From Tragulus kanchil (Eukaryota; Chordata; Mammalia; Artiodactyla; Tragulidae), in contig JAIOJX010000003.1 of NCBI GenBank assembly GCA_022376925.1, forward strand, positions 37,625,874 through 37,689,873: DNA of 64,000 bases. Direction: 5' to 3'. Positions 1 through 64,000 of this stretch are shown here, one piece after another (position 1 is the stretch's first letter; each line of letters begins with the position of its first letter). The translations under genes were made by a program, and so were the position numbers. Under the pieces are notes generated by a model. It did no database searches. It was not told where the DNA came from and saw only the letters and a list, made by a program, of their open reading frames with translations.

Positions 1-107
1 GGCCACCCACTATGGTATCCTTGCCTGGAAAATTCTATGAACAGTGGAGTCTGGCCATGGGATCATAAAGAGTCAGACATGACTGAGCACACACATACAC
101 ACATGCC
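1..107 (+). mobile_element. Bov-tA/BovA SINE, 5'-truncated by the window edge
   Basis: The sequence carries the ruminant SINE body: an 'attctatgaacag' version of the usual 'aatcccatggacag' segment, then the 'agtcagacatgactgag' tail and a short CA-rich end. The tRNA-related head lies outside the window. Family assignment is by recognition of the consensus. Confidence 0.85.
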
Positions 108-233
108 AAAAAAATTAAGAAATAAATAACACCTGCAAAATGATCAAGGAAAAAGGGAATGGAACCACGGAAAATAATCTATAGCTTTGTTTATGGTAAT
201 TCTCAGTTGATTTGGGTCAACTATCCCACAGAG

Positions 234-452
234 GGTGCTTCTGAGGTAGCACTAGGTTGTAAAGAACAATGCAGGAGATGTAAAAGACACAGGTTCAATT
301 GCTGGATTGGGAAGATTCTCTGGAGGAGGGCATGGCAACCCACTCCAATATTTTTTGCCTGGAGAATCTCATGGACAAAAGAGCCTGGCAGGCTATAGTC
401 CATAGGACTGCAAAGAGTCGGACACAACTGAGACAGCACATGCATGCATCCC
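234..452 (+). mobile_element. Bov-tA SINE, near full length
   Basis: A tRNA-Glu-related head ('gcttctgaggtagcactag') is followed by the 'ggcatggcaacccactccaat' block, the 'gcctggcaggctatagtcca' block and the 'agagtcggacacaactgag' tail, in the order expected for Bov-tA. It accounts for the open frames at 159-398 and 299-676, which are not genes. Confidence 0.9.
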
Positions 453-477
453 TGAGAAGACGAGAAGCAAAGCTACA

Positions 478-479
<2 letters not shown>

Positions 480-519
<40 letters not shown>
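480..519 (+). repeat. (GT)n microsatellite
   Basis: An uninterrupted run of about 19-20 GT dinucleotides, 28 bp downstream of a Bov-tA element. Likely length-polymorphic. Confidence 0.95.
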
Positions 520-521
<2 letters not shown>

Positions 522-1091
522 GTATGCATGTGCATCAGATTATAGTAATGACAGGACTGGAAAATGCAGCTAAGACTTTCAGGCCTATGGCCAATATGAA
601 GTGTGAAGCCAGGAAAAAGATATGCCATGTAAAGAGTAATCAAAAGAAAGGTGATATAGCTCTCAGACAGCTGTAGCAGTGAAGAAAGACACTCATGCTA
701 AAATTCAGGAAGAGGCAGCAATAATTTGAATGAAACTCACACATTAACAGGACTAAAATGAGAAACAGACACATTGAGGTGATAATGGATTATTTTTTAA
801 CACAAGTTGTTCAATAATTACCAGAATGTAGAGAACAATTAAATAAAAATAAACATTTGAATTACTCATTAATAGATACACACACAACTTTACTCACCAA
901 CTAATTATAGTTCTCTAGGACAATGAAGTGGTTGCAAAAAACTTATCATATACTGCCTCACAAAGTACATCTTACCAGTTTTCAAAGAATTGAAATGATG
1001 CATGCTGTATTCTCTAAACACAGTTTCATTAATCTAGAAATCTGGAAAATAACCACATATGTTGAAAGCTAAGAAAGTATAAATTATTCAT
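520..1091. other. AT-rich stretch, nothing recognised
   Basis: No coding potential, RNA gene or clear repeat could be recognised. It is single copy within the window and ends where the D1 tandem unit begins. Confidence 0.5.
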
Positions 1092-3362
1092 GGTCATGGA
1101 GGGAATTACAGTGGCATAGAGAAAATATTTTTAATTGAATGCAAGTAAAATACCATTTTCAAAATTTGCAGGTTTCTGTTAAAGTGTGCTTAGAGGGAAA
1201 TGTTCATCCTTAAAAATGAATATACTAAAAATAGCTGAAAAGCTGAAAATCAATCACCTAGTATCCATCTGTATTAATTTAAGAGAACAGCAAATTAAAC
1301 TTAATGAATATAGAATACAAGAATGATTACAAGGCAATAAATAAATATAAAAGATTAACTAAACAATGGATACACATTTGGTGAGATTAATCAAGAATGA
1401 AAAGAGAGAAGACACAATGTCAGAAGTTTAAAAGAAAACATTAAATAGGTTAGAAAAGTGTAATAAGAATTTGGTAAAGAAATAATCCAATGTATCTAAT
1501 AAAAGACATTTCTAGCATGATATAACTTACCAAAACAAAGCTAGATAAAGCTAGAAAAATCTTTGTAATTATTTCTACCAAAAGAAAACTGTGGACTACT
1601 CCAGAGGCTTCCATTAGTGGCATACCAAATATGAAAGTAGGAAATGCCAATTTTGCTCTTCCTGAAAATAGAAAACCGAGCAATTTAATCTTTGAAACAA
1701 AAATAACAAGCATATGTGAACAAACTTAACAGAATTTTTATAAGGAAATAATCATTGAAATAAAATACTTAATGGATGAATTCAGCAAAACACAGACATA
1801 ACTGGGGAAAAGGTTAGTAAGACTAGAATATAGAGGTAGGGAAATTACCCAAGTGACAACACAGAAAAACAAAAGATAAAAAGTATGAACACACGATAAT
1901 TGAGGGGGTCGAATCTAACAATATAACATATCACTGTCCCAGAAACAAAAATAGAATGAAGAAGGGAGCTCATAATTTGCCAGAGCTGATGAAAGGTACA
2001 GACTCAAAGACACAGAGAACACATGAGAACAGACACAGAGAACTTCCTCAAGGCAGGATGACAAAAAGAAATATAGACTCAGTAAATCTGTAGAAAGCCT
2101 GAGGGAAAAGGAAGCCAGAGAGGAAGAACAAATTACTTACAAAGAACAACACTTTGTCACCAGACTTCTTAAAAAATTGAAAGCCAGATGATAACAGAAT
2201 AAAATTTTTGAAGTGCCTACAGAAAACGGTCATGGAGGGAATTACAGTGGCATAGAGAAAATATTTTTAATTGAATGCAAGTAAAATACCATTTTCAAAA
2301 TTTGCAGGTTTCTGTTAAAGTGTGCTTAGAGGAAATGTTCATCCTTAAAAATGAATATACTAAAAATAGCTGAAAAGCTGAAAATCAATCACCTAGTATC
2401 CATCTGTATTAATTTAAGAGAACAGCAAATTAAACTTAATGAATATAGAATACAAGAATGATTACAAGGCAATAAATAAATATAAAAGATTAACTAAACA
2501 ATGGATACACATTTGGTGAGATTAATCAAGAATGAAAAGAGAGAAGACACAATGTCAGAAGTTTAAAAGAAAACATTAAATAGGTTAGAAAAGTGTAATA
2601 AGAATTTGGTAAAGAAATAATCCAATGTATCTAATAAAAGACATTTCTAGCATGATATAACTTACCAAAACAAAGCTAGATAAAGCTAGAAAAATCTTTG
2701 TAATTATTTCTACCAAAAGAAAACTGTGGACTACTCCAGAGGCTTCCATTAGTGGCATACCAAATATGAAAGTAGGAAATGCCAATTTTGCTCTTCCTGA
2801 AAATAGAAAACCGAGCAATTTAATCTTTGAAACAAAAATAACAAGCATATGTGAACAAACTTAACAGAATTTTTATAAGGAAATAATCATTGAAATAAAA
2901 TACTTAATGGATGAATTCAGCAAAACACAGACATAACTGGGGAAAAGGTTAGTAAGACTAGAATATAGAGGTAGGGAAATTACCCAAGTGACAACACAGA
3001 AAAACAAAAGATAAAAAGTATGAACACACGATAATTGAGGGGGTCGAATCTAACAATATAACATATCACTGTCCCAGAAACAAAAATAGAATGAAGAAGG
3101 GAGCTCATAATTTGCCAGAGCTGATGAAAGGTACAGACTCAAAGACACAGAGAACACATGAGAACAGACACAGAGAACTTCCTCAAGGCAGGATGACAAA
3201 AAGAAATATAGACTCAGTAAATCTGTAGAAAGCCTGAGGGAAAAGGAAGCCAGAGAGGAAGAACAAATTACTTACAAAGAACAACACTTTGTCACCAGAC
3301 TTCTTAAAAAATTGAAAGCCAGATGATAACAGAATAAAATTTTTGAAGTGCCTACAGAAAAC
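1092..3362 (+). repeat. D1: direct tandem duplication, ~1,136 bp unit
   Basis: Copy 1 is 1092-2227 and copy 2 is 2228-3362, abutting directly. Both begin 'ggtcatggagggaattacag' and end 'gtgcctacagaaaac'. The copies are near identical. A visible difference is a one-G deletion about 100 bp into copy 2, which changes the offset from 1136 to 1135. The unit consists mostly of degraded L1. Confidence 0.97.
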
Positions 3363-3415
3363 AACTGTTAACTAGAATTGAGTATTCAGCAACTTGTCTG
3401 AAAATAAAATAAGTG
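1100..3415 (+). mobile_element. Degraded L1 fragments (old L1M/HAL-like), duplicated by D1
   Basis: Positions ~1170-1800 (and again ~2310-2940) read like a heavily diverged L1 ORF2 segment, with blocks such as 'gtgcttagagggaaatgttc', 'agagaacagcaaattaaac' and 'agagagaagacacaatgtc'. Positions ~1960-2225 and ~3095-3415 resemble another L1 portion ('ctgatgaaaggtacagactc', 'aactgttaactagaattgag'). No long open frame survives. Subfamily is not resolved. Confidence 0.6.
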
Positions 3416-3419
3416 GAGG

Positions 3420-3652
3420 GGGCTTCTCTGGTGGTCCAGTGGGTGAAGAGTCCACCTTGCAGTGCAAGGGGCACTGGTTCGATCCCTGGCCTAGGAAGAT
3501 CCCACATGCTACAGAGTAGTTGGGCCAGTGTGTCTAATCAGGAGCCAAGCTCCAGATCTCATGTGCCCAGAGCCAGTGGTCTGCAAGGAGAGAAGTCACT
3601 GCAATGGGAGGCCCACACATGCCAAAGAATAAATATGGATGAAAACAAATGG
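3420..3652 (+). mobile_element. CHR-2-like tRNA-derived SINE
   Basis: A head 'ggcttctctggtggtccag', the B-box-like 'ggttcgatccctggcctagg', 'gaagatcccacatgctacag' and the tail 'ggaggcccacacatgccaaagaataa' match the CHR-2-type cetartiodactyl SINE seen several more times here. It appears inserted within L1 debris that resumes downstream. Confidence 0.85.
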
Positions 3653-3837
3653 TGACTCAGAGGCAAAAAAAAAGGAGAGATTGAATCAAATACATGTTCA
3701 GATACAGAAAGTCTGAGTTCTTTTACTCCTGATCAACTTCACAAAAGAAATATGCAAACGTTTTCTTCAAGAAGGAAAGTGATCTTACAAGGAATATGCA
3801 AAAATAATCATGATAAAAGAAATTGGTAAGTATAACA
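3653..3837 (+). mobile_element. L1 debris downstream of the SINE
   Basis: A short 'aggagagattgaatcaaatac' segment and following A-rich sequence look like continuation of the L1 fragment interrupted at about 3420. Weak evidence. Confidence 0.4.
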
Positions 3838-4068
3838 CATTAGTTATCTAATGCTGAGTAACAATCCCCAAACTTCACTCAATAACCTTTATTTCTCGAA
3901 GCGTCTGTGAACCAGCAATTTGGAAGTGACTTGGAAAGGTAGTTCTTGTCTGGGATCAGTCATGAGGTTGTCATCATCTGCACGCTGGGGTTGCAGTCAT
4001 ATGAAGAAATGCCTGTAGCTAGAGGATGCACTTCCCAGGTGGCTCATTTGCATAACTTTAAAGTTGGT

Positions 4069-4092
4069 GCGTGTGTGTGTGTGTGTGTGTGT
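4069..4092 (+). repeat. (GT)n microsatellite
   Basis: About 12 GT units, immediately next to the 3' side of a minus-strand Bov-tA. This is the usual place for a microsatellite seeded by a SINE tail. Confidence 0.9.
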
Positions 4093-4264
4093 ATCCTTAG
4101 CTGTGCAGTTGTGCCTGATTCTCTGTGATCCCATGGACTCTAGTACAAAAGGCAGAATACTGGAGCAGGATGACATTTCCTATTTCAGGGGATCTTCCTG
4201 AACAAGGGATTGAACTCAAGTCTCTTGCATCTCCTGTGATACCTCTAGCACCACCTGAGAAGCC
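4093..4264 (-). mobile_element. Bov-tA SINE, minus strand
   Basis: On the minus strand the sequence reads the Bov-tA consensus. On the plus strand 'gatcccatggactctagtac', 'ggatcttcctgaacaagg' and 'accacctgagaagccca' are the reverse complements of its tail, middle and head. It interrupts an older repeat. Confidence 0.85.
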
Positions 4265-4449
4265 CATAAAGTTGGAACTGATACCAAATCTCTTTAATAG
4301 TTTTCAGATGTCGTGACAACATGGAGGCCAGATTCTCTCAGAACAGTGATTCAAGACGTCAAGGTGAAAATTAAGATGTCATTATGACCTAACCTTGGTG
4401 GTCACATCCCACTGGACAATGAAATATGATAGAAATTATTCTGTTGTAT

Positions 4450-5286
4450 CAGTAATCACAGTAAGTACAAGAAGAATAAATCTGCTTGTTAAAAGATCGA
4501 CACTGTCAATTTGGCTACAATAAGTGAAATTTAACTATATTAAACATAAGAACATAAAAAGTTAAAGAAACAGTTGGAAAAACATGTATGTAAATGTAAG
4601 AAAAATGCAAAATGAACAAATTTTAAAATGTGTAGCTATATTAATATGAAAATGTGGAATAGCAAAAAATAAACCTTTTAAAAATCTAAAAGAAACTCAA
4701 CTTGTTTATTTATTTATATACATTTTTGGTGCCAACATCTCCATAACTATTGACTATTAAATGCAATTTAACAGATAAAAGACAAATCCAACAGTATGTC
4801 TATTTTCCACAGTTTAATCTTATTGGTTCAGTGAAATTGCCATCAAAATCCCAACAGATTTTATTTTTAAACCTTGACAAGCAGATTCTAGTATTTCATT
4901 GAAATAGGAAATGTTGAATAATAGCCAGGAGTTTCCTGAAGAAGAATACTGTGGAAACATCCCCTGGAATATTCCAAGACACATTACAAAGCTATTGTAT
5001 TACCCAGAAATAGAGATGCTGTCCAACTGATCTGAATAGAGACCAGAAACAGCCCATGAATATCCAGAAACTACATATGACATGTGGCCTTGTAAATCAC
5101 TGGAAAAAGAATAGACTAAACAATAAATGGGGCCAGGACATTTGTTTATCCCTCTAGGAAAAAGGCAAGATTGGATTCCTACCTTGTATCTTGTACTAAA
5201 ATAAATTCCAGATGGATTAAAGACTCAAATATGAAAGACAACACTTCAAAGCATTCGAAGAAAAGATTTTGGTGGATATTTTAAGA
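4450..5286 (+). mobile_element. Degraded L1 ORF2 3' part
   Basis: Blocks such as 'gccatcaaaatcccaacaga', 'gacaagcagattctagtatt', 'gggaacatttgttt'-like 'ggccaggacatttgtt' and 'ccagatggattaaagactc' occur in the order of the C-terminal part of L1 ORF2, with many mutations. The second copy in D2 is at about 5564-6400. Confidence 0.6.
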
Positions 5287-5288
5287 TT

Positions 5289-5480
5289 TGGAGCCTCTCT
5301 CGTGGCTCAGACAGTAAAGAATCTGCCTACAGTGCAGGAAATCTGGGTTTACTCTCTGGGTCAGGGACATCCTCTGGATAAGGGAATGGCTACCCAGTCC
5401 AGTATTCTTGCCTGGAGAATTCCACAGATAGAAGATGGCCTCGGCTTACAGTCAGGACATGACTGAGTGACTAATATTTT
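5289..5480 (+). mobile_element. Bov-tA SINE (first D2 copy)
   Basis: Contains 'ctctcgtggctcagacagta', 'aatctgcctacagtgcagg' and 'ccagtattcttgcctggag', the Bov-tA order. It accounts for the 65-codon frame here. The same insertion is at 6403-6594, identical in position within the unit, so it is one insertion present in both D2 copies. Confidence 0.9.
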
Positions 5481-6402
5481 CACTCTAAGATGTCATTATG
5501 ACCTAACCTTGGTGGTCACATCCCACTGGACAATGAAATATGATAGAAATTATTCTGTTGTATCAGTAATCACAGTAAGTACAAGAAGAATAAATCTGCT
5601 TGTTAAAAGATCGACACTGTCAATTTGGCTACAATAAGTGAAATTTAACTATATTAAACATAAGAACATAAAAAGTTAAAGAAACAGTTGGAAAAACATG
5701 TATGTAAATGTAAGAAAAATGCAAAATGAACAAATTTTAAAATGTGTAGCTATATTAATATGAAAATGTGGAATAGCAAAAAATAAACCTTTTAAAAATC
5801 TAAAAGAAACTCAACTTGTTTATTTATTTATATACATTTTTGGTGCCAACATCTCCATAACTATTGACTATTAAATGCAATTTAACAGATAAAAGACAAA
5901 TCCAACAGTATGTCTATTTTCCACAGTTTAATCTTATTGGTTCAGTGAAATTGCCATCAAAATCCCAACAGATTTTATTTTTAAACCTTGACAAGCAGAT
6001 TCTAGTATTTCATTGAAATAGGAAATGTTGAATAATAGCCAGGAGTTTCCTGAAGAAGAATACTGTGGAAACATCCCCTGGAATATTCCAAGACACATTA
6101 CAAAGCTATTGTATTACCCAGAAATAGAGATGCTGTCCAACTGATCTGAATAGAGACCAGAAACAGCCCATGAATATCCAGAAACTACATATGACATGTG
6201 GCCTTGTAAATCACTGGAAAAAGAATAGACTAAACAATAAATGGGGCCAGGACATTTGTTTATCCCTCTAGGAAAAAGGCAAGATTGGATTCCTACCTTG
6301 TATCTTGTACTAAAATAAATTCCAGATGGATTAAAGACTCAAATATGAAAGACAACACTTCAAAGCATTCGAAGAAAAGATTTTGGTGGATATTTTAAGA
6401 TT

Positions 6403-6594
6403 TGGAGCCTCTCTCGTGGCTCAGACAGTAAAGAATCTGCCTACAGTGCAGGAAATCTGGGTTTACTCTCTGGGTCAGGGACATCCTCTGGATAAGGGAA
6501 TGGCTACCCAGTCCAGTATTCTTGCCTGGAGAATTCCACAGATAGAAGATGGCCTCGGCTTACAGTCAGGACATGACTGAGTGACTAATATTTT
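6403..6594 (+). mobile_element. Bov-tA SINE (second D2 copy)
   Basis: Same element and same flanks as 5289-5480, offset by exactly 1,114 bp. Confidence 0.9.
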
Positions 6595-6605
6595 CACTCT
6601 AAGAT

Positions 6606-6837
6606 TTTGAACCAGGGAAGAAGCTGTGAACTAAGACTCCAGTAACAATAACAGAAATAAAAAAGATAAAATAAATGAAATGAAAAGAATATTTTGCTCT
6701 TTATAAAAACAAAAAAAATAAAGGGAACTCTTGCTAAATTACTTTTTATTTAAAATAACACCTCTGTGTTAAGACATAGTGGAAATGAAATACAAGCAAC
6801 CAAGCTGAAAGATGATATTATGTAGCTGATCGTTTAT
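6606..6837. other. AT-rich stretch, nothing recognised
   Basis: A-rich sequence containing short AAATAAA-like words. No feature could be supported. Confidence 0.5.
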
Positions 6838-6988
6838 ATTAGTTTCAATTGTGTCCAAATCTTTGCCACCCATGGACGAGCCATGGAATTCTCCAGGCAA
6901 GAATACTGCAGTGGGTTGCCTTTCCCTTCTCCAGGGATCTTCCCAATCCAGGGATCAAACCAAGGTCTCCTGCACTGCAGGAGGATGC
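6838..6988 (-). mobile_element. BovA/Bov-tA SINE, minus strand, truncated
   Basis: Plus-strand words 'gtgtccaaatctttgccacc', 'gcaagaatactgcagtgggt' and 'gggatcaaaccaaggtctcc' are the reverse complement of the SINE. The tRNA head is missing beyond 'ctgcactgcagg'. Confidence 0.85.
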
Positions 6989-7061
6989 AAAATGAGACTA
7001 GTACAGACACATTCACAACATCCCAAAATATTTGTGGCACAACCATAAATCTATGTTCTTC

Positions 7062-7456
7062 CAGTTATGGACTAAATTCTGTCCCCTCCCAACAATTGCT
7101 GCTGATTCCTAACCTTCAGTGCCTCAGAATGTAACTTTATATGAAGACAGGGCCTTTAAAAGGTAATAAGCTAAAAGAAACTTTTAGGGTGGGGCCTAAT
7201 GCAATATCATGTCCTTATACAAAGAGATTAAGACACAGGAAAGGCACCAGAGATGTGTGCACACAGAAAAGGGGCCAGAGTGTGGGGACAGTGAGAAGGT
7301 GGCGTCTGCAAACCAAGGGGAGAGGCCTCAGGAGAAACCAGATCTGACTACACCTTGATCTTGGGATCAGGGCCTCCAGAACTGTGAGAAAACACATCTC
7401 TATGCCTTTAGCCATCCAGTCTGAGGTATTCTGTTATGGCAGGCCTAGGAAGCTGA
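7062..7456 (+). mobile_element. MLT1-type (ERVL-MaLR) solo LTR, old
   Basis: In order: 'atggactaaattctgtcccc', 'gacagggcctttaaaaggta', 'gggtggggcctaatgcaata', 'gtgtgcacacagaaaaggg', 'acaccttgatcttgggatca', 'cctccagaactgtgagaaaa' and 'ggtattctgttatggcaggc'. This matches the MLT1 LTR consensus from end to end at ancient divergence. It is a noncoding long terminal repeat with no attached internal retroviral sequence. D3 duplicates its 3' half. Confidence 0.8.
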
Positions 7457-7527
7457 TATGCTCACCCCCTTCAACAGGGAAGAAAAATGAAAACAATCCA
7501 AATATCCACCTATAGGAAAATGGACTT

Positions 7528-7822
7528 TCTTTCCTGGTGGTCCGGTCCAGTGATTAAAAATCCACCTGCCAATGCAGGGTACATGGATTTGATCTCTGGT
7601 CAGGAGGACCCCACATGCCAGGAGAAAGCTAAGCCCAGGCACCATAACTACTGAGCTCGAGCTGTAGAGCCTGCATGCCACAGGGACTGAAATCTGGGTG
7701 CCCTGGAGAGCCCATGCTCCACAACAAGAGAAGTCACCACAATGAGAAGGGCACACACCACAAGTAGAGAGAGCTCCTGTGCAGCCACAAAGATCTAACA
7801 CAGCCAAAAATTAAAAACAAAA
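7528..7822 (+). mobile_element. CHR-2 SINE, near full length
   Basis: Runs 'ttcctggtggtccggtccag', 'gatttgatctctggtcagga', 'ccataactactgagctcgag', 'ccatgctccacaacaagag' and ends 'acagccaaaaattaaaaac', the complete order of the CHR-2 consensus. The minus-strand frame of 120 codons here is a by-product of the SINE. The duplicate is at 8675-8969. Confidence 0.88.
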
Positions 7823-7834
7823 CAAAAAAACTTT

Positions 7835-8430
7835 GCAGTAAAGGGAAACTTAATCCCTAATACTTTATGATTTCAATTCCCCAAATTCAGAAGAGAGAAT
7901 CAGATTCAACTCCGAAACACAGGCAAAGACGAGTCCCACTTGGGTTAGCTACAAAAGGTTAAAATGAAGCATCAGTCTGAGATCTAATGGCATGTGAAAT
8001 AGTGGTTCCATCTAATCCCCACTGTTACAGGAAATACCGTTTTTCTACTCATAAAAGTGAAATGAACCTCTGACAAAAATTCTATACGCTCTCCTGTGCT
8101 GCATTTTCTTCATCTGATTTTGGTTTAGGTCTCTTGTATTTCCTGCAGTGAGAAGGATGTGAGAATCAGGATATGTGTACAGTAGTCAGAATTTAAAACC
8201 TGCTGTAGTGAAGTTTATTTCAATCTATTTAATGTCCTTCCTCTGGTTGATACATCTTAGTTTCTAGGCAGACTAAGATGACTTGCTCAGGCTCAAGCAA
8301 GACTTGAATGTCAGAGTCCAGGGCTTTGATTTGCAGGAGTTTTGGAGGGTGGATATTATTACAACAGTCATCAATCAAAATTTATAAGATTTGGTACATC
8401 TTTGTAGAGTAAGGCAAAATTCACTATAGC
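7835..8430. other. Unassigned sequence, copied at ~8,980-9,545
   Basis: No repeat family, gene or RNA could be recognised in this sequence, nor in its D3 duplicate. Confidence 0.5.
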
Positions 8431-8435
8431 AATTT

Positions 8436-8603
8436 ACCAGAGATGTGTGCACACAGAAAAGGGGCCAGATTTCAGGAGAAACCAGGACCCCTGACTACAC
8501 CTTGATCTTGGGATCAGGGCCTCCAGAACTGTGAGAAAACACATCTCTATGCCTTTAGCCATCCAGTCTGAGGTATTCTGTTATGGCAGGCCTAGGAAGC
8601 TGA
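8436..8603 (+). mobile_element. MLT1-type LTR, partial (second D3 copy)
   Basis: Repeats only the 3' part of the LTR at 7062-7456, starting exactly at the D3 junction and carrying the 43-bp internal deletion. It is not an independent insertion. Confidence 0.8.
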
Positions 8604-8674
8604 TATGCTCACCCCCTTCAACAGGGAAGAAAAATGAAAACAATCCAAATATCCACCTATAGGAAAATGGACTT

Positions 8675-8969
8675 TCTTTCCTGGTGGTCCGGTCCAGTGA
8701 TTAAAAATCCACCTGCCAATGCAGGGTACATGGATTTGATCTCTGGTCAGGAGGACCCCACATGCCAGGAGAAAGCTAAGCCCAGGCACCATAACTACTG
8801 AGCTCGAGCTGTAGAGCCTGCATGCCACAGGGACTGAAATCTGGGTGCCCTGGAGAGCCCATGCTCCACAACAAGAGAAGTCACCACAATGAGAAGGGCA
8901 CACACCACAAGTAGAGAGAGCTCCTGTGCAGCCACAAAGATCTAACACAGCCAAAAATTAAAAACAAAA
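8675..8969 (+). mobile_element. CHR-2 SINE (second D3 copy)
   Basis: Same element and flanks as 7528-7822, offset 1,147 bp. Confidence 0.88.
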
Positions 8970-9487
8970 CAAAAAAACTTTGCAGTAAAGGGAAACTTAA
9001 TCCCTAATACTTTATGATTTCAATTCCCCAAATTCAGAAGAGAGAATCAGATTCAACTCCCGAAACACAGGCAAAGACGAGTCCCACTTGGGTTAGCTAC
9101 AAAAGGTTAAAATGAAGCATCAGTCTGAGATCTAATGGCATGTGAAATAGTGGTTCCATCTAATCCCCACTGTTACAGGAAATACCGTTTTTCTACTCAT
9201 AAAAGTGAAATGAACCTCTGACAAAAATTCTATACGCTCTCCTGTGCTGCATTTTCTTCATCTGATTTTGGTTTAGGTCTCTTGTATTTCCTGCAGTGAG
9301 AAGGATGTGAGAATCAGGATATGTGTACAGTAGTCAGAATTTAAAACCTGCTGTAGTGAAGTTTATTTCAATCTATTTAATGTCCTTCCTCTGGTTGATA
9401 CATCTTAGTTTCTAGGCAGACTAAGATGACTTGCTCAGGCTCAAGCAAGACTTGAATGTCAGAGTCCAGGGCTTTGATTTGCAGGAG

Positions 9488-11800
9488 TTTTGGAGGGTGG
9501 ATATTATTACAACAGTCATCAATCAAAATTTATAAGATTTGGTACTGAGGACTTTTTAATCTAATAAATAATTAGTAGAGTAAGGCAAAATTCACTATAG
9601 ATGAGACAGCAATGAACTAATTTATTTAAGCTAGTCTTTTCTATTATTCTTAAGTAATTAATGTTTGTACTGTTAGTATAAATAAACATATTTAAGGAGG
9701 TAAGATTTGAGGATTACGTGTAGTAAAAACGATAGGTTAGCAACTATTAATTGTGGTTAAACATGCTACAAATTAAAAAGAGAAAATAAAGAACTAAACT
9801 GTTGAACTCTATTTAATCGGCTTTGCTACCAAAAGTTATATTTTGTGTATCGACCGTAGATAAAGAAAATTGTTTCAGCTAGAATTTGACAATAGAAGCA
9901 ACTATTTGCATAAACAGAATTGTTTCCAGAATTAAACTTGTACAAATAAACAAGAAGTATATTTCCTTGTTATAACAAGGACCAAACATCATAGAAACAA
10001 TCCTTAATTCTATGTGTAGAGGAAATGGACTCTGTCTTTATGATGTGCTCTCTGAATCTACTCAACCAGCACTTCTTTACGTCTGGTGGCAAGTCAGGCA
10101 CCATTCCTAGAAGTGAAGATTTAAAAATTAAAAAGTATGTGTCGCCAAGATGGAAAAATGAACAGTTATCATCATCTAGTCAACTGTGATCAAGTTACAC
10201 AAAATTCAATCACTAACAACTGAGTTAGATTAGGGAGCAATTAGATTAGGGAAGAGTGGTCCAGTTGACTCTTTAAAATAATGCCTGTGGTGGCAGGAAA
10301 GGGATCGTAGGCGGATGAGGGGCCCCGTAAGGGGACAGAACCTTTCAGGTAGAGGAGCTATAGGGTGATTCATTAAATAAAGAAAATTCAGTCTTGAAAA
10401 TACATGAAATTGAGACTCAGAAAATAAAAAATAACAGATTATCCACTTGGTATTAGGGGAGAACTAGATCCTAACTTGTAACTGACTTCAAAAATGACCA
10501 GGTTCTCCTTGTAGCATCTTCCACTTTAACAATGCTGATTCTCCCCTAAGTCGCCCGCTGTATTGACTGTCCCTTCCTCCACTCTAATAAACTTTACTTT
10601 CCTCTCAAAAACAACCAATGACCAGAAACTCAGCTGCTTTTAAAAATCTGTGTCAGTTCCAGTCCTGTTTTTTGGAGGGTGGATATTATTAAAATATTAA
10701 AGAGGTAAAAAGATAAGGCAAAATTCACTATAGATGAGACAGCAATGAACTAATTTATTTAAGCTAGTCTTTTCTATTATTCTTAAGTAATTAATGTTTG
10801 TACTGTTAGTATAAATAAACATATTTAAGGAGGTAAGATTTGAGGATTACGTGTAGTAAAAACGATAGGTTAGCAACTATTAATTGTGGTTAAACATGCT
10901 ACAAATTAAAAAGAGAAAATAAAGAACTAAACTGTTGAACTCTATTTAATCGGCTTTGCTACCAAAAGTTATATTTTGTGTATCGACCGTAGATAAAGAA
11001 AATTGTTTCAGCTAGAATTTGACAATAGAAGCAACTATTTGCATAAACAGAATTGTTTCCAGAATTAAACTTGTACAAATAAACAAGAAGTATATTTCCT
11101 TGTTATAACAAGGACCAAACATCATAGAAACAATCCTTAATTCTATGTGTAGAGGAAATGGACTCTGTCTTTATGATGTGCTCTCTGAATCTACTCAACC
11201 AGCACTTCTTTACGTCTGGTGGCAAGTCAGGCACCATTCCTAGAAGTGAAGATTTAAAAATTAAAAAGTATGTGTCGCCAAGATGGAAAAATGAACAGTT
11301 ATCATCATCTAGTCAACTGTGATCAAGTTACACAAAATTCAATCACTAACAACTGAGTTAGATTAGGGAGCAATTAGATTAGGGAAGAGTGGTCCAGTTG
11401 ACTCTTTAAAATAATGCCTGTGGTGGCAGGAAAGGGATCGTAGGCGGATGAGGGGCCCCGTAAGGGGACAGAACCTTTCAGGTAGAGGAGCTATAGGGTG
11501 ATTCATTAAATAAAGAAAATTCAGTCTTGAAAATACATGAAATTGAGACTCAGAAAATAAAAAATAACAGATTATCCACTTGGTATTAGGGGAGAACTAG
11601 ATCCTAACTTGTAACTGACTTCAAAAATGACCAGGTTCTCCTTGTAGCATCTTCCACTTTAACAATGCTGATTCTCCCCTAAGTCGCCCGCTGTATTGAC
11701 TGTCCCTTCCTCCACTCTAATAAACTTTACTTTCCTCTCAAAAACAACCAATGACCAGAAACTCAGCTGCTTTTTAAAAAAATCTGTGTCAGTTCCAGTC
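9488..11800 (+). repeat. D4: direct tandem duplication, 1,133 bp offset
   Basis: Copy 1 is ~9488-10664 and copy 2 ~10669-11800. The main body matches without shift from 9581/10714 onward ('taaggcaaaattcactatag'). The first ~45 bp of copy 2 keeps 'ttggagggtggatattatt' from 9489 but has lost about 50 bp after it. The 'ttggagggtggatattatt' word occurs three times (8342, 9489, 10672), so D3 and D4 overlap. Confidence 0.95.
9546..10664. other. Unassigned AT-rich sequence with a GC-rich island and a polyA-signal-like 3' part
   Basis: Mostly AT-rich. A short GC-rich patch lies at about 10,303-10,340 ('ggatgaggggccccgtaagg'). Near 10,585 'cactctaataaactttac' follows a pyrimidine-rich stretch and resembles an LTR or processed-transcript 3' end, but I cannot identify a family. 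Duplicated at ~10,714-11,800. Confidence 0.4.
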
Positions 11801-13998
11801 TTATTTATTTGCTTCCAACTCTAAGTGATTTATTCTTAGTGTCTGTATGTGTTGTACAATTCTGGACATTTTAATTCTTACTGGTCACAGGACCTAAGAA
11901 TTCTAAGAAGTATGTTGGACAGTTTTAAAATGCTCTAAAACGTTTAGAACTTTCAAGAGAGGCAATCAAATAAATTTAATTTTCCAGCATCCTTGAGACA
12001 TTCATGCGTCAAAGGCCCCTCTTATAGCCCAAGGTTATACACCACAGCTTCTCAAGTTTCACTGTAGTTTATTACAGTGAAAAAAAAAAAAGGAAGGAAA
12101 AAAATCATCCACATGGTCCTGAGTGTATATTCAATTTATGAGCATTAAAAGAAGAAAGACTTAGATACAAATGTGTTCTCTGTGTTTATAATAATATGCA
12201 GCCACATAGAAAAAAATGTATAGAGCACCTCGTCCTATAAAACAGCTTTAGAGAATTTTCTCTGACTAGAGATTATTCCAGTTTGGGAACATTGGCTTAG
12301 ACATAAACATAAATTCAAGATATTATTCATTTATTTTAAAGAGCTGAACATTTAAGAAGGCTGTTTCTACCAGTAGAAACAAAGATGGAAAACTGTCAAG
12401 TAATTTTGAGTTGCTTGGAATTCTGTCTGGCTTCCAGAAGTTAAATTGGGAACAGATATCTGCCCACACAGTGAAAATGATCTTATTAGTAAACGTTTCT
12501 TTAGATGAAACACACAAAGAGAGAAATGATTCTTTAGTGGACTCCCAGTCGAAGGGAAAGAGATATTAGATTGAAAATTACACCCTGGTCCTCAAATTTC
12601 AAAAGCAGAGACTAGCAATTTTGAGACATTTTTCTGGGATGTTTAGGTTAAAAAAGAGAAGGAAAAAAAACCTTTGCAATTCATTTATTATTTACTTCTG
12701 TGAATATTTCGATGAACAACAACAAACAGTTGATGAAAGGTTAGAAACTGAAAGAGTCTCAGATTTCATCCTTCCTGTAAGTTTGGTTTCAGACCCTAAT
12801 ATATTTATTTTAGATTGGTTAGGACCACCAAAGCAGATTTATTTAAATAACTTAAGGAATTTAAACACATGCTGTTTTTACCCCAATTTTTTTGACCAGA
12901 AACTCAGCTGCTTTTAAAAATCTGTGTCAGTTCCAGTCTTATTTATTTGCTTCCAACTCTAAGTGATTTATTCTTAGTGTCTGTATGTGTTGTACAATTC
13001 TGGACATTTTAATTCTTACTGGTCACAGGACCTAAGAATTCTAAGAAGTATGTTGGACAGTTTTAAAATGCTCTAAAACGTTTAGAACTTTCAAGAGAGG
13101 CAATCAAATAAATTTAATTTTCCAGCATCCTTGAGACATTCATGCGTCAAAGGCCCCTCTTATAGCCCAAGGTTATACACCACAGCTTCTCAAGTTTCAC
13201 TGTAGTTTATTACAGTGAAAAAAAAAGGAAGGAAAAAAATCATCCACATGGTCCTGAGTGTATATTCAATTTATGAGCATTAAAAGAAGAAAGACTTAGA
13301 TACAAATGTGTTCTCTGTGTTTATAATAATATGCAGCCACATAGAAAAAAATGTATAGAGCACCTCGTCCTATAAAACAGCTTTAGAGAATTTTCTCTGA
13401 CTAGAGATTATTCCAGTTTGGGAACATTGGCTTAGACATAAACATAAATTCAAGATATTATTCATTTATTTTAAAGAGCTGAACATTTAAGAAGGCTGTT
13501 TCTACCAGTAGAAACAAAGATGGAAAACTGTCAAGTAATTTTGAGTTGCTTGGAATTCTGTCTGGCTTCCAGAAGTTAAATTGGGAACAGATATCTGCCC
13601 ACACAGTGAAAATGATCTTATTAGTAAACGTTTCTTTAGATGAAACACACAAAGAGAGAAATGATTCTTTAGTGGACTCCCAGTCGAAGGGAAAGAGATA
13701 TTAGATTGAAAATTACACCCTGGTCCTCAAATTTCAAAAGCAGAGACTAGCAATTTTGAGACATTTTTCTGGGATGTTTAGGTTAAAAAAGAGAAGGAAA
13801 AAAAACCTTTGCAATTCATTTATTATTTACTTCTGTGAATATTTCGATGAACAACAACAAACAGTTGATGAAAGGTTAGAAACTGAAAGAGTCTCAGATT
13901 TCATCCTTCCTGTAAGTTTGGTTTCAGACCCTAATATATTTATTTTAGATTGGTTAGGAGCACCAAAGCAGATTTTTATTTAAATAACTTAAGGAATT
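11752..13998 (+). repeat. D5: direct tandem duplication, 1,135-1,141 bp offset
   Basis: Copy 1 is 11752-~12865 and copy 2 is 12893-13998. The start 'tgaccagaaactcagctgc' is also found at 10619, so D4 and D5 overlap and this word occurs three times. The copies differ in A-run length near 12,080 versus 13,217. About 27 bp of unmatched sequence, 12866-12892, separates them. Confidence 0.96.
11801..12865. other. Unassigned AT-rich sequence (copied by D5)
   Basis: No repeat family or gene recognised. The open frames at 12323-12517 and 12621-12917, and their copies at +1,135 bp, have no recognisable domain and no conserved-looking composition. Confidence 0.5.
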
Positions 13999-15652
13999 AA
14001 ATAGAATGTGGTTTCAAAAGAGGGAAATGCGATTATAAGAAAATGAAACGAATAATCTTACTTTATACTTATAGTGGTAAATGTAATAGGTTAGAACAAG
14101 TTAAGTTTTGCTTTCTCTCAGCATTTGTAATTTCGCATCTCAAAGTTTTCATGGTTATGTATTTAGAGTCATCTTTCAAGGAAAATGACTGTTTTTCTTT
14201 AATGTTAAAATATGAATGAAGAAATATCAGATGGTAATTTCCCCAAACCCTGTACTTGATACCTTTGACACAGTTCTCAGCAAATATTTCTTAATTTTAT
14301 TGCAGAACTATGGTTTAGAGAGGGGTAAGGTAGGTTTAGTAGCTACCACCAGGGGGCAGCAGAGGCTGTCGGATCTCAACACATGGCCATCACTCTAGTG
14401 GTTAAAATGGGTGCTGTCTCCCACTCTGCCTCCATTTTCTACGGGATTGTAGCTCTCATGTGGGAGTGCACTTCAAATGGATCAGGGAGTTTTGAATCAT
14501 AATCTCTGGGGGAGTGTAGTTTACAAAAGCTACAGGTTATTCTTATGCTTAAGGACAGATAAGGAGCGAGAAAAATAGGAAGGAGCCCCAAGATGATTGC
14601 CTATTTTCCCATGTGACCTCAGGGAACTGAAGCATGGAACACAGATACCGGGTTTTCAGTAATTTATCTGGAAACACTCAGTCTCATATTCTCTAGTCAC
14701 TTGATAGAAGGAAGGGTAAAACAGTCTGAACTGTTTTTTTGCGGTCCCCCAAAGACTCCCATTTTAACTGGTAGGGAATGTCCACTGGGGTGAAGTTCAT
14801 TTAGACTCGCCTTGGCTGTTCATTGGCCCACAAAGACCTTTGATTATTCTCCTTTGCTCTGTTTTTTTTTTTTTTTTTAACTGCAGCTGTTTCCGTGCTT
14901 TTAAATTGTCAGTGATTTCAGTATTCACTCAACAAAGCACTTTCTTCTTTAGCTATTTACGAAGCTCCCAATATTTGCACTAAAATCAGTAATGGTGGTT
15001 AAAGAGGGTATAGCTCAGATTCTCTTGGATAAGCAGGTTTTTCGAGGTTGAGTTTCTTGTGAATTACCACTCCTCTCATTATGCTCAACTCAGGAGTGGG
15101 TAACTTTTATTCTAGTTTTCAAAAATAAAAAAAAAGGTCTTTCCATTTGTATCTTAGAGCTGAATCTACTATGCTTAAACAAGCATTCAAGAAAGATTGT
15201 AGAATAACAAAGGGAGAAATAAATATGGACATTTAATGATTCCAGACAATATTTCATACAATATAGGGTTCATTTTCTGGACTCACAAATGTCATTTTAT
15301 CCAAGAACTGAAGAGATAAGTAGTATATCCTCTGTTATTGATTACTTCTTCTTCCAACTTTAAAGTATTGCAACTTTCTCTCCCAATTAAGTGAAGAGAT
15401 TTAAGTTGCATTGTGTTGAGAAACCTTTGGAAGGCTTTCACCAGGAAGAATGAGGTTCAATTTGTATTTAAAAGAGAGGAGTCTCACTGTTTAGTGATAA
15501 ACAGACAGTGAGGAGATGACAGGAAATGCAGAAGGTCAACTAGGAAACTAAAGAGTGATCACAAAGAGAGATGAAGCTGTCTGGACTATGAGAGTAGTGA
15601 TGGAGATGGAGAAAATCAGCACACTTGGAGCATACTTTGGAGGCCTGAGATG
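13999..15652. other. Single-copy stretch, noncoding
   Basis: Not part of any ~1.1 kb duplication. Contains the CTCF-like site at 14346 and a T-run near 14,863-14,878. Otherwise no gene, RNA or repeat could be recognised. Confidence 0.5.
14346..14362 (+). promoter_or_regulatory. Candidate CTCF binding site
   Basis: The 17-mer ccaccagggggcagcag matches the core CTCF recognition motif (CCACCAGGGGGC.. form) at essentially every high-information position, followed by 'aggctgtcgg'. CTCF is the zinc-finger architectural protein that anchors chromatin loops. By the usual motif convention the site is on the plus strand. This is a motif match only; occupancy cannot be judged from sequence. Confidence 0.65.
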
Positions 15653-15689
15653 AACTGAATCAGTTTTCATATGGTGAGGTTGGTGATTG

Positions 15690-16720
15690 GGAAAGAAAAG
15701 TCAGAAAGTCTACCTTCTTTACTTTCAGGTTGGTCACCACATCAGATTTTTCAGTTTTCCTTTGGTGTTCTGTTCTTTCCATGGAAGTTCTGCTTTACTT
15801 TTTTCTCTTTTCCTCCCATATGTGTAAGGGATTTAAAAAAAAAAAAATGTTGGAAAATGTCTTCGTGGAAGCACTAACTTGCATGGGCCTCTAAGATGCT
15901 GCTTGTGCTAAAGAAATTGGATACAGAATTTGTCTTCTCTCTCACACATTTAAAAGGATTTTGTCTGTTTTCCTTTATCCAAGAAAGGGCACTGAAGAAA
16001 TGACATATTAAGCAGAAAAACAAACACATGTGACCTCACACTCTATAATTCAGAGATAGGAAATGGGGTACCTGGCAGACTAAAACAAGCTGTGGAACAT
16101 TTGCTAGAGCTACCAGCATGCCCCAGAGTTGTTTAAATGAGATGTACTGCTGAGTGTCCTGTCCTGAGATTAGTCTGTCTGGACATCAAAAGTGAAGCAC
16201 AGACGGGCTTTGTTGCAGCTTTGTCAACACAACATATTTTCGAGTTTTCCTCTAGTGTTCTGTTCTTTCCAATGAGTCTCTGACTTACATTTTTTTTACC
16301 CCCACATGTGTAAGGGAGTTTTTTGTTTGTTTTTAATTTTTGGCCTCTTTCATTTTATTTTCATCCATCTTTATTCTTTGGCTTGTGTGGGCCTCCCACT
16401 GCAGTGGCTTCTCTCATTGCAGAGCACTGGCCCTTGGTGCATGTGCTCTAGAGCTCCGGCTCACAATTGGACACATGGGTACAGAGGCTCTGTGGCATGT
16501 GGGATCTTCCTGGGGTAGGGATTGAACTGGTACCCCTTGCACTGCAAGGCAGATTTTTTACCCACTGGACCACCAGGGAAGCCTTGTAAGGTAGTTTTAA
16601 AAAAGAATGTTAGAAAAAGAAAATGTCCCCATGAAAACTCTAGGTGGGATGTCTAAATTTCTAATAGGGAAATCTGTCTCCCTTAGTAGATAACTGGGCA
16701 AGTCACATACCCACTCTGGA
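15690..16720 (+). repeat. Older, diverged ~0.49 kb repeat pair inside the D6 unit
   Basis: 'gttttcctttggtgttctgttctttcc' near 15,755 pairs with 'gttttcctctagtgttctgttctttcc' near 16,242. 'catatgtgtaagggattt' near 15,820 pairs with 'cacatgtgtaagggagtt' near 16,304, and 'atgttggaaaatgtcttcgtgg' with 'gaatgttagaaaaagaaaatgtcccc' once the SINE at 16340-16583 is removed. Divergence is clear, so this duplication is older than the SINE and unrelated to the ~1.1 kb units. Confidence 0.65.
16340..16584 (-). mobile_element. CHR-2-like SINE, minus strand, with target-site duplication
   Basis: Plus-strand words 'ttcatccatctttattctttgg', 'tgtgggcctcccactgcag' and 'ggaccaccagggaagcc' are the reverse complement of the CHR-2-like SINE. 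The flanks 'tgtaagggagttt' (16309) and 'tgtaaggtagttt' (16585) form a target-site duplication with one mismatch. Duplicate at 17502-17746. Confidence 0.9.
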
Positions 16721-17501
16721 GAAGTGATTGTAATATAAGATGCTTGACTTCCAGCTGTCATAATCTGTGACTCTTATCTTCAAGGTCCGGAGGGGGGGCC
16801 CTTGGAGTTTTGAAAACTGAATCAGTTTTCATATGGTGAGGTTGGTGATTGGGAAAGAAAAGTCAGAAAGTCTACCTTCTTTACTTTCAGGTTGGTCACC
16901 ACATCAGATTTTTCAGTTTTCCTTTGGTGTTCTGTTCTTTCCATGGAAGTTCTGCTTTACTTTTTTCTCTTTTCCTCCCATATGTGTAAGGGATTTAAAA
17001 AAAAAAAAATGTTGGAAAATGTCTTCGTGGAAGCACTAACTTGCATGGGCCTCTAAGATGCTGCTTGTGCTAAAGAAATTGGATACAGAATTTGTCTTCT
17101 CTCTCACACATTTAAAAGGATTTTGTCTGTTTTCCTTTATCCAAGAAAGGGCACTGAAGAAATGACATATTAAGCAGAAAAACAAACACATGTGACCTCA
17201 CACTCTATAATTCAGAGATAGGAAATGGGGTACCTGGCAGACTAAAACAAGCTGTGGAACATTTGCTAGAGCTACCAGCATGCCCCAGAGTTGTTTAAAT
17301 GAGATGTACTGCTGAGTGTCCTGTCCTGAGATTAGTCTGTCTGGACATCAAAAGTGAAGCACAGACGGGCTTTGTTGCAGCTTTGTCAACACAACATATT
17401 TTCGAGTTTTCCTCTAGTGTTCTGTTCTTTCCAATGAGTCTCTGACTTACATTTTTTTTACCCCCACATGTGTAAGGGAGTTTTTTGTTTGTTTTTAATT
17501 T

Positions 17502-17746
17502 TTGGCCTCTTTCATTTTATTTTCATCCATCTTTATTCTTTGGCTTGTGTGGGCCTCCCACTGCAGTGGCTTCTCTCATTGCAGAGCACTGGCCCTTGGT
17601 GCATGTGCTCTAGAGCTCCGGCTCACAATTGGACACATGGGTACAGAGGCTCTGTGGCATGTGGGATCTTCCTGGGGTAGGGATTGAACTGGTACCCCTT
17701 GCACTGCAAGGCAGATTTTTTACCCACTGGACCACCAGGGAAGCCT
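17502..17746 (-). mobile_element. CHR-2-like SINE, minus strand (second D6 copy)
   Basis: Same insertion and same target-site duplication as 16340-16584, offset 1,162 bp. Confidence 0.9.
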
Positions 17747-18299
17747 TGTAAGGTAGTTTTAAAAAAGAATGTTAGAAAAAGAAAATGTCCCCATGAAAAC
17801 TCTAGGTGGGATGTCTAAATTTCTAATAGGGAAATCTGTCTCCCTTAGTAGATAACTGGGCAAGTCACATACCCACTCTGGAGAAGTGATTGTAATATAA
17901 GATGCTTGACTTCCAGCTGTCATAATCTGTGACTCTTATCTTCAAGGTCCATATGAAAGTCATGTCAGCTCTTGATACCATCAATGCATGGCCAGTTAAT
18001 TCCTGATTTAAATGAAAAAAAAGGCTCAGCCATTGCTTAGCACACCAGCAATCTCTAAGAAACACACGTATTTGAACTTTCAAGGCAAAGAGAAACATGA
18101 TTACAGGATGTTGTTTCAATCCCATTGGATAGAGTCATATTTCTTTTTAGGTTCATTAAACCCTCATTTTGCTTTCCCTTGAGATTGTCTTCATCTTCTT
18201 TCATTCATCCTTTTGGTTTAATATAATTTGTTTTTTTATTACACTGGGCTAAGAGTACTGTCTTCAGATTTCTGATTTCTGTGTAATCCAAAAATCTAA

Positions 18300-19183
18300 T
18301 TCAATGCCGGTACAGATCAAGGATATGATATAGATGACAGGCCAGCAAGACAAGTGTCTCCTAGCTTGCTTGGATAGATAGAGTCAGAGTGAGCAAGATC
18401 TATTGACTTAGTGGGCAACAGGAAGTGGACAATGAGCGATTTCCTCCAAGAGCCCAGAGTGATTAGACCATTCTGCTACCTCCCTCTTGTTAAAATGCTT
18501 CCTTAATCATCAGATCCAACAAGAAGTTTAACATTAGGTGCTGCTGTGTCAGCTCAGAAGAACTTCCAGGTACATGCAAGGTATATAAAGAGGAGCTTAG
18601 GGATAAATGTTGCCTCCTCCCTTGTTAACTGAAAACAAACCAACTACTAGGCTGCTGGTTTTATTCTTTGTCCATTAACCAAATTTGAGAACATCCAGCA
18701 TTTTAAAGAATAGACTTGAAACTCTCAGGTAGCCTGTGCTAGGATCAAATGAGACTGCCACTTCCATGCAGATGTCTTGGTATTAACTTGAAGGAAATCA
18801 TAAATGTTTAAATTGCTCATCTTTGATTTTGCTCCTACTAGAAGTTACCATTCTCACCTCAGAGTAAATCACCCAAATTGGCAGTTGCCAGTTGCTGTTA
18901 TTGTTTTAGAGTCTGCTTTCATAATGACCATTTAGTTGCCAATACAAAGTCCATAAATAGTTTGCATGCAGGACTAACTCCATAGTGAGCATAGGTAGTT
19001 AATGGGCTGTCTAGTCTGAACATGGTTTCTGCTCAGGTTAAAATATTATCTGTACCATACTGCTAAATTCTTGTTAGGTTTTTATTTCATTTGCCTTAAC
19101 AAGGCAAAGGCATCTTCAAATAGAGCTTGGAACTCGAATTACAGCTTAGTCAAGATGTTATCCTCTACCTACAAAAATCAAAG
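18300..19183. other. Unassigned sequence with a TATA-like word (copied by D7)
   Basis: No gene or repeat recognised. 'gtatataaagaggagctt' at 18581 (and 19729) resembles a core-promoter TATA box, but no downstream exon could be supported. Confidence 0.35.
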
Positions 19184-19274
19184 GGGCTTCTCAGGTGGCA
19201 CAATGGTAAAGAATCCACCTGCAATGCAGGAGCTGTGGGTTTGATCCCTGAACTGGGAAGAACACGTAGATTAG
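19184..19274 (+). mobile_element. Bov-tA SINE head, cut at the D7 copy edge
   Basis: Only the tRNA-related head ('ggcttctcaggtggcacaat', 'gaatccacctgcaatgcagg') is present. It stops exactly where copy 1 of D7 stops. The full element is at 20332-20542. Confidence 0.9.
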
Positions 19275-20331
19275 TTTTCCTTTTTCATCTTCTTTCAGGT
19301 TCATTAAACCCTCATTTTGCTTTCCCTTGAGATTGTCTTCATCTTCTTTCATTCATCCTTTTGGTTTAATATAATTTGTTTTTTTATTACACTGGGCTAA
19401 GAGTACTGTCTTCAGATTTCTGATTTCTGTGTAATCCAAAAATCTAATTCAATGCCGGTACAGATCAAGGATATGATATAGATGACAGGCCAGCAAGACA
19501 AGTGTCTCCTAGCTTGCTTGGATAGATAGAGTCAGAGTGAGCAAGATCTATTGACTTAGTGGGCAACAGGAAGTGGACAATGAGCGATTTCCTCCAAGAG
19601 CCCAGAGTGATTAGACCATTCTGCTACCTCCCTCTTGTTAAAATGCTTCCTTAATCATCAGATCCAACAAGAAGTTTAACATTAGGTGCTGCTGTGTCAG
19701 CTCAGAAGAACTTCCAGGTACATGCAAGGTATATAAAGAGGAGCTTAGGGATAAATGTTGCCTCCTCCCTTGTTAACTGAAAACAAACCAACTACTAGGC
19801 TGCTGGTTTTATTCTTTGTCCATTAACCAAATTTGAGAACATCCAGCATTTTAAAGAATAGACTTGAAACTCTCAGGTAGCCTGTGCTAGGATCAAATGA
19901 GACTGCCACTTCCATGCAGATGTCTTGGTATTAACTTGAAGGAAATCATAAATGTTTAAATTGCTCATCTTTGATTTTGCTCCTACTAGAAGTTACCATT
20001 CTCACCTCAGAGTAAATCACCCAAATTGGCAGTTGCCAGTTGCTGTTATTGTTTTAGAGTCTGCTTTCATAATGACCATTTAGTTGCCAATACAAAGTCC
20101 ATAAATAGTTTGCATGCAGGACTAACTCCATAGTGAGCATAGGTAGTTAATGGGCTGTCTAGTCTGAACATGGTTTCTGCTCAGGTTAAAATATTATCTG
20201 TACCATACTGCTAAATTCTTGTTAGGTTTTTATTTCATTTGCCTTAACAAGGCAAAGGCATCTTCAAATAGAGCTTGGAACTCGAATTACAGCTTAGTCA
20301 AGATGTTATCCTCTACCTACAAAAATCAAAG

Positions 20332-20542
20332 GGGCTTCTCAGGTGGCACAATGGTAAAGAATCCACCTGCAATGCAGGAGCTGTGGGTTTGATCCCTGAA
20401 CTGGGAAGATCACGTAGATTAGGAAATGGCAACCCTCGCTATATTTTTGCCTGAAAAATTCCATGGACAGAGAAGCCTGGTGGGCTACGGTCCATGGGGT
20501 CAGAGAAGAGTTGGACAGGACTGAGGGACTGAGCATGCATAC
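20332..20542 (+). mobile_element. Bov-tA SINE, full length with perfect target-site duplication
   Basis: Complete Bov-tA from 'ggcttctcaggtggcacaat' to 'gactgagcatgcat'. The flanks 'acaaaaatcaaa' at 20319-20330 and 20543-20554 are identical. D7 ends inside it and D8 begins inside it, so its head and tail each occur once more, at 19184-19274 and 21542-21611. Confidence 0.93.
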
Positions 20543-20554
20543 ACAAAAATCAAA

Positions 20555-21300
20555 AGTGATTAGCATTTCCTTTTCCTTTGACTCAGCCCCCATTCCTGCC
20601 AGACCTCTCTCCTAGGACATTTCCAGGGATTTACAAAAGGAATATTTGATATTGTACAGCACCAATCTGTAATGTGAGTGATATAAACTGAAGTGGAAAT
20701 AACAATGGAAAACCCTTACAGATTGCTCTTTCAGGCCCAAGAAACTTCAGAGAACCTGAAACTTTTCTGCAATGTGTATGCCAGTTTTGATACATGGGAA
20801 GTGTCATTCTGTTGTAAGATGGGACAGAATACTGTGGCCTTGGCCTTGGCTTGGAGCATGAAAAGGATGCAGTTGAAGAAGCAGAGGAAGATGGTGATGA
20901 ACTCATCTTTAAGTTTAAATGAAGTGAACAGTACAGATTATTTCACTGTCAGGGTGCCAGAAGTTTTTATAATATCTGGAGTCCAAAAGTACCAGTTAAA
21001 GTGCTGCTAAAATAGGTAGGTGGCTTCGACCAACAATTGAAACCAGATTTTCTTGCCCAGAATGTGTTCCATCCAGGCAGACTGGTCTCTTGATGAATAA
21101 AGAATGTTGGTGTCTCAGCGCTTACCACAGATAATTTACCCACATTCAAACCCAAAATCTGGCAGACTCTTTATTTGTCTTTTCCTTAGGAGTATTTTAT
21201 GAGTGAGAGCAATAATTTTGAGGTCTGGATAAAAATACTCTATAATAAATATATGATTAAATTTTGCCTTTAAATACACAAGCTCAACTCTAGTTAAAGT
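20555..21300. other. Unassigned sequence with an acidic open segment (copied by D8)
   Basis: Around 20,850-20,920 one plus-strand frame reads an acidic, Glu/Asp-rich stretch ending ...DGDELIFKFK and a stop, and 'gatgaataaagaatg' near 21,095 resembles a polyadenylation signal. This hints at a decayed processed pseudogene. I did not recognise the parent and upstream stops break the frame. The 105-codon frame at 20693-21010 is in a different frame and has no recognisable domain. Confidence 0.25.
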
Positions 21301-21407
21301 CATGAGGACTTTCAGATGGGGAGCCGCAAGGAGTCGATCAGGATGTACTCACAGAAAGAGGGCAAAGCTAAGTCTTATATGTTTAGAGAGGAGGGATAAA
21401 GGAGATA

Positions 21408-21427
21408 ATTCACAATATATTGTGAAT
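21408..21427. repeat. 20-bp perfect palindrome
   Basis: attcacaatatattgtgaat is exactly its own reverse complement. The D8 copy at 22476-22495 is identical. Function unknown; it may be chance in AT-rich DNA. Confidence 0.8.
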
Positions 21428-21541
21428 AAATGGAAAGATTTATCACATTTCGAGCACTTTAATTCATGAACCACGATATATCATTCAAATACAATGTTGA
21501 AATGCAAAGACAGAGTAGCAAGAAAATTTTGGTATGGAATA

Positions 21542-21611
21542 AAGCCTGGTGGGCTACGGTCCATGGGGTCAGAGAAGAGTTGGACAGGACTGAGGGACTG
21601 AGCATGCATAC
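21542..21611 (+). mobile_element. Bov-tA SINE tail, starting at the D8 copy edge
   Basis: The tail of the 20332-20542 element, starting exactly at the D8 junction and followed by the same downstream flank. Confidence 0.9.
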
Positions 21612-23070
21612 ACAAAAATCAAAAGTGATTAGCATTTCCTTTTCCTTTGACTCAGCCCCCATTCCTGCCAGACCTCTCTCCTAGGACATTTCCAGGGATT
21701 TACAAAGGAATATTTGATATTGTACAGCACCAATCTGTAATGTGAGTGATATAAACTGAAGTGGAAATAACAATGGAAAACCCTTACAGATTGCTCTTTC
21801 AGGCCCAAGAAACTTCAGAGAACCTGAAACTTTTCTGCAATGTGTATGCCAGTTTTGATACATGGGAAGTGTCATTCTGTTGTAAGATGGGACAGAATAC
21901 TGTGGCCTTGGCCTTGGCTTGGAGCATGAAAAGGATGCAGTTGAAGAAGCAGAGGAAGATGGTGATGAACTCATCTTTAAGTTTAAATGAAGTGAACAGT
22001 ACAGATTATTTCACTGTCAGGGTGCCAGAAGTTTTTATAATATCTGGAGTCCAAAAGTACCAGTTAAAGTGCTGCTAAAATAGGTAGGTGGCTTCGACCA
22101 ACAATTGAAACCAGATTTTCTTGCCCAGAATGTGTTCCATCCAGGCAGACTGGTCTCTTGATGAATAAAGAATGTTGGTGTCTCAGCGCTTACCACAGAT
22201 AATTTACCCACATTCAAACCCAAAATCTGGCAGACTCTTTATTTGTCTTTTCCTTAGGAGTATTTTATGAGTGAGAGCAATAATTTTGAGGTCTGGATAA
22301 AAATACTCTATAATAAATATATGATTAAATTTTGCCTTTAAATACACAAGCTCAACTCTAGTTAAAGTCATGAGGACTTTCAGATGGGGAGCCGCAAGGA
22401 GTCGATCAGGATGTACTCACAGAAAGAGGGCAAAGCTAAGTCTTATATGTTTAGAGAGGAGGGATAAAGGAGATAATTCACAATATATTGTGAATAAATG
22501 GAAAGATTTATCACATTTCGAGCACTTTAATTCATGAACCACGATATATCATTCAAATACAATGTTGAAATGCAAAGACAGAGTAGCAAGAAAATTTTGG
22601 TATGGAATAAAGCCATTTCAGATACTTTCTCCTATGCAAATTTAAAAATTAAAGAAAAAAAAAGGTTCCAGTGGAAATGTTAAATGTTTTAACCACAGAA
22701 AAGTATTTGATTCAGCAATGAAATGCATTATTAAATAATTTCTAAAGAATGTTTCACTAAGATGGTTCCCAAGGACATAGATTTGGGGATTGTCATTTTA
22801 AAACTGCATAGGTAGACATCTAACTCAGGAAATTCTTTTCAAAAAAATTTGAAACTTAAAATTTAATGTGGTCTAGTAGAAAGCAATTAGTAAAAAACAG
22901 AAAGCTGGAAAAAAATCTTAAAAAACTTGTAATTCATTTTTCTGTGTAAAAGACATTGGAATGCTGTTGAGGGAGAACCTATGAACTGAAAGAGATTTAA
23001 GATAAGTAACGGTATAACTTAATATGGTGCACTTTATCTGGAATTTGATTCAAATAAACTCATGCTTGAT

Positions 23071-23195
23071 TGGAGGTGCGATGACAACCCCCTCCAGTAT
23101 CCTTGCCTGGAGAAGCCCATGACGGAGGAGCCTGGGGGGCTACAGCTAGCTCATGGGGTTGCAGAGTCAGGCATGACTGAGCGTGCACACTCACA
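23071..23195 (+). mobile_element. BovA-type SINE fragment (first D9 copy)
   Basis: Contains 'ctccagtatccttgcctgga', 'gaggagcctggggggctaca' and 'gcagagtcaggcatgactga'; the tRNA head is missing. It ends in a short (CA)n and a small tandem repeat of 'caaaccaaactgggagag'. Second copy at 24172-24296. Confidence 0.85.
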
Positions 23196-24171
23196 CACAC
23201 AAACCAAACTGGGAGAGACAAACCAAACTGGGAGAGGGCAACTTTGCACAGCCTATTCGTAGAGAAATTTAGAAAGTGTAAACACTGACAGAATATCTGC
23301 TAATACTAAAGAATTATTGTTAACTTTAAACAGACGTGATGATGTTTAAAACAAAAATTCCAGTCATTTGCAGTCACAGGCTGAAATCTCTACCAATAAA
23401 ACAGGTTAACATGCTTGACTCAGATTTTTTGGTTTTGGAAAGAAAGTCAATGGAAAACTTTCACAATAGCAGAGTACTTCATTTCTTAGCCTGTATCTAA
23501 TTTAGAGTATTTTTAAATTTTTTCTTTTATAAGAACAAAATAAGAACAATTTTTTTTTTAGTTTCCTGCTATTTATAGATGACTCTATTCAGAGGGAAAT
23601 AAGCCTTACCACTTAAGAGAGAGAATGCAAGAACCACACATGCAATTTGTAGAATTTGTCCACTGTACATAGTCCTACTTTGATTCAAGGCAAGGAGGTC
23701 CATTTTTCCATTTAAGCTGACTTCCCATCACCATGAGGGTACATCAGACATTTTCTTTGCTCTGGGAGGAGATACCCACCAATGTCCTTTTCTAACTGCA
23801 TGGCCACTGGGAAGGGATGATGACTGTTTGTATGTCTGATGAGCTGTTTTGTATGTGCCAGAGTGTGCCCCTAGGACATAGATTTGGGGATTGTCATTTT
23901 AAAACTGCATAGGTAGACATCTAACTCAGGAAATTCTTTTCAAAAAAATTTGAAACTTAAAATTTAATGTGGTCTAGTAGAAAGCAATTAGTAAAAAACA
24001 GAAAGCTGGAAAAAAATCTTAAAAAACTTGTAATTCATTTTTCTGTGTAAAAGACATTGGAATGCTGTTGAGGGAGAACCTATGAACTGAAAGAGATTTA
24101 AGATAAGTAACGGTATAACTTAATATGGTGCACTTTATCTGGAATTTGATTCAAATAAACTCATGCTTGAT

Positions 24172-24296
24172 TGGAGGTGCGCATGACAACCCACTCCAGT
24201 ATCCTTGCCTGGAGAAGCCCATGACGGAGGAGCCTGGGGGGCTACAGCTAGCTCATGGGGTTGCAGAGTCAGGCATGACTGAGCGTGCACACTCAC
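24172..24296 (+). mobile_element. BovA-type SINE fragment (second D9 copy)
   Basis: Same insertion as 23071-23195, offset about 1,102 bp. Confidence 0.85.
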
Positions 24297-25145
24297 ACAC
24301 ACAAACCAAACTGGGAGAGACAAACCAAACTGGGAGAGGGCAACTTTGCACAGCCTATTCGTAGAGAAATTTAGAAAGTGTAAACACTGACAGAATATCT
24401 GCTAATACTAAAGAATTATTGTTAACTTTAAACAGACGTGATGATGTTTAAAACAAAAATTCCAGTCATTTGCAGTCACAGGCTGAAATCTCTACCAATA
24501 AAACAGGTTAACATGCTTGACTCAGATTTTTTGGTTTTGGAAAGAAAGTCAATGGAAAACTTTCACAATAGCAGAGTACTTCATTTCTTAGCCTGTATCT
24601 AATTTAGAGTATTTTTAAATTTTTTCTTTTATAAGAACAAAATAAGAACAATTTTTTTTTTAGTTTCCTGCTATTTATAGATGACTCTATTCAGAGGGAA
24701 ATAAGCCTTACCACTTAAGAGAGAGAATGCAAGAACCACACATGCAATTTGTAGAATTTGTCCACTGTACATAGTCCTACTTTGATTCAAGGCAAGGAGG
24801 TCCATTTTTCCATTTAAGCTGACTTCCCATCACCATGAGGGTACATCAGACATTTTCTTTGCTCTGGGAGGAGATACCCACCAATGTCCTTTTCTAACTG
24901 CATGGCCACTGGGAAGGGATGATGACTGTTTGTATGTCTGGAAGACAGTGAGCTCTAGGTAATGGGTTTTGTGGGGTCATGATGCCAGATGTGTGCCTGT
25001 GGTAATGTCTTCTGGCACAGCTCTTGATTGAAGAAGAAATTCATATCAGTCTGCAGTTCTCCAGTGGTGAACAAACAACATCCTCTGTATCTCCAACTCT
25101 TTCCCTTGACTTTCCACATTTTATCTGTGAGACAATGGTCTATGC

Positions 25146-25340
25146 ATGGGCTTTCCCCTGTGACTCAGCAGTAAGAATCCACAAATTCGATCCCTGAGTC
25201 TGGAAGATCCCTGAAGGAGGGCATGGCAACCCACTCCAGTATTCTTACCAGGAGAATCCCATGAATAGAGGAACCTGGCAGGCTGCAGTCCATAGGGTCG
25301 GAGAAAGTTGGAAATAACTGAAGTGAATGAGCATGTATGT
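25146..25340 (+). mobile_element. Bov-tA SINE (first D10 copy)
   Basis: 'gggctttcccctgtgactca', 'gggcatggcaacccactcca' and 'ggtcggagaaagttggaaat' follow the Bov-tA order. Second copy at 26227-26421. Confidence 0.88.
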
Positions 25341-26226
25341 AGGTTTAGCTTTAAAGAATTAATAAATGATGGCTTATTAAAGAATTAATAACTGATATCA
25401 CTAGAAGAAATGAAATAAAAGAGTAACAAATCAAAGAGAAACACAGAGATGCACAGAGGGAAAACAAACAGAACAAAACAAGCAACAACAACAAAAACGA
25501 AAGGAGAGACTGGGTTTTTGTAGTAGAGACAGAGAACCAAACAGACACAATACAGGAAGAAGAATCCAGCTAGTGGCTTAACTTGTGTGTTATAGGTCTC
25601 AGAACAAAAAATAAAATACAAAGACTTGGGAACCAGATGGAAGGATGGAAATGGGATGGAAAGTCAGTTGAAATTGAGGGACTTGACAGAGCTACCCACA
25701 TTACATGAGGCTAGAAAGTGATGGACGCCTTAGTTTTGGGCCTTAACTTAAAGATGATTGTTAATAGGTATGAAACATTTTTTAAACCAAAAAGCCTTAA
25801 TAGAGAATGCAAGAACCACACATGCAATTTGTAGAATTTGTCCACTGTACATAGTCCTACTTTGATTCAAGGCAAGGAGGTCCATTTTTCCATTTAAGCT
25901 GACTTCCCATCACCATGAGGGTACATCAGACATTTTCTTTGCTCTGGGAGGAGATACCCACCAATGTCCTTTTCTAACTGCATGGCCACTGGGAAGGGAT
26001 GATGACTGTTTGTATGTCTGGAAGACAGTGAGCTCTAGGTAATGGGTTTTGTGGGGTCATGATGCCAGATGTGTGCCTGTGGTAATGTCTTCTGGCACAG
26101 CTCTTGATTGAAGAAGAAATTCATATCAGTCTGCAGTTCTCCAGTGGTGAACAAACAACATCCTCTGTATCTCCAACTCTTTCCCTTGACTTTCCACATT
26201 TTATCTGTGAGACAATGGTCTATGCA

Positions 26227-26421
26227 TGGGCTTTCCCCTGTGACTCAGCAGTAAGAATCCACAAATTCGATCCCTGAGTCTGGAAGATCCCCTGAAGGAG
26301 GGCATGGCAACCCACTCCAGTATTCTTACCAGGAGAATCCCATGAATAGAGGAACCTGGCAGGCTGCAGTCCATAGGGTCGGAGAAAGTTGGAAATAACT
26401 GAAGTGAATGAGCATGTATGT
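26227..26421 (+). mobile_element. Bov-tA SINE (second D10 copy)
   Basis: Same insertion as 25146-25340, offset 1,081 bp; one extra C in 'gatcccctgaagg'. Confidence 0.88.
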
Positions 26422-26809
26422 AGGTTTAGCTTTAAAGAATTAATAAATGATGGCTTATTAAAGAATTAATAACTGATATCACTAGAAGAAATGAAATAAA
26501 AGAGTAACAAATCAAAGAGAAACACAGAGATGCACAGAGGGAAAACAAACAGAACAAAACAAGCAACAACAACAAAAACGAAAGGAGAGACTGGGTTTTT
26601 GTAGTAGAGACAGAGAACCAAACAGACACAATACAGGAAGAAGAATCCAGCTAGTGGCTTAACTTGTGTGTTATAGGTCTCAGAACAAAAAATAAAATAC
26701 AAAGACTTGGGAACCAGATGGAAGGATGGAAATGGGATGGAAAGTCAGTTGAAATTGAGGGACTTGACAGAGCTACCCACATTACATGAGGCTAGAAAGT
26801 GATGGACGC

Positions 26810-27150
26810 TTCAATAGAAGAATAGATGATTTCTGGATCCATTTATTCATTCTTTTAGGAAAGATGGCTACTTCCTGTATAGCATGCACTCTTCTAGGCT
26901 CTAGGGATGCAGTGATGAACACACAACATTTTCCTTATTTGTGGTTTGTATCCATTAGCTATTACTGCATTCAAGAAGAGTAACTTGGAATTCTCTTGCA
27001 GGAATAAAAGCTTACTCTAAAACTATATATGAAGGAAAACAGACAGACAAAATGTTTACAGCTTGAGAGCTAAAGGAAATATCAAAAGTGGACACTGAAT
27101 TGTGCCGAAAATCTGACAACATCCTCTCCCCATATCTAGACATAACTCCT
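26810..27150. other. Single-copy stretch, nothing firm
   Basis: No feature could be supported. 'ttgtatccattagctattac' near 26,946 may be a shard of the unassigned old repeat family seen at 3838 and 48535. Confidence 0.4.
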
Positions 27151-27151
27151 G

Positions 27152-27364
27152 GCATGTGTACTCAGTCGTGTCCAACTCTCTGAGACCCCATTACCTGTAG
27201 CCCACCAAGCTCCCTTTTCCATGGGATTTTCCAGGACAAAGACAAGAATACCAGAGAGAGTTGCCATTTCCTAACTTCAGGGGATCTTTCTGATGCAGGG
27301 ACCAAACATTTCCCCTACATTGGCAGGTGGGTTCTTTACCACTTACCACCATGTGGGAAGCCCA
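27152..27364 (-). mobile_element. Bov-tA SINE, minus strand
   Basis: Plus-strand 'ctcagtcgtgtccaactctc', 'gggattttccaggacaaaga' and 'ggcaggtgggttctttacca' are the reverse complement of Bov-tA from tail to head. Confidence 0.9.
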
Positions 27365-28497
27365 AAACTTCTGGGATAACTCAGGGTAGTCTCCTCACCA
27401 TAGAAAATGTAAAAGAAATGTTCTGAATCTAGAGATGAAAGTTGAAGGGAGTGCACTGGAATGCTCTTTTTTCTCTCATTTTTGGACCCTCTTTCCCATT
27501 TTCAGAATCTTCCCATGAAAAGGAGCCTTGGAGTAGCTGGAATGGTTGCAGGATTAAAAAAAAAAAAATCAGGCACAAGATGTACAACAGAGACCAAAGG
27601 CAAAAAAGAGACACCTATCTGAAGGTGAGCTGTGTGTTACCTGTATTTTGAATCATTCGAGAATCTCCACAGATTTGGTAGAGAATGAAGAATATGGCAT
27701 CTAAGTTCCACAAAGGATGTAAGCTTTCTATTTTTTTCTACTGTAGGATTCTAAGAGACCTAGCAAATTTTCTGGTACATGCTAATAAATATATTTTGAG
27801 TGAATGGCAATGACAAAGACTTAACTGATAGTAAAGAAAATGAAATATATACAGATGATGTTCAATCTTATAGTCTTGCATTCCTTAATATTTTTCCTAT
27901 TCTGTTCCAGACTTAATGTCTGCTTCTCTAGGGATTTATGCTTTTTTGTGTTCTCAGCCTTCTATGATGTGCTGAATTAGAACATTATTAGTCCATGACA
28001 CAATCTAAGATGGGATTAGATAGATGCATTTAATGTGTTTTATATATCAGTAGTTTGTGTTTGATAGTCCCTTGGGATATTGAAGTGAAAAATGTTTCCT
28101 GCTTCTATTAATGATGACTTAAAAATAAATCCAATGAACATTATGTCAACTGTCATTGATTCAAAGACTGGTTATCTATTCAAGGATTATCAAGATTCAG
28201 TGCTGTTTTTCTTCTGACTAGATTGTCTAGTCTGGGATCAGTCTGATTTAACATGGCACATTAGTATGTAGGTATAACATTTTATTGCGTCCATAATTTT
28301 ATAAAGGGGTATGGAATACAGAGATGGGGAAGCAGGAAATAAAATGCATTGGATGACTTTTCTGAAGTTCCTGTCCCTCCGTGTCTCACAAGCAGAAAGT
28401 ATCCTATTTCTTCACATTCTTTTTCACTTGTTTCTCCTTCTGCGTATGACCTGGGAGGATTGGAATAGACAGAGCCACCCTTGAGTGGGTCTTAGAG
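27365..28497. other. Single-copy stretch, noncoding
   Basis: Contains a 12-base A-run near 27,557 and, near 27,760-27,815, a MIR/L2-like end ('gtacatgctaataaatat'). No gene recognised. Confidence 0.4.
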
Positions 28498-28619
28498 TCA
28501 GTTTGGAATAAAATCTGTGTTTCTCTCATTCAGAATCCTACATTAGCAGAAGCAAATTCATGGATGAGCCCCTAGGGACAAGCATTTCAGAATCACAGGT
28601 GATTCTCAAAGGTGCTATT

Positions 28620-28800
28620 TCAGGGCTGTTTGACTTTGAGCCAGTTATCAAATCCAATTTTACAATGCTTATCTCCAAATGAGGATATTTATGTCAAACT
28701 TTTATAAATATGAGAATTAAATTCATTAACGCATTTAAATGTTCACTATAGTGCCTGGCTATTACTAAGGTTCAATCAATGCTAGCTAATATTATTTTTA
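28620..28800 (+). mobile_element. MIR SINE (old), first D11 copy
   Basis: 'ttgactttgagccagttatc', 'cttatctccaaatgaggata', 'agtgcctggctattactaag' and 'caatgctagctaatattatt' follow the MIR consensus core and 3' part in order. Second copy at about 29788-29968. Confidence 0.75.
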
Positions 28801-29074
28801 CTTTGATAGAAAAATAATTATTTTGTTAAAATAACAAAAATCATTCTTTGAGATTGTGATTATCTTTCAGCTTTTCTTCTCAGATTTTTTCATGTTTAGT
28901 TAACCACTGAGTTTATTTTCATGTAATATTCAGAGATAACATTCTTTATCATTGACCTATAAGATATTACTTTAAGAAAAATGATTATTGCGGATACTTA
29001 AAATATTGACTTGAAGAGATTTTTGGAAATGAGCTATTTCTTATATATGTGAAGAGAACAGATGTGTTTATCAA

Positions 29075-29284
29075 AAGCAAGAGGGAAGGAGCAGGGACAA
29101 ATTAGGGGTATGGTATTAACAGATACCAACTACTGTATATAAAATAGATTAACAACAAGAATATAGCACAGGGAATGATAGCTGTTGTTTTTAATAATAT
29201 AATGGTGTATATTCTGAAAAAATACTGGATCACTATGCTATATGCCTGAATCTAATTTGATAGTGCAAATTAATTATACTTTGA
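29075..29284 (+). mobile_element. Cetartiodactyl L1 3' UTR fragment, plus strand
   Basis: 'agggacaaattaggggtatg', 'gattaacaacaagaatatag' and 'gatagtgcaaattaattata' match the 3' UTR of the ruminant-lineage L1. Second copy at about 30243-30452. Confidence 0.75.
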
Positions 29285-29500
29285 TTAACATTTTTCTTTT
29301 ATTGGCGTTTAGTTGCTTTACAATGTGGTGTTGCTCTCTGCTATACAGAAAGTGAATCAACTATATATGTGTGTAATATACACATATACATTCCCTTTTT
29401 GTCAGCACAGAGCATTGAGTAGAATTCCTTGTGGTATGCAGTTGGTTCTCATTAGTTATCTGTTTTATATATCAATTTTTAAAAGGAAATTATGATTCTA
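29285..29500 (-). mobile_element. Cetartiodactyl L1 3' end, minus strand
   Basis: 'gttgctttacaatgtggtgt', 'ctatacagaaagtgaatcaa', 'cagcacagagcattgagtag' and 'gttctcattagttatctgtt' are the reverse complement of the L1 3' terminus. It faces the plus-strand L1 end at 29075-29284 tail to tail. Second copy at about 30453-30668. Confidence 0.8.
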
Positions 29501-29547
29501 ACCTATTGATTATGTAGGTGAGATTATGCAAAGCAGTGAGTCTGAGA

Positions 29548-29665
29548 ATGAGGTGATTGAATGGCATGTCCAACTCAATGGATATGAGCTTGAGCAAGCT
29601 CTGGGAGATGGTGAAGGATGAGAAGCTGCAGTCCATGGGGTTGCAAAGAGTTAGACACGACTGAG
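29548..29665 (+). mobile_element. BovA-type SINE, cut at the D11 junction
   Basis: 'gtccaactcaatggatatga' to 'gacacgactgag' matches the BovA/BovB-derived segment. The element is longer in copy 2 (30716-30852). Confidence 0.85.
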
Positions 29666-30715
29666 TCAGTTTGGAATCAAATCTGTGTTTCTCTCATTCA
29701 GAATCCTACATTAGCAGAAGCAAATTCATGGATGAGCCCCTAGGGACAAGCATTTCAGAATCACAGGTGATTCTCAAAGGTGCTATTTCAGGGCTGTTTG
29801 ACTTTGAGCCAGTTATCAAATCCAATTTTACAATGCTTATCTCCAAATGAGGATATTTATGTCAAACTTTTATAAATATGAGAATTAAATTCATTAACGC
29901 ATTTAAATGTTCACTATAGTGCCTGGCTATTACTAAGGTTCAATCAATGCTAGCTAATATTATTTTTACTTTGATAGAAAAATAATTATTTTGTTAAAAT
30001 AACAAAAATCATTCTTTGAGATTGTGATTATCTTTCAGCTTTTCTTCTCAGATTTTTTCATGTTTAGTTAACCACTGAGTTTATTTTCATGTAATATTCA
30101 GAGATAACATTCTTTATCATTGACCTATAAGATATTACTTTAAGAAAAATGATTATTGCGGATACTTAAAATATTGACTTGAAGAGATTTTTGGAAATGA
30201 GCTATTTCTTATATATGTGAAGAGAACAGATGTGTTTATCAAAAGCAAGAGGGAAGGAGCAGGGACAAATTAGGGGTATGGTATTAACAGATACCAACTA
30301 CTGTATATAAAATAGATTAACAACAAGAATATAGCACAGGGAATGATAGCTGTTGTTTTTAATAATATAATGGTGTATATTCTGAAAAAATACTGGATCA
30401 CTATGCTATATGCCTGAATCTAATTTGATAGTGCAAATTAATTATACTTTGATTAACATTTTTCTTTTATTGGCGTTTAGTTGCTTTACAATGTGGTGTT
30501 GCTCTCTGCTATACAGAAAGTGAATCAACTATATATGTGTGTAATATACACATATACATTCCCTTTTTGTCAGCACAGAGCATTGAGTAGAATTCCTTGT
30601 GGTATGCAGTTGGTTCTCATTAGTTATCTGTTTTATATATCAATTTTTAAAAGGAAATTATGATTCTAACCTATTGATTATGTAGGTGAGATTATGCAAA
30701 GCAGTGAGTCTGAGA

Positions 30716-30855
30716 ATGAGGTGATTGAATGGCATGTCCAACTCAATGGATATGAGCTTGAGCAAGCTCTGGGAGATGGTGAAGGATGAGAAGTCTGATG
30801 TGCTGCAGTCCATGGGGTTGCAAAGAGTTAGACACGACTGACCAACTGAACAACA
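30716..30855 (+). mobile_element. BovA-type SINE (second D11 copy, complete 3' end)
   Basis: Runs to 'gacacgactgaccaactgaacaacaatg', the expected BovA terminus. Confidence 0.88.
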
Positions 30856-32294
30856 ATGAGGCAGAATTGGTGGCGAATGGTCACAGGTACCAGTTAGGGA
30901 CAACTCTGATGACAGCTGAAATCTCTGCCATTGTGTCCAATTCTCTTTCCCTACAAACTATTTCCTCATTTAAACACATTCTGATTGGACTATGAAGTAA
31001 ATTCCTTAATCCTTGGTGGACTTATGAGCTTTTCTTTCCTGTTAACATGAAATTCATGACTCAGAAATGGTACAACTTGAGGTTGGTAGTACTTAGAGGG
31101 GATGCTGGGTACAGGAGAAAAATTTTTTGCTGTCTAAGCAGACATAGAAGCAAGGAAAACCATCCAACACAGGAAACAGGAGAGAATTAAAATATAGTTG
31201 TCTCCCCAAACTCTTCTCTTTCACTTCTGTTCATTGGGATGGGTTTCTGCTACTATAACCGAAAGAGCCTTAATAAAGACTAAGTGAATAATCATTTTGG
31301 TACAGATCAATTAAGTGTTTAACTAAAAATTATACCTTATTAATAGACATTAATAAATGCAACTTGGAATTGGATTTTACAAATATGTTGGCTTTTAAAT
31401 GTACTCTTGTCTTTTGTAAAATAGAGCCAACTGCTAATAGCTTTGATCAAAGCATAAAACATTACTTAAACTAATAAGAGATATTTGAAATGGAAATATG
31501 AAGAGAAAGATTCTTTAATTTGCTAATTGCTCTTCCCTGCTATTGAAATTAACTGGCATTTTATTTTTAATGGGAACAATTATGAAGAGAAACATTTGTT
31601 GGGTAATTTAAAGGTTAGCCATGATGCCATGACTAATATCTATGGGGAAAAGAATCAGTAAATTGTTGAATTGCAACAATCAGTATGATTGATTGCTCCT
31701 ATGAATACCTGGAATATTTAACTCCTCATTTTCTTCAATGGATCATAACCACTCAAGTCTTCACAGAGTAGAAATTCAAGACAATAAATGTTATTAATAG
31801 GTTTCTGCTTTTGTCAGCTCAAATATGTTTCTAATAATAGCAAGACTTTATCTTTCATTTAAAATATTTTGCTTTTAACAAAGAATAATTTTTACTTTAA
31901 TGATCAGTTATTACATCCCAGTAATTCTTTCTCATAGGCAGGTAGGAAGAGAGAAGGTTTTGGAAGTAGGGAGGGTGGCAATAACTTTAGAATTACAGTA
32001 TCTCCAGCATCAAATGTGACCCCTGGGAATGGAAACTGGAGAATTCTTCAAGGCCATTTATCAATTACTCTCTCTTTCATCCTTGTCACCACTCTGCTCT
32101 TTTCCATGGTATTTCCAAATATATAGGGAGAAGGGGAAAAGTGATTTTAAAAAATTGACCTTCTCTCTTGGAAAATTTGAAGAAATTAAGCCTTTACTTT
32201 TATACAACTAATGCTTTTAAAATAAAATGGCTACCTTTTCATGTTGAAAATTTAACTCTCTATAAAAGCAAAAGCCCAGTCAGATTCATATGAC
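30856..32294. other. Single-copy stretch, noncoding
   Basis: AT-rich, no gene, RNA or repeat recognised. Confidence 0.5.
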
Positions 32295-34558
32295 TTCCTG
32301 TATTCTGACTGTGGACATGCCATAGAAATGCATCAGACTCAGGTCATTGTTTCTCAAGGCAAAGCACACATTTGTGACCCTGGAATGTCCTGATGAAGAT
32401 GCTGTTCTTTCTAGCAAGCAATAGGGTCTTCCATTGGATATAACAAAGCCCCTTGAGAAGCCGTATGAACTTGACTGGCTGGCTATATATTCATCTCTGC
32501 TGATTAGTTTATCTTTTACAAATTATTTATTGGATTTTATGTATGCACTTGCTCTTAGAAGAAGAAACTGTATCCTCTGAAGAAAGGGAATACTATTTGT
32601 TCACCCATAGTGTTTGGGACCTTATTACAATAATTCTGTTCTGATTGAATATAAAGCCTTATCTCAAACGTACAGGTAGCAAGCTCTATCTAGACCATGC
32701 AGTCAGAATGACTGGACAGGGGGAAGCTGCCAGCTTGATCTTTAAAGAAGCTCTCCAGTTGGTTCTTAAGCATAGTGAAGTGAGAAATACTGATTTAGTG
32801 AACTTCAGCATAAATTCCTTTCCCCATATAACTGATTTACTGAACCCTTTTAACTTAGGTTGGCTGCTTGGCTGAGCCCACGATAGGTCTGCCTAGCCCT
32901 GGGGCACATTATCAAAACCTCGTTTATGATCATCCATCATCCTAATATGTCTTTATCTTGCCTTTCCTGACTTCCTTCAGTGGGTCCCAACATGTGTTGG
33001 AGAAAGGAATATCATTTATTGGGCAACTTCAGACCCCCAAAACAAATAAACAATATTCTCTGTCTTTAGCCTGGAAGTAGACAGTTCCTACCAGCTTACA
33101 CTGAACTAGAATCTATTATCCACGTCTGGCTATTGTCCTTCTAACAAAGAACTGCTGAACATCTTTGATGAGCCAAGTACTAAGCAAAGCATCATTGGTA
33201 ATACTAAGAAGTGCCAGAAACATCCTCAAAAGAGGTTACAAACAGCTGAATAGTGATACACACGAATTTGTAAGGAGCACTGGATCTGACACTGAGATGA
33301 TTCTATCCTGAGCTAGGCGTGACACTAGGAGGGCTTGAAGTCTTGACCATGGGATACTTGGGCACTGCGATGTTTTTTAAAAGGCTCACTGGAATTCCAA
33401 CACTTTTGCAAGTAGCATTATCAAATGGAATTCCTGTATTCTGACTGTGGACATGCCATAGAAATGCATCAGACTCAGGTCATTGTTTCTCAAGGCAAAG
33501 CACACATTTGTGACCCTGGAATGTCCTGATGAAGATGCTGTTCTTTCTAGCAAGCAATAGGGTCTTCCATTGGATATAACAAAGCCCCTTGAGAAGCCGT
33601 ATGAACTTGACTGGCTGGCTATATATTCATCTCTGCTGATTAGTTTATCTTTTACAAATTATTTATTGGATTTTATGTATGCACTTGCTCTTAGAAGAAG
33701 AAACTGTATCCTCTGAAGAAAGGGAATACTATTTGTTCACCCATAGTGTTTGGGACCTTATTACAATAATTCTGTTCTGATTGAATATAAAGCCTTATCT
33801 CAAACGTACAGGTAGCAAGCTCTATCTAGACCATGCAGTCAGAATGACTGGACAGGGGGAAGCTGCCAGCTTGATCTTTAAAGAAGCTCTCCAGTTGGTT
33901 CTTAAGCATAGTGAAGTGAGAAATACTGATTTAGTGAACTTCAGCATAAATTCCTTTCCCCATATAACTGATTTACTGAACCCTTTTAACTTAGGTTGGC
34001 TGCTTGGCTGAGCCCACGATAGGTCTGCCTAGCCCTGGGGCACATTATCAAAACCTCGTTTATGATCATCCATCATCCTAATATGTCTTTATCTTGCCTT
34101 TCCTGACTTCCTTCAGTGGGTCCCAACATGTGTTGGAGAAAGGAATATCATTTATTGGGCAACTTCAGACCCCCAAAACAAATAAACAATATTCTCTGTC
34201 TTTAGCCTGGAAGTAGACAGTTCCTACCAGCTTACACTGAACTAGAATCTATTATCCACGTCTGGCTATTGTCCTTCTAACAAAGAACTGCTGAACATCT
34301 TTGATGAGCCAAGTACTAAGCAAAGCATCATTGGTAATACTAAGAAGTGCCAGAAACATCCTCAAAAGAGGTTACAAACAGCTGAATAGTGATACACACG
34401 AATTTGTAAGGAGCACTGGATCTGACACTGAGATGATTCTATCCTGAGCTAGGCGTGACACTAGGAGGGCTTGAAGTCTTGACCATGGGATACTTGGGCA
34501 CTGCGATGTTTTTTAAAAGGCTCACTGGAATTCCAACACTTTTGCAAGTAGCATTATC
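32295..34558 (+). repeat. D12: direct tandem duplication, 1,136 bp unit
   Basis: Copy 1 is 32295-33422 and copy 2 is 33431-34558. Start 'ttcctgtattctgactgtgg', end 'aagtagcattatc'. Eight bases of filler (33423-33430) lie between. The copies look identical, including the 76-codon frame at 32645 and 33781, which has no recognisable domain. Confidence 0.97.
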
Positions 34559-34737
34559 GTAAAGCCACTTTAGGGGTGTAGGAGACAGAGTCACTGGCAC
34601 CAGGGAGGAGACATTTTATATTTTCTGACAGGGTTGAAATTGTGTTTCCACTGGTGCATAGCTGAGCCCATGTATAGCCTTGGAACTCTTCTTTTTTAGT
34701 TCTATTATCCATTTTTCTTCTTTTTTTTTTTATTTAT

Positions 34738-35036
34738 CTTTGGGAGGGTGGGGTGGGGGGGGAGGGGGATGGGCGGGCCACTTCTATTGGTCTTTCATTT
34801 CTTTATTTTCATCCGTCTTTGTTCTTTGGCTCCTGTGGGCCTCCCATCGCGGTGGCCTCTGTTGTCATAGAGCGCCGGCTCTGGGCGCACGGGCGCCAGA
34901 GCTCCGGCTCAGTAATTGGACACATCAGTCCAGCCACTCGGCAGCACGTGGGATCTTCCCAGGCCAGGGATCGAACCGGTGCCCCTTGCACTGCAAGGCG
35001 GTGTCCTTACCCACTGGACCACCAGGGGAAGCCCTT
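34738..35036 (-). mobile_element. Long CHR-2-like SINE, minus strand, with C-rich tail
   Basis: From 'ggaccaccaggggaagccc' (head, reverse complement) to 'gtggcc'/'gggcgggccacttctattgg' and a G-rich tract (C-rich on the element strand). It is CpG-rich and about 90% or more similar by eye to the plus-strand element at 41523, so it looks young. 'tttttcttct' flanks both sides as a likely target-site duplication. Copies: 35838-36136 (D13) and a partial one at 37079-37226 (D14). Confidence 0.88.
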
Positions 35037-35837
35037 TTTCTTCTATTCTATCCTTTTTAAACTTCTATTCAAGTTAGTGGTTCCCCATGTGAAAATGAGA
35101 TGGTAATTGTAACAGACAATGGAAAGAACACTAGTCTGAATGCTTTCCAGTTGGTGTGATTGAATGCTTCACATCTTGGCAATTCAGAGCAACGAGGGAT
35201 CTGTGTAGACTGATGCCTTTCCATCAGGATCTGCACTACCTTGCCCTTCAGAGCAACTGAGGGACATGCCCCAAAACAAATAAACAATATTCTCTGTCTT
35301 TAGCCTGGAAGTAGACAGTTCCTACCAGCTTACACTGAACTAGAATCTATTATCCACGTCTGGCTATTGTCCTTCTAACAAAGAACTGCTGAACATCTTT
35401 GATGAGCCAAGTACTAAGCAAAGCATCATTGGTAATACTAAGAAGTGCCAGAAACATCCTCAAAAGAGGTTACAAACAGCTGAATAGTGATACACACGAA
35501 TTTGTAAGGAGCACTGGATCTGACACTGAGATGATTCTATCCTGAGCTAGGCGTGACACTAGGAGGGCTTGAAGTCTTGACCATGGGATACTTGGGCACT
35601 GCGATGTTTTTTAAAAGGCTCACTGGAATTCCAACACTTTTGCAAGTAGCATTATCGTAAAGCCACTTTAGGGGTGTAGGAGACAGAGTCACTGGCACCA
35701 GGGAGGAGACATTTTATATTTTCTGACAGGGTTGAAATTGTGTTTCCACTGGTGCATAGCTGAGCCCATGTATAGCCTTGGAACTCTTCTTTTTTAGTTC
35801 TATTATCCATTTTTCTTCTTTTTTTTTTTATTTATCT

Positions 35838-36136
35838 TTTTGGTGGGGGGGGTGGGGAGGGAGGGGGGTGGGCGGGCCACTTCTATTGGTCTTTCATTTC
35901 TTTATTTTCATCCGTCTTTGTTCTTTGGCTCCTGTGGGCCTCCCATCGCGGTGGCCTCTGTTGTCATAGAGCGCCGGCTCTGGGCGCACGGGCGCCAGAG
36001 CTCCGGCTCAGTAATTGGACACATCAGTCCAGCCACTCGGCAGCACGTGGGATCTTCCCAGGCCAGGGATCGAACCGGTGCCCCTTGCACTGCAAGGCGG
36101 TGTCCTTACCCACTGGACCACCAGGGGAAGCCCTTT
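35838..36136 (-). mobile_element. Long CHR-2-like SINE, minus strand (second D13 copy)
   Basis: Same insertion as 34738-35036; the G-rich tract differs in length and composition. Confidence 0.88.
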
Positions 36137-38161
36137 TTCTTCTATTCTATCCTTTTTAAACTTCTATTCAAGTTAGTGGTTCCCCATGTGAAAATGAGAT
36201 GGTAATTGTAACAGACAATGGAAAGAACACTAGTCTGAATGCTTTCCAGTTGGTGTGATTGAATGCTTCACATCTTGGCAATTCAGAGCAACGAGGGATC
36301 TGTGTAGACTGATGCCTTTCCATCAGGATCTGCACTACCTTGCTTCTCATCCTGTGGTTGTTTTAGGCAGGTCTTCAGCCAACTCTCTAGACAGGAATCT
36401 CTCCAGTTTCATCCAAAGACAAAATAAATACTGAATCTTCAGTGAACACATGGTTATAAATGATTCTTCACTTTTATTACAAAGGAATTTTTTTTAATGC
36501 CTATACAATGCAAAATAATAGAAAACACACCATACAGGAAGAAGAAAAGGAAGATGCCCTTCATAACTTTGTACAGTGTTTAATACCTTGCTAATTTTTC
36601 GGTCATACATACTAGGCAAACACATTCTCATTATTTTCCATAAAGTGGAATTCTTTTGTGTATGCAGTTTCCAGTTTCATTATTTAAAATTTAACTCCAT
36701 ATTCTAAACATTTTCCCTATTTTTTAAATATTCACTCTGAATATTACTTTAATAACTAATAATGCCTTATTACATTTGAATGTAACACACTTTAGGTAAA
36801 CATTTCTCTATTGCTGGACATTTAAGTTATCTAGTTTCATGTGAGTAACACCATATAGTCGAGTGTGGCCAAATATACTTCAGAGTATTAAAATTTCCAG
36901 TCAAATGATCAAAATAATCATTTTGAAACAGAGCTAAAGGCTAGAAGCTGGCCAAGGGACTTGAAGTCTCAGCACCTCAGTGGTTAAAATTGTACAAAAT
37001 TGAGCAGCCTTAGAGAAGACAGTTCTGGGTTTTTAGTTGATGATAAAATGAGTACTGAAAAGTTTAAGTAGTCGCGAACGGGCGCCAGAGCTCCGGCTCA
37101 GTAATTGGACACATCAGTCCAGCCACTCGGCAGCACGTGGGATCTTCCCAGGCCAGGGATCGAACCGGTGCCCCTTGCACTGCAAGGCGGTGTCCTTACC
37201 CACTGGACCACCAGGGGAAGCCCTTTTTCTTCTATTCTATCCTTTTTAAACTTCTATTCAAGTTAGTGGTTCCCCATGTGAAAATGAGATGGTAATTGTA
37301 ACAGACAATGGAAAGAACACTAGTCTGAATGCTTTCCAGTTGGTGTGATTGAATGCTTCACATCTTGGCAATTCAGAGCAACGAGGGATCTGTGTAGACT
37401 GATGCCTTTCCATCAGGATCTGCACTACCTTGCTTCTCATCCTGTGGTTGTTTTAGGCAGGTCTTCAGCCAACTCTCTAGACAGGAATCTCTCCAGTTTC
37501 ATCCAAAGACAAAATAAATACTGAATCTTCAGTGAACACATGGTTATAAATGATTCTTCACTTTTATTAAAAAGGGAAATTTTTTTTAATGCCTATACAA
37601 TGCAAAATAATAGAAAACACACCATACAGGAAGAAGAAAAGGAAGATGCCCTTCATAACTTTGTACAGTGTTTAATACCTTGCTAATTTTTCGGTCATAC
37701 ATACTAGGCAAACACATTCTCATTATTTTCCATAAAGTGGAATTCTTTTGTGTATGCAGTTTCCAGTTTCATTATTTAAAATTTAACTCCATATTCTAAA
37801 CATTTTCCCTATTTTTTAAATATTCACTCTGAATATTACTTTAATAACTAATAATGCCTTATTACATTTGAATGTAACACACTTTAGGTAAACATTTCTC
37901 TATTGCTGGACATTTAAGTTATCTAGTTTCATGTGAGTAACACCATATAGTCGAGTGTGGCCAAATATACTTCAGAGTATTAAAATTTCCAGTCAAATGA
38001 TCAAAATAATCATTTTGAAACAGAGCTAAAGGCTAGAAGCTGGCCAAGGGACTTGAAGTCTCAGCACCTCAGTGGTTAAAATTGTACAAAATTGAGCAGC
38101 CTTAGAGAAGACAGTTCTGGGTTTTTAGTTGATGATAAAATGAGTACTGATGTTTAAGTAG
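35989..38161 (+). repeat. D14: direct tandem duplication, 1,090 bp unit
   Basis: Copy 1 is 35989-37071 and copy 2 is 37079-38161. Start 'cgggcgccagagctccgg', end 'gtttaagtag'. A 7-bp filler (37072-37078, 'tcgcgaa') sits at the join. The start also occurs at ~34,889, so D13 and D14 overlap. Small indels ('attacaaagg' versus 'attaaaaaggg') cancel out. Confidence 0.97.
37079..37226 (-). mobile_element. CHR-2-like SINE, cut at the D14 junction
   Basis: Only the head half of the 35838-36136 element; it begins exactly at the D14 junction. Confidence 0.88.
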
Positions 38162-38278
38162 GAGGAATTATTCCAGTCTGCACAGTATACTAAGTAAATA
38201 AGATATCTAGCAGATTAATGGTTGGTAGATAGGTTCAGATGAACGTCACTTTACCTTGATTAATGGCCTCCCAGTAAA

Positions 38279-38304
38279 AAACAAAACAAAACAAAACAAA
38301 ACAA
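38279..38304 (+). repeat. (AAAAC)n pentanucleotide repeat
   Basis: About five units of aaaac, copied at about 39,416-39,441 by D15. Confidence 0.85.
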
Positions 38305-39240
38305 TAATAGGCCCAACAGGAGTTTAATAATCTTTGTTTTTTTAAAAAGAGGGTCCTGCTCTGTCCCATGAGTAAAATTATTTAAATTCTCCCCTAAAAA
38401 TGATTGTATCAAATCATGTCATTTTTATTTTGGAAACTTCTAAAAGATATGAAAAGATGCATTTAATAAAACCCCCTTTTCGGAAATCATAATCAGCATT
38501 TATAACGCGAGAACAGCGATAGGAGGGAGAATTCTTTTCAGAAATAGAAAGAACAATGCCAAGTTTCTGATTTTCAAAGGAGTTTTTAAATAAGGCACAG
38601 AAATGAACTAGGGAAAAAAAAGTTAGGAAATTTTCTCAAGTTTCTCTCAAGTCAAAGAAAGTGTACTGTTGAATTTAATAGCATAAAGATTAGGCTTGGG
38701 TTTTTAAGATCTGCATGCTGAGATTACAAAACTCTATAAATCTTGTTTATAGTATGACCTGCAATATTTAAAATATTTTATTTCACTATGGAGGCCATGT
38801 TTGGTTGATTAAAATAAAGTCTTATGTTTATGCAAGTCTCCTGCCATAAATCAATGCAGACTCACTATTACAATTTATGAGAATAAATATGAAAGACCCT
38901 ACTACCCTCCTGATGTACATTCTTGAATGGCTTTCCTCCCTCCACAAGAAAAATTACATTTTTAGAATGCAAACTTTTAAAAATGCCTTTATTTTAAAAT
39001 TAGTGTGTCAATTCCTGCTATTTTATTTTGTAAACTTAAGACTGATGAAAAGATACTGTTCACAAAACCTCTTTAGAGAAATCAATCAAAGAACAATTGA
39101 GCATGTATATTATATATGCAAAATAGAACTTACACTTATGCTTATGGATGGCTTCTCCAATGATCGGAAATAAGGAAAACAGAAGTACTCTTTATAGTTA
39201 CATCCGTTTAACTTCCTTGACTCTATTTAATCTACAATAA
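38305..39240. other. AT-rich unassigned sequence (copied by D15)
   Basis: No family or gene recognised. The 98-codon frames at 38877 and 40013 have no recognisable domain. Confidence 0.45.
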
Positions 39241-40395
39241 TGAATAATGAATTCTGGGTTTTTAGTTGATGATAAAATGAGTACTGATGTTTAAGTAGGA
39301 GGAATTATTCCAGTCTGCACAGTATACTAAGTAAATAAGATATCTAGCAGATTAATGGTTGGTAGATAGGTTCAGATGAACGTCACTTTACCTTGATTAA
39401 TGGCCTCCCAGTAAAAAACAAAACAAAACAAAACAAAACAATAATAGGCCCAACAGGAGTTTAATAATCTTTGTTTTTTTAAAAAGAGGGTCCTGCTCTG
39501 TCCCATGAGTAAAATTATTTAAATTCTCCCCTAAAAATGATTGTATCAAATCATGTCATTTTTATTTTGGAAACTTCTAAAAGATATGAAAAGATGCATT
39601 TAATAAAACCCCTTTACGGAAATCATAATCAGCATTTATAACCCGAGAACAGCGATGGGAGGGAGAATTCTTTTCAGAAATAGAAAGAACAATGCCAAGT
39701 TTCTGATTTTCAAAGGAGTTTTTAAATAAGGCACAGAAATGAACTAGGGAAAAAAAAGTTAGGAAATTTTCTCAAGTTTCTCTCAAGTCAAAGAAAGTGT
39801 ACTGTTGAATTTAATAGCATAAAGATTAGGCTTGGGTTTTTAAGATCTGCATGCTGAGATTACAAAACTCTATAAATCTTGTTTATAGTATGACCTGCAA
39901 TATTTAAAATATTTTATTTCACTATGGAGGCCATGTTTGGTTGATTAAAATAAAGTCTTATGTTTATGCAAGTCTCCTGCCATAAATCAATGCAGACTCA
40001 CTATTACAATTTATGAGAATAAATATGAAAGACCCTACTACCCTCCTGATGTACATTCTTGAATGGCTTTCCTCCCTCCACAAGAAAAATTACATTTTTA
40101 GAATGCAAACTTTTAAAAATGCCTTTATTTTAAAATTAGTGTGTCAATTCCTGCTATTTTATTTTGTAAACTTAAGACTGATGAAAAGATACTGTTCACA
40201 AAACCTCTTTAGAGAAATCAATCAAAGAACAATTGAGCATGTATATTATATATGCAAAATAGAACTTACACTTATGCTTATGGATGGCTTCTCCAATGAT
40301 CGGAAATAAGGAAAACAGAAGTACTCTTTATAGTTACATCGTCTTCGTTTAAACTTCCTTGACTCTATTTAATCTACAATAATGAATAATGAATT

Positions 40396-40979
40396 TAAAA
40401 TGTATCAGCAGAGGGACAATGCTTAGTAAAGCAACAAGTTCAAATGGTTGATCTTTGAAAATGTGTATGTCTAGCTCTTAGAAATACACACTGGATTTGG
40501 AGTCTAGGTGTATGCTTGTTCCTCAGATAAATGTTCTGAACTCATTGTTGGGAGGTGTATTCTGTCATTTAGAAATAAGAAAAGAATAGAAGCTGCATAA
40601 ATAAGAAATATTACAGCTTGCCACCCACAATTTTCTCATCTATTGAACAAAACCATCAGGGAACTCTTCCTCCCCTTGTCTTAGAACATTTTTCATCTCT
40701 TTCCTCATATGTACATAACTCTGCTTCCAATATAGTCAGGGGGAAATAGCTAAGGGTTACGATGACTCTGCAGTTTGTCTCCTTAAGAGAAGATACGATT
40801 ATCACTAACCTCTAAGGGTTGAGAAGGACAGGATGGAAGGCAAAGAATAGACAAGACTGAGCAATTGAACCACACCAACATCATGAGAGAAACCTCCACT
40901 CCTGGAAGGGCTATTTGTGACTCTCAGATGTAAGTCAAAGGTAGTTTTTGAGTAACCCACACCACCTGTGACTGATGAT
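40396..40979. other. Single-copy stretch, nothing recognised
   Basis: No feature could be supported. Confidence 0.45.
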
Positions 40980-41166
40980 CTTAATACGTGGAATCTAGAA
41001 AAGTTGTGTAAACGATCCTATTTGCTAAGCAGAAATAAAAACGCAGATACAGAGAAAAAATATATGGATACCAAGGAGGAAGGGGAATGTGGGAGGGACT
41101 GGGAGAGTGTCATCATCACATAGACACTATTGATACTATGCCTAAAATTGATACTAATGAGAACAC

Positions 41167-41324
41167 AGCAGTTTCCGGGCATCTCAGCGGTAAAGAATCT
41201 GCCTGCTAATTCAGCCCATTCCAGTATTATTGCCTGAATTCCACAGACAGAGGAGCCTGGCTGGCTACAGTCCATGGGATCACAAAGAGTAGGACAAGAC
41301 TTAACGACTGAACACCCACAATGA
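41167..41324 (+). mobile_element. Bov-tA SINE inserted in the L1 3' UTR
   Basis: Head 'tttccgggcatctcagcggt', body 'ccagtattattgcctgaatt', tail 'caagacttaacgactgaaca'. 'aatgagaa' occurs on both sides as a likely target-site duplication. Confidence 0.88.
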
Positions 41325-41396
41325 GAAAATACCATATAGCACTACTTAATGCTCTGTGGTGACCTAAATAGGAAGGAAATCCAAAAGAGAGTGGAG

Positions 41397-41399
<3 letters not shown>

Positions 41400-41445
<46 letters not shown>

Positions 41446-41446
41446 C
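41400..41446 (+). repeat. (TA)n microsatellite in the L1 3' UTR
   Basis: About 22 TA units with one TG interruption, at the place where the L1 consensus has 'atatatgtatacgtatag'. Confidence 0.93.
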
Positions 41447-41522
41447 ACTTTGCTATACAGTAGAAATACAACATTATAAAGCAACTATAGCCAATAAAAA
41501 TTAATTTTAAAAGATGCAAACA

Positions 41523-41790
41523 GGGCTTCCCCTGGTGGTCCACTGGGTAAGGACACTGCCTTGCAGTGCAAGGGGCACCGGTTGGATCCCTAGCCTGGGA
41601 AGATCCCACGTGCCGCGGAGCGGCTGGACCCATGTGTCCAATTACCGAGCCGGAGCTCTGGAGCGAAAGCGCCCAGAGCCGGCGCTCTGTGACAACAGAT
41701 GCCACCGCGATGGGAGGCCCACAGGAGCCAGAGAACAAAGACGGATGAAAATAGAGAAATGAAAGACCAATAGAAGTGGCCCGCCTGCTC
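41523..41790 (+). mobile_element. Long CHR-2-like SINE, CpG-rich, with C-rich tail
   Basis: Head 'gggcttcccctggtggtcca', B-box region 'ggttggatccctagcctggg', 'gagccggagctctggagcg', 'ggaggcccacaggagcca' and a tail 'gtggcccgcctgctcccctc' followed by C-runs. Very close to the minus-strand element at 34738. Confidence 0.9.
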
Positions 41791-41976
41791 CCCTCCGTCC
41801 CCAACCAGACCCCCGTTCCCCACTCCCCCCAAAAAGATGTAACCAGTCTGATTTATATTTATTTTTCTTTCATATTATCCCAGAACTCCTGGAGTCCAAA
41901 GCAACTAAAAAAGACAGGATACTAGAAATGGTAACCCCTCTGGATTAGCAACTTTGATCACTATTTAGCATAACTT

Positions 41977-42240
41977 GGGCTTCCCTGGTGGCCCAATGGG
42001 TGAAAAGTCCATCTCGCAGTGCAGGGGAACCAGTTCGATCCCTGGCCAGGGAAGATCACATGTGCTGTGGAGCGGCTGGACCGGTGCGCCCAACTAAGAG
42101 CCTGTGCTCTGGAGCACATGCGCCCAGAGCCGGTGCTTGGCACCAAGAGAGGCCACTGCAATGGGAGGCCCACACAGGACAAAGAATAAAGATGGATGAA
42201 AATAAATAAATAAAAACCAATAAAAGAGGCCACAATTAAA
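41977..42240 (+). mobile_element. CHR-2-like SINE, A-rich tail
   Basis: Head 'gggcttccctggtggcccaa', 'ggttcgatccctggcc'-type B box, 'gcaatgggaggcccacacag' and tail 'aataaagatggatgaaaata'. It is the second element of this type within 450 bp in the same orientation. Its tail is repeated at 43281-43330 by D16. Confidence 0.9.
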
Positions 42241-44371
42241 AAAAAAAGAATGACTTATCTTTGTTTCCTCCTATTGTTTATATCCATCTTCCAAACCTAC
42301 TGAGTTCCTTAAATTTAGCTTGTCAATCTTTAAAAACTTTTAAAGTTTCCATCTGTTGTACAAATTTTCCCTTAGTGTTTAAACATTCTTTAAAAATGGC
42401 ATCATATTTACTTTGTGAATTTAATATTTCCTTTTTTTCCTTAAGTATAAAATTTTTAGTTTGTTATTTTTCTTCCTGCATTGTCTCTTTTATTTTGAGA
42501 CAGTGACACTGGCTGTTTACATTGTGTGGATGGTGTCTTTTTTTTTTTTTCTGGTGGTGTCTTTTTGTGTGCTTTGTCTTTCTTGTTAGACATAGTTTTC
42601 CTCAAATGTCTGTGGATTTCTGACGGACCTAAAGGTGAAGCAGTAAAGTTATGTGTCTGTCAGTTCAGCTATAATATTAAGGCATTCCCAAATCTATAGT
42701 TTTCTTTTTACTCTAGAGGAGGTTCTGAGTCTTCCGCCTTGATGGACAGGCCATCAGCTCATTCTGGGTGAGGGAAGAGAACTCACTCTTGGCATGTATA
42801 CTGTATCTCACTGCTTGGTGTCCCCAAGCCGGGACGCTCCTGGTACAACTTCTTTAGGGAGTAAAACTCATCCCTTGCAGGGATATGGTGTGGGAGGTGC
42901 TTGCTGTGATTGAATGCAGACTAGTCCCTCTGATTGGCCCGTGTATAGTGTCAGCCAGTCCTGTTTTCAGTCGCATATGTCTTAACTCAGTTTCCGGCAC
43001 ATCTTCCGCCTACAACCCTTAAAACTCCTGGGTTCCCAGGTGTGAATCATCTTGTTTCTTGTACTGGTTTCCATTGAGCCTTCCACCATGTTTGAATTTA
43101 CCCAGCATACTCAACTTATAGTGGAGTGTCTTTATTTTAAGAATAAAGGAAATATTCTAACCAGCCCTGAGCAGGATCTCTCAAGCCACTGGCCTCTCTG
43201 ATGAAGCTGCTCCCTCCTATCCTCTCTCCAATACCATGAAAGACTATTTTTACCTTGTTATCCACACAATACTGACACCAAGATGGATGAAAATAAATAA
43301 ATAAAAACCAATAAAAGAGGCCACAATTAAAAAAAAAAGAATGACTTATCTTTGTTTCCTCCTATTGTTTATATCCATCTTCCAAACCTACTGAGTTCCT
43401 TAAATTTAGCTTGTCAATCTTTAAAAACTTTTAAAGTTTCCATCTGTTGTACAAATTTTCCCTTAGTGTTTAAACATTCTTTAAAAATGGCATCATATTT
43501 ACTTTGTGAATTTAATATTTCCTTTTTTTCCTTAAGTATAAAATTTTTAGTTTGTTATTTTTCTTCCTGCATTGTCTCTTTTATTTTGAGACAGTGACAC
43601 TGGCTGTTTACATTGTGTGGATGGTGTCTTTTTTTTTTTTTCTGGTGGTGTCTTTTTGTGTGCTTTGTCTTTCTTGTTAGACATAGTTTTCCTCAAATGT
43701 CTGTGGATTTCTGACGGACCTAAAGGTGAAGCAGTAAAGTTATGTGTCTGTCAGTTCAGCTATAATATTAAGGCATTCCCAAATCTATAGTTTTCTTTTT
43801 ACTCTAGAGGAGGTTCTGAGTCTTCCGCCTTGATGGACAGGCCATCAGCTCATTCTGGGTGAGGGAAGAGAACTCACTCTTGGCATGTATACTGTATCTC
43901 ACTGCTTGGTGTCCCCAAGCCGGGACGCTCCTGGTACAACTTCTTTAGGGAGTAAAACTCATCCCTTGCAGGGATATGGTGTGGGAGGTGCTTGCTGTGA
44001 TTGAATGCAGACTAGTCCCTCTGATTGGCCCGTGTATAGTGTCAGCCAGTCCTGTTTTCAGTCGCATATGTCTTAACTCAGTTTCCGGCACATCTTCCGC
44101 CTACAACCCTTAAAACTCCTGGGTTCCCAGGTGTGAATCATCTTGTTTCTTGTACTGGTTTCCATTGAGCCTTCCACCATGTTTGAATTTACCCAGCATA
44201 CTCAACTTATAGTGGAGTGTCTTTATTTTAAGAATAAAGGAAATATTCTAACCAGCCCTGAGCAGGATCTCTCAAGCCACTGGCCTCTCTGATGAAGCTG
44301 CTCCCTCCTATCCTCTCTCCAATACCATGAAAGACTATTTTTACCTTGTTATCCACACAATACTGACACCA
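42190..44371 (+). repeat. D16: direct tandem duplication, 1,091 bp unit
   Basis: Copy 1 is 42190-43280 and copy 2 is 43281-44371. Start 'agatggatgaaaataaata' (inside a SINE tail), end 'atactgacacca'. The copies look identical. Confidence 0.97.
42250..43270. other. Unassigned sequence (copied by D16)
   Basis: No gene or repeat family recognised. The 81-codon frames at 42261 and 43352 are hydrophobic but lack any recognisable domain and arise from T-rich sequence. Confidence 0.4.
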
Positions 44372-45130
44372 GTCCCAGAAAAAGGAAGGACATGTCTCCT
44401 TCCCCTATGTCCTCATTTTCCATCTTGATATCACCTTCACTCTACACAGGAGGACATGATCCAGCCATGTGGTCTCCAAATTTATAAAATTGTCTGGCTT
44501 CATCACATGTCCTGGATTCTGAGTTATTAAGTTCCACCACATGTGGGAGAGCGGCAGCCTGGATATACAGCTCCCAGCTCTATTCAATTTATTTTCAGCC
44601 TCCCCTTGGCAATGGGCTAGAAATTATGTGGTCAAAGTTAAAGTGGAGTCTCTCTTGTCCAAGACAAATGAATAAGACAGAGGGTAAGAGTGACAACCGA
44701 TGCAATAGAAGTGACACCAATTACTTGTGGAGCAGAGACACCAATTTCAGCTGAGAGATCTGGGAAAAGCTTAGCTCTTTTTTCTTTCTTTCTTCCTTTC
44801 TTGCATTTTTTTTTAATGACCATGAAGAACTATTCCCAGTTTCCCTTGGAGGAATTCTTCTGTGTTCCAATTCTGGTAGCCAAGAAGTTCTTCATTATAT
44901 CCAATCGAAATTGTCTCTGACTTAATGCTATTTTATTTCATTCAATTCACCATGGAGAGGGAAAAAATAATAAATTTCAATTTCATAGAATCCCTTCATA
45001 CACTTGAAGACAGTGATTATTCCACTCCAAGTTTTCTCCTCTAGCCTAAACAACCCTGACAAAAACTTCTCTGAAATGATTTTTAGATTGGGTTCCAAGG
45101 ATGACGTTTCTCTCAGTAAAATAAGATCTG
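44372..45130. other. Single-copy stretch; possible old CR1/L3-like shard at ~45,010-45,110
   Basis: No gene recognised. 'attccactccaagttttctc' followed by 'tctagcctaaacaaccctga' resembles part of a mammalian L3/CR1 LINE, at low confidence. Confidence 0.3.
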
Positions 45131-45137
45131 ACTGAAG

Positions 45138-45228
45138 TGTTCAAAATTCTGTCATTTCTTCTGCTCTTCTGGTTATATATATATAAACTGGGCATGTTCA
45201 GAATTCTGTCATTTCTTCTGCTCTTCTG

Positions 45229-45285
<57 letters not shown>

Positions 45286-45290
45286 GGCAT
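45138..45290 (+). repeat. ~56 bp local tandem repeat ending in (TA)n
   Basis: 'tgttcaaaattctgtcattt...ggttatatatatataaactgggca' is followed directly by 'tgttcagaattctgtcattt...ggtgatata(TA)n aaactaggca'. The second unit has expanded its TA run to about 25 units (45,232-45,281). This is an ordinary local repeat, unlike D1-D22. Confidence 0.9.
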
Positions 45291-46285
45291 GTACTTCAAT
45301 CACACTTCATAAACCTCATTTACAATGTTCAGCACCTACATACTCAAAACTTATATCCCTTTAAAAACTGCAACTTCACTCAAATTAACCAAAGCAGATA
45401 TTGTGGTAATTCAAAAGTGATTACTGGCTGACTTTGGTCTTACGAAAACATAAACACTTGTCTCATGGGCTAAATTTCCTCTTTCCTATGATCACGACAG
45501 AGACACTAAGCATGCCAGTGCTGTTTGAGGTAAACAAAGGAACAGTAAAAGTGCAAATTTAATCAAGTCCAGTTGAGAACACAATCTGGGGAATTGTGTC
45601 TATGATAAGAGAGATTATATGGCACAGCAGCATTCCTGGAGCTTCTCTAAGAGCATTTAGGTATCACATTTTTTTTGCTTTCAGTTCAGAAAGATCAGCC
45701 CACTAAATGATTAATAGCTGCCCATCTTATGCTGACATGATCGACCTTCATATTTAAGATAATCAATTCTAACAGAGAAGGATTACTTAGTCAAGATTAT
45801 TTAGTAGGTATTAGACCCTGTAAACAGAATCATGTATTTAATCATCTTTAAAATGTGGGGAATTGTTTATTCCAAGGTCCCTGTAATGGATAGGCCCTAT
45901 ATGTAGAGCTTTCCTTTCTTCTTTTTGGTAAGAAATCTCTTTCCTAAGGAAATCCATTCCATGAAGCTTGGACAAAGTGATCCCTCTCCTTAATTCCAGG
46001 CCCCACCAGTGTTGAGGGACAGACACAAGATACAGGTCTTTCCTGTCTGAAGACTAGCTGAGAGGCAGTGACTGGGGACAGACCTGATAGTGTTGTGATT
46101 ATTTCTCAGATTTTTCAGCCTGTCCTAGATAAGGATGATTGAGGATAAGGAGTCTCCATTATGGAGAGAAGCAAGAGCCCCCGTGTCAATGAATTCTGCC
46201 TTCATCCACTTAAATTTTTTTTAGTCGGATAATTTTTTATTTGAATTTCTATTACAGTTCAAAGTTCCAATTAATAGGATTGATC
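45291..46285. other. Single-copy stretch, nothing recognised
   Basis: No feature could be supported. Confidence 0.45.
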
Positions 46286-46289
46286 AGAA

Positions 46290-46395
46290 ACACTCCATTT
46301 TAGAAACAAGGAAAATGAGACATGAAATGTCGAATGATTTGCCCAAGTTAACACACAGCTGCTTTACTGTGCAGCTGCATAATTTCCAACTCTCT
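46290..46395 (-). mobile_element. MIR SINE fragment, minus strand
   Basis: 'ccattttagaaacaaggaaa' then 'gatttgcccaagttaacaca' and 'cagctgc' are the reverse complement of the MIR core. Confidence 0.6.
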
Positions 46396-47068
46396 TAAGC
46401 ATTCTTTGAGTCCTTATTTCCTGGGCACCTGCAGTATGCCAGATTTTGGTGGTAGAGTGATAAACCTTCCTTCAGCAAATTTATAGTCGATTTTCATTTA
46501 ATTCTCCATTTTGGTGAAGCTGTGTGTTTTTAAACAATTTAAAGTCCCCAGTAGAGAATTTCTAAAAGCAACCGTTATAATGAATTGAATTGCAAAGAAG
46601 AAAGTTAAAGATGTTCCATAGAATATAATTATTAAATTTAGTAATATCATTTTATCTAAATCTTAAAAGCCTTTTATCAGCGCATTTTGTAGCTAAAATC
46701 ATGAAAGAGCTAGGAAAATTGAGTGACTTTGCCAAATATATACTCTATTCTGTCTATAAATATTTTTAAAAGTTTTATTTTTTGTTTCATAATTCATTAT
46801 GAAGACTGAATACAAGAAAAAAATATGGAGGTTTAATTTTTTTCATGTCTTATATAACAGTATGCATGATATTGTTTCTTAAAAATTTACGGTGCTTCTA
46901 TTACCATAAATATTTGTAAGATTAAATAAGTACTATTAACAGAATGATTACTATGAATATATCTTATTACTAGTTATGTGCACTGTGGAAAGGAATATGA
47001 AACCAAAAATTCTTCCTGTTTTTCACCCTGCTTTAAAATTGCAATGACCTCCTCATTTCTTGCCTAGC
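46396..47068. other. AT-rich single-copy stretch
   Basis: 'gggcacctgcagtatgccag' near 46,422 may be an L2/MIR shard. Otherwise nothing recognised. Confidence 0.35.
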
Positions 47069-47118
47069 TCAAATGTCTCAAATATATAATCTCAAAAAGT
47101 TAAAAAAGTGAAAGAAGA

Positions 47119-47190
47119 GGGCTTCCCTCGTTGCTCAGACAGTAAAGAATATGCCTGCAATGCAGGAGATCCAGATTCAATCTCTGGGGC
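47119..47190 (+). mobile_element. Bov-tA tRNA-related head, short
   Basis: 'gggcttccctcgttgctcag', 'aatatgcctgcaatgcagg' and 'gattcaatctctgggg' match the head with A- and B-box regions; the body is absent. Flanks 'caaatgtctcaaatatataatc' and 'caaatgccccaaatgtataatc' resemble each other over ~30 bp. Confidence 0.8.
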
Positions 47191-47214
47191 AAATGCCCCA
47201 AATGTATAATCTCC

Positions 47215-47960
47215 AAAACTTCCCATTAAGACAAAGGAGCACATGAAAAGACATTCAGAATAATTAGTCATTAGAAAAATGCAAACAAAAATTATAACAG
47301 TATGCAACTACATATCTATTAGAATAACTAAAGCTAAGAAATCTTATTGTAGCAAGTATTGACAAGAATTCTCAAAAAACTGGAACTCTCTACCAATGTG
47401 AAATGACACAGCACTTTGGATAACAGTTTGGCAGTTTCTTAAAATGTTTAACTTCTATTTGTCTTATAATCCAGCCAATTAATACCCTGCTAGGTATTTA
47501 CTGAAGAGAAATGAAAGCATATATCCATTAAATATATATATTCAAATATTCATAGAAGCTTTATTTGTACTGTAAACAACCCAATTGTCCATTAATAGTG
47601 AATGAATGAACAAACTGTTATATCTAGTGCTGAATATAAAATGGATTGCTATTTAGCAGCAAAGTGGGTACATGTAGCAACATGAATGAGTCTCAGAATA
47701 ATTACGCTAAGTTAATGAAGCCAAACAAAATGAATCTTTACTGTGTAATTCAATTTACTCATAATCCTAGAAAATGCAAAGTCATTTACTGCAACAGAAA
47801 ACAGACGGGGTTGCTTTGGGTTAAGCAAGCTTGGGAGTGTGAAGAAGGAGTTCATAAGCAAAGGTTCTAAGCAACTTTTTGGGTGGGTGGTGGGTATGTA
47901 TATATCTTGATTTTCATAATACTTCACAGATACAGATATATACCATATAGCTTTATATCA
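47215..47960 (+). mobile_element. Old L1 ORF2 end / 3' UTR fragment, plus strand
   Basis: 'cacatgaaaagacattcaga', 'taacagtttggcagtttctt', 'tattcatagaagctttattt', 'acaacccaattgtccattaa' and 'tatatatcttgattttcata' follow the L1M 3' region in order. Confidence 0.8.
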
Positions 47961-48235
47961 TATACAATTGACCCCTAAATAACACACGGTCGAATTTCAT
48001 GGGTCCACTTATAGATGTATTATTTTCAATAAATACAATACTGTATGATCTGCAGTTGGTTGAATCTGTGATTAAAATTTACATGCAGATTCTTTTCAAC
48101 TGAGTAAAGGATTGAAGAGTTTAACCTTTCCATTGTTCAAAGATCAACTGCATATCTAAAAAGTTGTCTAACTGTATTCTTCAGGCATGTACATTTCATT
48201 TTATTATAGGTTAACTATATCTGAATACTGTATGT

Positions 48236-48278
48236 GTGTATATATATATATATATATGTAGAGAGAGAGAGAGAGAGA
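48236..48278 (+). repeat. (TA)n-(GA)n compound microsatellite
   Basis: About 10 TA units then 'gtaga' and about 9 GA units, abutting the 3' side of a minus-strand Bov-tA. Confidence 0.93.
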
Positions 48279-48289
48279 GCAGGTGGCGG

Positions 48290-48501
48290 GGCTCAGTCAC
48301 TCAGCTGTGTCCAACTCTTTGTGATCTCTTGGACTGTAGCCTGTCGGGCTCCTCTGTCCATGGAATTTTCCAAGCAAGAATATTGGTGGGTTGCCATTTT
48401 CTTCTCCAGGAAATCTTCCTGACCCAGGAATCAAGACTGCATCTCCTGCATCTCTTGCATTGGCAGGTGAACTCTTTACCACTGCACCATCTGGGAAACC
48501 C
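48290..48501 (-). mobile_element. Bov-tA SINE, minus strand
   Basis: 'ctcagctgtgtccaactctt', 'aagcaagaatattggtgggt' and 'ttggcaggtgaactctttac' are the reverse complement of Bov-tA. Confidence 0.9.
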
Positions 48502-48534
48502 ATGTATATAGCTATCCAAGGGAAAAAAAGAATA

Positions 48535-49010
48535 TAAGCTGTTTGGGGTATCTCTTGCTATGTAACTAATTACCCCAAATCTTACTGTTGTAAAACAACA
48601 AATATTTCTGAGTTTCACAGCTCTGGAAATGGCCTAGGTAGATGATTCTCTCTCATAGGATCTCAGGAGGTTGCCATCAAGATGACAGACAGGGCTGCAG
48701 TCTTGTGAATGTTGGGCTACATAGGGAGTGTGCTCTTTTGAGATGGTTCACTTACACAGCTGTTGGCTGGTGGTCTCAGTTCCTCTTTACACAGACCCCA
48801 TCAAAAAGTTGGTCTGTATCCTTCAGAACACATAATTCAGGTGAGAGCACATAGGAAGCTGTATTGCCTTTTAAGGCATATTGTCATTTTTCAGATATTC
48901 AGTTGGTCACACAAACTAACCCTGATAAAGTGCGGGGGATAACTATAAAAAGAGGTGAATCCCAGGAATTAGGGCATCACTGAGGACCATCTTGGAGCCT
49001 GACTCCTACA
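48535..49010 (+). repeat. Old interspersed repeat, near full length (family unassigned)
   Basis: Starts 'tatctcttgctatgtaacta', continues 'tctcaggaggttgccatcaa', 'gggctgcagtcttgtgaatg' and 'ggtggtctcagttcctcttt', and ends 'gaccatcttggagcctgact'. Same family and strand as 3838-4440. Confidence 0.6.
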
Positions 49011-49179
49011 TATATTCACGTAGACTATGGCAGGATTTAACTTTGGAAGTGAGAACTCTTTGTGTTACCATGGCCAGAGTTAACATTTTCTGCTTATAAG
49101 TATTTCACATAAAAAAGATCATACTACTGTGTTTTCAATTGTTATCAAAACTTTTTTTGTGAAGATTCTACTAAGCATT

Positions 49180-49600
49180 TCATCTAATTTTTCATTGAAT
49201 TATTTGTTTTGTCATTAGAATTTCAGGAGTTCTTTGCATGTTTCCTATCACCTATGGTTTGCAAATATTCTACCCCCCTCCATCTGTATCATGGCTTTTC
49301 ATTCCTTAAGTAGTGTTATTAACCAGCAGAAGCTTTTAAATATGATGAGATCCAATCTACAATTCATTTTAAAATGGATTATATTTTTTCAGTCACATCA
49401 AAGAAATTTTTACCTAATCCAAGGTTGTAAAGACTTTCTTCTAGAAGTGATCTAGAAATTCTATAATTTTAGATTTAACATCTAATATCCACTTCAAGGC
49501 AATTTTTATAGAGAGTATTTAACAAAGTTCACTTTTTTTTTGGCCTATGCATGCATAATTGTTAGAAAATAATTTGTTGAACAGAAGACTCTTTTCCACA
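49180..49600 (-). mobile_element. L1 ORF2 fragment, minus strand
   Basis: 'aggagttctttgcatgtttc', 'gcaaatattctacccccctc' and 'cctaatccaaggttgtaaag' are the degraded reverse complement of the L1 ORF2 C-terminal region. Confidence 0.7.
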
Positions 49601-49700
49601 GAAATGTCATTGTATTTTTGCAAGAATATGCAAATTTGTATGCAAATTTAAGAGGAGAGGATTAGCTGATTCTCTGGAGAAAGTATCCAAAAGAAGACTT

Positions 49701-51886
49701 GTTCTTTTCCTTGAAAATATTATGTTTAATAACAAAAGCTTTATAGGAATTCAGAAAACACACAAGAATATTAGACAATCATAAAGTCACTGCCTATAGA
49801 TAATGGTTTTCTAAGCATACAATGTACCCTTTTATCTTTTTAGTAAAAATGGGGTCAGAATACATTATTTTGAAATCTGCTTTACATGTCACTGTATCAC
49901 AAGTGATTTTGATATTAACATCTTCTATAGCTTGTATAGATTTTAATAAAGCCATAACTGTGACTAAAATGTTCATCTGGAGGCAGAATATATTCTAGCA
50001 TGCAAAATAAATTCAGAAAATTATTATTCTACAAACAATGAAAACTAGATAGTTGAGGATCAATTTGAAAGCTTCCTTTAAATTATTCAATGTAGAGTAC
50101 TAGTAACCATTAACTTGTGACTTTTTTCTGTTCATTTTTGTCCACATTTCTCTATTTTTTCTGTGCTAACAATTTGCCTGAATTGTTTATTACTATTTCT
50201 TTTTCACAGAAGACAGGAATAATTTTAGAATAAAGTTTTCTTTTATCATAGTGGAGATTTTGATATTAACAAATATTTAGAATTTATATGATTTCATAGG
50301 AAGCTGGAGCTGAAAATTAGGGGACATAAGTGGAAATTTGCTGCCTACAGTTTCTGTATCTCAGTTCTCAGAGTCACTCAGAATGATGTTGCTGGAACCT
50401 ATCCAGAATTAGACAAATGTCCAAGCTCATTGAAATGGTGACAGATAATATATTTGAAAACTGCATGAAGTCCATCTGCGAATAATCAAATTAAGCCTTT
50501 AAAGACAGAGAGCACTCTTGACAAGATTCAAATCAATTCCATGAATGATTCAATAAACTGACAGAGTTTCGGTTATCCAAACCCACCTAGCCAGTCTTGA
50601 AAACACGTTAATCTTCTTGCATAGAAATGCGACCCAAGAGAAATGGGGCTGTATTAATTTGGTCTGTTGCTAAGGGAAGTGCTGGCTGAGTTTTACAGCT
50701 CACTTTCCCACTGTTGTAGTAGAAGGCAATGAAATAGAGAGGATATAAATCCTCTCTGCTGGGACAGTTTTGGAAAGGAGTTTTATGCCATTGTTCTTTT
50801 CCTTGAAAATATTATGTTTAATAACAAAAGCTTTATAGGAATTCAGAAAACACACAAGAATATTAGACAATCATAAAGTCACTGCCTATAGATAATGGTT
50901 TTCTAAGCATACAATGTACCCTTTTATCTTTTTAGTAAAAATGGGGTCAGAATACATTATTTTGAAATCTGCTTTACATGTCACTGTATCACAAGTGATT
51001 TTGATATTAACATCTTCTATAGCTTGTATAGATTTTAATAAAGCCATAACTGTGACTAAAATGTTCATCTGGAGGCAGAATATATTCTAGCATGCAAAAT
51101 AAATTCAGAAAATTATTATTCTACAAACAATGAAAACTAGATAGTTGAGGATCAATTTGAAAGCTTCCTTTAAATTATTCAATGTAGAGTACTAGTAACC
51201 ATTAACTTGTGACTTTTTTCTGTTCATTTTTGTCCACATTTCTCTATTTTTTCTGTGCTAACAATTTGCCTGAATTGTTTATTACTATTTCTTTTTCACA
51301 GAAGACAGGAATAATTTTAGAATAAAGTTTTCTTTTATCATAGTGGAGATTTTGATATTAACAAATATTTAGAATTTATATGATTTCATAGGAAGCTGGA
51401 GCTGAAAATTAGGGGACATAAGTGGAAATTTGCTGCCTACAGTTTCTGTATCTCAGTTCTCAGAGTCACTCAGAATGATGTTGCTGGAACCTATCCAGAA
51501 TTAGACAAATGTCCAAGCTCATTGAAATGGTGACAGATAATATATTTCGAAAACTGCATGAAGTCCATCTGCGAATAATCAAATTAAGCCTTTAAAGACA
51601 GAGAGCACTCTTGACAAGATTCAAATCAATTCCATGAATGATTCAATAAACTGACAGAGTTTCGGTTATCCAAACCCACCTAGCCAGTCTTGAAAACACG
51701 TTAATCTTCTTGCATAGAAATGCGACCCAAGAGAAATGGGGCTGTATTAATTTGGTCTGTTGCTAAGGGAAGTGCTGGCTGAGTTTTACAGCTCACTTTC
51801 CCACTGTTGTAGTAGAAGGCAATGAAATAGAGAGGATATAAATCCTCTCTGCTGGGACAGTTTTGGAAAGGAGTTTTTACGCCATT
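49701..51886 (+). repeat. D17: direct tandem duplication, 1,092 bp unit
   Basis: Copy 1 is 49701-50792 and copy 2 is 50793-51886. Start 'gttcttttccttgaaaatat'. The copies differ next to the join ('gttttatgccattg' versus 'gtttttacgccattttg') and at 'atttgaaaac' versus 'atttcgaaaac'. Confidence 0.97.
49780..51490. other. AT-rich unassigned sequence within D17
   Basis: No gene or repeat recognised in either copy. The 60-codon minus-strand frames at 49794 and 50886 are duplicates of each other and have no domain. Confidence 0.4.
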
Positions 51887-53732
51887 TTGTATTCAAAGAG
51901 GATATTGCCAACAGGGACAGTTGGTTGAAGAAGTATTAATTTAGGGTTTTGTGGGTAGGGAATCAGGGTATCCAGATGAGTTCAGATAAAGTCAAAAATT
52001 ACAGAGTATTTGATCAAACCTGAAATAAGTATGTGTGTCTAATAAGTATAGGTGTCTAATGGGACACTATAATCTCAGGAATGACACTAATCAACATATG
52101 GGTGAGATACTGTCTGTTGATACTGAGTACCAACCTTCTAAAAGTACTAAGTACCTTACCCTTCTAAGATCCTCCCTATATATACATTTCCCAACCTCCT
52201 TTGCTGCATGGTTTAAATTAAGAGGTTGAGTCACATAAGATTTGATGGACAGAATTAAGGTCAATTTTTTGCTTCTAGTAGTAACAGGTAAGATGTTCAG
52301 TCAACTGTAGACATAAGGTTTGTAGTATCCTCTGGATGAGCTTTTGAAGCAAGCATCTATAGTAAACAACAACAGAAAACACAGATAATCACTTTAAAAT
52401 CAGGACCAATATTTATCATTACCCTGATTGAACCCATATGGATACTTCATTGGTCTTGCATGCTCAGTCACTCAGATGTAAATCAATCTTTGTGACTGTA
52501 GCCTGCCAGGCTTTTCTGTCCATAGGAGTTTTCAGGCAAGAATACTGGAGTGGGTTTTCATTTCCTTCTCCAGTGGATCTTCCCGACTCAGGGATTAAAC
52601 CTATGTTTCCTGCATCCAGAATTAGACAAATGTCCAAGCTCATTGAAATGGTGACAGATAATATATTTGAAAACTGCATGAAGTCCATCTGCGAATAATC
52701 AAATTAAGCCTTTAAAGACAGAGAGCACTCTTGACAAGATTCAAATCAATTCCATGAATGATTCAATAAACTGACAGAGTTTCGGTTATCCAAACCCACC
52801 TAGCCAGTCTTGAAAACACGTTAATCTTCTTGCATAGAAATGCGACCCAAGAGAAATGGGGCTGTATTAATTTGGTCTGTTGCTAAGGGAAGTGCTGGCT
52901 GAGTTTTACAGCTCACTTTCCCACTGTTGTAGTAGAAGGCAATGAAATAGAGAGGATATAAATCCTCTCTGCTGGGACAGTTTTGGAAAGGAGTTTTTAC
53001 GCCATTTTGTATTCAAAGAGGATATTGCCAACAGGGACAGTTGGTTGAAGAAGTATTAATTTAGGGTTTTGTGGGTAGGGAATCAGGGTATCCAGATGAG
53101 TTCAGATAAAGTCAAAAATTACAGAGTATTTGATCAAACCTGAAATAAGTATGTGTGTCTAATAAGTATAGGTGTCTAATGGGACACTATAATCTCAGGA
53201 ATGACACTAATCAACATATGGGTGAGATACTGTCTGTTGATACTGAGTACCAACCTTCTAAAAGTACTAAGTACCTTACCCTTCTAAGATCCTCCCTATA
53301 TATACATTTCCCAACCTCCTTTGCTGCATGGTTTAAATTAAGAGGTTGAGTCACATAAGATTTGATGGACAGAATTAAGGTCAATTTTTTGCTTCTAGTA
53401 GTAACAGGTAAGATGTTCAGTCAACTGTAGACATAAGGTTTGTAGTATCCTCTGGATGAGCTTTTGAAGCAAGCATCTATAGTAAACAACAACAGAAAAC
53501 ACAGATAATCACTTTAAAATCAGGACCAATATTTATCATTACCCTGATTGAACCCATATGGATACTTCATTGGTCTTGCATGCTCAGTCACTCAGATGTA
53601 AATCAATCTTTGTGACTGTAGCCTGCCAGGCTTTTCTGTCCATAGGAGTTTTCAGGCAAGAATACTGGAGTGGGTTTTCATTTCCTTCTCCAGTGGATCT
53701 TCCCGACTCAGGGATTAAACCTATGTTTCCTG
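51495..53732 (+). repeat. D18: direct tandem duplication, 1,120-1,121 bp unit
   Basis: Copy 1 is 51495-52615 and copy 2 is 52616-53732. Start 'ccagaattagacaaatgtcc', which also occurs at ~50,403, so D17 and D18 overlap. Copy 1 stops inside a minus-strand Bov-tA. Confidence 0.97.
52458..52612 (-). mobile_element. Bov-tA SINE, minus strand, cut at the D18 junction
   Basis: Reads tail to middle and stops at 'tatgtttcctg', where D18 copy 2 starts. The complete element is 53578-53776. Confidence 0.9.
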
Positions 53733-53776
53733 TATTGGCAGATGGAGTCTTCACCCCTGAGCCACCAGGAAAGCCC
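53578..53776 (-). mobile_element. Bov-tA SINE, minus strand, complete (second D18 copy)
   Basis: Continues through 'ttggcagatggagtcttcac' to 'gccaccaggaaagccc', the full tRNA head in reverse complement. Confidence 0.92.
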
Positions 53777-53779
53777 TAA

Positions 53780-53980
53780 TATATGATACAAACAATAAAT
53801 GCTGGAGAGGGTGTGGAGAAAAGGGAACATTTTGGCACTAGTGCTGGGAATGCAAATTGGTACAGCCATGATGGAAAATAGTAGGGAGTAAAATAGTAAA
53901 TATTGAACTAGTAAAAACAGTAAAAATTGAACTACATATGACTCAGCAATCCCACTACTGGGCACATATGAGAGGGAAAT
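53780..53980 (+). mobile_element. L1 ORF2 3' fragment, plus strand
   Basis: 'acaataaatgctggagaggg', 'ggaatgcaaattggtacagc', 'gactcagcaatcccactact' and 'gggcacatatgagagggaaa' match the L1 ORF2 end region. It abuts the ZDHHC7-like pseudogene. Confidence 0.8.
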
Positions 53981-53981
53981 C

Positions 53982-54270
53982 CATGTATTCTTTAAAAGCA
54001 TTTCCTTTGGTACTGCCCCATGGTGAGTCAGCATGGTCCTCAGGTGAGACAACAGGCCAAGCCCTGCCAGGCAGTTAAAAATGACCTAGTTGGCCACAGA
54101 GTACCAGAAGCCTCTGGAAAGCAGCAGCAGAGCCAACATCACCAGGAAGGCCGAGTAGGCCACCAGAAGCCACATCAACTCCAAGTAAGAGGGGATGGAA
54201 TTGTCTTAATTGTCATTTCAGTTCAGAGAGGAGGATGCTCCCCATTCCCCTAACTGCACCCTGATGACCC
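53982..54270 (-). pseudogene. ZDHHC7 (pseudogene): ZDHHC7-like processed pseudogene fragment (DHHC palmitoyltransferase)
   Basis: On the minus strand, 54175 to 54005 reads MWLLVAYSAF, then FWYSVAN, a stop (54086-54088), VIFNCLA, SHLRTMLT and GAVPK. This matches, in order and spacing, the first two membrane segments of the palmitoyltransferase ZDHHC7 (and less well ZDHHC3). A missing base after GAVPK at about 54004 shifts the frame, after which GNAFKEYM is readable. Higher up, 54200-54245 resembles the N-terminal coding region (EHPPL, then a shifted version of AENDN), and the expected start ATG seems to be GTG near 54265. Coding segments that are far apart in the protein are joined with an internal deletion and no intron-like sequence, so a processed copy is likely. 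The catalytic DHHC cysteine-rich domain is absent. The parent function is S-palmitoylation of proteins at the Golgi. The 3' side is cut by L1 sequence. Homology was judged from memory of the family. Confidence 0.72.
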
Positions 54271-54504
54271 CGTGGCTTCTTGACATGCTCTCACAAATTA
54301 TTTCTATAAGTTACTTGAGTATTTCGTGTCCGTTTTTTAGGATGCTAAGGTGCACACTGTCCTTTTTATAGGACACAATGCCTGGATGGGGTTGCCTGGC
54401 AGTGTGGCTCTTCCTGGGCTACAGTGGGCACGGCTGCGATAACCTGGGTGCATCATGCAGTCCGTAGTGTGTTTATGACATGGGTAGAGCAGGTGGAAGC
54501 TGAG
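54271..54504 (-). other. Possible 5' UTR continuation of the ZDHHC7-like copy
   Basis: Single-copy, moderately GC-rich sequence lying on the 5' side of the pseudogene. It may be 5' UTR of the retrocopied transcript, but I could not verify this from sequence alone. Confidence 0.25.
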
Positions 54505-54640
54505 ACTTTTCAGACAAGAATACTGGAGCAGGTTGCCATTTCCTGTTCCAGTGGCTCTTCCTGGACCCAGAGATCAAACTCATGTCTCCTGCATTGGCAG
54601 ACGCATTGTTTACCACTGAGCCAAGGGTTAGCGCCCATAA
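54505..54640 (-). mobile_element. BovA/Bov-tA SINE, minus strand
   Basis: 'cagacaagaatactggagca', 'agagatcaaactcatgtctc' and 'ttggcagacgcattgtttac' are the reverse complement of the SINE middle and head. Confidence 0.87.
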
Positions 54641-54667
54641 AATAGATTCAATATGGAGTCAGGTTTG

Positions 54668-56920
54668 TTCTTCTCTCTTCTAGTATGGCTACTAGATAGC
54701 AACCAACAGTGTCTGCTATAACACACAGTTTTCCCATCTCTTTTTCTGTTCTTCCTAGAAAATTCCATAACCATATGGCTCTGAATTCAATATATGAGAG
54801 ATGAAATGAGCATTAAATTTCCATATGGAACTGTTTTCTCTTCTGTATCTCCATGCTCTTTTATGCTTTCAGACTTTCATATATGCTCTTGTATCTGCTT
54901 ATCATTCCTCTATCTATTGCTTTTTTTTTTTTAAACCTTTATTTTGCTTTTAGCTTTTACAGAGTTTTGTTGTTTACAGATATGAATGTTCCCCGATTAG
55001 TCATATGTATATCCAAGGCCTGCACTATCATAAGTGAAGAAAATAGCTCTAGTCATTGCTCTGTGAGAAAAGGGGATCCTTCAGGGGTGCTGTGTGATGG
55101 TTGGGAGGGGTGGGAAGGGGGGGATATCTATTGCTTTTCATTCAGGATTTAACCAATGGGATTTCATCCATTTATTCATTCACTTTGCACCTGACAAATG
55201 TCTGTCTATGATAAGCCAGGCATATAAAAATCATGAAGGTAAGTATAGACACTGCCAATGATGGAAGAGAAGAAGAATGAAGCAACACTCAAATAAATAG
55301 TGAGTCCTAATATGGAGAATTCATCTGAGCTTTGAGTTACCAATGTCACCTAAGTTAGAAGGCTGACCTTGTTGGAGGAGGTGATGCTTCAGTGGTCTCT
55401 GGAAAAGGTCACAAAGGTAGGAGGAAAGAGTGGCTGTTCCAGGCTGGGCAGAGTCCCGAGAGAATATGGTTCCTTCAGGAACATTCAATGGTAAAGCCTG
55501 AGTCCCATTCAGTGGTTAGAGAGAAATCACCTCTTAACACCCTCATGGAGATTTTATATCAGTCTTAGTAGGTTTGTTATATGTGAATGTTTTATAAGCT
55601 ATCCTATACAAATCAGTGAGTTATTATGTATTAGTGAAAAAAGCAAGAGATTGGAGTTCGATGTATATTTGATTTCTGACACTTTCACTCATTCTGTAAT
55701 TTTAGGCAAGATAGTCCCCTTCATTGAAGGTCTTTCTTATCTGTAAAAGTAGAAATTCAAAATAAGTTAGAATTTGCAAACAAATGGCTTGGGTTTTCTT
55801 CTCTCTTCTAGTATGGCTACTAGATAGCAACCAACAGTGTCTGCTATAACACACAGTTTTCCCATCTCTTTTTCTGTTCTTCCTAGAAAATTCCATAACC
55901 ATATGGCTCTGAATTCAATATATGAGAGATGAAATGAGCATTAAATTTCCATATGGAACTGTTTTCTCTTCTGTATCTCCATGCTCTTTTATGCTTTCAG
56001 ACTTTCATATATGCTCTTGTATCTGCTTATCATTCCTCTATCTATTGCTTTTTTTTTTTTAAACCTTTATTTTGCTTTTAGCTTTTACAGAGTTTTGTTG
56101 TTTACAGATATGAATGTTCCCCGATTAGTCATATGTATATCCAAGGCCTGCACTATCATAAGTGAAGAAAATAGCTCTAGTCATTGCTCTGTGAGAAAAG
56201 GGGATCCTTCAGGGGTGCTGTGTGATGGTTGGGAGGGGTGGGAAGGGGGGGATATCTATTGCTTTTCATTCAGGATTTAACCAATGGGATTTCATCCATT
56301 TATTCATTCACTTTGCACCTGACAAATGTCTGTCTATGATAAGCCAGGCATATAAAAATCATGAAGGTAAGTATAGACACTGCCAATGATGGAAGAGAAG
56401 AAGAATGAAGCAACACTCAAATAAATAGTGAGTCCTAATATGGAGAATTCATCTGAGCTTTGAGTTACCAATGTCACCTAAGTTAGAAGGCTGACCTTGT
56501 TGGAGGAGGTGATGCTTCAGTGGTCTCTGGAAAAGGTCACAAAGGTAGGAGGAAAGAGTGGCTGTTCCAGGCTGGGCAGAGTCCCGAGAGAATATGGTTC
56601 CTTCAGGAACATTCAATGGTAAAGCCTGAGTCCCATTCAGTGGTTAGAGAGAAATCACCTCTTAACACCCTCATGGAGATTTTATATCAGTCTTAGTAGG
56701 TTTGTTATATGTGAATGTTTTATAAGCTATCCTATACAAATCAGTGAGTTATTATGTATTAGTGAAAAAAGCAAGAGATTGGAGTTCGATGTATATTTGA
56801 TTTCTGACACTTTCACTCATTCTGTAATTTTAGGCAAGATAGTCCCCTTCATTGAAGGTCTTTCTTATCTGTAAAAGTAGAACAATTATGAAGCTCCAAA
56901 ATAAGTTAGAATTTGCAAAA
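54668..56920 (+). repeat. D19: direct tandem duplication, 1,128 bp unit
   Basis: Copy 1 is 54668-55795 and copy 2 is 55796-~56920. Start 'ttcttctctcttctagtatg'. The last ~45 bp of copy 1 differ from copy 2 ('gtagaaattcaaaataag' versus 'gtagaacaattatgaagctccaaaataag'), right beside the join. Confidence 0.97.
55103..55123 (+). repeat. G-quadruplex-type motif
   Basis: Four G-runs with one- and two-base loops (ggg a gggg t ggg aa ggggggg). Identical at 56231-56251 in the second D19 copy. Confidence 0.7.
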
Positions 56921-57114
56921 CACCAAGTGGCTGACTCATAATGAATTTTTAACAAATATTACCTCTCTTCCTTCTACCTCAGTATTAACTTCGGGTATTA
57001 ATTTCTTGAAATTCTCTCTTTACTTGGCACCATGATTCTCTGTCTTCTAGTTCTCAGCCTCAGTACCATAACTGCTCCTTTTGGTCTCCACCATGGATTT
57101 CCTTCCATGGATGC

Positions 57115-57285
57115 TCAGGAAGATCCCTGGAGGAGGGCATGGCAATCCACTCTTCTTCATCACCGATTCAGTGGACAAGAGATTGAGCAACCTCTGATAG
57201 ATGGTGAAGGACAGAGAAGCCTGGTGTGCTGCCGTCCATGGAATCACAAAAAGTTGCACATGTCTGAGCAACTGAACACCACCAC
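57115..57285 (+). mobile_element. BovA-type SINE (first D20 copy)
   Basis: 'gaggagggcatggcaatcca', 'gatagatggtgaaggacaga' and 'agcctggtgtgctgccgtcc' match the BovA body. Second copy at 58191-58360 with several point differences. Confidence 0.87.
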
Positions 57286-57404
57286 CACCAAGCTGCACAT
57301 GAGGTCTCCAGAACCTTACATCTTATAACTGAAAGTGATCAATAACTCTCATTTAACATACTCTCCAGTCTCTGGTAAATAACATTTTGCTGTTACTAGG
57401 AATC

Positions 57405-57575
57405 TGAGTTTTTTTATTTTATTTTTAGATTTCAGGCAATACAAGTGAGATCATGCAATGCTTGTCATTCTGTGGTTAGCTTATTTCACTTAGCATAGTG
57501 TCTTTCATTTGCATCCAAATTGTGGCAAGTGGAAGAATATCTTCTTTCTCATGCATGAATAATATTCCATTATAT
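57405..57575 (-). mobile_element. L1 fragment, minus strand, cut at the D20 junction
   Basis: 'acaagtgagatcatgcaatg' and 'gcatgaataatattccatta' are the reverse complement of the L1 3' region; it continues only in the next copy at 58480 onward. Confidence 0.82.
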
Positions 57576-58190
57576 GTTAGAAGGCTGACCTTGTTGGATT
57601 GCTTCAAAAGGTCACAAAGGTAGGAGGAAAGAGTGGCTGTTCCAGGCTGGGCAGAGTCCCGAGAGAATATGGTTCCTTCAGGAACATTCAATGGTAAAGC
57701 CTGAGTCCCATTCAGTGGTTAGAGAGAAATCACCTCTTAACACCCTCATGGAGATTTTATATCAGTCTTAGTAGGTTTGTTATATGTGAATGTTTTATAA
57801 GCTATCCTATACAAATCAGTGAGTTATTATGTATTAGTGAAAAAAGCAAGAGATTGGAGTTCGATGTATATTTGATTTCTGACACTTTCACTCATTCTGT
57901 AATTTTAGGCAAGATAGTCCCCTTCATTGAAGGTCTTTCTTATCTGTAAAAGTAGAACAATTATGAAGCTCCAAAATAAGTTAGAATTTGCAAAACACCA
58001 AGTGGCTGACTCATAATGAATTTTTAACAAATATTACCTCTCTTCCTTCTACCTCAGTATTAACTTCGGGTATTAATTTCTTGAAATTCTCTCTTTACTT
58101 GGCACCATGATTCTCTGTCTTCTAGTTCTCAGCCTCAGTACCATAACTGCTCCTTTTGGTCTCCACCATGGATTTCCCTTCCATGGATGC

Positions 58191-58360
58191 TCAGGAAGAT
58201 CCCTGGAGGAGGGCATGGCAATCCACTCTCTTCTTCATCACCGATTCAGTGGACATGAGTTTGAGCAAGCTCTGATAGATGGTGAAGGACAGAGAAGCCT
58301 GGTGTGCTGCCGTCCATGGAATCACAAAAAGTTGCACATGTCTGAGCAACTGAACACCAC
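58191..58360 (+). mobile_element. BovA-type SINE (second D20 copy)
   Basis: Same insertion as 57115-57285; reads 'gtggacatgagtttgagcaagctctg', closer to the BovA consensus than copy 1 ('gtggacaagagattgagcaacctctg'). Confidence 0.87.
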
Positions 58361-58682
58361 CACCACCAAGCTGCACATGAGGTCTCCAGAACCTTACATC
58401 TTATAACTGAAAGTGATCAATAACTCTCATTTAACATACTCTCCAGTCTCTGGTAAATAACATTTTGCTGTTACTAGGAATCTGAGTTTTTTTATTTTAT
58501 TTTTAGATTTCAGGCAATACAAGTGAGATCATGCAATGCTTGTCATTCTGTGGTTAGCTTATTTCACTTAGCATAGTGTCTTTCATTTGCATCCAAATTG
58601 TGGCAAGTGGAAGAATATCTTCTTTCTCATGCATGAATAATATTCCATTATATGTAAATACGCCACACATTTTCTTCCCCGT

Positions 58683-58696
58683 CCCCCCCCCCCCCC
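58683..58696 (+). repeat. Poly-C tract (14 C), D21 copy 1
   Basis: In D21 copy 2 the same tract at 59778-59798 has about 21 C, with the preceding 'ccgt' lost. Confidence 0.9.
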
Positions 58697-58787
58697 ACAT
58701 TTTCTTGATCCATTTATCTGTTGACAGACACAGGTTGTTTCCATGTCTTGGATTTTTTTTTTTTTTTTTACCACTTTTGTTTTTTTA

Positions 58788-58908
58788 ATTATTTATTTAT
58801 TTGGCTGCGCTGGGTCTTAGTTGTGGCATGTGGGATCTAGTTCCCCGACCAGGGATCAAACCTGAGTCTCCTGCATTGGAAACACAACTGGACCACCAGG
58901 GAAGTCCC
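58788..58908 (-). mobile_element. CHR-2 SINE, minus strand, nested in L1, with target-site duplication
   Basis: 'tttggctgcgctgggtctta', 'gatctagttccccgaccagg' and 'ggaccaccagggaagtccc' are its reverse complement. 'tgtcttggat' at 58744-58753 and 58909-58918 is a perfect 10-bp target-site duplication. Copy at 59889-60009. Confidence 0.92.
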
Positions 58909-59670
58909 TGTCTTGGATGTTTTGAATAATGACGAAAGAATTTGGGAATACAGATAATCTCTTCAAGATACTGATTTAGTTTCTTTTGGATATATACCCA
59001 GAAGTGGGATTGTTGGATTTAGTAGTTCTGTTCACAGTTTTTTGAGAAGACTCTGTACTGTTTTCCACAGTAACTGCACCATTTATATTACCAGCAGCAC
59101 TACACAGGGTTCACTTTTCTTCATAACATCTTTAACACATGTTAACTTCTGACTTATTAATAACAGCCATTTTAGGAAGTGTGTGGTATTTTATGGTAGT
59201 TATGATTTGCATTTTCCTGGTTATTAGTGATGGTGGGAAGCCTTTCATTTACCTGTTGGCCATTTGTGCATCTTTGGAAAACTGTTCAGATTCTTCACCA
59301 ATTTCTAACTGAATTCCTCCTGAATTGTATGACTTCCTTATACATTTTGTATATTAACTCATGTAAGATATATGGCTGGCAAATATCTTCTACCATTTCA
59401 TAGGTTTCCTTCACATTTTGTGGATTGCAACCTTTGCTGTGCAGAAAGTTTTTAGTTTTATGTAGTCCCACTTATTTATTTTCACTTTTGTTGCTTGTGC
59501 CTTTGGTGTCGATTTCAAGAATGATTGCTAAAATCAAAGAGCTTTTCCTTGTATTTTCTTCTATGAATTTTACCATTTCATGACTTATGTATGTCTTTAA
59601 TCCATTTTGAGTTCCTTTTTTACATATGCTATAAGATAAGGAAGACTGTCTTTCATGCATTCGGATTTTA

Positions 59671-60760
59671 AGCATAGTGTCTTTCATTTGCATCCAAATT
59701 GTGGCAAGTGGAAGAATATCTTCTTTCTCATGCATGAATAATATTCCATTATATGTAAATACGCCACACATTTTCTTCCCCCCCCCCCCCCCCCCCCCAC
59801 ATTTTCTTGATCCATTTATCTGTTGACAGACACAGGTTGTTTCCATGTCTTGGATTTTTTTTTTTTTTTTTACCACTTTTGTTTTTTTAATTATTTATTT
59901 ATTTGGCTGCGCTGGGTCTTAGTTGTGGCATGTGGGATCTAGTTCCCCGACCAGGGATCAAACCTGAGTCTCCTGCATTGGAAACACAACTGGACCACCA
60001 GGGAAGTCCCTGTCTTGGATGTTTTGAATAATGACGAAAGAATTTGGGAATACAGATAATCTCTTCAAGATACTGATTTAGTTTCTTTTGGATATATACC
60101 CAGAAGTGGGATTGTTGGATTTAGTAGTTCTGTTCACAGTTTTTTGAGAAGACTCTGTACTGTTTTCCACAGTAACTGCACCATTTATATTACCAGCAGC
60201 ACTACACAGGGTTCACTTTTCTTCATAACATCTTTAACACATGTTAACTTCTGACTTATTAATAACAGCCATTTTAGGAAGTGTGTGGTATTTTATGGTA
60301 GTTATGATTTGCATTTTCCTGGTTATTAGTGATGGTGGGAAGCCTTTCATTTACCTGTTGGCCATTTGTGCATCTTTGGAAAACTGTTCAGATTCTTCAC
60401 CAATTTCTAACTGAATTCCTCCTGAATTGTATGACTTCCTTATACATTTTGTATATTAACTCATGTAAGATATATGGCTGGCAAATATCTTCTACCATTT
60501 CATAGGTTTCCTTCACATTTTGTGGATTGCAACCTTTGCTGTGCAGAAAGTTTTTAGTTTTATGTAGTCCCACTTATTTATTTTCACTTTTGTTGCTTGT
60601 GCCTTTGGTGTCGATTTCAAGAATGATTGCTAAAATCAAAGAGCTTTTCCTTGTATTTTCTTCTATGAATTTTACCATTTCATGACTTATGTATGTCTTT
60701 AATCCATTTTGAGTTCCTTTTTTACATATGCTATAAGATAAGGGAAGACTGTCTTTTATT
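59671..60760 (-). mobile_element. L1 and nested CHR-2 SINE (second D21 copy)
   Basis: Same L1 and same SINE insertion as 58570-59650, including the 10-bp target-site duplication. Not an independent insertion. Confidence 0.9.
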
Positions 60761-61020
60761 ATTTCACAGTAACCAATGGCTTCTGAGGTGTCTTAAAATT
60801 GTGATATTTTCAAAGAGGCATTATCTGTAGCTTATCTATGCTTATTCATATATATGCAAATGAAGCTAAACCAGAGTTTCCTCTTTTTTTTTTATGCACA
60901 TAAAAGAAAATCAACCAGGTCTCTGAATTATAAGCCTCAGTTAACTAGAAGGCAACAAAAATATGCTGGAAGCCAACAAATGTTTTTTCTGCCTTTGATT
61001 CTACATTTTTTTTTTCCAAA

Positions 61021-61281
61021 TTTTGGCCTCTTTTATTATTTTATTTATTTATTTATTTTCATCCATCTTTATTCTTTGGCCTGTGTGGGCCTCCCACTGC
61101 AGTGGCCTCTCCTTGCAGAGCTCCAGCTCTGGGTGCACGCACTCCAGAGCAGTGGCTCGTAATTGGACACACTGGTCCAGCCACTCTGTAGCATGTAGGA
61201 TCTTCCCAGGCCAGGGATAGAACCAGTGCACCTTGCACTGCAAGGCTGACTCTCTACCCACTGAACCACCAAGGAAACCCT
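61021..61281 (-). mobile_element. CHR-2-like SINE, minus strand (first D22 copy)
   Basis: 'ttcatccatctttattcttt', 'gtgggcctcccactgcagtg' and 'ctgaaccaccaaggaaacc' are the reverse complement of the CHR-2-like element. It accounts for the frames at 61023-61272. Second copy at 62220-62478. Confidence 0.9.
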
Positions 61282-61587
61282 CTACCTTCTTTTTAAAACT
61301 GACATTGTTAATGTGGGTTCAGGGTGAGGCTACGGTCATTGTGCTATGGATGATACGGCTTCCTTTTTACCAAAGCTCCACCCAGAGTTGTATTTTTCAG
61401 CCACATTGCTCTTCTTGAGGCAGGAGAAGTCCTGGATATTTCTCGCCTGGAATTTCATCTGAACTACTGTACCTTGGCAATTCATATTTATGATCAGAAA
61501 AGTGTCCAGTTGTGCAAATGTCTGAGGATGTTGGTGAGAGAAGCCTCAATATGGAATTTCTTTACACACTTTTTTTACTTTACCTAT
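61282..61587. other. Unassigned sequence (copied at 62479-62785)
   Basis: No gene or repeat recognised. Confidence 0.45.
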
Positions 61588-61610
61588 AAAAAAGTAATTT
61601 TTTAATTTTT

Positions 61611-61950
61611 GAATTCCTCCTGAATTGTATGACTTCCTTATACATTTTGTATATTAACTCATGTAAGATATATGGCTGGCAAATATCTTCTACCATTTCA
61701 TAGGTTTCCTTCACATTTTGTGGATTGCAACCTTTGCTGTGCAGAAAGTTTTTAGTTTTATGTAGTCCCACTTATTTATTTTCACTTTTGTTGCTTGTGC
61801 CTTTGGTGTCGATTTCAAGAATGATTGCTAAAATCAAAGAGCTTTTCCTTGTATTTTCTTCTATGAATTTTACCATTTCATGACTTATGTATGTCTTTAA
61901 TCCATTTTGAGTTCCTTTTTTACATATGCTATAAGATAAGGGAAGACTGT
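61611..61950 (-). mobile_element. L1 fragment, minus strand (third staggered copy)
   Basis: Repeats the segment at 59312-59650 and 60413-60755, starting at the D22 junction. Confidence 0.88.
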
Positions 61951-62219
61951 CTTTTATTATTTCACAGTAACCAATGGCTTCTGAGGTGTCTTAAAATTGT
62001 GATATTTTCAAAGAGGCATTATCTGTAGCTTATCTATGCTTATTCATATATATGCAAATGAAGCTAAACCAGAGTTTCCTCTTTTTTTTTTATGCACATA
62101 AAAGAAAATCAACCAGGTCTCTGAATTATAAGCCTCAGTTAACTAGAAGGCAACAAAAATATGCTGGAAGCCAACAAATGTTTTTTCTGCCTTTGATTCT
62201 ACATTTTTTTTTTCCAAAT

Positions 62220-62478
62220 TTTGGCCTCTTTTATTATTTTATTTATTTATTTATTTTCATCCATCTTTATTCTTTGGCCTGTGTGGGCCTCCCACTGCAG
62301 TGGCCTCTCCTTGCAGAGCTCCAGCTCTGGGTGCACGCACTCCAGAGCAGTGGCTCGAATTGTAAACACAGGTCCAGCCTCTCTGTAGCATGTAGGATCT
62401 TCCCAGGCCAGGGATAGAACCAGTGCACCTTGCACTGCAAGGCTGACTCTCTACCCACTGAACCACCAAGGAAACCCT
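62220..62478 (-). mobile_element. CHR-2-like SINE, minus strand (second D22 copy)
   Basis: Same insertion as 61021-61281 with a short divergent patch near 62,356-62,372. Confidence 0.9.
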
Positions 62479-62785
62479 CTACCTTCTTTTTAAAACTGAC
62501 ATTGTTAATGTGGGTTCAGGGTGAGGCTACGGTCATTGTGCTATGGATGATACGGCTTCCTTTTTACCAAAGCTCCACCCAGAGTTGTATTTTTCAGCCA
62601 CATTGCTCTTCTTGAGGCAGGAGAAGTCCTGGATATTTCTCGCCTGGAATTTCATCTGAACTACTGTACCTTGGCAATTCATATTTATGATCAGAAAAGT
62701 GTCCAGTTGTGCAAATGTCTGAGGATGTTGGTGAGAGAAGCCTCAATATGGAATTTCTTTACACACTTTTTTTACTTTACCTATA

Positions 62786-64000
62786 GTATACATCAAAACA
62801 AAAATTAGTATTCAATTGAAATAGTATTTTGGCCACATCTTCCCCTAGATTTGTGCTTAACTTTGTTCCGGCATTGTATTACTTTTATTTTTATATTTTA
62901 ATATGTGTTTTCCACTATGAGGTGGACTGTTTTCCATCATTTCTGGAAGTACTGAGGGTTCAAATTAGAAATAATTAATAAATATTAAAGACACAAACTG
63001 AGTCCAAGGTTTAATTTACATGAGCCATTTAAAAGATATTTTAAAATGTATATGAATGCCATATATAGAACTCCAAATACATGCCCAGATTCTAAATAGT
63101 AAGCAGAAATAATTCATTATTAACTATTGAAATTCTCATGTTTTCAACCATGAATAAATACTAATGAGAGAAATCAAAGTAGTTTGTACAAATTATTTGA
63201 TCACTCATCCTGGAAAATGAAAAAAGAGAGGAAGATGTAAGAATAGTATTTTCAAACTCAAATCAAACCAGGGAGATCTGCTTCTTTAATGAGTAGATTG
63301 AAGCATCATCAGTCTTGATTTGGAAAAACGTAAGCTATTAAGTGGAAATTGGATGGCTAAGTCTTCTCACAAGAAATGAATAGTATAACACCACTGTTTC
63401 TTTGAATATGACTTTCATCAATGAATAAATTGGAAGACAGAGTTCTCTAGCATGATCAATTCAAGATAGATGATCAAATATTAAAGAGCATATCCTTATT
63501 ATTATTACTTTTGACTCTCTGATGGGGAAGTTATACATTAAAGAGTACTTTAGAAAAACATCTTCCAGAAAAATGTTTCTTTTGCAAATATTTCTCTGGA
63601 TCTTCCCTATATTTTGTTAGGACTTAGTCGTGCCTGTTATGTAATAATCCACAGTGTTGTCACTTTACTAAAATCTTCTGGAACTGAACATCTAATTCGT
63701 CAATGGCAGTTTAAAATCTGGGCTACAGTGAAGACCATCCTTCACAAATCTGCAGGTTTAACTTTGATTCTTTGACAAGAGCTGGCTAGAGGTAAGGGAA
63801 GGTCTCACTCCTGCAAGCCTGGACTTTGTATTGTAGCTATTTATAGACGCCTTCCTTCCTGAACCAGTGGCCTGATGAGGTAACACTCTGGGAATTGTAA
63901 TGAGAACCATTGTTTCAACTGCCTTTGGGCTGGCTTCAGGTGGCTGTACTCTTATCTTAAAGCTAAACTTTGTAGAACGATGTGTCCAAATATTCATGCA
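62786..64000. other. Single-copy AT-rich stretch, nothing recognised
   Basis: No gene, RNA or clear repeat. The 79-codon minus-strand frame at 63758-63997 has no recognisable domain and runs to the window edge. Confidence 0.45.

Follow-up and report, generated by a model that had tools for sequence, protein, structure and literature searches.

Near-fixed ~1.1-kb tandem duplications in a 64-kb window are almost certainly contig overlaps left untrimmed

What process would write arbitrary stretches of about 1.1 kb twice in tandem, time after time along one piece of DNA? The window, meaning the whole 64,000-base stretch analysed here, contains 22 direct tandem duplications (Table 1), all at the places and at about the offsets that an earlier sequence-only reading had reported. 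Copy 1 measures 1007-1184 bp (mean 1111, SD 43, n=22), and the start-to-start offset of the copies is 1069-1198 bp (mean 1126, SD 37, n=22). The copies lie side by side at all 22 sites, and 46,417 of the 64,000 bases fall inside duplicated stretches. That reading had also called the duplications independent. Not all of them are separate, though: at 10 of the 21 places where two duplications are neighbours, the second copy of the earlier one runs 36-438 bp into the first copy of the later one, so the shared stretches are present three times.

Table 1. Positions, joins and copy-to-copy identities of the tandem duplications (window coordinates).
Dup	Span	Strand	Copy 1	Copy 2	Join	Identity	Remarks
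1	1092..3362	+	1092-2227	2228-3362	exact abutment	0.9991	
2	4372..6605	+	4372-5491	5486-6605	6 bp common to both	identical	
3	7246..9600	+	7246-8429	8436-9600	6 bp filler	0.9381	indels by both tips
4	9488..11800	+	9488-10664	10670-11800	5 bp filler	0.9543	several indels by copy 2 start
5	11752..13998	+	11752-12861	12893-13998	31 bp filler	0.9919	
6	15653..17950	+	15653-16788	16815-17950	26 bp filler	identical	
7	18149..20409	+	18149-19261	19297-20409	35 bp filler	identical	filler start is a noisy extension of post-copy-2 sequence
8	20473..22614	+	20473-21546	21542-22614	5 bp common to both	0.9991	
9	22772..24940	+	22772-23838	23873-24940	34 bp filler	0.9981	
10	24722..26809	+	24722-25728	25802-26809	73 bp filler	0.9990	
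11	28511..30841	+	28511-29664	29679-30841	14 bp filler	0.9923	13/14 filler bases equal those preceding copy 1
12	32295..34558	+	32295-33422	33431-34558	8 bp filler	identical	
13	34171..36343	+	34171-35244	35269-36343	24 bp filler	0.9944	mid-copy G-rich run differs
14	35988..38150	+	35988-37058	37078-38150	19 bp filler	0.9972	filler start is a noisy extension of post-copy-2 sequence
15	38115..40395	+	38115-39253	39252-40395	2 bp common to both	0.9913	
16	42189..44371	+	42189-43280	43280-44371	1 bp common to both	identical	
17	49699..51877	+	49699-50784	50791-51877	6 bp filler	0.9991	
18	51493..53732	+	51493-52612	52614-53732	1 bp filler	0.9991	
19	54668..56919	+	54668-55780	55796-56919	15 bp filler	0.9902	
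20	56482..58655	+	56482-57577	57576-58655	2 bp common to both	0.9773	indels by copy 2 start
21	58570..60743	+	58570-59641	59671-60743	29 bp filler	0.9972	filler start is a noisy extension of post-copy-2 sequence
22	60412..62785	+	60412-61588	61610-62785	21 bp filler	0.9958	

The pattern lies far above chance level. The window holds 23,150 repeated 24-mers, whereas 20 Markov-1 simulations each gave 0. Among 30-mers present 2-6 times, the distances between successive occurrences gather in the 1000-1099 bp (6,980) and 1100-1199 bp (15,812) bins, with 9 at 0-99 bp, 46 at 2200-2299 bp and all other bins empty; the control count, of 30-mers whose reverse complement also lies in the window, is 51. 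A satellite or tandem repeat array was rejected, since every unit has a different sequence and is present twice, or three times in part, and a transposon origin was likewise set aside because the duplicated units all differ in sequence and because interspersed repeats, detected by self-comparison of the window with no repeat library, cover ~10% of it and occur at only 3/22 copy-2 starts, 5/22 copy-1 ends and 2/22 midpoints.

Global alignment of the 22 pairs gives copy-to-copy identities of 93.8-100%, with 14 pairs above 99.5% and five identical to the letter. Pooled over all pairs, 22 substitutions occur in 24,515 aligned columns. None of these substitutions is isolated, each lying no more than 30 bp from another difference. 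The lowest identities belong to duplications 3, 4 and 20 and arise mainly from indels near the tips. The largest indel between copies is ~46 bp, so no copy has gained an ordinary-size transposable element since duplication.

Differences also concentrate at the inferred tips of the pieces that meet at the joins. Within 110 bp of a tip, a limit picked after the difference positions were known, lie 13 of the 25 difference events, where ~5 would be expected (binomial p 0.0003); seven are at start tips and six at end tips. The other 12 events are away from tips. Two sites, near 11775 and 51548, are each present three times, and at both the neighbour pieces agree while the middle piece differs, so tip noise is not the cause of every difference. 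Since each of these sites was counted twice, a hand recount leaves 23 separate sites and changes the tip fraction to 12/23. Another locus is present three times: one copy closes piece 3 (ending at 8429), one is internal to piece 4 (ending at 9600) and one opens piece 5 (starting at 10670). The internal copy exceeds both others in length, and the two tip copies each have a different portion of it missing or replaced.

The joins themselves take three forms: a filler of 1-73 bp at 16 of 22, exact abutment at one, and 1-6 bp common to both copies at five. Each of the 15 fillers of at least 5 bp was compared with the flank of its own join, with the flanks of the 21 other joins as controls. Five of the 15 match their own flank better than all 21 controls (~0.7 expected), and a match above every control is absent in the remaining ten. 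The window contains 0 N bases, with no marked assembly gap at any join.

These features are almost certainly the product of an assembly error, not of biology, in which overlapping contigs were joined end to end with the overlap left in. The sequence-only reading had proposed untrimmed overlaps of ~1.1 kb, and the follow-up supports this: the overlaps form a tiled chain, start tips and end tips alike carry surplus differences, five of the 15 fillers tested extend a flank, and elsewhere the copies are nearly the same. We infer that these pieces are contigs, with boundaries placed from the tip differences and fillers; the ends of these putative neighbours align at 22/22 joins over 1007-1184 bp. 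The window would then consist of 23 contigs, or pieces assembled locally, set in a row and derived from one continuous genomic stretch of ~39 kb; the 21 that are closed would measure 1.8-7.5 kb, and adjacent pieces would have ~1.1 kb of sequence in common. A scaffolding or gap-filling step would have ordered the pieces, missed the overlap and written them end to end without N, so that each overlap appears twice.

The density of the duplications, their near-constant length and the absent N gaps suggest a single processing step. Overlap lengths have a coefficient of variation of 0.038, versus 0.46 for the lengths of the 21 closed pieces, and one algorithmic step may have set the overlap length. 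In the simplest version, each contig would have been extended ~550 bp outward on both sides and the ends then abutted to close the gap, possibly by assembling read pairs locally, no further out than one insert length. A hard-to-sequence break at the overlap midpoint gained no support: by homopolymer length, 3-mer entropy and G+C, neither midpoints nor tips are enriched in homopolymers, low-complexity sequence or extreme G+C, which leaves the extension of original contig ends without direct support. Overlaps that taper above a minimum-overlap threshold were also rejected, because an exponential tail starting at 1000 bp describes the lengths poorly (KS p 0.0008, scale from data); a normal spread is compatible with them (Shapiro p 0.56). 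This same length distribution is in keeping with a different origin within the same class of artefact, in which the overlap has roughly the length of a single corrected read or a single fixed flank and comes from a long-read assembler, or from a gap-filler that keeps anchor sequence, instead of from two-sided extension. Such an origin is a serious possibility that we hold tentatively, but start and end tips differ about equally, which suits two-sided extension somewhat better.

Explanations outside the untrimmed-overlap reading fare far worse. Heterotype false duplication, in which the tandem copies would come one from each parental haplotype, has a precedent in the chicken, chimpanzee and cow assemblies, where Kelley and Salzberg put overlapping contig ends down to differences between haplotypes (PMC2864568). 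It is nevertheless very improbable here: the copies are too similar, given their few and never isolated substitutions and the five identical pairs, and a haplotype cause leaves the length unfixed. In the consulted text of that study, the duplicated overlapping contigs (DOCs) are attributed to heterozygosity and are of lower identity, with a median of 98.1% and few contigs above 99.5%, unlike the window, where most pairs (14/22) exceed 99.5% and overlap length is almost constant. A rolling-circle or template-switch artefact in library preparation would produce tandem reads with copies of similar length whatever the content, yet it predicts clean joins, against the flank-continuing fillers, and occasional units with three or more full copies, whereas no unit here reaches three. 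The chaining of 10/21 neighbouring duplications as overlapping tiles also argues against it, and this origin is scarcely credible.

A real, very recent process in the genome or cell sample that tandemly duplicates arbitrary ~1.1 kb stretches would account for copies that are present in the sequence and for joins without N. It would have to act at roughly one event per 1.8 kb of original sequence, giving 22 events in ~39 kb, all too recent for isolated substitutions, each of near-equal length and with differences clustered at the joins; moreover, no copy has gained an ordinary-size transposable element. Such a process is extremely unlikely, and the genome-wide fixed-length duplication of a new kind that the sequence-only reading had raised, should the copies be real, is without positive support in the window sequence.

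Contig ends that overlap and are falsely duplicated have already been described in print (PMC8081667, PMC2864568, PMC5632298; Ko et al.), so the pattern does not lack a known cause. On the portions of these reports drawn on here, the anatomy of the window appears similar to that of contig-boundary false duplications of the 'homotype' kind and to that of 'duplicated overlapping contigs'. It shares with the homotype false duplications of the Vertebrate Genomes Project (Rhie et al. 2021, PMC8081667), as presented in those portions, near-identical tandem copies at apparent contig boundaries, a roughly constant length and substitutions that are never isolated. Unlike them, the window packs 22 duplications into 64 kb without gaps, whereas the legend there shows a gap between copies; likewise, the cited text of Ko et al. 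places a gap between most false duplications, against 0 N here. The Sanger and Illumina assemblies discussed by Korlach et al. 2017 (PMC5632298) offer a further likeness in spurious tandem copies beside gaps with low-quality gap edges, but the cases in the consulted part of that paper surround single genes in two bird genomes, with no regular series described. A regular series of ~1.1 kb duplications was not found in the portions of the literature searched, which is no proof of its absence from print.

If the duplications are artefacts, ~39% of the window is surplus sequence (24,777 of 64,000 bases by summed offsets). Should the rest of the assembly be alike, its size and repeat content would be inflated, as would its counts of tandem duplications, its exon duplications and its copy-number calls. 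The near-fixed ~1.1 kb offset offers an easy signature for flagging this record and others similarly made.

Beyond the duplications, a ruminant-type SINE/BovB tail motif, allowed up to 4 mismatches, occurs at 8 sites, and two pairs of these are duplication copies; this agrees with the ruminant origin proposed in the sequence-only reading without proving it. Seven stop-to-stop frames of at least 130 aa are present, several of which look SINE-derived in the light of ruminant repeats. Rfam models at gathering thresholds have 0 matches in the window.

A repeated-word search of the window detected 22 direct tandem duplications (dups 1-22, numbered along the window, each with a left copy 1 and a right copy 2), confirming both the sites and the approximate offsets proposed in the sequence-only reading. 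Copy 1 measures 1007-1184 bp (mean 1111, SD 43), the start-to-start offsets range from 1069 to 1198 bp, and the duplicated stretches cover 46,417 of the 64,000 bases. Base counts give no N and a G+C content of 37%. Repeated 24-mers number 23,150, versus none in 20 Markov-1 simulations. When 30-mers with two to six occurrences are considered, the distances between successive occurrences occupy only four bins: 0-99 (9), 1000-1099 (6,980), 1100-1199 (15,812) and 2200-2299 (46), the last representing two offsets added together. For another 51 30-mers it is the reverse complement that recurs in the window, perhaps owing to palindromic TA/AT tracts.

Structurally, the window can be read as 23 pieces, or inferred assembly units, in which each piece ends with the ~1.1 kb that opens its successor. 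Once the offsets are subtracted, 39,223 bases of single sequence remain. The 21 closed pieces span 1,782-7,505 bp, with a coefficient of variation of 0.46 for piece length versus 0.038 for overlap length. At 10 of the 21 neighbouring duplication pairs, 36-438 bp are present three times, because the intervening piece is short enough for its two overlaps to meet. The longest stretch free of all 22 duplications (44372-49698, ~5.3 kb) falls inside the 7,505-bp piece, the longest of the set.

The copies differ by 22 substitutions in 24,515 aligned columns across the 22 pairs, five of which are identical, and no substitution stands more than 30 bp from a further difference. Merging differences no more than 30 bp apart yields 25 events, 13 of them within 110 bp of a piece end, or tip (seven at start tips, six at end tips), versus about 5 expected (binomial p 0.0003, for a limit of 110 bp chosen after the data had been seen). 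The sites near 11775 and 51548 each enter this tally twice, since the stretches around them occur three times over; with each taken once, 12 of 23 sites are at tips. The clearest case of tip noise is the locus shared by the end of piece 3, the interior of piece 4 and the start of piece 5. The longest of its three copies is the inner one; each tip copy has a different part of this either missing or replaced. Near 11775 and 51548, both neighbouring pieces agree and the middle piece differs, which counts against a pure tip-noise account; pieces seem to carry consensus errors of their own away from tips.

At the 22 joins between copies, 16 contain a filler of 1-73 bp, one is a direct abutment and five share 1-6 bp. 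Each of the 15 fillers of at least 5 bp was scored against two flanks, the one following copy 2 and the one preceding copy 1, both for its own join and for the 21 others. Own flanks outscore those of all other joins in five fillers (dups 6, 7, 11, 14 and 21; ~0.7 expected) and do not exceed all 21 in the remaining ten. In dup 11, 13 of 14 filler bases match those preceding copy 1; in dups 7, 14 and 21 the opening of the filler is a noisy rendering of the bases downstream of copy 2. Such flank-like fillers are expected if a low-quality piece end runs slightly beyond the alignable overlap.

Tiling, tip differences and fillers support the earlier proposal that overlapping contigs were placed end to end, with which the features of the window agree, and the ~1.1 kb duplications very probably do not exist in the genome itself. 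They resemble what Rhie et al. 2021 (PMC8081667) term homotype false duplications, which often lie where contigs meet and have roughly the length of the reads. Duplicated overlapping contigs are also described by Kelley and Salzberg 2010 (PMC2864568), and Korlach et al. 2017 (PMC5632298) describe erroneous tandem duplications adjoining gaps whose edges carry low-quality bases. Between the kinds of false duplication outlined by Ko et al., the second is closer to the window. In practical terms, the duplications serve as a quality warning for the source assembly.

The overlap lengths are spread as a normal distribution would allow (Shapiro p 0.56). We infer one algorithmic length behind them. An exponential tail above 1000 bp is incompatible with these lengths (KS p 0.0008, scale estimated from the data). 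Each side could have been extended by ~550 bp, or a single flank or read of ~1.1 kb could have been used. The two-sided tip differences lean somewhat towards extension on each side; overlap midpoints and tips show no special composition and give that option no direct support. Trimming the 21 closed pieces by half of every overlap leaves cores of which the shortest group together at 678-819 bp (678, 713, 718, 719, 794 and 819), a possible sign that contigs had to reach a minimum length before being extended.

Microsatellite tracts are common sites of assembly breaks; none of the three dinucleotide tracts in the window lies within a duplicated stretch.

Simple repeats in the window
Feature	Position	Detail
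Dinucleotide microsatellite	480-519	~20 copies
Short AAAAC tract	38278-38304	inside a duplicated stretch
Dinucleotide microsatellite	41401-41445	~22 copies
Dinucleotide microsatellite	45232-45280	~24 copies
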